Shown here piece after piece: positions 1-32,456 of a DNA stretch of 32,456 nt. The stretch's first letter is position 1, and every line of letters begins with the position of its first letter. Under the pieces are notes generated by a model. It saw only the letters and a list, made by a program, of their open reading frames with translations, was not told the DNA's origin and made no database searches. The stretch is from Vicinamibacteraceae bacterium (GTDB lineage Bacteria; Planctomycetota; Phycisphaerae; Phycisphaerales; UBA5793), in assembly GCA_011525805.1 (NCBI GenBank), contig WYBR01000106.1:1-32456 (forward strand). Direction: 5' to 3'. Made by a program: the position numbers and the translations under genes.

Positions 1-33
1 GGGTGGGGCGCTTCCGCGCGCCTATCATGGGCC

Positions 34-1141
34 ATGCACTTCGACGCACACCAGCCCATCATCGACGATCTTGAGGCGCGGATCTTGACCATCCGCGACT
101 CTCTTTGACGTCGATTCCAAACTCAAGCGAATCGCCGAACTCGAGGAGACCATGGGACGCGCCGACTTCTGGTCGGACCAGGTCGCGGCCCAGAAGACCG
201 TCGCCGAACTGAAGGTCAACAAGGCGCAGATCGACCCGATCCTCAAGGTCCAGAAGGACTTCGAAGAGGCTCGCCTCACCTACGACATGGCCAAGGAGGC
301 CGGCGACCGCGAACTGCTCGAAGAGGCCGACGAGTCGCTCTTCGGCCTTCAGCAGCGCATGGAGAAGGTGGAACTCCAGTCCCTCCTCTCCGGTCCGCAC
401 GACCATCGCCACTGCTTCTTCACCATCTCAGCCGGCGACGGCGGCACCGAGGCCAACGACTGGGCCGAGATGCTCATGCGCATGTACATCTACTACTTCG
501 AGCAGATGGGCTGGAAGGTCGAGGAACTCGAAAAGTCCCACGGCACCGAGGTCGGCATCGATTCCGTCACTTTCCACGTCAAAGGCCCCTTCGCCTTCGG
601 CTATCTCAAGTGCGAGCGCGGCACGCACCGCCTCGCCCGCGTCTCGCCTTTCAATGCGCAGGGCAAACGGCAGACGTCCTTCGCCACGGTGGATGTGACG
701 CCCGAGTTCGAAGAGACGACCGTCGAGATTCCCGACAAGGACCTCGAAATCACGGCTTTTGCACGCTCCTCAGGCCCCGGCGGGCAGAACGTGAACAAGG
801 TCGCCTCGGCCGTGCGCATCGTCCACAAGCCCACGGGCCTGATGGTCGTTGCGAGCACGTACAAGGATCAGCCGCAGAACCGCAAGCAGGCGCTCTCAAT
901 CCTCCAGGCCAAACTCGAGCAGATGGAGCAGGAGCGCCGCGAGAAGGAGATCGCCGCCGCTTCGGGGGGCAAGATCGATCGCGGCTGGGGCACGCAGATC
1001 CGCTCGTATGTCATCTATGACAACCGCGTGAAGGATCACCGCACCAACTTCGAGGTGATGAGCCCGCAGCGCGTCCTCGACGGCGACATCCAGGGCTTCA
1101 TCGACGCCGAACTCAAACGACGACGGTCGCTGCAGAACTGA
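34..1141 (+). CDS. prfB: Peptide chain release factor 2 (RF2), made by programmed +1 frameshift
   Basis: RF2 recognises UGA and UAA stop codons in the ribosomal A site and triggers peptide release. The gene is split: a zero-frame part runs from ATG 34 to CTT 103-105, where an in-frame TGA (106-108) stops it, and the body continues from GAC 107 in the +1 frame to the TGA at 1139-1141. The joined protein is 368 residues, close to the 365 of E. coli RF2, and the N-terminal helix aligns across the junction (RDSL/DVDSK against RGYL/DYDAK). The stop-codon-recognition tripeptide SPF falls at residues 204-206 and the hydrolysis motif GGQ at 249-251, almost the E. coli positions. ATG 34 is the only start in the window for this frame, although the frame stays open to the left edge, and no clear Shine-Dalgarno is visible. 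Identification is very secure. Confidence 0.97.
103..109 (+). promoter_or_regulatory. prfB: RF2 programmed +1 frameshift site (CTT TGA C)
   Basis: The heptamer CTTTGAC is the classic autoregulatory slip site of prfB. When RF2 is scarce, the ribosome pauses at the TGA, the leucyl-tRNA slips from CTT to TTT, and translation continues at GAC. The 30 bases upstream lack the AGGGGG-like internal Shine-Dalgarno that stimulates the shift in E. coli; the codons before CTT are ATC CGC GAC TCT. Confidence 0.93.
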
Positions 1142-1175
1142 AGGGACGTCAGGTGACCCTTCGAGAGTCCGGGAC

Positions 1176-1321
1176 TCACCACAAAGAACACCAATTCACA
1201 AAGCGGGCACGAAGAAGGTCAAGCGGCCGATCGGTTCGTGATTTGGCCGGCAGGTGGCGCCGAAACTGTGACTCAGACCGCGCTTGTTGAATACGTCGTG
1301 CCTTCGTGTTCTTGGTGGTGA
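1176..1321. repeat. Inverted repeat of about 146 bp downstream of prfB (MITE/REP-like)
   Basis: The 16-base arm at 1176-1191 (TCACCACAAAGAACAC) pairs with the reverse complement of 1306-1321, with one mismatch. Related GCACGAAG/CTTCGTGC words lie just inside both arms. The arms enclose about 114 bp without a gene, filling the gap between the convergent prfB and TIGR03032 genes. It could be a small non-autonomous element or a large fold-back acting as a bidirectional transcript end. I see no target-site duplication that would prove transposition. Confidence 0.6.
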
Positions 1322-1349
1322 ATCTTCGCCGTTCGCATGCCGCATGCCA

Positions 1350-2573
1350 TCAGACGGCCTTCGCCGCCTCGCCCCTGGGCAGGACGAAGATGCCGTTCAC
1401 CGTCTCTTTCGTGAAGCCGATGATGTTCGCCCGCCGCGCGTTGGGCAGCACCTGCACGTCGAACAACTCCTCGCAGCCCGCCTCGAACTGGATGAAGGCG
1501 ACGATGCGGCCGCTGTCGAGATCGACGACCTGGATGCCGCACTGGAGTTCGGTCTTGTGCTCTTCGATGGGCAGGCCGCCGAACATCCGCTTCTCGCGCG
1601 CCTTCGACAGGCCGACGAACGCGAAGCGGTCGTAGAACGCCAGCCCGCGCACATACCCCGGCAGTCGCGTGACGGTGTGCCGCCGACCCGTCTCGGAATC
1701 GACGTACTGCAACTCGGCCCGGCCCGATTCGAGCACCCACAGGCGCCCGCGATAAACCCGCGGCGAGTGCGGCATCGCCATGTCGCGCGCCACGATCTCA
1801 TCGTTGCGCACGTCGATGACGCACCCGCCGTCCGTCTTGCGGTCGCGCCAACCCTGGGCCGTGTCCGTCGGCGCGAGCATCGTGACATACCGCGGCCGGC
1901 CGCCCTCCATCGCCATGCCGTTGAGGTGGCAGCGATCCTCGGCCGCGAGTTTCGTGATGAACGCCGGCTTCCAGCGCGGCACGAAGGACCACCGCTGATC
2001 GAGCGTCGCCAGGCACGAGAAGCGCGTGTTCACGACCCACAGCGAATGCAGCAGGTCGTCGTTCGCCGCGCCGGCGCTGGCGCTCGCGACCGCGCCGTTC
2101 ACGTCGGGATCGATCCCCCACGCCGCCTCGTGCCCGGCGATGTCGCCCGTCACATGCATCCGCCGGGGCACGTAATAGGCGTCGTACTCCGGCCGCTTGC
2201 CTTCCTGATCGACGAGGTCGGTCTGGTTGACGAGATGGACCACCTGGTTGCCGCACACCAGCGCCATGCGCTGATCGTTGACCGCGAGCCCCATCGGATG
2301 AGTGAACGCCCGCATGAGCAGCGAGCACCGGCCCCCGCCGCCGGAGAACGACAGCACCCGCCCGGCCTGAAACGTCGTGGCCATCACCGTGATGTTGAGA
2401 TGCTCAAGCAGATCGGGGAGGCTCTGGCTGTGGACGTACTTGAAGGCAGGGGCCTTCGGCTCGGCCGCTTTTCCGTCCGGCGCGGCCGCGCCCTCCGCGC
2501 CGGGGCCGTCCGCGCCCGCCGCCGCCGACGCGGCGCCACGATCGATTTCGTCCGTGTCAACAGATTCGTTCAT
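1350..2573 (-). CDS. TIGR03032-family (DUF4915-like) protein, function unknown
   Basis: A 407-residue protein with a low-complexity Ala/Gly/Pro acidic head of about 45 residues, then the signature opening of the TIGR03032 family (LPDLLEHLNIT, then HPMGLAVND). The rest looks like a beta-propeller-type fold with short strand repeats. No signal peptide or membrane segment is visible, so it is probably cytoplasmic. ATG 2573 is preferred over an upstream ATG at 2639: the residues between are arginine-rich and family-unlike, and a TACACT hexamer sits 9 bases before 2573. The gene follows the FG-GAP pair on the same strand with a 91-base gap, so it may be read from its own promoter or as the tail of that unit. 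The family has no established activity and I assign none. Confidence 0.8.
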   Translation of the reverse strand: MNESVDTDEIDRGAASAAAGADGPGAEGAAAPDGKAAEPKAPAFKYVHSQSLPDLLEHLNITVMATTFQAGRVLSFSGGGGRCSLLMRAFTHPMGLAVNDQRMALVCGNQVVHLVNQTDLVDQEGKRPEYDAYYVPRRMHVTGDIAGHEAAWGIDPDVNGAVASASAGAANDDLLHSLWVVNTRFSCLATLDQRWSFVPRWKPAFITKLAAEDRCHLNGMAMEGGRPRYVTMLAPTDTAQGWRDRKTDGGCVIDVRNDEIVARDMAMPHSPRVYRGRLWVLESGRAELQYVDSETGRRHTVTRLPGYVRGLAFYDRFAFVGLSKAREKRMFGGLPIEEHKTELQCGIQVVDLDSGRIVAFIQFEAGCEELFDVQVLPNARRANIIGFTKETVNGIFVLPRGEAAKAV

Positions 2574-2582
2574 CGTGAAAGC

Positions 2583-2588
2583 AGTGTA
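2583..2588 (-). promoter_or_regulatory. -10-like hexamer TACACT close to the start of the TIGR03032 gene
   Basis: TACACT on the minus strand ends 9 bases before ATG 2573, with no Shine-Dalgarno between. The predicted transcript start lies within a few bases of the ATG, suggesting a leaderless or near-leaderless mRNA. The -35 region is weak. Confidence 0.4.
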
Positions 2589-2664
2589 TGGCCGCGACCT
2601 CGCCCAAGGCGCGGCGACCGTCCGAGCCACCCGTCCCACCGCCCGGCCTCATCATGCCCATGAA

Positions 2665-4224
2665 TCACGGCTGAATCCGCGCCGTTCGGAACGGCGTCTT
2701 GACCGAATCAACCCCGCCCGGCCCGCGGCGGATGACGGCCTGCATCACCACGGTCGTCAGCGGCGCGTTGGGGGGGATGGTAATTGTTAACTCTGCGACT
2801 CCATTGCTGTCGGCCACGGCGCTGCCGATGAGTTGAATAGGGTCGACCAGGTCGAGCGTGATCCCGCCGAGTTGGCGGATGCCGACGCTGTTGCCGGCGC
2901 CCTCGCGGGAGTAGAGAAAGTAAACCCGCTCGCCGGGCTGGGCATCGGTCACGGTCATCGTCGCCGGCCGGCCGCGCTTGAGGGGCGGGAGTTCCAGCAG
3001 AGGGCCATGGAAAGGCGTGACGTTCATCATCACATCCATGCCGGAAACGTGTCCCTCAATCAGGTCAATGCTCCCATCGCCGTCAAGGTCGGCGGTCGCC
3101 ATGGACGGTCCCCCGAAAGTTCCCATGCCTGTGAACGTAGGCGGCGCGAACTCAAAGCCGCCGTGGTTCTCGACGCTCCAGAGATCGCCCCCAGCCTTTA
3201 CGATGACGTCGAGGTCGCCATCGGTGTCGAGGTCGCCGACGGCGACCTCTGCAATGATGAGTGCGTCAGGAACAATGAGTGGGGCGTGCAGGTTGAATGC
3301 GCCGCCGAAATCCAGACTCTCGATGGGAAGGAGTTCAAGATCATCCTCTGGGTTATCAAGTCGCAAGGCGGCCAACACGAGGTCGAGATCGCGATCACCA
3401 TCCAGATCTCCCAATCGCAGAGATACCGGGTGAGGATCCTCGCCCCACCATCCTCCGCCATAGGGCAGGACGATCGTGTGTCCGTAGGGAAAGGCGCCCT
3501 GTCCGTCGTTGTACAGTATTCGAACCTGGGCCTCATAAAGTTTCCAGCCGTACATGGAGTCGAATGCGTCATCCTTGCTCAGCACCGCGAGGTCGGTATC
3601 GCCGTCGCCGTCGATGTCACCCGTGACGAGGCTGACGTTGTTGATCCAAGGAAGCGATGCAACTTCGCCGGGAACAAACTGCCCCCCCTCATTGCGGTAA
3701 ACGCGCACCATTGGCGAGGAGGCTCGCTCGTCGACGACGATGAGGTCCGGGTGCCCGTCGCCGGTGACGTCCGCCACTTCAAGGGAGGCGACGCGACGAG
3801 GCATTGGGACGACCTCGAATCGCTTGGCGCCGCCGTCCCCGCGGCCGTACATCACCTGGAGCGAGCATGCACTGCCGAGCGTGCGTATCCAGATGAGATC
3901 GCTGTGACCATCGCCGTCAAAGTCGCTGGCGCGAATGGCGCTGAGCGCCTGCATAGGCTGGTAGAGCGAACCAAGTCGGGAGAAGGTGCCATCGCCCCGG
4001 TTGCGAAAGACGAACGTGGATTCAATCCGCTCACAGACGACCACGTCGCGCCAGCCATCCCCGTCCATGTCTGTGACCGCGACTCCACCGACACCGGCAG
4101 CCAGCGGGTAACTTTCGGGCTGACCAAACTGAATCTGTCCGATGGCCGCCTGGGCTGTTGGAATCCCCAGTCCGGCCAGGACAAATATCGAGCGCCCCCG
4201 GAGTCTGTCATTGCCTTCGTTCAT
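2665..4224 (-). CDS. Secreted FG-GAP/VCBS seven-bladed propeller protein with C-terminal Ig-like module
   Basis: A 519-residue exported protein. The N-terminus has a basic stretch and a hydrophobic core ending in Ala-Gln-Ala-Ala, a plausible Sec signal peptide. Seven FG-GAP/VCBS repeats follow, each with a DxDxDGxxD-type calcium loop (for example DMDGDGWRD and DFDGDGHSD), as expected for an integrin-alpha-like seven-bladed propeller. The last 111 residues (nt 2668-3000) form a separate beta-rich module with PGERVYFLYS, LDLVDPI, IPPNAP and DSVKTPFRT, shared with its neighbour and, more distantly, with other exported proteins here. It lies 36 bases after the paralogous gene at 4261-5808, so the two form an operon. 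The role is probably extracellular binding or surface structure; the ligand is unknown. Confidence 0.88.
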   Translation of the reverse strand: MNEGNDRLRGRSIFVLAGLGIPTAQAAIGQIQFGQPESYPLAAGVGGVAVTDMDGDGWRDVVVCERIESTFVFRNRGDGTFSRLGSLYQPMQALSAIRASDFDGDGHSDLIWIRTLGSACSLQVMYGRGDGGAKRFEVVPMPRRVASLEVADVTGDGHPDLIVVDERASSPMVRVYRNEGGQFVPGEVASLPWINNVSLVTGDIDGDGDTDLAVLSKDDAFDSMYGWKLYEAQVRILYNDGQGAFPYGHTIVLPYGGGWWGEDPHPVSLRLGDLDGDRDLDLVLAALRLDNPEDDLELLPIESLDFGGAFNLHAPLIVPDALIIAEVAVGDLDTDGDLDVIVKAGGDLWSVENHGGFEFAPPTFTGMGTFGGPSMATADLDGDGSIDLIEGHVSGMDVMMNVTPFHGPLLELPPLKRGRPATMTVTDAQPGERVYFLYSREGAGNSVGIRQLGGITLDLVDPIQLIGSAVADSNGVAELTITIPPNAPLTTVVMQAVIRRGPGGVDSVKTPFRTARIQP

Positions 4225-4260
4225 GATGGCGTCGCCTTCCGTATCCTTCTGACGATCCGG

Positions 4261-5808
4261 TCAATCCTGAATGAGCGACGTCCTGAAGGGTGTCTTGACC
4301 GAATCCACTCCGTCCGGCCCGCGACGAATGACGGCCTGCAGCGAAATGGGCCCTAGCGCAGCATTCGCGGGGATGCGACGGCGCAGCACCGCGACTCCTT
4401 GTGCGTCCGCCCGAGCCGTGGCAAAGTGGATGATGGGGGCGCGAAGATCGAGCGTCATTCCGCCGAGCGCTTGCTGGCCCCGGGTTCTTCCGACCCCGGC
4501 CGCACTGTAGAGATACTCAACGCGCTCTCCCGGTCGAGCGCCATCGACGACGAATGTCGCCGACTGGCCCCGCACAAGCGTCGAAGACTCAAGCCGCGGC
4601 CCCCGGAGCGGTGTCTGGTTGAACAGAACGGCGAATCCCGTCGAGCCTGAATGCATCAGATCGAATTGCCCGTTGCCGTCTAGATCCGCAATGCTCAACA
4701 TGGAGCCGAGCATCGTGGTTGGAAAGGGGCTCATGCCCTCGAACAAAAACCTCCCGGCATTGCGCACGACATACACGCCTCGAATCGAGCCCGTCGCAAA
4801 GACGACGTCGAGGCGACCGTCCGTGTCGATATCCGCGAGTGCAAGCGCTTCCGGCCAGCCTTCGCTCGCCCGATGGGTGGCGGCATTGGACAGTCGCCCC
4901 CCGTCGTTCTCCAGCATCACAAACTCATCAGGCCCGGGATCATTCCCCGGGCTTCCCGCGACAACGACATCCACATCGCCATCGCCGTCCAGATCGCCCG
5001 CAGTCATCGCGTGGGCCACGATGTCGTTCACATCCCACGGCAGAGCGATCTCAGACCCGAGCCGAAAGGGGGTCTGGCGATCATTCATGAGAAGCGATAC
5101 ATTGGAGCCCTTGACGTTCTTGTAGCGGTAGGAGTAGATGTACTGAAATGTCGCCGCAATATCGACATCGCCGTCATTGTCAAAGTCGCCCGGCGCAAAC
5201 GCCTGGAGTCCGTAGTCCGGCAGGTCATACTCGAACAGGCGCGTCAGCGCGAACGTGCGATCTCCCTGATTGATAAACGCATCGACGGTCGCCGGCTCAG
5301 CAGAGAAGACCACATCCTCCAGCCCATCGCTGGTCAAATCCCAGACGACCGCCGGTACGTTCTGGAAGCCGGGAAACGCGGTTTCGACGATTTCGCCGGA
5401 ACGGCCGTCACCTGCGTTGTACCACACCGACAGCACATAGGTGCGATCTTCGCGCCGATCGAACCAGACCAGGTCGACGTGCTGGTCGCCATCCATGTCG
5501 GCCGCGGCCAGATTCCAGATGGAGCGAAAAGGGATCGCCGTTTCGGGATGGAGCTGACCGCTCCCGTTGTTGAAGTAGATGTGGATGGCGCTGCCGCCGG
5601 TTACGACGACATCCACATTGGCATCGCGGTCGAAATCGGCCGAGACGAGGTAACCCGCCCGCCCCGTGTCCGTGTATCGCACCGGATCGCCGAACCGGAT
5701 CGGTTGCGCGTTCGCGACGACACCTACGGCCGACACTCCCAGGCCCGCCGCTGAAAGGCCGGGCATCGCGCACGGGATCCTCCCTCGTCTCTGGCGTCGC
5801 CCGGGCAT
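4261..5808 (-). CDS. Secreted FG-GAP/VCBS propeller protein, tandem paralogue
   Basis: A 515-residue protein with a twin-arginine-free, Arg-rich n-region, a hydrophobic stretch, and likely cleavage near VANAQP. It has seven FG-GAP/VCBS calcium-loop repeats (DFDRDANVD, DMDGDQHVD, DFDNDGDVD, DLDGDGDVD, DIDTDGRLD and two weaker ones). It ends in the same module of about 110 residues as its neighbour (nt 4264-4590: PGERVEYLYS, LDLRAPI, IPANA, DSVKTPFRT). The start at 5808 is well supported by AGGAGGT at 5814-5820 and a promoter just upstream. The two propellers are clearly duplicates whose C-terminal module is better conserved than the propeller, suggesting that it does the common job (export, anchoring or assembly) while the blades diverged. 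Confidence 0.9.
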   Translation of the reverse strand: MPGRRQRRGRIPCAMPGLSAAGLGVSAVGVVANAQPIRFGDPVRYTDTGRAGYLVSADFDRDANVDVVVTGGSAIHIYFNNGSGQLHPETAIPFRSIWNLAAADMDGDQHVDLVWFDRREDRTYVLSVWYNAGDGRSGEIVETAFPGFQNVPAVVWDLTSDGLEDVVFSAEPATVDAFINQGDRTFALTRLFEYDLPDYGLQAFAPGDFDNDGDVDIAATFQYIYSYRYKNVKGSNVSLLMNDRQTPFRLGSEIALPWDVNDIVAHAMTAGDLDGDGDVDVVVAGSPGNDPGPDEFVMLENDGGRLSNAATHRASEGWPEALALADIDTDGRLDVVFATGSIRGVYVVRNAGRFLFEGMSPFPTTMLGSMLSIADLDGNGQFDLMHSGSTGFAVLFNQTPLRGPRLESSTLVRGQSATFVVDGARPGERVEYLYSAAGVGRTRGQQALGGMTLDLRAPIIHFATARADAQGVAVLRRRIPANAALGPISLQAVIRRGPDGVDSVKTPFRTSLIQD

Positions 5809-5831
5809 CCGGCACCTCCTGCCCCCTGCGC

Positions 5832-5861
5832 ATCATACCGCAAGGCCGAGGTCGGTTGCAA
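5832..5861 (-). promoter_or_regulatory. Sigma70-like promoter of the FG-GAP operon
   Basis: On the minus strand, TTGCAA (5856-5861) and TATGAT (5832-5837) are separated by 18 bases. The predicted start near 5825 gives a leader of about 17 bases containing the AGGAGGT ribosome site. It is one of the best promoter matches in the window. Confidence 0.6.
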
Positions 5862-5963
5862 GGGGTCTTTTCAAATTCCGGTGAGAAAAATTGCAGCAGT
5901 GATCTGCGTCGGAAAGCTCCAGACGGGGCGACCGGCGGCAAGGTCTGCTAATGGAGTACTGGG

Positions 5964-6060
5964 TCCGCCAATATGGGCGGATTCTGCGACGATCCTCGTC
6001 CGCGGCTCGGTGCGCTCCAGATTAGACGATGTAGTGGAGCGGGATTTGGTCTGCCAAATC
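5964..6060 (-). terminator. Two hairpins downstream of the GNAT gene, possible terminator
   Basis: GATTTGG (6043-6049) pairs perfectly with CCAAATC (6054-6060) around a 4-base loop, and TCCGCC (5964-5969) pairs with GGCGGA (5976-5981). Both lie within 140 bases after the minus-strand stop at 6104. Neither has a T-tract, so intrinsic termination is uncertain. The 5809-6103 gap otherwise holds only the FG-GAP promoter. Confidence 0.3.
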
Positions 6061-6103
6061 AGGTGGATGCGACGACCTGCCCTTCAGGATGACTCCCTGT
6101 CCT

Positions 6104-7003
6104 TCAGATTGACATCATCATGGCCTGGACGCGCCGTCCCGCCTCGCCCGCCTTCAAGGCCAGGCGGTGGGTGTCCTGGTGTCGGGGGCCGGCGAGGAAG
6201 CGGATTCGGGTGATTCCGGCCCTCTTGGCCGCCTGGGCCGCCTCCTCCATCACCGCCACGTTGACCCAGGTACGCCGGGCACCCGGAACGACGACCCTCG
6301 ACTCCACCAGGACGCCGCCCCTTCGATCGCGCACCGCGAGCAAGAAGCCGCAGACCCGTCCATCCATGATCGCCACGCGGCTCATGTGCGGATCAAACGG
6401 ATACCACCCCTTGCCGCGCAGGCGCGTTTCGAGGCGGCCGGCGTCGCCGCCGATCTGCTCCATTTGCAGTTGGATCACTTCGCCCAGCGGCGACTCGCTC
6501 AGCGGCAGGACGCGGGCGCTGATGGGCACGCGGCCGTGCGCCGTCAGCGCATCGTACATCGGGGTGAGCATGTCGAGGTACGCCTGCAGGGCGACCTGGT
6601 AGTGCGTGAGTTTCGCGTTCACCTCGAATCCCAGCGACTCCCAGAAGCGCTGCTCCGATGAGTCGCACGGCACGCTGTCCCAGGCGTAGAGGGCCTTGCG
6701 GCCGAGGCGGCGCGCCGTCGCTTCCGCGCGGCGCAGCAGCGCCGAGCGGACCGCCGGCGCGCCGCCATCGCCATCGTCGAGCAGCAGAACGGGACAGCCC
6801 TGCACTTGCATCGGAACCGGATAGAGGTCGATGACCAAAGCGCCGCGCCGGTCGCCGCCAGCGTCCCGCGCCAGCCAGAGTTCATGCGGTTCCGGCAGGC
6901 CGGCCAGCGCCGGCCAGCGAGCGGTCAGCGCCCGCCGCGCCTCATCGTCGGCAAGCGCGATTTCCAGATTGTGTTGATCCAGGGCTGCCGGAGGATCAGG
7001 CAT
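6104..7003 (-). CDS. GNAT-like acetyltransferase family protein
   Basis: A predicted soluble protein of 299 residues. The middle part (LLRRAEATARRLGRKALYAW, then a W..LGFEV segment) resembles the end of a GNAT fold, where the helix after the acetyl-CoA loop is followed by 'fyeklGF'. A second half (RVAIMDGRVCGFLLAVRD ... ITRIRFLAG) reads like a second, more divergent GNAT domain, so the protein may be a tandem GNAT. I cannot point to a clean Q/RxxGxG/A acetyl-CoA loop, so activity is not assured. ATG 7003 is preferred because a TAGGAT hexamer lies 8 bases upstream; the ORF can extend to 7072. It is divergent from the membrane protein at 7141. Substrate unknown. Confidence 0.6.
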   Translation of the reverse strand: MPDPPAALDQHNLEIALADDEARRALTARWPALAGLPEPHELWLARDAGGDRRGALVIDLYPVPMQVQGCPVLLLDDGDGGAPAVRSALLRRAEATARRLGRKALYAWDSVPCDSSEQRFWESLGFEVNAKLTHYQVALQAYLDMLTPMYDALTAHGRVPISARVLPLSESPLGEVIQLQMEQIGGDAGRLETRLRGKGWYPFDPHMSRVAIMDGRVCGFLLAVRDRRGGVLVESRVVVPGARRTWVNVAVMEEAAQAAKRAGITRIRFLAGPRHQDTHRLALKAGEAGRRVQAMMMSI

Positions 7004-7011
7004 GGCGACGA

Positions 7012-7017
7012 ATCCTA
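7012..7017 (-). promoter_or_regulatory. -10-like TAGGAT close to the GNAT-like gene
   Basis: TAGGAT on the minus strand ends 8 bases before ATG 7003, with no Shine-Dalgarno between; consistent with a leaderless start. A weak match on its own. Confidence 0.28.
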
Positions 7018-7090
7018 CGCGCGGCGTCCCCGGCCACGAGATCAGGGCTTGGGCCGCCCGCCGCGCCGCCATCCGCCCCGCCGAGCGGGG

Positions 7091-7096
7091 TACACT
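7091..7096 (+). promoter_or_regulatory. -10-like TACACT upstream of the coiled-coil membrane protein gene
   Basis: TACACT lies 17 bases before a possible ATG at 7114 and 44 bases before ATG 7141. A transcript starting near 7103 would suit either start. No good -35 is seen. Confidence 0.33.
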
Positions 7097-7140
7097 TCAC
7101 GAGACGCCGGGATGTGCAGCGATCCGAGAGGGCGTGGGGC

Positions 7141-8670
7141 ATGTCGAGTTTCGGCTGGCACTTTGACCAACACTCCGCGCGTTACAACGACGCCCGCACC
7201 GCGCTCTCGCGCACCGCGGCTCTGTCGATCGTCTTTGCCGTGGTCGTGCTCGTCAAGGTCGTCGCGCCGTTCGCGCAATTGACGGAGGATCGCCATCAGG
7301 CCGCGGAGCAGAAGACGGCGCAGATTGCTGAGCGCGACGGGGCCAGCCGGCGGTCCGCCGACCTGAGCGAGATCAGTGCGCAGTTCGACGCGGTCGTTCA
7401 GGCCATTAAAGCACAGCCGTGGAATGCGAACGTGGCCGACCTGAAAGTCCGCTTTCGCGAACTCGGCAACTCCTACGACGCGATCCGGCCGCTGCCGCCG
7501 ACGAAGATTCTCGAGGCTTACAAGACGCGCGACGAGGTGCGCAGCCGCGAGGTGCTCCAGACCGAGCAGCTGTCGCCGCGAGAGCGACTTCAGCAGCCTC
7601 GACTGCGCGCCCTTGAGGAGCGCTCGATTCAACCGGGCGAGGGCGGCACGCGCCTCACCCGCCGTCCGCCGCCGGATGAAACCGGCGCGATGGCCCCATC
7701 GGACAGTGAGGAGACGGATCAGCGCCTCCTCGTCGCCGAAGCCGCCGATCTGCTCCGCCTCAACCCTGAGCGCGTCAGCCAGGCCATCAGGCAGAATCCC
7801 GCCGACTGGCACCGAACGGTCTATGAGGAGGCGGCCGCGGAGGAAGCCAAGGCCGCGGTCCGGAGCATCTTTGACGTTATCGCCGACCGCGTGCTCCACG
7901 CGATCCAGCGACTGCTCGCCCTGCCCGCGACGACGACGGCCCTGCCCGACCTGCCGCAGCAACTCAGCGACCTGACGACGACCGTCGAAAGGTGGCGCGA
8001 TGATCGCCTTACCGACCTCGAGTGGTACCGCACCGCGCTGGGCAAGGAGGATGAACTCCATCGCCTGACGCTTGAACTGGTGGACGCGACGCGCCCGATC
8101 GGAGAGGCGCTGGCCGCGCAGTGGAGCGAGGCGCAGCGTCAACACGCCGCGTTGGAAAAGGAACTCAGCACCGCCAACGATCGAATCGCCGAACTCGAGC
8201 AGGCGGTCGAAGCGATTGACCAGGAACTCGAAGGCCACCTGCCGGAGTGGATGCGCGGCCTCTTTGCGGCGCGCGAGATGATCCAACTCTACCCCTTCGT
8301 GATTCTCGGCCTGCTCGCGTTCATGGGCGTCACCGCCCTTGCCGCCGATGGGCATCATCGGGAGATGCTCCGCATCCTCAAGGAAAAGGGAGAGACGGTC
8401 GATCCCTCCGCGACGGGTTCGATCTGGCTGCTGCGACAGTCGGGGTTCGGCGCCCGCGCGACATCGGCGGCGCTTTACCTCGGCGGGATCGCCGTCTTCT
8501 GGTTCCTCTTCGAGCAGGGGGCCAGCCATCTGCGGACGTGGGCGGCGCTGGATCCGGCCGCGGCGTGGCTGAATGTCGATGCCGCCCGGATCATCCTGTG
8601 GCTGGGCCGGGGCGCGTTCATCGCGGCCGCCGCATTCACGGCCGCGATCATCCTGCGCGGAAGAGATTGA
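7141..8670 (+). CDS. Membrane protein with long coiled-coil region, function unknown
   Basis: About 509 residues from ATG 7141; an ATG at 7114 would add nine residues, and a GAGAGGG-like site before 7141 favours the shorter form. One membrane helix lies at about residues 24-44 (AALSIVFAVVVLVKVVAP). A long charged region follows, rich in Arg, Glu and Gln, with a coiled coil near the end of the soluble part (ALEKELSTANDRIAELEQ and following). Three C-terminal membrane segments then occur, at roughly residues 382-402, 440-460 and 480-500. The large soluble part probably lies on one side of the inner membrane. I recognise no catalytic motif or named family. It is convergent with the two-component system, and a palindromic repeat lies between them. 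Confidence 0.72.
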   Translation: MSSFGWHFDQHSARYNDARTALSRTAALSIVFAVVVLVKVVAPFAQLTEDRHQAAEQKTAQIAERDGASRRSADLSEISAQFDAVVQAIKAQPWNANVADLKVRFRELGNSYDAIRPLPPTKILEAYKTRDEVRSREVLQTEQLSPRERLQQPRLRALEERSIQPGEGGTRLTRRPPPDETGAMAPSDSEETDQRLLVAEAADLLRLNPERVSQAIRQNPADWHRTVYEEAAAEEAKAAVRSIFDVIADRVLHAIQRLLALPATTTALPDLPQQLSDLTTTVERWRDDRLTDLEWYRTALGKEDELHRLTLELVDATRPIGEALAAQWSEAQRQHAALEKELSTANDRIAELEQAVEAIDQELEGHLPEWMRGLFAAREMIQLYPFVILGLLAFMGVTALAADGHHREMLRILKEKGETVDPSATGSIWLLRQSGFGARATSAALYLGGIAVFWFLFEQGASHLRTWAALDPAAAWLNVDAARIILWLGRGAFIAAAAFTAAIILRGRD

Positions 8671-8687
8671 AGGTCAGCCCGCATGTA

Positions 8688-8726
8688 CCCCACGATTCGC
8701 AGAGCCTCATCGTGGGCGTGGGTGCA
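8688..8726. repeat. Dispersed palindromic repeat, copy 1
   Basis: Perfect 8-base arms CCCACGAT (8689-8696) and ATCGTGGG (8709-8716) flank a 12-base centre, followed by CGTGGG and GCA. A near-identical copy lies in opposite orientation at 15498-15535, differing mainly in four central bases. This copy fills the gap between two convergent genes, where its hairpin could also end transcription from both sides. Confidence 0.7.
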
Positions 8727-8738
8727 GTTTCGCCCGGA

Positions 8739-9404
8739 TCAAGGCTCGACGATGCCCTCGCGGATCGCGTAGCGAGTCAGTTCCACGCGGTCGTCGATGT
8801 CGAGTTTCTTCATGAGGCTGGTGCGGTGGGCGTCGATGGTCTTGGGGCTGCGGTGCAGGACGCCGGCGATCTCCTTAGTGCTCAGCCCCTTGGCGATGAG
8901 GCGCATGACCTCGAGTTCGCGCGGCGTCAAGGTGCTGATGGGCGTCGTCGCCTCGGTGGCGCGGCGGCGCAGGTTGCCCCCGCTGAACTCGAACCGCTCG
9001 AGGATCTCGGGCGGGAACGCGAGATCGCCCGCGAGCACCTTGCGCACTCCCTTGAGAATCACGTCGAAGGGATCGTTTTTGGAGATGTACCCCCACGCCC
9101 CGGACTGCACCGCCGCGTCCATGTAGCCGTCCCGAACGTACGCAGAGAGCATGACGACGCGAATCTCGGGAAAGAGGCGGCGAAGGTCGGCGATCATCGT
9201 GAAGGGATCGGCGCCCGGCATGTCGATGTCCATGAGGACCAGTTGCGGATGGTGCTTCTCGCAGACCTGGATCAGGTCGTCGGCGGAGGGCAGTTCGGCC
9301 AGGACGGTGAGGTCCGGCTCGACCTCGATGCGCGAGCGGATCCCCTCTCGGGCAATCTCATGGTCATCCACAACGACAATGCCGATCCGATGCGCTGCAC
9401 TCAT
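8739..9404 (-). CDS. NarL/FixJ-family response regulator (receiver plus LuxR-type HTH)
   Basis: A 221-residue two-domain regulator. The receiver has the acidic pair D13-D14, the phosphoacceptor D59 in LVLMDIDMPG, S87 and K109 (YISKND), all the canonical residues. The C-terminal DNA-binding domain (about 155-221) has the LuxR signature LTPRELEVMRLIAKGLSTKEIA, then SPKTIDAHR. It overlaps the upstream histidine kinase by ATGA (9401-9404), so the pair is translationally coupled and is almost certainly a cognate two-component system. It probably acts as a phosphorylation-dependent transcription factor; targets cannot be read from the sequence. No terminator is seen apart from the palindrome downstream. 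Confidence 0.95.
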   Translation of the reverse strand: MSAAHRIGIVVVDDHEIAREGIRSRIEVEPDLTVLAELPSADDLIQVCEKHHPQLVLMDIDMPGADPFTMIADLRRLFPEIRVVMLSAYVRDGYMDAAVQSGAWGYISKNDPFDVILKGVRKVLAGDLAFPPEILERFEFSGGNLRRRATEATTPISTLTPRELEVMRLIAKGLSTKEIAGVLHRSPKTIDAHRTSLMKKLDIDDRVELTRYAIREGIVEP

Positions 9405-11782
9405 TCCACTCGATCCTTCACGCGACTGCCTTGGCGGGCGGCTGAGTCGACGATCCTCCGGAAAGCCGAGGCGTCAACTGGCCCGTCCAGCCACAGTATA
9501 GCCTCCGGCCAACCCGGCCGGTCATCGCGCGGTCCGAGCGCGACGACGGCCAGATCGCCCCGCGATTCCAGGATGCGCGACAGGTATTCCGGACCGCGAA
9601 GGGCCGGGTCAAGGACCCACACCACATCGTCCGGTTCCGGTTCGCCGTTGTCGATGCGGGCGGCGGCGCCGAGCGCGGCGAGGCCGGTCCGCACGAACGC
9701 CGCGACGCGCGGGTCGCGCAGGCCGATGATCACTCGGCCGGGCAGAGCCATGCCCCGGCGCCCCTCGGCCGCCTCGTCCCGCAACGCGACCGCGCCTGAC
9801 CGATCCACCGCCGGCACATCGAGGATGATCGACGTGCCCTGACCGAGGCGGCTGCGAATCTGAACCTGTCCCTGCGCCGATCGCACAATGCTCCCCACCA
9901 GAGCCAGGCCGAGTCCCGTCGACTTGCCCCGGGCCTTGGTCGAGAAGAAGGGATCGAACGCCCGGCGGAGGACGGACTCATCCATGCCGCAGCCCTCGTC
10001 GGTGACGACGAAGCGAACGCCGGGCAGGGCGGCGCGCTCGGCGCCGTCGTACTCGCCGGGGCTGGCGGCGGCGCTGAGCGGCTCGACGCTGTCGGCCCAG
10101 GAGGGCGGGCTGCGATCGACCGTCAGCGTGATCAGCCCTCCGGAAGTCATCGCGTCGCGCGCGTTGAGGAAGAGGTTGAGGATCGCCTGCTTGAGCAGGC
10201 CGCCGTCAATCTTGGCTTGCGCCGGCGGGTGGCGCAGGTCGAGGCGCACGTCGATGGCGGGTTCGCCCTCGGGCGCCCGAACGGCGTCGCGGTAAAAGGG
10301 CAGCGCCTCTTCGAGCCAGGGGCGTATCTCCGTCGCCGTCGTCGAAAGGGCGGCGGTCTGCGACGACTCGTGCCGCGTCCACATCAGCAGGTTCTTGGTC
10401 AGTTCCGCGATGTGGTCCGTCGCGCGGCGGATCGAGTTGACGCGGTCGGCGACCTTCGAGGGGTCGGGATCGCGCTCGAGCACATCCAGCCCCGCGCGAA
10501 TCGGCAGGAGGAGGTTGTTGAGGTCGTGGGCGAGTCCGCCGGCGAAGGTGCCGAGGATCGCCAGCCGCTCGCGCTCGCGGAGGCGCTGCTGCATGTCGCG
10601 CAGGTCGGTGATGTCGCGCGCCACGCCGTGGAATCCCGTCACCTCGCCGTGCGCGACGACCGGATACTCCATGATCTCGCAGAGGACCGGCTCGCCGCTC
10701 TTTCGCCGAAGGACCACTTCGTACTGCGGCTGGCGGCGCTTCGTCTCGATCGCCGCGGCGACGGACTCGTGGGCCCGCGCCAAGTCGGCGGCGACGTGGT
10801 CGGGATGGAACTCGCCGAAGCGGTGGCCGAGCAGTTCCTCCGCGCGATAGCCGAGCATCCGCTCGACGGAGGGGCTGACGTAGGTGAGCCGGCGATCGAC
10901 GTCGTGCTCGTAGAAGATGAAGTCCGACACGCCCTCGATGAGTTCGCGGAAGCGCCGTTCGCTCTGTCGGAGTTCCTCCTCGGCGGTCTTCTGGCGCGTG
11001 ATGTCCATGACGACGCCGGCGATCTGGGGCTCCATCCCCTCGGCGACCGGCAGCGGGCCGGCGGTGTCGCGCAGCCAGCGCACCGTGCCGTCGGGCCTGA
11101 CGTAGCGGTAGTCGATGTCGTAGAAGTGCTGGCCGGCGATGGCGCCGGCGATGGTGCGCCGCACCAGCGGGCGATCTTCGGGATGCACGTGCCGCTCCCA
11201 GTCGACGCTGGGGCCGATGAAGGACTCCGCCTCTTGGCCGGAGACGTTGCGGATGCTGCGGCTGACCTGCGTCGTCATGCCCGTCGTGCAATTGATGATG
11301 TACATCGCCACCGGCGCGTGCTCGACGAGCGAAGCGAGGCGCTCCCGCTCGGCCTGCAACTGCTCGAGGATTCGCCGTTCGCTCGTGACGTCGCGGAAGG
11401 TGTAGAGCCGCTCGCCGCCCCGCGCCGCCTGCGTGCGGCCGACCACGAAGCGCCCGCTGCGCAGTTCGAGTTCCATTTCGCGCCCGCCCGGCGCGTCGTG
11501 GCGCTTGAGGACGCGCTGGACGTACTCCGCGCGATCCGGCGGGCGGTTCTGCTGACGCTCCCAGATCGCCTCCGTGACCGCCTCGACCGTCGGCTCAGCG
11601 TTCACCCACTCGGGATCAAAGCCGAAAATGTCCACGAAGCGCTGGTTGAAGGCGATGAGGCGCGAGTCCCCGGCGGAGAAGAGGCAGAACCCCTCGTCCG
11701 CGGTGTCGAGGATGAGTCGCTCGAGTTCAGCGCTGACCGCTTCGGGCCGCAGCGCCGGATCATGTCGCACGGCGTCGTTCAT
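9401..11782 (-). CDS. Soluble multi-PAS hybrid-like histidine kinase
   Basis: 793 residues from ATG 11782, with no membrane segments, so it senses a cytoplasmic signal. Three PAS domains run at about residues 22-135, 150-265 and 275-395; the last two end in DIT motifs typical of PAS-PAC borders. The NtrB-like dimerisation box holds H419 (GGLAHDLNN). The ATPase domain has N540 (LFLNARDAM), the G1 box DEGCGMD around 595-601, and FFSTKARGKSTGLGL at 612-626. After residue 680 a receiver-like domain of about 110 residues follows but is degenerate: the acidic pair is missing and the conserved lysine position appears to be aspartate, though an aspartate remains at VVWVLDP (725). The gene overlaps the response regulator by four bases. 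The start is chosen because upstream codons are family-unlike. Confidence 0.93.
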   Translation of the reverse strand: MNDAVRHDPALRPEAVSAELERLILDTADEGFCLFSAGDSRLIAFNQRFVDIFGFDPEWVNAEPTVEAVTEAIWERQQNRPPDRAEYVQRVLKRHDAPGGREMELELRSGRFVVGRTQAARGGERLYTFRDVTSERRILEQLQAERERLASLVEHAPVAMYIINCTTGMTTQVSRSIRNVSGQEAESFIGPSVDWERHVHPEDRPLVRRTIAGAIAGQHFYDIDYRYVRPDGTVRWLRDTAGPLPVAEGMEPQIAGVVMDITRQKTAEEELRQSERRFRELIEGVSDFIFYEHDVDRRLTYVSPSVERMLGYRAEELLGHRFGEFHPDHVAADLARAHESVAAAIETKRRQPQYEVVLRRKSGEPVLCEIMEYPVVAHGEVTGFHGVARDITDLRDMQQRLRERERLAILGTFAGGLAHDLNNLLLPIRAGLDVLERDPDPSKVADRVNSIRRATDHIAELTKNLLMWTRHESSQTAALSTTATEIRPWLEEALPFYRDAVRAPEGEPAIDVRLDLRHPPAQAKIDGGLLKQAILNLFLNARDAMTSGGLITLTVDRSPPSWADSVEPLSAAASPGEYDGAERAALPGVRFVVTDEGCGMDESVLRRAFDPFFSTKARGKSTGLGLALVGSIVRSAQGQVQIRSRLGQGTSIILDVPAVDRSGAVALRDEAAEGRRGMALPGRVIIGLRDPRVAAFVRTGLAALGAAARIDNGEPEPDDVVWVLDPALRGPEYLSRILESRGDLAVVALGPRDDRPGWPEAILWLDGPVDASAFRRIVDSAARQGSRVKDRVE

Positions 11783-11794
11783 CGTGGGCCGTGG

Positions 11795-11800
11795 ATTGTA
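11795..11800 (-). promoter_or_regulatory. -10-like TACAAT before the histidine kinase
   Basis: TACAAT on the minus strand ends 12 bases before ATG 11782, predicting a leader of only about 5 bases. No Shine-Dalgarno is visible. It would drive the kinase-regulator operon. Confidence 0.42.
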
Positions 11801-11906
11801 GGGTTGGCCGCAAGGCGTTTGCCTGATCGACGTCGCGACCTGAGGCGGCCGTGGCCGACCGTTGGGCTGATGCGATGCCCGTCGGGCGCTGCTCGACGCG
11901 AAAGCA

Positions 11907-11939
11907 GATCGACCCGGCGCGTGTGGCGCCGGGCCGATC
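11907..11939 (-). terminator. Stable GC-rich hairpin after the carboxypeptidase gene
   Basis: CCCGGCGC (11913-11920) and GCGCCGGG (11926-11933) form an 8-bp stem with a GTGTG loop, extended by GATCG/CGATC pairing across one mismatch. It starts 33 bases after the minus-strand stop at 11973. The following minus-strand bases contain only a short TTT, so it is an imperfect intrinsic terminator. Confidence 0.5.
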
Positions 11940-11972
11940 GGGTGGCATGAAGACGATGACGGTGCGGGGCGA

Positions 11973-14375
11973 TCAGTTGACCGTCGCCTCGACGACGTTG
12001 CTCTTGTTCTCGAACTGTGCCGCCTGGAACCACACGGTGCGCCCCGAGGCGTTGGGCGGAATCGGAAGCGTCCACGAGACGCTGCCGCTGCCGTCGGCCC
12101 GGCGGGCGTTTCCGGCCTGAATCGGGCTGCGCAGGTCGAGCGTGACGTTGAGCCCCGGCACATAAGTGCTGCCGAGTCCGCGGATGCTGTAGGCGAGGTA
12201 GGTCAGTTCGTTCGGGTTCGCGTCGGTGACGTCGAACTGGCCATTCTGTCCGGCATTGAGCGGGCCAACGGCGAGCGTCATGCCTCCGCCGCCGCCGCAG
12301 CCCCGCCGCGCGACGAGCACGGCGTCGACGCCCGCCTCCACGACGGAGTCGTTGGGGACGTCCACCGCGGTGAAGCGGATCTTCATCGTCGCGGTCGGCG
12401 CGAGGATACTGCTGACCAGAAACTCGTTGACCACCCACTGCGTGGACTGGTTGCCGATGTTCTCGACCGTGGTCCACGTCGAGCCGTTGTCATTGGAGAG
12501 ATCGACGGTGAAGCGGTCGGCCGTGCCGTTCACGCTGCGGAACCAGCGGGCGTAACTGATCGTGGCGTCGCCGCCGCTGAGGTCGAAGGTGGGGGAGATG
12601 AGCCGCGTCGGCCCGCCGTCGACGTCGGAATTGCCGCTGCGGTTGGCCGTGAGGAAGCACGACCCCGAGCCGTCGTAGTCGCTCGGCGGGTCTTCGCGCG
12701 CTCCGCCGCCCGCAGGCACGCCGCGCTCCCACGCGCCGTCCTGGAGGTTTTCGTTCTGAACGGTCCAGCCCTGGTTGGTCTGGAAGTCGTCCGCGAAGAC
12801 GATGTCGACGAAGATGGAGTCGGCCTCGTAGAACTCCGTCGGGGCGCCCACGGGCGAGGTGTGCTGGACGTTGTCGGTCGAGTAGGCCTCGAAGTAGAAC
12901 TGCACGACTTCGCCGCAATCCGCGGCGGGCAGCGTGGCGCGGAAGAGGTTGCCTCCCTGCGGCGCCATGTTGGACGCGACGAAGGGGCCGCTCGTGCCCA
13001 CGCGCGCGTACGACTTGGCGCTCCCCGTCTGGTAGGTGCCCCCGTTGACCGGAGTGATCTGAACGTCCACGGTCGCGCCGGTGTTGGGCTCAACGTACGT
13101 CGGCACGCCGTTCGGGAACGCAAAGACCAGGCGGTTGGAAAGGAACTTGGCCAGTTCCATCGCCCCGACGAAGCACTCCTGCGATGCGGGAATGATCTGG
13201 GAGGGCGGGAGGAGGAAGCCGAACTGCCCGGTGTCGCGCAGTTCGAAACTCATGCCCCACGCGCCGCCTTCGACGTAGGCCCAGTCCAGCGTCACGCCGG
13301 AAGCCGGGTAGATGGTCGTATAGGTCGGGCCGTGGACCCACGCGGTGCCGTGGAGATCCTCCATCACGTTCTCCATGTTGGCGCCGATCATCTCAAACGT
13401 CGCGTGATCGGGCGGCAACTGGCTCGTGTAGCCGTAGGGCTGGAGGATGAGTTGCGAGTAGGAATGAACGTCGATGAACCCGGCGAAGTTGGGCAGGGAG
13501 AGTTGCCAGTCGCGCATGACCTGCGACTCGGGCTCAGAGAAGGGCGCCGTGCCGCGATAGGTCTCGCTGCCGGAGTTGCTGCTCGATCCTTCGCCGCCCC
13601 AGCCGACGCTGTAGTTGCGGTTGAGGTCCACGCCCCAGGTTCCGTTGCCGTTATTTCGGCGGTTCTTGCGCCACATCCGGTCCGTCTGCGTGTAGGCGAA
13701 ACCATCAGGGTTCGTGACGGAGACGATGTGGAAGTTGACGCGGTCCACCAGTTGAGTGAGCACCGGATCGCTGCCGTAGGACGTGAGCAGCGTTTCGATC
13801 ATGTAGGGCATCGCCATCGAGGTGATCCACTCGCGGGCGTGGATGGTCCCGTGGATGACGAAATCGGGCTTGCCGTTGGGTCCGCCGGCGCCGGAGATCC
13901 GGATGCCGCGGATCGGCCGCCCTTCGAGGGAGTTGCCGACGACGAAGGTCTGCGCGAGGTTGGGATACGAGTCCGCCAGGCCCTGCACGTACTGCTCGAT
14001 CTCGGCGAGGGTGTGATACTGGTCGTACCACCCGGCCAGCTGGCCGACCTGCTTCTCGGCGTCGATCAGCGGCTGCACGTCTTCAATCAGCACGTGGTAT
14101 TCGACCCCTGACGCGGCGAGGGCGTCGAGCGCGTCGGGCGGAATGCGGTAGTCAACGAGACCGATCCCCGTGCCGTGCGACCAGCAGTCGGGGCTGAGGG
14201 TCTCCATGATCCGCAGTTGCCGCGCGTTCTTGATGTTGGCGCGGACGACCTTGTGCCCGTCGTACCGGACCGGCGGCTGAGCGGCCTGGTCCTGCGCGGC
14301 TGCCTCGACCGTGCCGACGTTCATCGCCGCGACGCATGCCGCCAGCGTCAGAGCCGTAGCGAATCGACGAATCAT
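11973..14375 (-). CDS. Secreted M14 zinc carboxypeptidase with C-terminal beta modules
   Basis: 800 residues. A Sec signal peptide (MIRRFATALTLAACVAA ... VEAAA) is followed by a propeptide-like region and an M14 catalytic domain at about 115-415. Zinc ligands H179 and E182 (HAREW) and H304 (DVHSY), and catalytic E378 (SFELRDTG), are all present, as are the substrate-binding motifs NPDGF and DLNRNY. At the position that sets specificity in pancreatic carboxypeptidases (I255 of A, D255 of B) there appears to be Leu in SGVTLDW, suggesting a preference for hydrophobic C-terminal residues. A MAM/jelly-roll-like region (about 560-690) and a final Ig-like module of about 100 residues (nt 11976-12281, ending in SNVV) follow; the latter resembles the FG-GAP and SBBP ends. 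Start ATG 14375 has GAGGAGG at 14383-14389. It probably digests external peptides. Confidence 0.95.
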   Translation of the reverse strand: MIRRFATALTLAACVAAMNVGTVEAAAQDQAAQPPVRYDGHKVVRANIKNARQLRIMETLSPDCWSHGTGIGLVDYRIPPDALDALAASGVEYHVLIEDVQPLIDAEKQVGQLAGWYDQYHTLAEIEQYVQGLADSYPNLAQTFVVGNSLEGRPIRGIRISGAGGPNGKPDFVIHGTIHAREWITSMAMPYMIETLLTSYGSDPVLTQLVDRVNFHIVSVTNPDGFAYTQTDRMWRKNRRNNGNGTWGVDLNRNYSVGWGGEGSSSNSGSETYRGTAPFSEPESQVMRDWQLSLPNFAGFIDVHSYSQLILQPYGYTSQLPPDHATFEMIGANMENVMEDLHGTAWVHGPTYTTIYPASGVTLDWAYVEGGAWGMSFELRDTGQFGFLLPPSQIIPASQECFVGAMELAKFLSNRLVFAFPNGVPTYVEPNTGATVDVQITPVNGGTYQTGSAKSYARVGTSGPFVASNMAPQGGNLFRATLPAADCGEVVQFYFEAYSTDNVQHTSPVGAPTEFYEADSIFVDIVFADDFQTNQGWTVQNENLQDGAWERGVPAGGGAREDPPSDYDGSGSCFLTANRSGNSDVDGGPTRLISPTFDLSGGDATISYARWFRSVNGTADRFTVDLSNDNGSTWTTVENIGNQSTQWVVNEFLVSSILAPTATMKIRFTAVDVPNDSVVEAGVDAVLVARRGCGGGGGMTLAVGPLNAGQNGQFDVTDANPNELTYLAYSIRGLGSTYVPGLNVTLDLRSPIQAGNARRADGSGSVSWTLPIPPNASGRTVWFQAAQFENKSNVVEATVN

Positions 14376-14586
14376 CACGCAACCTCCTCGTGCTTGGTGT
14401 TCTGGTGCGACACAGGCTGAAGGGTACCCCCGACGGCCGCCCGCCCGCCTTGACCCGGAACCGATCGCCCCGCGACGGCATGGCGCCGCGCGTGCCGCTC
14501 CGGGCATGGTTTACAACCCGCGCCGAGTCCGGTTTCATCCATGAATCGGGGGCAGTCGCTGCTTTTCGGACTCTCGGGATCGCCCC

Positions 14587-15480
14587 CTATCCCTCCATCG
14601 CTTCACCCCCGCCGATCGACGAAAGCGGCCGCACCGCCCAGACCCACTCCTCCGGCCTCGGCTCGGCCGCCAGATCGAGCATCAGCACCGCCGCGTTCTC
14701 GTGGTCGCTGTTGAGGATGATCCCCCGGGTGCCCAGAGGCTCGCTTCCCGACTCAGCGTGTTCGTGCCCGATGCAAAAGGCTTTGACGCCCAGGACCCCT
14801 GCGAGGCGGTCAAGATGGGCCTGGCTGTGCCTTCGGCCCCAGACCATCAGGTAGGCCGAGCCGGTGCGCGGCTGATAGTCCTCTTCCGTCAGTTCCCGCG
14901 CCAGCACCGACGGGTCGAAGTGCGACATCGCGTGCTCGGCCGGAAGGCTGTGCGCGCAGAGCACGCCCGATTCGGTAATGAGCGCCAGCGGCCAGGCGCG
15001 GAAGAAGCGGTTGATGGCGTGGATGACCGCCTCCGCCTCGTCGCCGAAGGTGAACTCGACCGCGTCGTTGAAGAGCGCGACGGCGTCGCCGGCGCCCTTG
15101 CTCACGCCCCGCCCGGTCATCTGGGACAGCTCGTGATTGGCCAGCAGGGGATGGACCTGGTCCGGAAGACGCACGACGAGTTCGGCGGCGCGGAGAATCA
15201 TCCGGTGGCTGAAGTCCATGCCGTTGATGAGGTTCTCGCCGTGGATCAACTCGTGCAGGATGAGATGATGGTCGCTTGAGGCGTCGAGGGCGGCCAGGCG
15301 CAGAATCTTGGCGAGGTGGAAGGGGTTGTCGTGCAGATCGCCGGTGACGATGAGCCGGCCGCGCGCCGGCAGTCGCACCGTGCAGCCGTGCCGACGCGGC
15401 GAGCGGCGCAGCGCTTCCGCCGCGCGATCGAGCAGGTCGATCACCGCCGCGGCGTCCGTGAAGTTCGTCTCGTCAGGCAC
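14587..15480 (-). CDS. Calcineurin-like metallophosphoesterase
   Basis: About 297 residues from a GTG at 15480. Metal-binding motifs of the calcineurin-like superfamily are visible: GDLHDN (a GDxHG/D variant), a shortened GNHE-like motif read as LLANHELSQ, and a C-terminal GHEHAE matching GHxH. The usual middle GDxxDRG block appears instead as LILHELIHGENLING, so one metal ligand set is unusual. It probably hydrolyses a phosphoester; the substrate is unknown. The ORF stays open upstream to 15687, but the extra part is Arg-rich, contains the palindromic repeat, and would overlap the divergent ExbD promoter. GTG 15480 has AGGG 7 bases upstream, so I chose it. Confidence 0.8.
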   Translation of the reverse strand: MPDETNFTDAAAVIDLLDRAAEALRRSPRRHGCTVRLPARGRLIVTGDLHDNPFHLAKILRLAALDASSDHHLILHELIHGENLINGMDFSHRMILRAAELVVRLPDQVHPLLANHELSQMTGRGVSKGAGDAVALFNDAVEFTFGDEAEAVIHAINRFFRAWPLALITESGVLCAHSLPAEHAMSHFDPSVLARELTEEDYQPRTGSAYLMVWGRRHSQAHLDRLAGVLGVKAFCIGHEHAESGSEPLGTRGIILNSDHENAAVLMLDLAAEPRPEEWVWAVRPLSSIGGGEAMEG

Positions 15481-15497
15481 CGCAAACCCTAGCGCCG

Positions 15498-15535
15498 TGC
15501 CCCCACGCCCACGATGAGCCGTTGCGAATCGTGGG
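15498..15535. repeat. Dispersed palindromic repeat, copy 2 (inverted relative to copy 1)
   Basis: CCCACGAT (15508-15515) and ATCGTGGG (15528-15535) flank a 12-base centre. Its reverse complement matches the copy at 8688-8726 in the arms, most of the centre and the trailing CGTGGG-N-GCA. It lies between the divergent metallophosphoesterase and ExbD genes. Confidence 0.7.
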
Positions 15536-15581
15536 ATGCTCTTCCATCGAACCTCCGCGAATCGCGGCGCGCCTCTCCCCC

Positions 15582-15587
15582 TACAAT
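15582..15587 (+). promoter_or_regulatory. -10 hexamer TACAAT placed 5 bases before the ExbD start
   Basis: TACAAT is followed by CCCCC and ATG 15593. Transcription would be expected to start at or next to the A of the ATG. No Shine-Dalgarno exists in the gap. This is the clearest leaderless-gene arrangement in the window. Confidence 0.5.
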
Positions 15588-15592
15588 CCCCC

Positions 15593-16018
15593 ATGGCCGT
15601 CCGCATCCAGCGCGATACCTCGCTTGAGCCGCGCCTGGAGATCATGCCGCTTCTTGACGTGATCTTCCTCCTCCTCGCGTTTTTCATCTACGCGATGGTC
15701 CTGCTCATTCGCGCCGAGGTGCTGCCGGTGCAGTTGCCCGAGTTGAGCCAGGGCCGGCCGGCGACGCGCAGCGAAGCGATCACCATCACCTTGGATGCCA
15801 AAGGGGCGCTCTTCCTCGATGCCGTCCCGACCGATCTCGATTCGGTCGTCGCCGCGCTCAAGGCACAAGTCGAACTCAAGCCCGACGCCCGCGTGTACCT
15901 CGCCGCCGACATGCAGGGAGACGCGGACCGCCTGCCCGTCTTCATCGAACTCGTCAACCGCCTCCGAGGCTCGGGGATTCACGAGTTTTTCATCGTCGGC
16001 CGGCCCGGTGAGCAGTAG
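15593..16018 (+). CDS. ExbD/TolR-family biopolymer transport protein, no ExbB partner adjacent
   Basis: A 141-residue inner-membrane protein with a short cytoplasmic head, one membrane helix (PLLDVIFLLLAFFIYAMVLL) containing the conserved membrane aspartate of the ExbD/TolR proton channel, and a periplasmic domain of about 90 residues with the family fold (ITITLDAKGALFLD ... RVYLAADMQGD). ExbD normally works with ExbB/TolQ as a proton-driven motor that energises TonB or links inner and outer membranes. No ExbB or TonB gene is adjacent, so the partner must be elsewhere. ATG 15593 is chosen over the 57-base longer ORF because the family domain begins directly after it and a TACAAT hexamer lies 5 bases upstream. 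I cannot separate ExbD from TolR. Confidence 0.88.
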   Translation: MAVRIQRDTSLEPRLEIMPLLDVIFLLLAFFIYAMVLLIRAEVLPVQLPELSQGRPATRSEAITITLDAKGALFLDAVPTDLDSVVAALKAQVELKPDARVYLAADMQGDADRLPVFIELVNRLRGSGIHEFFIVGRPGEQ

Positions 16019-16063
16019 CCGTCGCTTTTTCGCAATTCATCGCCCGGATTGGCGGTTTTGGAC

Positions 16064-16092
16064 TTGCGGTCCGCCCGCGGCTGCGGTATACC
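16064..16092 (+). promoter_or_regulatory. Candidate promoter of the SBBP gene pair
   Basis: TTGCGG (16064-16069) and TATACC (16087-16092) have the ideal 17-base spacer. The predicted leader is about 80 bases and carries a GGAGGAGG ribosome site shortly before ATG 16182. Confidence 0.45.
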
Positions 16093-16181
16093 TGTGCCAT
16101 CGGGCGCCGGTTGGCGTGCCGCGGGCGGGTCTGGGTTCATCCGGTCCGGTGATCCGTGCCGGCGAGCGGAGGAGGCGGAAA

Positions 16182-18842
16182 ATGAAGCAATCAGCCAATG
16201 CATGGTTGGGTGCGTGCGTCAGCGCAATCGCGGGGTTCGCGGGCGGCTTGCCGGTCTGCGGCGCGCCGCCCTCACCCGCCGCGGCCGAGCGTTTCGACCT
16301 TGGCCTGCGCGGCGTCTACTTCGTCGAGAATCAGGGGCAGTGGAGCGATGCGTCGGTTCATTACGGACTGAAGTCGCGCGGCCTTGACGTCGCCTTCCGC
16401 GAATCATCCTTCACGATGCACCTGTCGCGCGAGGTGGAACGGGCGTCCCGCCCGTTCGAGCACGCGATCGCGTCCGAAGCAAGCCCGAAGCGTGAGCGAG
16501 GCTGCTCCGCATTCGATGATCCTGACCCACTCCCTCACGGTCGGGGCTCGCTTCGTGAGCCGACGGCGTACGAGCATCTCACGCTCACCGTTTCCTTCCC
16601 CGGCAGCAATGCGGTGACGCCGCGCGGCGCCCAGCCGCAGACGGCGAAGTTCAACTACTTCGTCGGCGGCGAAGGTCGCGGCATCGCGAGCAACGTGCCT
16701 TCGTTCGGCGCCGTCATCTACGAGAACCTCTACAACGGCATCGACCTGCTCGTCTGCGGCAACGACGACGGCGTGATGAAATACGAGTTCCACTGCGCGC
16801 CCGGCGCGGATTACTCGCAGATCAGAATCCATTACGACGGCATCGACCCGCTGTGCGTCAACGCCGACGGCGATCTTGAGATCGCAACAAGTTTCGGCAC
16901 CCTGCGCGACGGCGCGCCGATCGTGTGGCAGGAGGATGCCGGTGGAACTGAAGCCGGTGGAACGGTCGTCCCGGCCATTGAACAGCAATGTGGCGGCACG
17001 GCCGTCCCGACCGTTCAACAGGAATCTGGTGGCACAGCCGTCCCGGCCGTTGACTCCGGGAGCATGGGCGTCCCGCCCGTCGATCAATCAGCAGGGGCGA
17101 TGACCGGGCGAGACGCCCGTTCCACCGGCGAGCCCGGCAACCCCACCCTCTCCGCCTGCTTCGAACTCATCGATGCCTACACCTACCGCATGGCCCTCGA
17201 CGGTCCCGTCGATCCCGCTTGCTCGCTCGTGATCGATCCGGATGTCGAGTGGATGTACTACTTCGGGGGGACTGGCAGCGACTACGTGCAGACCATGGCG
17301 GTTGACCGCGACGACCACATTCTGCTCACCGGGTGGACGGACTCAATCGACTTCGACGGGCGAGGGAACGAGCATTTCGGCGGCGCGTTCGACGCCTTCC
17401 TGCTCAAAGCCGATCCTGCCGGCGCACTTCAGTGGATGTCGTTCTTTGGCGGCTCCGATGCCGAGCGGGGCTACGGACTCGCCGTAGGCAGCGGCGGCGA
17501 GGCGTTCGTCGTCGGGCCGACCCGCTCTGTGGACTTTCATGGGCGAGCGAATGCTCACTTTGGCGGATCGTACGATGGCTTCGCACTCAAGGTGGATGAA
17601 AGCGGCCTCCTTCAGTGGATGATCTACGTCGGCGGAACCGGTGACGAGAGCCCCAACGCCGTGGTGACAGACCACGCCGACTTCGCCGTCGTCGCGGGCG
17701 AGACCGATTCAATCGACTTCACGCACCGGAGCAACGAGTTTCGTGGCGGAATCTCAGACGCCTTTGTGATCCGCATCGACACGGCCGGCTCTCCAGACTG
17801 GATGGCATACGTCGGTGGCGGTGGTCAGGACGGCGCACTGGGCGTCAATGCGGCGGCCCAACAGCGCCTCTTGTTGACAGGGTTGACGGACTCTCCCGAC
17901 TTCGACGGCCGGACCAACTCTCCATACGGCCAGTATGACATCTTCGTGAGTCGACTCGATCCCGCGGGCGCGGTGGAGTGGATGACGTACTTCGGAGGCA
18001 GTCGGCACGACATGGGCTACCTCCTCCTTCCCGACGTCTCGGGTGATGTCTTCGTCGCCGCCATGACCGAGTCGGAGGATTTTCACGGCCGCGGCAACTC
18101 CTATTACGGCGGCGAGCGCGATGCAGTCATTCTTCGCCTCAGCCCCATCGGCACGCTGAAGTGGATGCTCCATATTGGCGGCTCCGGCCGTGAACGCGCG
18201 CGCGCCTTGGCCCGTCAGCGCGACGGCAGCCTGCTCCTCTCGGCGGGGACCACTTCCGTCGACTTCAGCGGGCAAATCAACCCGCATCACGGCGGCGAGT
18301 ACGATGCGTGGGTCGCCAGCGTCGATCCTGACGGATCGCTGCGATGGACCACGTTCCTCGGGGGCAGCGGCGATGATTGGGGCCGTGGGGTGCATGCTCT
18401 CGACTCCGGCCACATCCTCGTCGGCGGCATGACCACCTCGCCCGACTTCGAGGGGGGTCAGAACACCTACCACGGCGGAGACCTCCGTGACGGCTTTGTC
18501 GCACGGCTCCTGCCCGAGCCCGGCCCGCAATTGGGCGTCGCCGCCACCTGTCCCTCCGGCGGCCCCATCCAGATCGAATGGTCCGGGGCTTCGCCCGGCG
18601 GGCAGGTTGCGCTCATCTTCGCCCGCAACACGGGTTCGTTCATCATCCCCAACAACCGCCCCTGCGCCGGGACTCAACTCGGCCTCGGGTCCAACCAGAT
18701 TCAACTCGCCTGGCAGGGCGACGCCGGCGCCGACGGCTCGCGAGTCCTGAACACCACCGCCGGCCCCGGCGCCTGCGGCGGTTACCTGCAACTGCTCGAC
18801 CTCGCAACCTGTGCCACGAGTAATGTCGTCCAAATCGACTGA
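16182..18842 (+). CDS. Secreted SBBP beta-propeller protein with Cys-containing C-terminal module and repeat inserts
   Basis: 886 residues from ATG 16182 (GGAGGAGG upstream). After a signal peptide comes the N-terminal beta domain usual in SBBP proteins (FVENQGQW ... PGSNAV ... FNYFVGG ... KYEFHCAPGADY), then seven SBBP repeats of about 50 residues with the pattern WM.Y.GG.G.D ... DF.GR.N..GG..DAF. The last 104 residues (nt 18528-18839) form an Ig-like module with four cysteines (TCP, PCAGT, ACGGYLQLLDL, TCATSNVV). Compared with its tandem paralogue it has two extra in-frame stretches, at about residues 83-131 and 252-322, made of repeat-like DNA. It is probably displayed outside the cell as a binding scaffold. 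The next gene follows almost without a gap. Confidence 0.92.
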   Translation: MKQSANAWLGACVSAIAGFAGGLPVCGAPPSPAAAERFDLGLRGVYFVENQGQWSDASVHYGLKSRGLDVAFRESSFTMHLSREVERASRPFEHAIASEASPKRERGCSAFDDPDPLPHGRGSLREPTAYEHLTLTVSFPGSNAVTPRGAQPQTAKFNYFVGGEGRGIASNVPSFGAVIYENLYNGIDLLVCGNDDGVMKYEFHCAPGADYSQIRIHYDGIDPLCVNADGDLEIATSFGTLRDGAPIVWQEDAGGTEAGGTVVPAIEQQCGGTAVPTVQQESGGTAVPAVDSGSMGVPPVDQSAGAMTGRDARSTGEPGNPTLSACFELIDAYTYRMALDGPVDPACSLVIDPDVEWMYYFGGTGSDYVQTMAVDRDDHILLTGWTDSIDFDGRGNEHFGGAFDAFLLKADPAGALQWMSFFGGSDAERGYGLAVGSGGEAFVVGPTRSVDFHGRANAHFGGSYDGFALKVDESGLLQWMIYVGGTGDESPNAVVTDHADFAVVAGETDSIDFTHRSNEFRGGISDAFVIRIDTAGSPDWMAYVGGGGQDGALGVNAAAQQRLLLTGLTDSPDFDGRTNSPYGQYDIFVSRLDPAGAVEWMTYFGGSRHDMGYLLLPDVSGDVFVAAMTESEDFHGRGNSYYGGERDAVILRLSPIGTLKWMLHIGGSGRERARALARQRDGSLLLSAGTTSVDFSGQINPHHGGEYDAWVASVDPDGSLRWTTFLGGSGDDWGRGVHALDSGHILVGGMTTSPDFEGGQNTYHGGDLRDGFVARLLPEPGPQLGVAATCPSGGPIQIEWSGASPGGQVALIFARNTGSFIIPNNRPCAGTQLGLGSNQIQLAWQGDAGADGSRVLNTTAGPGACGGYLQLLDLATCATSNVVQID
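16431..16575 (+). repeat. In-frame repeat-derived insert 1 in the first SBBP gene
   Basis: This stretch is absent or replaced in the paralogue at the equivalent point. It begins with a GGGCG-TC-CCGCCC palindrome (16439-16454 region) and encodes SPKRERG and PLPHGRGS, residue strings I associate with dispersed GC-rich repeats in planctomycete genomes (from memory, not verified). Reading frame is kept. Confidence 0.55.
16968..17099 (+). repeat. Tandem 36/30-bp coding repeats (GGTAVPAV-type) in the first SBBP gene
   Basis: Units begin with GTCCCG at 16968, 17004, 17040 and 17070; the first two are 36 bp, the third 30 bp, the last partial. They encode VPAIEQQCGGTA-like segments, then MGVPPV, and are followed by GGGCGAGACGCCCGT. 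The whole block (about 16938-17150) sits between two conserved blocks that are nearly adjacent in the paralogue. Confidence 0.75.
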
Positions 18843-18880
18843 TGCGCTACGCGGCGAGTGCCGTCGAAAGGAAGGGATCC

Positions 18881-21310
18881 ATGAGCCGTTCTCCGTCTTG
18901 CAGTCACTCCGCCGCGTGGATCGCGGTTTTGACGCTCACTCCAGCCATTGCGATCGCAGGTGTCGCGGCCGACGGAGCGCCTGAGCCAGATGAGGTCGTC
19001 AGGCGCGCGATGCGCACCGCGCACTTTATCGAGAACGTGGGTCAATGGACCGATCCCATGGTTCGGTTCGGGTTGAGATCAAGGGGGCTGGCGGCCGCGT
19101 TCTGCGATTCGACTGTGTCAATTCGCCTTGCGCAGGGCACCGGCTCGGCGGTGGCGGCTGAGAGGCGGGGATCCCTTGAGCCGTTCGAGCCCGATCTGAA
19201 CCACCGGATCAGCGGCGCAGGAGGCTCGTCCGACCCGGTTGGGAGCGCCTCGCTGCTTGTGACATTTCCGGGATCGAACTCGGTGCGGCCCGTCGGTGCC
19301 ACGCCTCGGGCTGCGAAGTTCAACTTCTTTGTCGGCGGCCCGGATCGCAGCGCCGTGGCCGCCGCGCCATCCTTCGGTTCTATCGTCTACCACGATCTGT
19401 ATGAGGGGATCGACCTGCACCTCATGGCGGGAGATGGGGGGGCGCTCAAGTATGAGTTCCATTGCGCGCCCGGTGCGGACTACACCCAAGTGCGCATTCG
19501 CTACGACGGCATCGAGTCCTTGAGCATCGATGAGCGTGGAGATCTGTGCATTGAGACTACGATGGGTCAACTGCGCGATCGTGCTCCCGTAGTTTGGCAG
19601 GCCGATGCGTCCAAGTCCCGCTGCGCCCGCTTCAGGCTGATCGACTCGTTTACTTACACGATTGACGTGCCCGGGACGGTCGATCCTCGGTTGCCGCTGA
19701 CCATCGACCCGGAAATCGAGTGGATGATCTACCTCGGGGGCTCGGGTGCGGACGTGACACTCCAGGTTGTCTTGGATGCTTTCGGAAACGCACTGGCCTC
19801 AGGGAATTCGGCTTCCCTGGACTTCGTGGGCGGAAACAATTCCAATCATGGGGGCGACTGGGACTCCACGGCCGTCAAGGTCAGTCCGTCCGGCGAACTT
19901 CTGTGGATGACCTACCTCGGCGGCAGCGGCGACGACCGCGGCAGGGGCATCGCCGTCAATCCGCAGAATCGCATATTCGTTTCCGGTTTCACCTCCTCGC
20001 CTGACTTTGAGGGGCGCGCCAACTCGTACCACGGCGGAGACCACGACACCTACCTCCTGGAACTCGACGGCGAGGGAGCGCTTCAGTGGATGAAGTATTT
20101 CGGTGGAACGGGCGACGATCGCGGCCGCGTGGTCACCCTGACGGAGCAGGGCGAGGCCATGATCACCGGTGAGACGTCTTCCGCTGACTTCGTCGGCGGG
20201 CGGAACGCCTACCACGGCGGCGACTGGGACGCCTTCGTGCTCAAGACCGATCTCAGCGGCGAAGTTCAATGGACCACGTACTTCGGTGGAAGCGATGCCG
20301 ACCTCGGCTACACGATGGGCATCGACGCGCACAACGACGTTTTTCTGACGGGCTACACCTGGTCGACCGACTTCGCCGGTCGAACGAACGCGAACTACGG
20401 CGGCTGTGACTGCTTCGTACTGAAGTTCAAGGCCACGGGCGACCTCGCGTGGATGTCCTACTTCGGGGGGAGTCTTGATGATGAGACTTGGTCCATTGCC
20501 GTTGATGCGCGCGGCGAGGCCGTGGCGGCCGGACGGACGGCTTCGACCGACTTTGTCGGCAGCAACAACCAGTACCTCGGCGGGCCATCGTGCGGAGTTG
20601 TCTTCAAGGTCAGCGCTTCGGGGGCGTTGCAGTGGATGACTTACTTTGGCGGCAGCGGCGAGGACGGGGCGCGGAACATCATCCTCGATCCGCGAGGTCA
20701 CGCCCTCGTCACAGGCCACACCGATTCAATCGACTTTGAGGGTCGCATCAACGAGCCAGCCGGTGGTCCGAACGACGGACACCTGTTGCGCATTGATCCG
20801 TGGGGCAGCCTGCTCTGGATGATGTACCTGGGCGGGAGCAGCCTCGACTTCGAGTTCGGCATCGTCCTTGACGGGGAGGATCACGTGCTCGTCGCCGGTC
20901 GATCGACGTCAAGTGACTTCCTCGGGCGCATCAACTCGCACCGCGGCGGACTCGACGGCACCTTGACTCGTGTTCGCCTCGAGCGAAGCGATCCTCGCCT
21001 CAGCGTGGATGCCGCCTGTCCGGAGGGAGGACCGATCACCATCACATGGTCCGATGCCACGCCCGGCTCGAACGTGGCGCTTGTGTTCGCAAGAGGACTC
21101 GGGTCGTTCACCATTCCGCCGCAGTACCCCTGCGCGGGCACCACGCTTGGCCTGAATGCGGATCAGATTCAGGTGGCGTTCCAAGGCGGCGCCGGCGTAG
21201 ATGGATCCCGACGAGTCGGGGCAAACGCCGGCCCGAACGCCTGCGGCGGCTACCTGCAACTGCTCGACCTCGCGACCTGTGCGACGAGCGACGTGGCGCG
21301 CGTTGAGTGA
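18881..21310 (+). CDS. Secreted SBBP beta-propeller protein, tandem paralogue
   Basis: 809 residues from ATG 18881, which has AAGGAAGGG at 18868-18876 and gives a clean signal peptide (AAWIAVLTLTPAIAIAGVAA). An alternative ATG at 18842 overlaps the stop of the preceding gene (TGATG) and would add 13 residues with translational coupling. Architecture is that of its neighbour: an N-terminal domain (FIENVGQW, PGSNSV, FNFFVGG, KYEFHCAPGADY), seven SBBP repeats and a four-cysteine C-terminal module (nt 20994-21307: ACP, PCAGT, ACGGYLQLLDL, TCATSDV). Neither repeat insert of the neighbour is present. The GGYLQLLDLATCATS end is almost identical in both, more so than the blades, arguing for selection or gene conversion on the module. 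Confidence 0.92.
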   Translation: MSRSPSCSHSAAWIAVLTLTPAIAIAGVAADGAPEPDEVVRRAMRTAHFIENVGQWTDPMVRFGLRSRGLAAAFCDSTVSIRLAQGTGSAVAAERRGSLEPFEPDLNHRISGAGGSSDPVGSASLLVTFPGSNSVRPVGATPRAAKFNFFVGGPDRSAVAAAPSFGSIVYHDLYEGIDLHLMAGDGGALKYEFHCAPGADYTQVRIRYDGIESLSIDERGDLCIETTMGQLRDRAPVVWQADASKSRCARFRLIDSFTYTIDVPGTVDPRLPLTIDPEIEWMIYLGGSGADVTLQVVLDAFGNALASGNSASLDFVGGNNSNHGGDWDSTAVKVSPSGELLWMTYLGGSGDDRGRGIAVNPQNRIFVSGFTSSPDFEGRANSYHGGDHDTYLLELDGEGALQWMKYFGGTGDDRGRVVTLTEQGEAMITGETSSADFVGGRNAYHGGDWDAFVLKTDLSGEVQWTTYFGGSDADLGYTMGIDAHNDVFLTGYTWSTDFAGRTNANYGGCDCFVLKFKATGDLAWMSYFGGSLDDETWSIAVDARGEAVAAGRTASTDFVGSNNQYLGGPSCGVVFKVSASGALQWMTYFGGSGEDGARNIILDPRGHALVTGHTDSIDFEGRINEPAGGPNDGHLLRIDPWGSLLWMMYLGGSSLDFEFGIVLDGEDHVLVAGRSTSSDFLGRINSHRGGLDGTLTRVRLERSDPRLSVDAACPEGGPITITWSDATPGSNVALVFARGLGSFTIPPQYPCAGTTLGLNADQIQVAFQGGAGVDGSRRVGANAGPNACGGYLQLLDLATCATSDVARVE

Positions 21311-21337
21311 GGCGCTGCCGCGTCGTTGAGAGGTCGA

Positions 21338-22240
21338 TCACGCCGTCGCCGGCGGGACCACGCCGTTGGCGCGGCGCTCGGCCGTTTCGAGCCGCAGGTG
21401 GATCACCTGGAGTCGATTGCGGACCGCCTCCATCGTCGGACGCCGCTCGGGGTCCGGATGCACGCAGTCGAGGATGAGATCGCTGAACTCCTGGCTGATG
21501 TTCGGCTTGATCTCGATGGGAGGGATCGGCCGGTCGATCTGGTGATCGTCTTTCGCGACGCCCAGGCCGGTGCGGTCGGTCATGGCGGTGGGGATGTGCC
21601 GGCCGGTCACGCACCAGTACATGGTGGCGCCGAGGTTGTAGACGTCGGTGGATGGGGTGATGGCTCGGCGGTGAACCTGCTCGGGGGCGATGTAGTCCAT
21701 CGTCCCCTGGATGCGCTCCTTGATGGTGCCGATGCCGCAGGACTGCCCGAGGTCGATGATCTTCGCCTTGCCCCGGTCGGTCACAATGACGTTGTTGGGC
21801 TTCATGTCGGCGTGGACGAAGCCTCGGCTGTGCATGTAGAGCAGGCCGTCCGCGACCTGGGTGAAGATGTCGGCGGCCTCGAGGAAGGTGGCCGGGGGCT
21901 GCTTGTCCAGCGGCAGGCCATCGACGAGTTCGAGCAGGAGGAACATCTCCGAGACGCGCAGGACGCGGCGGTTCTTGATGAGCCGCTCCACGCGCCGGAC
22001 GTTTTCGTGCCGAAGTTGCGTGCCGACGGAGTACTCGACCTCGGTCTGATCGAGGAAGCGCTGGTCCTTCTCGGTTTCCTTGCGGACGTGTTTAAGGGCC
22101 CAGATCTGCTTGGATCGGGGATCCTGGACGAGATAGAGAAACGACGCGGCTCCGGTGCCGAGTTCCTTGAGGACACGAAAGCCTGCGATCTCGGACCCGG
22201 GCGCCACAGTACACTCTCGCTGTGCCACTGACTGATTCAC
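21338..22240 (-). CDS. Soluble Hanks-type Ser/Thr protein kinase (non-RD)
   Basis: A 300-residue kinase domain with no membrane helix or PASTA/sensor extension, so probably cytosolic. Visible motifs: glycine loop GTGAAS (28-33), ATP-anchoring K50 (WALKHV), catalytic loop HADMKPNN with D145 and N150, metal-binding DLG (163-165) in place of DFG, activation segment end GTMDYIAPEQ (179-188) and D199. The residue before the catalytic Asp is Ala, so it is a non-RD kinase that may not need activation-loop phosphorylation. The start is GTG 22240, preceded by AGGG and a promoter-like pair. It is convergent with the SBBP operon, with a 27-base gap. Substrate unknown. Confidence 0.92.
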   Translation of the reverse strand: MNQSVAQRECTVAPGSEIAGFRVLKELGTGAASFLYLVQDPRSKQIWALKHVRKETEKDQRFLDQTEVEYSVGTQLRHENVRRVERLIKNRRVLRVSEMFLLLELVDGLPLDKQPPATFLEAADIFTQVADGLLYMHSRGFVHADMKPNNVIVTDRGKAKIIDLGQSCGIGTIKERIQGTMDYIAPEQVHRRAITPSTDVYNLGATMYWCVTGRHIPTAMTDRTGLGVAKDDHQIDRPIPPIEIKPNISQEFSDLILDCVHPDPERRPTMEAVRNRLQVIHLRLETAERRANGVVPPATA

Positions 22241-22260
22241 GTTTCAACCCTGCCAAGGGC

Positions 22261-22288
22261 ATTAACGCCGGGCAGCATGTCCGGTCAA
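22261..22288 (-). promoter_or_regulatory. Candidate promoter of the Ser/Thr kinase gene
   Basis: TTGACC (22283-22288, minus strand) and GTTAAT (22261-22266) are 16 bases apart; the -35 is good and the -10 moderate. A second TACAAT hexamer on the minus strand near 22420-22425, further upstream in the same intergenic gap, could start a longer leader. Confidence 0.38.
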
Positions 22289-22445
22289 GTGACCCGGCAG
22301 CGGCACCTCGACGCCCGTTCCTTGGGATCGGTCCCATGGGGGCACAACTTGATCCAAACACGAGGCTTGGCGCGATCCCTGTGCCTGGGAACCGCCCTCC
22401 CGTCTCTCCACGGGTCGAATTGTACAAGCATACGCCGCCTGAGGC

Positions 22446-23108
22446 TCACCCGTTCAGCCGAATCTGGTCCCGAAAGCGTTGTTCGGGAAAATGTCGTCCG
22501 GGATTGCGGCTGCCCGTCAGGTCGGAGTCGAGCAGGACGCGCTCGATGCCGATGTTGAACTCTTCCTGCAGGCCGCGGACCAGCGCGACGAGGCGCTGCA
22601 TCTGCTTCGGGGTGAACTCGGACGCCTCGCCGTTGCCGACGAGGCAGATCGCGATGCTGTGGAGATTGTGCCAGTCGGCCTCGGCGCCGGCGACGTGGGC
22701 GCCCGGAACCTGCTCGTTCCAGCGGTAGCCGACGTGGAGGTCGCCGTCACCCAGGCCGTTGCCGTTGCCGATCACGAAGTGGTAGCCCAGCCCCTTGAGG
22801 CCGCGCGACTGCGCCTCGCGGGCGAGGCTCTCGACCGTGCCGTGCTGGCTGCCCGAGCCGTGGATGATGATCTCGACCCACTGATCGCGCTGGAGCGGCG
22901 CGGCGGTGTCGAGGATGTGGCCGAGCGGGCGCGAATCGACGTTGAGGTCCAGCGCGGGCCGGCTCGTGCCCAGCCGCGGCGCCGGGGCGGGGTCGCTCAG
23001 CAGCAGCAGGCCGCCGACCACCGTCATCGTCGCGACGAACGCGCTCCACACCGTCACCGCGCGGCGGTGCGGGCGCGAAGCGAAATCGAAACGGGTCGTC
23101 GGGATCAT
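22446..23108 (-). CDS. Amidase_2/PGRP-fold protein with altered zinc ligands, membrane-anchored
   Basis: About 220 residues (ATG 23108; GTG 23114 is possible). One N-terminal membrane helix at about 18-38 places the domain outside the inner membrane. The rest matches the N-acetylmuramoyl-L-alanine amidase 2 / peptidoglycan-recognition fold: IIIHGSGS with first zinc ligand H83, YHFVIGNGNG, GAH, and SIAICLVGN. The C-terminal GHxD...C/D-PG block reads LLDSDLTGSRNPG: the second zinc His is Asp (D194) and the third ligand is Asn (N202). Zinc binding is therefore doubtful. It may bind peptidoglycan fragments without cleaving them, or use another metal arrangement. It lies downstream of two lipoprotein genes. 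Confidence 0.82.
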   Translation of the reverse strand: MIPTTRFDFASRPHRRAVTVWSAFVATMTVVGGLLLLSDPAPAPRLGTSRPALDLNVDSRPLGHILDTAAPLQRDQWVEIIIHGSGSQHGTVESLAREAQSRGLKGLGYHFVIGNGNGLGDGDLHVGYRWNEQVPGAHVAGAEADWHNLHSIAICLVGNGEASEFTPKQMQRLVALVRGLQEEFNIGIERVLLDSDLTGSRNPGRHFPEQRFRDQIRLNG

Positions 23109-23118
23109 GGACACGGAC

Positions 23119-23146
23119 AGTGTACCCCACCAAACTCAAGTCACAA
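23119..23146 (-). promoter_or_regulatory. Candidate promoter of the amidase-like gene
   Basis: TTGTGA (23141-23146) and TACACT (23119-23124) on the minus strand have a 16-base spacer. The -10 ends 4 bases before GTG 23114 and 10 before ATG 23108, giving little or no leader. Confidence 0.48.
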
Positions 23147-23273
23147 GACGAGTATCGTCGACCGCGGCGAGAAAACTTTGTGAATTCGTCAATTCGATGA
23201 GTTCCCCAGCCGGTTCAGGCGTCCTGCGCGGTTCCTGGCGATCGCGGCTGCGTCGCGTCGCGTCGCATCGAGG

Positions 23274-23522
23274 TTATCGCTGCCGCAGGCGCTGCCGCAG
23301 CGCGGGAACCGGCCGACCGTAGGGGTCGGTCTGGCGCGCCTCGACGAATTCACCGCGCAGTCGATCGTAGTGGTCGTATTGAGTCCGGTAGGTGTTATCG
23401 GGAAAGAGGGGCTTGGAGCAGCCCGCCGCGCCAAGCGCTATCAGGGCCAGCGAGGCGAGCGCCGCGGTCGCGCCGGCGTGCGATCCTCTCCCCATCCACC
23501 CTCGGGCTATCCACGCGTTCAT
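23274..23522 (-). CDS. Small lipoprotein, function unknown
   Basis: An 82-residue protein with a hydrophobic leader and a lipobox-like GAAGC at C35, followed by a mature part of only about 47 residues (SKPLFPDNTYRTQYDHYD..RG.., then DPYGRPVPALRQRLRQR). It resembles small YDRYD/YGR-type lipoproteins I associate with planctomycetes, but I know no function. ATG 23522 is chosen because a TATACT hexamer lies 6 bases upstream; an in-frame extension to 23570 is Arg-rich and less likely. It lies 61 bases after the TPR lipoprotein gene. Confidence 0.7.
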   Translation of the reverse strand: MNAWIARGWMGRGSHAGATAALASLALIALGAAGCSKPLFPDNTYRTQYDHYDRLRGEFVEARQTDPYGRPVPALRQRLRQR

Positions 23523-23528
23523 CGCCGA

Positions 23529-23534
23529 AGTATA
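23529..23534 (-). promoter_or_regulatory. -10 hexamer TATACT just before the small lipoprotein
   Basis: TATACT on the minus strand ends 6 bases before ATG 23522 with no Shine-Dalgarno between, predicting a leaderless transcript. The -35 is poor. Confidence 0.45.
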
Positions 23535-23583
23535 CCGCGTGCCGCCGCGCCGGGGCGAGCGGCCATCCACCGACGCGTGCGGC

Positions 23584-24621
23584 CTACTGGCCGTAGCGGC
23601 TGAGGAGTTCGACGATCCGCGGCTGATCGCGGGCGATCTGGAGCGAGCGGCGAAGGAGGGCGAGCGCCTCCTGCCGCGCCGCGCCGTCCGTGCGCTCCGA
23701 GCGGATGTAGTCGTTGAGGAGATTGACCGCCAGGCCGTTCATCGCCGGGTAGTAGTCCGGATCGAGACCCAGGGCTGAGCGGTACGCGGACTCCGACTGC
23801 CCGTAGTCGCGCAACTTGAACGCTGCGTAGCCGAGGCGCTCGTACGCCGCGGGCGAGGGCTTCATCCGGATGAGCGCTTCGACGGCGTTGATCATCTCCG
23901 GGTAGCGCTGGAGGTGGCGCAGGCTCTCGACGAGATTGAGGGTCAGTTCGGGCGAAGGCTCCATGAGTTCCATCGCCGCCTGGTAGTTGAGCACGGCCTT
24001 CTCGTGGTTGCCGACCGCGGCGTAGATGACGCCGAGATTGGCCCGGCTGGGGCCGTGGTTTGGCTGCAATTGCGCCGCGCGCTCGGCGAAGGGGAGCGCC
24101 TCAACGGCCTGGCCGAGTTGCAGGTAAGCCGTGGCGACGTTGAGGTTCGCCTCCGGGCTGTTGGGTTGGATGATCAGCGCCTGCCGGTACTCGCGGATCG
24201 CTTCAACGAGGCGGCTGAGTTGATGCAGGATGTACCCGTGCGCGTACCGCGCGTCGTAGTTGCGCGGTTCGAGTTCGACCCAGCGGCGCGCGGAGACTTC
24301 GGCCTCGGGCCACTGCTGGCGCTCCTTGTAGATCTCCGTCATGCCCATGTGCGCGCGGGCGATGCGGGGATTCTCCTCGATGGCGGCGGCGAAGGCCGCA
24401 AGAGCCGCGTCCCGGTCGCCGCTGTTGAGGGCGCTTTCCGCCGTCTCGACGTAGCGCAGCGCCTCGGCCATGCTCCCGCTGCCGCCGCCCGAAGGAGAGG
24501 AGGCCGGCTGACCCTGGCGCCCGGCGCACGCCGACAGGCCGATCAGAGCCGTCGCGGACAGGACGAGCGCAGCGAAGCGGTGGTGGGGGCGACACGGTTT
24601 GGGCATGATCGGCTCACTCAT
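23584..24621 (-). CDS. TPR-repeat lipoprotein
   Basis: 345 residues with a lipoprotein signal ending LSAC at C32, a Ser/Gly linker, then consecutive tetratricopeptide repeats from about residue 50 to the end (for example PEAEVSARRWVELEPRNYDARYAHG and EAIREYRQALIIQPNSPEANLNVATAYLQLGQ, shown here in parts). TPR helices serve as protein-protein scaffolds, here on the periplasmic face of a membrane. The start at ATG 24621 overlaps the endonuclease IV stop by ATGA, so the genes are translationally coupled; ATG 24606 is an alternative. The partner is unknown; the nearby lipoprotein and amidase-like protein suggest an envelope role. Confidence 0.88.
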   Translation of the reverse strand: MSEPIMPKPCRPHHRFAALVLSATALIGLSACAGRQGQPASSPSGGGSGSMAEALRYVETAESALNSGDRDAALAAFAAAIEENPRIARAHMGMTEIYKERQQWPEAEVSARRWVELEPRNYDARYAHGYILHQLSRLVEAIREYRQALIIQPNSPEANLNVATAYLQLGQAVEALPFAERAAQLQPNHGPSRANLGVIYAAVGNHEKAVLNYQAAMELMEPSPELTLNLVESLRHLQRYPEMINAVEALIRMKPSPAAYERLGYAAFKLRDYGQSESAYRSALGLDPDYYPAMNGLAVNLLNDYIRSERTDGAARQEALALLRRSLQIARDQPRIVELLSRYGQ

Positions 24622-25589
24622 GATGGGCGTTTGGCGCGCGGCTTCGCCGCGACTCTGGCGATCCGCCGCCGTCTTCGTCCGCTCGCGGGCGCGCCGCCGG
24701 ATGACCCGCGGCGGCCTCCGCGTGGCTTTTCGGCCAACTGCCGCAGTTTTCTGACGTTTATCGTATCCCACGGCGTTCCGTCCGCCGCCTCGGCCTTCTC
24801 TGTCTCGAGGATCTTGGGCCGGAGGACGAAGGCGCGGTGGCGCATGATGTGTTCAAAGCACGCCAGGCCGACGAGCCCCAGGCCGATGTGCTCGTGACGA
24901 TCTCGATGGCTTGCGCAGGGGAACTTCGAGTCGTTGAGGTGAAAGCACGACAGGTGATCGAGGCCGACGAGGGCGTCAAACTCGTCAAAGGCCGCTCGGA
25001 CGGCGCGCGGCGTCGAGAGGTCGTAGCCCGCAGCGCTCACGTGGCAGGTGTCAAAACACGTCCCGACGCGCTCGTGGGCCGCGACCGCTTCGCGCACGGC
25101 GGCGAGGTGCTCAAAGCGCCCTCCGATCTGCGAGCCGCCTCCGACGGTCGTTTCAAGGCACAGAAGCGCGCGGAAGCCGGAGGTGCGCCGCGTGACCTCG
25201 TCAACCGCCGCGATCAGCCGCCGCAACCCATCGTCGAGCGGCGTCGTGAGCGATGAGCCGGGGTGGACGACGACATATGCAATTTCGAGCGCTTCGGCCC
25301 GCTCCATCTCGTCCGTCATCGCGTCGATGGACTTTGCATAGTGCTCGTCATCCGGGGTCGCGAGATTGATGAGGTAACTGGCGTGGCTCACGATCTGAGA
25401 CCAGCTGAGGCGGCGCTTCTCCGCGAGCCAGTCGGCGACGGCGGTGCCGTCGAGCGGCGCGGCCTTCCACTGCCGCTGGTTCTTCGTGAAGATCTGGACG
25501 GTCTGCATCCCGAGGCGCTCGGCCTCGCGCAGGGCGTTGACGTACCCGCCCGCGACTGAAAGATGACTGCCGAGCATGTCGATTCGCAT
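24618..25589 (-). CDS. nfo: Endonuclease IV (AP endonuclease) with basic C-terminal tail
   Basis: 323 residues. Endonuclease IV cleaves the backbone 5' of abasic sites in base-excision repair using three zinc ions. The family pattern is complete: GSHLSVAGG near the start, VVVHPGS, CLETTVGGGSQIGG, CFDTCHVSAAGYDL and HLNDSKFPCASHRDRHEHIGLG, supplying the His, Glu and Asp metal ligands. The last 40 or so residues (after QLAEKPRGG) are a Lys/Arg-rich low-complexity tail that is not part of the usual enzyme and may add DNA affinity. ATG 25589 has a TACCAT hexamer 5 bases upstream; ATG 25577 is an alternative. It lies 38 bases after the thermonuclease gene and is coupled to the TPR gene. Confidence 0.95.
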   Translation of the reverse strand: MRIDMLGSHLSVAGGYVNALREAERLGMQTVQIFTKNQRQWKAAPLDGTAVADWLAEKRRLSWSQIVSHASYLINLATPDDEHYAKSIDAMTDEMERAEALEIAYVVVHPGSSLTTPLDDGLRRLIAAVDEVTRRTSGFRALLCLETTVGGGSQIGGRFEHLAAVREAVAAHERVGTCFDTCHVSAAGYDLSTPRAVRAAFDEFDALVGLDHLSCFHLNDSKFPCASHRDRHEHIGLGLVGLACFEHIMRHRAFVLRPKILETEKAEAADGTPWDTINVRKLRQLAEKPRGGRRGSSGGAPASGRRRRRIARVAAKPRAKRPS

Positions 25590-25594
25590 GGGCG

Positions 25595-25600
25595 ATGGTA
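25595..25600 (-). promoter_or_regulatory. -10-like TACCAT just before nfo
   Basis: TACCAT on the minus strand ends 5 bases before ATG 25589. It could give an internal, leaderless nfo transcript in addition to read-through from the thermonuclease gene. Weak match. Confidence 0.28.
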
Positions 25601-25627
25601 TCGGCGCCGCGGCGGCCGGTTCGGCGA

Positions 25628-26236
25628 TCACGGTTCCGGCGTCCACATGCCGCGCCCGGCTCGCCGCGCGGCGAGTTCGAGTTGGCGGTAGCGCAGCAGC
25701 ATCGAGTGGTTCCAGCGGTCCTCGCGCCGCGCCAGCCCCTGCTCGAGGAGGCGCTCGGCGAGGCTGGCGCCGTCGGGCAGATCGACGTGTGCCAGCAGCC
25801 GCCGGTACGCGTCGCGCGTCTGGTGCGGTTCGAGGCGCAAGAGGACGACGCCCTCCGCGAGCGTCTCCCGCGTGAGGTCGGTCGCCTCCGCCGCCCACGG
25901 CTCGGCGGCCGCGGGCGAGCGCCCCGGCCGGGCCAACTCCGGGCAGTCCACGCCGATGAGGCGCACGCGCGTCGTCGCCGTGCCCACAACATGGTCCGGC
26001 AGATCGACCTCGATCGTGTCGCCGTCGAAGACCCGCACGACGCGCGCGGTGAGGAGGTGGTAGACGTCGGCGTCGGGTCGGTCGGCCAGGAGCCAGCCCG
26101 CGCGATCCGCCAGGCTCAAGCCGGCCGCGACGACCAGGACCGCCGCCATGCGCCACCGCGCGCGGCGCCGCAGCCGCCGGGCGTGTGAAGGGCCGGCAGG
26201 GCGTGTCGGAGGTGTTCGAGCGCGTTGTTCGGGCAT
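25628..26236 (-). CDS. Thermonuclease (SNase-fold) family protein, membrane-anchored or exported
   Basis: 202 residues with an Arg-rich head, one hydrophobic helix at about 29-44 (a signal anchor or uncleaved signal), and a staphylococcal-nuclease fold at about 58-198. Catalytic and calcium residues are recognisable: DGDT (71-74), R92 in VRLIGVDCPE with D98 and E100, and R146 in RDAYRRLLAHV, matching Arg35, Asp40, Glu43 and Arg87 of the type enzyme. It is likely an active calcium-dependent nuclease acting outside the cytoplasm. ATG 26236 has GGAG about 6 bases upstream; the longer ORF is not family-like. It is the first gene of a run with nfo and the TPR lipoprotein. Confidence 0.9.
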   Translation of the reverse strand: MPEQRARTPPTRPAGPSHARRLRRRARWRMAAVLVVAAGLSLADRAGWLLADRPDADVYHLLTARVVRVFDGDTIEVDLPDHVVGTATTRVRLIGVDCPELARPGRSPAAAEPWAAEATDLTRETLAEGVVLLRLEPHQTRDAYRRLLAHVDLPDGASLAERLLEQGLARREDRWNHSMLLRYRQLELAARRAGRGMWTPEP

Positions 26237-26444
26237 TGATCTCCGTCTCGCGTGCGCCTCAAGGCAGTTCGAGGAGGTTTGCGGCATCCGCCGCAGGGAG
26301 GTGGCCTCCCTTGCGCGGCTCGAATAACCTATGCCCGGAGCCGGCAGGTGATCCACTCTGACCTTCCCACGGCGCGCCGAAAGCCGGTGCGAACGGATGA
26401 TGGGCCGGCCGCGCTCCGACCCGGTATCATCCCCCATCCTCCCG

Positions 26445-27284
26445 GTGTGGAAGCGACCCTTGAACCAGCCTGATCTCGCAATCCGAGGCAAAGGCGATGC
26501 GCGGCCGGACGGCGCGGTCGTGGTCGAGACGGCCTGCGATGAGTCCGGGGCGTACGCGCTGTGTGAAATCGAGGCGCCGCTCGCAGGCACGCCGGGTGCG
26601 GAGGCGGTCGAGCGTGTCGAGAATCCGGCGCTGCCGGATCAGGATCTGGTCCGTCTCGACGGCCCGGACGCCGGTGACGATGCAGACGAACTCGGGGCCG
26701 TCGCCCTCGACGCGGGCGCGGCGCCGTCGCGCTCGTCGGAGTTGCGCGGCTGGCCGCGATTCGAAGCCTGGATCGAGCGCCTCGCGCACAAATACAAGTT
26801 CATTCGCAAGATCACTTCGCGCCTCTACTTGCCCATCGCCTTCCACAGCGGCCTGACGATGAAGAAACTGGACGCGAGCACGTTCACCTACGTGCTCCCG
26901 TTCCGGCGCTTCAACCGCAACTTCTACGACGCCATGGCGGGCGCGGCGCTGGTGGCGAACTCGGAGATCGCGGCGGGCATGTACCTCTTCGGGGAACTCG
27001 GCGGCAAGTGGACCGTCGTCTGCAAGCAGATCAGTTACCGCTTTCTTCGCCCCTGCCTCGGCCCGGCAATCTACAAAGTCAGCACCCTCGAAGACGTCAA
27101 GGCCAAGATCCAGGCCGGCATCGAGTTCAACATCGACCTCACCCTCGAGATCCTCCAGCAGGTCAGCGGCCGGCGACGGCATCCGCGAGTCGGCCGTTGT
27201 GAAGTGACCTTCCACTGCGCGCCCAAGGGTCCGGAGGGCAACCGCGGCCTGAGCCGGCGCCGACGACGCCGCGCGGGCAAATGA
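26445..27284 (+). CDS. Uncharacterised protein, possibly DUF4442-like hotdog fold
   Basis: About 279 residues from GTG 26445; the ORF begins at ATG 26397, but a TATCAT hexamer at 26425-26430 suggests transcription starts after that. The first 90 residues are acidic low-complexity. The rest (about 100-250: FHSGLTMKKLDASTFTYVLPF, RRFNRNFYDAMAGAALVANSE, then VVCKQISYRFLRPC and CEVTFHCAPKG, given in parts) has the feel of a PaaI/DUF4442-type hotdog thioesterase domain: a long central helix followed by strands. No catalytic residue can be named, so this is tentative. It ends in a basic tail and overlaps the next gene by ATGA (27281-27284). Confidence 0.62.
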   Translation: MWKRPLNQPDLAIRGKGDARPDGAVVVETACDESGAYALCEIEAPLAGTPGAEAVERVENPALPDQDLVRLDGPDAGDDADELGAVALDAGAAPSRSSELRGWPRFEAWIERLAHKYKFIRKITSRLYLPIAFHSGLTMKKLDASTFTYVLPFRRFNRNFYDAMAGAALVANSEIAAGMYLFGELGGKWTVVCKQISYRFLRPCLGPAIYKVSTLEDVKAKIQAGIEFNIDLTLEILQQVSGRRRHPRVGRCEVTFHCAPKGPEGNRGLSRRRRRRAGK

Positions 27285-28453
27285 ACGCGCCGCGTTGGGC
27301 CTCGTCCGCCTTCCTGGCCGGCCCGGCGGTTTGGGCGATCTACCTTGCCTGCTCCTGGACGTGGTGCATCGGCATGTACCTGCCCCTGGTGCTGCGCGAC
27401 CACTACGGCTGGGGCGGCGTCGTCGCCTTCGCCATTCCCAACGTCGCGGGCGTCGTCCTGTTCGGCGCGGTGATCGGCACGGCGGGTATGAGCCGGGCGC
27501 TCATCGCCCGCCACCACGGCGCCATGGCGTGGTTCTCGCTCATCACCATCGCCTTTCACGTTTACTTCCTTGCCGCGGTGTGGGGATATGAGTTCGCCGG
27601 CGCTTCCTGGGCCGCATCGCTGCTCGTCCCACTGCCCGTCGCCGCGCTCGCGTGGCTGACGCGGCAGTGCAGCGATCGCACCCTGCGCCTCGCGGCGATC
27701 CTCGTCTACGCGGCCTCGCTCGGGCTCATGGTCATCACGCTCGTGCTCCGCGCCGCAGGCGACGGCGAAGGCGCGCAGCGCGCCGCGTCCTGGGCGCCGC
27801 GGCAGCCGGCTGGCCTCATCTTCCTCGCACCGCTGTTCATCCTCGGATTCCTCACGTGCCCCTGCATGGACCTCACCTTTCACCGGGCGCTGCAGGGAGT
27901 CGGCGGCGGACGCCGCGGCCGGATCACCTTCGCCCTGTTCGGCGCCTTCTTCACCGCGATGATCGGCTACACGGCGATCTACTCCGTGACGGGACTGCTC
28001 TGGCCCGTGGTGCTGCACGTGCTCGTCCAGTCGTGGTTCACCATGACGCTGCACTGGCGCGAGATCGACGCGCACCGCGGGGACGAGTCCGCGACTTCGG
28101 CGCACCGATGGCTCTGGCCGGTGCTCGCGCTCTCGTGGGCTGCGGCTCCGCTTCCGGTGGTCGATTACCGGTGGTGGTTCGTTTTCACCGGCCTGGTGTT
28201 TCCCGCGTGGGTCGTGCTGACGATGGCCCGCGCTCGCCTTGGCCGCCGGGCCGCGCCGGAGTGGATCATCGCGGCGATGATCCTGCTGCTGGCGCCCTTT
28301 GCGGCCGCGGGCTTTCTGGGCGGGTTCGAGTGGCTGCTGCTCGTCCCCTGCGCTGTGCTGACGATTTCACTTCTTGCCGGGCGGCCGGCGGGCGCCGGCG
28401 CGGCGGGCGAATCGGCGGACCGGTCGATCGGCGCGGCGGCGCCGACGGGGTGA
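27281..28453 (+). CDS. Polytopic membrane protein, function unknown
   Basis: 390 residues with about ten or eleven hydrophobic segments spread over the whole length and short loops, and a low-complexity Ala/Gly tail. A distinctive LTCPCMDLTFHR motif in the middle holds two cysteines, an aspartate and a histidine within a membrane-edge segment, a possible metal or redox site. It is translationally coupled to the preceding gene (ATGA), and the next gene starts 5 bases after its stop, so the three are one operon. I do not recognise a transporter signature. Confidence 0.78.
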   Translation: MNAPRWASSAFLAGPAVWAIYLACSWTWCIGMYLPLVLRDHYGWGGVVAFAIPNVAGVVLFGAVIGTAGMSRALIARHHGAMAWFSLITIAFHVYFLAAVWGYEFAGASWAASLLVPLPVAALAWLTRQCSDRTLRLAAILVYAASLGLMVITLVLRAAGDGEGAQRAASWAPRQPAGLIFLAPLFILGFLTCPCMDLTFHRALQGVGGGRRGRITFALFGAFFTAMIGYTAIYSVTGLLWPVVLHVLVQSWFTMTLHWREIDAHRGDESATSAHRWLWPVLALSWAAAPLPVVDYRWWFVFTGLVFPAWVVLTMARARLGRRAAPEWIIAAMILLLAPFAAAGFLGGFEWLLLVPCAVLTISLLAGRPAGAGAAGESADRSIGAAAPTG

Positions 28454-28458
28454 GGACC

Positions 28459-29313
28459 ATGTGGATTCTCGTGGCCATCCTGACGGGAGGGGGGGCGCTG
28501 AGCGCCGCGTGCCTGCTTGCCGCCTCCGTCTGGCGCCTCGCGCAGCGCCGCCGCGGAAGGGCGTCGGGCTGGTGCTCGACGGCGATGCGCCGCTCGCTCA
28601 TCCTCACCGCTGCTTGTGCGCTGTGCGGCGCGGCGCTGCACGCCGGCATGACCCGCATCGAGCCGGTGGCGCAGCAACTGCCCACCGCCCTGCTGCGCCT
28701 CGACGTCGCCCGGCCGCGCTACGGCGAGATCGCGCTCGAAACGCTCTGCCGCCGCGCCGCGCAGCACACCCTCTCGCGCCGCGCCGCCTCGCGCATCACC
28801 GACACCCTGCTCGACGCCGAGTGGTGGCTCGAAGAGACGCAGCGGCAGACATTCGATCCCGCCCGGCCGGCGGAAAAGTGGCTCACCATCCAGATGGAGC
28901 AGGCGCGTCTGAGCGAGGAGCAACTGGCGCGCTGGCTCAACCTCGTCCCGCCGCCGATCTTCCTCGCCGGCGCCGACCTGCGCCAGTCCCCCGCGCCCAT
29001 CAACCTGACCGCGCTCTTCGGCCGCGAGTGGCAGCGTATCGGCAACGTGCCCTACCGCGTCCACCGCCTCGAGATTCGGGAGATTCGCCTCGGCTCAGTC
29101 GCGCAGGAGTTCGTCGTGGAGGAGGAGGCGGACTCGAACGCCGAGATCGGCTGGTACGCCACGCGCGTCGCCTTGCGCGTGCTCGGCCTGCACGCGCCGG
29201 CCGGGCCGGGGCCGCGCTGCGATCTGGAAGTCGAGTACCAACTCGATCTCGAACCGAGTTCATACCGCAACATCGGCCCGCTCACCTGGCGCACCACGCT
29301 GCTGGTGAATTGA
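28459..29313 (+). CDS. Membrane-anchored protein, function unknown
   Basis: 284 residues from ATG 28459, following the polytopic membrane gene by 5 bases with a weak GTGAGG site. Two hydrophobic helices lie near the N-terminus (about 2-24 and 46-64, separated by an Arg-rich loop), then a soluble domain of about 215 residues without motifs I know (for example EWWLEETQRQTF, RVHRLEIREIRLGS, DLEVEYQLDLE). The domain probably faces the periplasm. Its stop lies 11 bases from the convergent yebC stop. Confidence 0.72.
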   Translation: MWILVAILTGGGALSAACLLAASVWRLAQRRRGRASGWCSTAMRRSLILTAACALCGAALHAGMTRIEPVAQQLPTALLRLDVARPRYGEIALETLCRRAAQHTLSRRAASRITDTLLDAEWWLEETQRQTFDPARPAEKWLTIQMEQARLSEEQLARWLNLVPPPIFLAGADLRQSPAPINLTALFGREWQRIGNVPYRVHRLEIREIRLGSVAQEFVVEEEADSNAEIGWYATRVALRVLGLHAPAGPGPRCDLEVEYQLDLEPSSYRNIGPLTWRTTLLVN

Positions 29314-29324
29314 CGGCCGGCCGC

Positions 29325-30080
29325 TCAGGCGCCATGTAGACGCGCCAGGTCGGCGTCGGCGATCTGGGCGTTGGTGTACACCTTCTGCACGTCGTCGAGG
29401 TCTTCGATCGCGTCGATGAGTTTCATGACGCGCTCCGCCGCGTCGCCGCCGCACTCGACCGCGGCGCCCGGGATCATGGTGACTTCGGCGGATTCGATCG
29501 CAAAGTCCGCCGCCTCGAGGGCCGACTTGACGGCGTGCAGGTCGCCGGGCGCGGTGTAGATCTCCCACATCTCATCGGAGCGCTGCACATCTTCGGCGCC
29601 GGCGTCGATGGCCTTCTCGAAGATCGCCTCTTCGGAGACGCCTTCGCGCGGCACGAGGAGGCAGCCGCGCTGCGTGAAGCCGAAGGCGACGGACCCGCTC
29701 ACGCCGAGTTTGCCGTGGTACTTGTCGAAGACCATGCGGATCTCGGGCGCGGTGCGATTGACGTTGTCGGTGAGGCAGTCGACGATGATGGCGACTCCGC
29801 CCGGCCCGTAGCCCTCGAAGCGCATCGGAGCGTACTCGACGCCGCCGTCAAGTTCGCCCGTGCCCTTCTTGATCGCTTTCTCGATCGTGTCCTTGGGCAT
29901 GTTGACGGCCTTGGCGTCGTCGATGGCGTAGCGGAGGGTGACGTTCATGTCGGGATCGCCGCCGCCCTGGCGCGCGGCGACGATGATGGCGCGCGAGCAC
30001 TTGGACCACATCTTGCCGCGGACCTTGTCCTGCCGCGCCTTGCGGTGCTTGATGTTGGCCCACTTGCTGTGACCGGCCAT
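29325..30080 (-). CDS. yebC: YebC/PmpR-family (TACO1-like) regulatory protein
   Basis: 251 residues, the usual family length. The N-terminus MAGHSKWANIKHRKARQD is diagnostic, followed by GGGDPDMN, a MPKDTIEKAIKKGTG helix and YEGYGPGGVAIIVDCLTDN. YebC proteins were first described as transcription regulators; more recent work on the family, including mitochondrial TACO1, supports a role in translation of difficult (polyproline-type) sequences on the ribosome. Start ATG 30080 has AGGAG about 8 bases upstream, and the upstream ORF extension is discarded. It lies 102 bases after the transporter gene on the same strand and may have its own promoter. Confidence 0.96.
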   Translation of the reverse strand: MAGHSKWANIKHRKARQDKVRGKMWSKCSRAIIVAARQGGGDPDMNVTLRYAIDDAKAVNMPKDTIEKAIKKGTGELDGGVEYAPMRFEGYGPGGVAIIVDCLTDNVNRTAPEIRMVFDKYHGKLGVSGSVAFGFTQRGCLLVPREGVSEEAIFEKAIDAGAEDVQRSDEMWEIYTAPGDLHAVKSALEAADFAIESAEVTMIPGAAVECGGDAAERVMKLIDAIEDLDDVQKVYTNAQIADADLARLHGA

Positions 30081-30182
30081 GGTGCCGCTCCTTCGCTCCG
30101 CTGCGTTTCGACCGGGCGTCCGCTCGATCGCCGCGAAGAAAAGGGTAGTCCCGGCGGGGCGGCCGAGTCGCGGCCGCACTCC

Positions 30183-31367
30183 TCAATGATGCGCCAGCAG
30201 CGGGCGGCGCTTGGAGATGTAGTAGATCGCCGTGCCCGCGACCAGCCCGATGACGTAGCCCTGCGACAGGCCGAAGGCCATCAGCGCCACCAGCAGCGCC
30301 AGCGTCAAGTCCGTCTTCGAGCCCGCCTGGTCCTGGATGAAGCGCAGCAGCACCAGCGCCTCGAAGAGCAGCACCACGCCGAGAATCGGCTGTGGGAAGA
30401 CCTGGAGCACTTCGTCGGACACGCGGCTGAAGAGCAGGCCGACGACGAGGTACATTGAGCCGTAGATGATGACGGACCCGCCGGTGCGGGCGCCGAGGGC
30501 GTAGTGCCCCGCGAGTCCGCCGCAGCCGTGGCACACCGGCGCGCCGCTGAAGAACGGCACGATGAGGTTCACGATCGAGTAGGTCGTCCCGATCTTCGTG
30601 ATGCTCACCGCGCGCTGCGGGAAGAGATCCTCGATCGTCTGCCGCGTCGCAATGACCGAGTTGCCCAGCGAGAGAGGAATCTGCGGCAGCGCGAGCACGA
30701 AGGCCCCGGTCAGAACCGCGTCGAGCGTGGGGATGTTGACCTTCGGCAGCGCCAGGCCCATGCCGTCCGCGACGGCCTGCGCGTCGAACTTGAAGATCAG
30801 CGCGTAGACAAGTCCGAGGCCGATGACGAGCAGCCCCGCCGGCAGGCGCCGATCGCCCCACAGCGCGAGCATGACCAGAAACCCGACGCCTGCGAGGACG
30901 AACCCCTCCGCGCCGAGGGAGGGGACGTAGGTGCGCAGCGCCAGCGACGCCAGCGACAGCCCCAGGCCGAACTGCAGGCCGCGCACCACGCACCGCGGTA
31001 TGAACCGCGCCAGCGCCGCGAGCGCGCCGGTCGCGGTGAGGGCGAGCATGATGAGGCCGATCGCCAGTCCGCCTCCGAAGAGGATCTCGCCGCTGAGTTT
31101 CTGCGTGATGACGATCACCGCCATCGCCTTGAGCGGCTGCATCGGCATCGGCAGGCCGTAGAAGAGCCCCGTGGCGATCTGCAGCGCGCCGAACATGATA
31201 AAGACGCTCGCGGGGTCGAGGCCGGCGGCGAGGATCATGCCGATGAGCAGCGGCAGATCGGTGCCGATGTCTCCGAAACTCCCCGCCCACTCATTGCGGT
31301 CGAAGCGGATTCGCTCGCGCGAGAAGAAAGATCGAAGGCCGACATCGCGCTGCGCAGAACCGGACAT
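30183..31367 (-). CDS. Putative sulfate/molybdate transporter (MOT1 type)
   Basis: About 394 residues with ten or more membrane segments. The signature FDRNEWAGSFGDIGTDLPLL at the first helix and PMPMQPLKAMAVI in the third match the MOT1/SulP-related molybdate or sulfate permeases, where these two blocks line the substrate site. The likely role is anion uptake across the inner membrane; molybdate is favoured by the MOT1-like motifs but sulfate cannot be excluded. ATG 31367 is preferred because TACAAT lies 7 bases upstream; ATG 31376 and a TTG at 31394 are alternatives. No molybdenum-cofactor gene is visible nearby. Confidence 0.88.
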   Translation of the reverse strand: MSGSAQRDVGLRSFFSRERIRFDRNEWAGSFGDIGTDLPLLIGMILAAGLDPASVFIMFGALQIATGLFYGLPMPMQPLKAMAVIVITQKLSGEILFGGGLAIGLIMLALTATGALAALARFIPRCVVRGLQFGLGLSLASLALRTYVPSLGAEGFVLAGVGFLVMLALWGDRRLPAGLLVIGLGLVYALIFKFDAQAVADGMGLALPKVNIPTLDAVLTGAFVLALPQIPLSLGNSVIATRQTIEDLFPQRAVSITKIGTTYSIVNLIVPFFSGAPVCHGCGGLAGHYALGARTGGSVIIYGSMYLVVGLLFSRVSDEVLQVFPQPILGVVLLFEALVLLRFIQDQAGSKTDLTLALLVALMAFGLSQGYVIGLVAGTAIYYISKRRPLLAHH

Positions 31368-31374
31368 GGGCGGC

Positions 31375-31380
31375 ATTGTA
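31375..31380 (-). promoter_or_regulatory. -10 hexamer TACAAT just before the transporter gene
   Basis: TACAAT on the minus strand ends 7 bases before ATG 31367 with no Shine-Dalgarno between. It predicts a leaderless transcript and decides the start over the overlapping ATG 31376. Confidence 0.45.
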
Positions 31381-31424
31381 GATCGGCGAATCAATCCGCC
31401 GCGGCGCGCATCTGCGGGCGCCGG

Positions 31425-32105
31425 TCAGAACGGCCGGCGCGCCGGGTTGACGACGAGGTTGTCGCGGCCGAGGATGAGCAGGTCGGCGATCTCCACCGCT
31501 TCGGCGAACGACTCGCGCGCCTGGTCGAGATTGAAGCAGTCGGCGAGCACTTGCCCCTTCTCGAGATGCTCGATCGTCGGGATCGCGTCTCCGCAGAGGA
31601 GCAGCGTGTAGCGCGGCAGGGCGAGCAGCAGTCCCGCGGAGCCCGGCGTTCGACCCGGCAATGGAAAGAGATCGACGCGATCTGCCAGGTGGTCCGGCGC
31701 TGGCTCGAACCGGCGCAGCACGTTGATCTCCTCGCGCAGCATCTCCGCCTGCTCCGGTTCGCCTTCATCGCGCGCCTGCTCGAAGCCGGCGAGGAGGGAA
31801 CGGCCGACGGCTTCACGCTCTGCTTCCGCGAGCCACCACGTCGCTTCGTCGAAGCGGCCAAGTCCTCGCCGAAGGTCAGGACGAAAGGAGGTGAGAAAGA
31901 CGTGAGTGATGCGCTCGGCTCCGAAGCCGCAACGCTCGCGCAGCCGCGCTTCGAGAATCTCGCCGGGCAGCGATGGATCGACGAGAATGCACCGGTCGGC
32001 GGCCCGGATGAGCGTCGTCGTGGCGTGCGCGGTGCGCACCTCGCCCCGCTCGTTCCACAGCGGGTTCGCCGCCAGCGTGCCGATGCTGATGATGCGGTAG
32101 TCCAT
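31425..32105 (-). CDS. Metallo-beta-lactamase-fold protein lacking the metal-binding histidines
   Basis: 226 residues with the order of elements of a metallo-beta-lactamase fold: TTLIRAADRCILVDPSLP, a THVFLTSFRPDLRRG block, PLPGRTPGSAGLLL, LLLCGDAIPT and a final GRDNLVV. In active members these read HxHxDH, PGHTPGS, GD and a final GH. Here the ligands are S73, R75, D77, L78, R152, D173 and R214: every histidine is replaced and only the aspartates remain. The regular replacement with an intact reading frame argues for a maintained non-metal protein, not decay. It is not exported. It lies 57 bases before the transporter gene on the same strand. Function unknown. Confidence 0.85.
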   Translation of the reverse strand: MDYRIISIGTLAANPLWNERGEVRTAHATTTLIRAADRCILVDPSLPGEILEARLRERCGFGAERITHVFLTSFRPDLRRGLGRFDEATWWLAEAEREAVGRSLLAGFEQARDEGEPEQAEMLREEINVLRRFEPAPDHLADRVDLFPLPGRTPGSAGLLLALPRYTLLLCGDAIPTIEHLEKGQVLADCFNLDQARESFAEAVEIADLLILGRDNLVVNPARRPF

Positions 32106-32251
32106 TGCGAGTCCGGATCAGGTCGGTCGAGGTCGGATCGTCCCGGGCAGAGAATAGGCGGCCGAAGCGCGTCTCAGCGCCATCCTCCCGGTGGCAGGTC
32201 CGTTTCAAGCCCGGACCGCCGCGGGTGTGTGCATGGTGCGACTCTCGGCAC

Positions 32252-32286
32252 CAGAAAACAAACCCCGCCTCCTCGCGGAGGCGGGG
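32252..32286 (-). terminator. Strong rho-independent terminator of the right-edge gene
   Basis: A perfect 10-bp stem, CCCCGCCTCC (32263-32272) with GGAGGCGGGG (32277-32286), closes a TCGC loop. On the minus strand it is followed by TTTGTTTTCTG. It starts 45 bases after the stop of the partial gene. The rest of the 32106-32331 gap shows no gene. Confidence 0.88.
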
Positions 32287-32331
32287 CGCTGATCCTCGTC
32301 CGGATCGAGTTCGAGGCGCTTGCCGCGCCGA

Positions 32332-32456
32332 TCAGATCGGCCCGGTCGCGTTGCTCGTCGAGCAGTCGTTGGTCTTGATGCACTGGACCCACTTGCCGCA
32401 GGCGCCGGTGCCCACCGTCGCGGTCACCTGGCCCTGTCCGCCGTTGGTTCCGATGA
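32332..32456 (-). CDS. 3' end of a secreted-type protein with the Cys-containing C-terminal module (partial)
   Basis: Only the last 41 codons are in the window; the gene continues beyond the right edge. The visible end, GQGQVTATVGTGACGKWVQC followed by IKTNDCSTSNATGPI and TGA, lines up with the tail of the SBBP proteins (ACGGYLQ ... TCATSNVV): ACGxxxQ, a cysteine before TSN, and the stop soon after. It is probably another exported protein with the same C-terminal module. A strong terminator follows. The upstream domain cannot be known from this window. Confidence 0.72.
   Translation of the reverse strand, partial: IGTNGGQGQVTATVGTGACGKWVQCIKTNDCSTSNATGPI

Follow-up and report, generated by a model that had tools for sequence, protein, structure and literature searches.

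A C-terminal Ig-like module of exported planctomycete proteins, a candidate surface-attachment or sorting domain

In a single planctomycete genome, no fewer than 230 distinct exported proteins, otherwise unrelated in their bodies, end in one and the same module of about 100 residues. The module is best read as a new domain for surface attachment or sorting, located at the C-terminus, which would work like the Ig-like C-terminal domain (CTD) of type IX secretion (T9SS), yet would not be a member of that system, and it probably represents a hitherto undescribed mechanism by which proteins are positioned at the cell surface or within the matrix. Planctomycetes often have complex surfaces, and the sorting and display of their exported proteins is poorly known. 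Each genome has hundreds of exported proteins that bear the module and otherwise lack annotation; since the module is missing from the reference libraries searched, one model would annotate a large protein set at once.

Module tails and carrier genes in the window

The window, a stretch of 32,456 nucleotides that constitutes a whole contig, contains six module tails, as the original prediction proposed, with small corrections to the coordinates. Three are of the 0-Cys form and lie on the minus strand. Two of these close the exported FG-GAP proteins 1 (2665..4224; Pfam FG-GAP_3 E 6.4e-41) and 2 (4261..5808; Pfam FG-GAP_3 E 1.1e-34), at 2668..3000 (E 2.8e-57 in the own-genome search with the A alignment) and 4264..4590, respectively. 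The third (11976..12281) terminates an M14 zinc carboxypeptidase (11973..14507; Peptidase_M14 E 3.2e-87), which comprises a signal-peptide start at ~14378, a propeptide and a choice-of-anchor J domain (NF038128; 31.6 bits against a cut-off of 30), with the module directly C-terminal of the J domain. Two 4-Cys modules are found on the plus strand, at 18519..18839 and 20984..21307, appended to two exported proteins that combine DUF7948 with an SBBP β-propeller. The first of these is an open frame (15795..18842; DUF7948 E 2.3e-42) whose true start probably lies inside the frame, at the internal ATG of MKQSANAWLG, and the second extends from 18842 to 21310 (DUF7948 E 2.6e-40). Both SBBP modules are present as predicted, but their starts were moved to ~18519 and 20984-20987, position 20994 being out of frame. 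The sixth tail, now assigned to 32335..32454 on the minus strand, consists of the final 40 residues of a module of the Cys form; the product of this right-edge gene reads IGTNGGQGQVTATVGTGACGKWVQCIKTNDCSTSNATGPI, then a stop codon, and the contig end truncates the gene because the window is the whole contig.

One family with three cysteine subfamilies

Within the window, the cysteine-free (A) forms share identities of 58%, 41% and 37% and the four-cysteine (B) forms 65%, with 36-40% for the right-edge fragment. Similarity between A and B is marginal when window copies alone are compared, one pair reaching E 1.5e-5 in a six-sequence database and most pairs remaining at shuffle level. Profiles of genome-wide copies align in hhalign with a probability of 98.9 and E 3e-17, and 21 genome copies were common to the A-profile and B-profile searches. 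These results, together with the similar folds predicted for both forms, bear out the proposal that a single module underlies A and B. Chance resemblance was ruled out within each form by shuffled sequences and between forms by the profile comparison.

The division into two forms held in part: cysteine-free and four-cysteine forms do exist, but the family actually comprises three subfamilies, with 0, 2 and 4 conserved cysteines in 50, 44 and 120 of 220 copies, respectively. The cysteine pairs covary (phi 0.95 and 0.97), which suggests disulfides C1-C3 and C2-C4. The C-terminus of the module is fixed in length to ~1 residue, 9-10 residues following Cys4 in 110 of the 120 four-cysteine copies and the corresponding number being exactly 11 in 38 of the 44 two-cysteine copies, a constancy that might also arise simply because the Ig fold stops at this point.

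Predicted fold and nearest relatives

The AlphaFold2 models of the A form (tail of the M14 carboxypeptidase, 102 aa; pLDDT 95.8, pTM 0.86) and of the B form (tail of SBBP protein 2; pLDDT 86.4, pTM 0.77) both predict an Ig-like β-sandwich; unrelated folds for the two forms were not seen. Structural neighbours retrieved with Foldseek/VIA include adhesin repeats and Ig receptors, and the apoprotein 1nco_A (Z 9.7; 2.7 Å across 90 residues) scores level with ordinary Ig domains (KIR, Nir2, adhesin repeats). Sequence searches of the PDB gave only weak neocarzinostatin-like matches with the A profile (E 0.004-0.4; actinoxanthin E 0.0041) and nothing with the B profile. Enediyne apoproteins are single enediyne-binding proteins of actinomycetes and not C-terminal modules. 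The neocarzinostatin/macromomycin apoproteins (PF00960) and the bacterial Ig domains (Big_3_5) resemble the module in fold and weakly in sequence, although the module scores below all curated cut-offs: the Pfam Neocarzinostat model matched one of 31 members (E 0.058), and a relative obtained 12.3 bits against a cut-off of 25. No model in Pfam, NCBIfam or PADLOC covers the module, scanning the tails produced no credible match, and no account of it was found in the open-access literature.

Genomic copies, position and passengers

The window's own genome (4.54 Mb) holds at least 243 module copies. As predicted, the module is confined to C-termini, in 234 of the 237 copies of this genome for which the stop codon is available (three of these continue beyond a stop) and in 65 of 69 modules at other loci, taken from further genomes of this family and of the phylum. 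The expectation that carriers are signal-peptide proteins was likewise supported, a signal-peptide-like start being recognised, with an ad hoc rule instead of SignalP, in 197 of 211 module frames vs 35 of 99 control frames. The 171 body-bearing module proteins fall into 66 unrelated body families, enriched in β-propellers and secreted enzymes. Two features expected of a C-terminal sorting or anchoring domain, many unrelated exported passengers and C-terminal-only position, are found in this family. Passengers include choice_anch_B (1.2e-106) and choice-of-anchor J, O and Q proteins, families that NCBI defines through a variable C-terminal anchor. A or B modules may occur on one and the same body family (e.g. 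9 A and 7 B), and above 70% module identity the attached bodies are mostly related as well. Around 25 copies stand alone as exported proteins of ~130 aa, some of them in tandem arrays with ~400-nt spacing.

Distribution and replacement of dockerin and PEP-CTERM

All six genomes of the own family (f1) contain the module in bulk, while none was detected in 55 genomes of sister families of the same order, where exported proteins mostly end in dockerin or PEP-CTERM. The orthologues of choice_anch_B end in the module in f1, in dockerin in the sister families f2 and f5, and in relatives of the module in f61 and G003. The module therefore apparently takes the place of C-terminal tags used by relatives, and this swap on orthologous passengers is a natural experiment on C-terminal anchor function. 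Counts of PEP-CTERM are 3-17 in f1, 0-144 in the sister families and 0-2 in f61, and those of dockerin 2-9, 1-92 and 0, respectively. Replacement is a trend and not a rule, since some sister genomes have few tags of either kind (0 PEP-CTERM and 2 dockerins in G220, 9 and 6 in G309), and the PEP-CTERM and dockerin proteins retained by f1 count against full replacement. Exosortase is present in f1 and absent in four of six module-rich f61 genomes, an absence that ruled it out as the partner of the module. The distribution covered Planctomycetota genomes, viral contigs and plasmid records, with no match in the latter two.

Possible roles of the module

On balance we favour, with rather more confidence than doubt, a C-terminal domain that generally serves this planctomycete family for surface targeting or attachment and is docked via its terminal strand. 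Passengers would leave by Sec or Tat and the module would reach its fold under the oxidising conditions of the envelope, forming 0, 1 or 2 disulfides. The last strand and the fixed-length free C-terminus (...[ST]SNVVxI-E/P-COOH) may then be engaged by one receptor common to all carriers, whether an outer-membrane export or anchoring machine or a surface or matrix partner, so that ~230 proteins with unrelated bodies would be brought to one place, presumably the surface or the matrix. The original prediction had proposed an export, anchoring or matrix-assembly tag, putatively planctomycete-specific. An anchor-type role is favoured by the anchor position in choice-of-anchor proteins and by the dockerin swap in sister families, but the module is not only a tag, as the stand-alone secreted copies are odd for a pure sorting signal. 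No co-occurring module machinery was found, which weighs against surface attachment by docking.

A less probable but substantial alternative is a structural or adhesive matrix domain. The module would then remain on the mature protein and build the extracellular matrix by binding a common ligand (polysaccharide, stalk or sheath protein, or other modules), with stand-alone copies acting as bulk subunits or competitors. The tandem signal peptide-module genes are consistent with such a role, as are the β-propeller and enzyme bodies, the adhesin and Ig-receptor neighbours and the fact that dockerin, which the module replaces, is an assembly module. However, the module is almost never internal or repeated in one protein, unlike typical adhesive Ig repeats, and its C-terminus is strictly fixed.

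Somewhat more doubtful is a dedicated export and anchoring system, in which a putative translocon would recognise the module, and possibly cleave it, as a signal for secretion across the outer membrane, as happens to the CTD in T9SS. The kind and place of the domain (PMC4804311), its fixed C-terminus and its choice-of-anchor position agree with this proposal. Against it stand the stand-alone copies, the lack of identified co-occurring machinery and the secretins of module-bearing and module-free genomes alike, which leave a T2SS-like route open to all. Only tentatively do we consider that the module could be the signal of an undescribed Planctomycetota sorting or surface-anchoring system that has outer-membrane machinery of its own, is used by ~5% of all genes in one family and has expanded independently in another. 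A role as an export signal would imply a new secretion route.

It is improbable that the module is a neutral cap for folding or stability that plays no part in targeting and was spread by domain shuffling and gene duplication. Ig folds are common extracellular spacers, and the lineage-specific expansion, the module-bearing paralogue families and the related bodies at high module identity are as expected of plain gene duplication, but 66 unrelated body families with a C-terminus-only position, the exchange of A and B forms on related bodies, the dockerin swap at the same position in orthologues and a distribution complementary to PEP-CTERM and dockerin argue against it. Least probable is a domain of the neocarzinostatin/macromomycin type that binds small molecules or carbohydrates. 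Although enediyne apoproteins are, in sequence and fold, the nearest relatives of known structure, the tied Z score and the near-absence of Pfam matches speak against it, and a ligand role would leave the 66 different C-terminally tagged passengers unexplained.

Comparison with known C-terminal systems

MYXO-CTERM, GlyGly-CTERM and LPXTG are, like the module, many-to-one C-terminal tags on exported proteins (PMC11980579; PMC3237569), but consist of a short motif, a TM helix and a basic tail processed by a membrane protease, a tail that the module lacks. PEP-CTERM/exosortase, in use in module-free sister genomes, is likewise a lineage-expanded C-terminal signal on diverse exported proteins; it too is a short motif with TM helix and basic tail, whereas the module is a folded domain, and the exosortase obligate for PEP-CTERM is missing from most module-rich f61 genomes. 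No PEP-CTERM model matched the module tails in Pfam and NCBIfam scans, and a KD of 1.6 over 19 residues was reached by only 10 of 220 modules. Type I dockerin occupies the same C-terminal place in the choice-of-anchor B orthologues of sister families, but is a pair of EF-hand-like repeats with another fold, and PF00404 matched no module in Pfam scans, dockerins being located on the sister orthologues.

The closest likeness in design is to the T9SS CTD (TIGR04183/TIGR04131), an Ig-like β-sandwich of ~70-110 residues at the extreme C-terminus of many unrelated Sec-exported proteins, which is read as an export signal at its last 22 residues and whose final residues are essential (PMC4804311). The module differs in having up to two predicted disulfides and stand-alone genes. 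The NCBIfam scan of the five whole window proteins gave no T9SS CTD match on the tails, in agreement, as for the PEP-CTERM models, with the claim that they carry no known sorting signal. The translocon protein SprA was matched in none of 18 genomes, in a search that had no positive control, as the control genomes also gave none. One weak match, to T9SSA_dep_M6i, fell on an FG-GAP body and not on the tail.

Module copies and predicted fold

All six C-terminal tails of the original prediction are present in the window, and their coordinates proved broadly right, except that the module starts of the two SBBP proteins (β-propeller proteins with DUF7948) were corrected to ~18519 and 20984. The right-edge module (32335-32454, minus strand) belongs to a gene truncated by the end of contig C92, of which the window is the whole. 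The cysteine-free A form ends the two FG-GAP proteins, whose tails display 58% identity to each other, and the M14 carboxypeptidase, whose tail is 41% and 37% identical to them. The cysteine-containing B form ends the SBBP proteins (65% identity to each other) and the right-edge fragment (36-40% to the SBBP tails). Judged from these few sequences, the likeness of A to B is marginal. Profile comparison of 87 A against 113 B sequences gave a probability of 98.9 (E 3e-17), and the A profile retrieves 77/113 B sequences at E < 1e-3. Together with 21 copies found by both searches, this upholds the proposal of one module common to both forms, which make up a single family.

AlphaFold2 predicts nine strands for the carboxypeptidase module (pLDDT 95.8, pTM 0.86), with a pLDDT of 86.4 and a pTM of 0.77 for the SBBP module. 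The comparison of A and B structures proposed earlier showed that the two share their structural neighbours, Ig-like domains that include apoproteins of the neocarzinostatin type among the best scorers (1nco_A; Z 9.7 and 8.6, respectively); the A profile also matched actinoxanthin in the PDB (E 0.004). Because the apoprotein Z values are tied with those of many ordinary Ig domains, only the fold class, predicted to be Ig-like, is claimed.

Copy number and cysteine classes

The B-form query matched 146 places in the window's own genome and the A-form alignment 118, merging into 243 distinct copies, of which 21 were found by both searches, 125 by the B query alone and 97 by the A alignment alone. 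This is a minimum, since contig ends truncate 18 listed copies (19 counting the window's own edge) where ~4 are expected. Truncated copies lie, for example, at the ends of contigs C79, C12, C59, C71, C38 and C131 and at 32335-32456 of the window; the repeated modules break this assembly.

A 220-copy alignment comprises four cysteine columns. The predicted Cys-free (n=50) and four-Cys (n=120) forms both exist, to which a third class retaining only the second and fourth Cys (n=44) must be added. The first Cys covaries with the third (phi 0.95) and the second with the fourth (phi 0.97), from which we infer disulfides C1-C3 and C2-C4. The two-Cys class bridges the other forms. A tree built without the Cys columns requires only 7 class changes, against ~90 with shuffled labels.

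Position and passenger proteins

The predicted location at the very C-terminus holds for 234/237 own-genome copies for which a stop codon is available, which end ≤27 residues from it (three of these matches extend beyond a stop), and for 65/69 modules at 67 loci drawn from this family and many others of the phylum. Nine or 10 residues follow the last Cys in 110/120 four-Cys copies, and exactly 11 in 38/44 two-Cys copies; the free C-terminus is thus fixed in length. Two of the three internal modules, L061 (C1:22566-22862) and L074 (C8:7882-8169), are each followed by similar ~115-residue Cys-rich C-terminal regions, perhaps another type of anchor.

The module was also expected on exported proteins, and by a home-made rule signal-peptide-like starts were identified in 197/211 complete frames versus 35/99 control frames. 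The 171 body-bearing proteins represent 66 unrelated body families, including propellers (FG-GAP, SBBP/DUF7948, kelch, BNR and others), subtilases, M14 and M28 peptidases, GSDH, multicopper oxidase, CHRD, CBM96 and β-helix bodies. The A and B forms are interchangeable, as members of one body family may bear either. Approximately 25 stand-alone exported copies (~130 residues, signal peptide plus module) were also found, several in tandem arrays spaced roughly 400-500 nt apart: L104 (C38:68012-69529), L098 (C32:3221-4354), L189 (C131:13738-14653) and L146 (C82:31163-32898).

Distribution and exchange with other C-terminal modules

The B profile found bulk matches in 6/6 genomes of the window's own family and none in 55 genomes from other families of its order. 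The A profile matched 49/294 Planctomycetota genomes and revealed that the module has expanded in bulk a second time, in f61, a distant family; beyond the phylum, the survey covered viral contigs and plasmids and gave no match. A scan with the M14 domain yielded one named relative, 'uncultured planctomycete isolate PLA5'.

Module bodies include the NCBI choice-of-anchor families B, J, O and Q. Choice-of-anchor B orthologues end in the module in the own family (one paralogue with the four-Cys form, the other with the A form), in dockerin repeats in sister families f2 (L276, L277) and f5 (L285), and in module relatives in f61 and genome G003. PEP-CTERM motifs number 3-17 in the own family, 0-144 in 15 same-order sisters (at least 19 in 13/15) and 0-2 in f61; dockerins number 2-9, 1-92 and 0, respectively, all approximate counts from short profiles. 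Each lineage therefore tends towards a single dominant C-terminal module. In genomes of other planctomycete families (G150, G045, G240, G155), the choice-of-anchor B orthologues (L282, L292, L290, L288, respectively) terminate in other unnamed β-rich domains with SNA/SDA... ends. Two of these weakly match the A profile (E 2.7e-4, 2.1e-3), which suggests that these C-terminal domains of planctomycetes form a wider superfamily.

Function

The evidence best supports a domain for surface targeting or attachment at the C-terminus, which would dock via its terminal strand. As a working analogy, the type IX secretion (T9SS) C-terminal domain comes closest; it too is an Ig-like sandwich, with its signal in the last 22 residues (PMC4804311). 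The module may be an export signal, for which its length-fixed C-terminus and the rarity of internal copies argue, or a matrix-binding domain, for which the stand-alone copies argue. Membership of T9SS, PEP-CTERM or dockerin systems is in each case unsupported. A search of 18 genomes for the T9SS translocon SprA, which carried no positive control, gave no match. Exosortase is ruled out as partner because it is missing from 4/6 f61 genomes.

The own genome (G000) also encodes a giant secretin, L305 (G000:C121:14000-28500; frame + 3-8627), with an open frame of 3765 residues comprising 27 Secretin_N stretches (E 2e-284) followed by one C-terminal Secretin domain; a typical GspD carries just a few such N domains. 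Equally giant frames occur in the other genus-mates and in the module-free same-order genomes G002 (4754 residues) and G251 (4834 residues).
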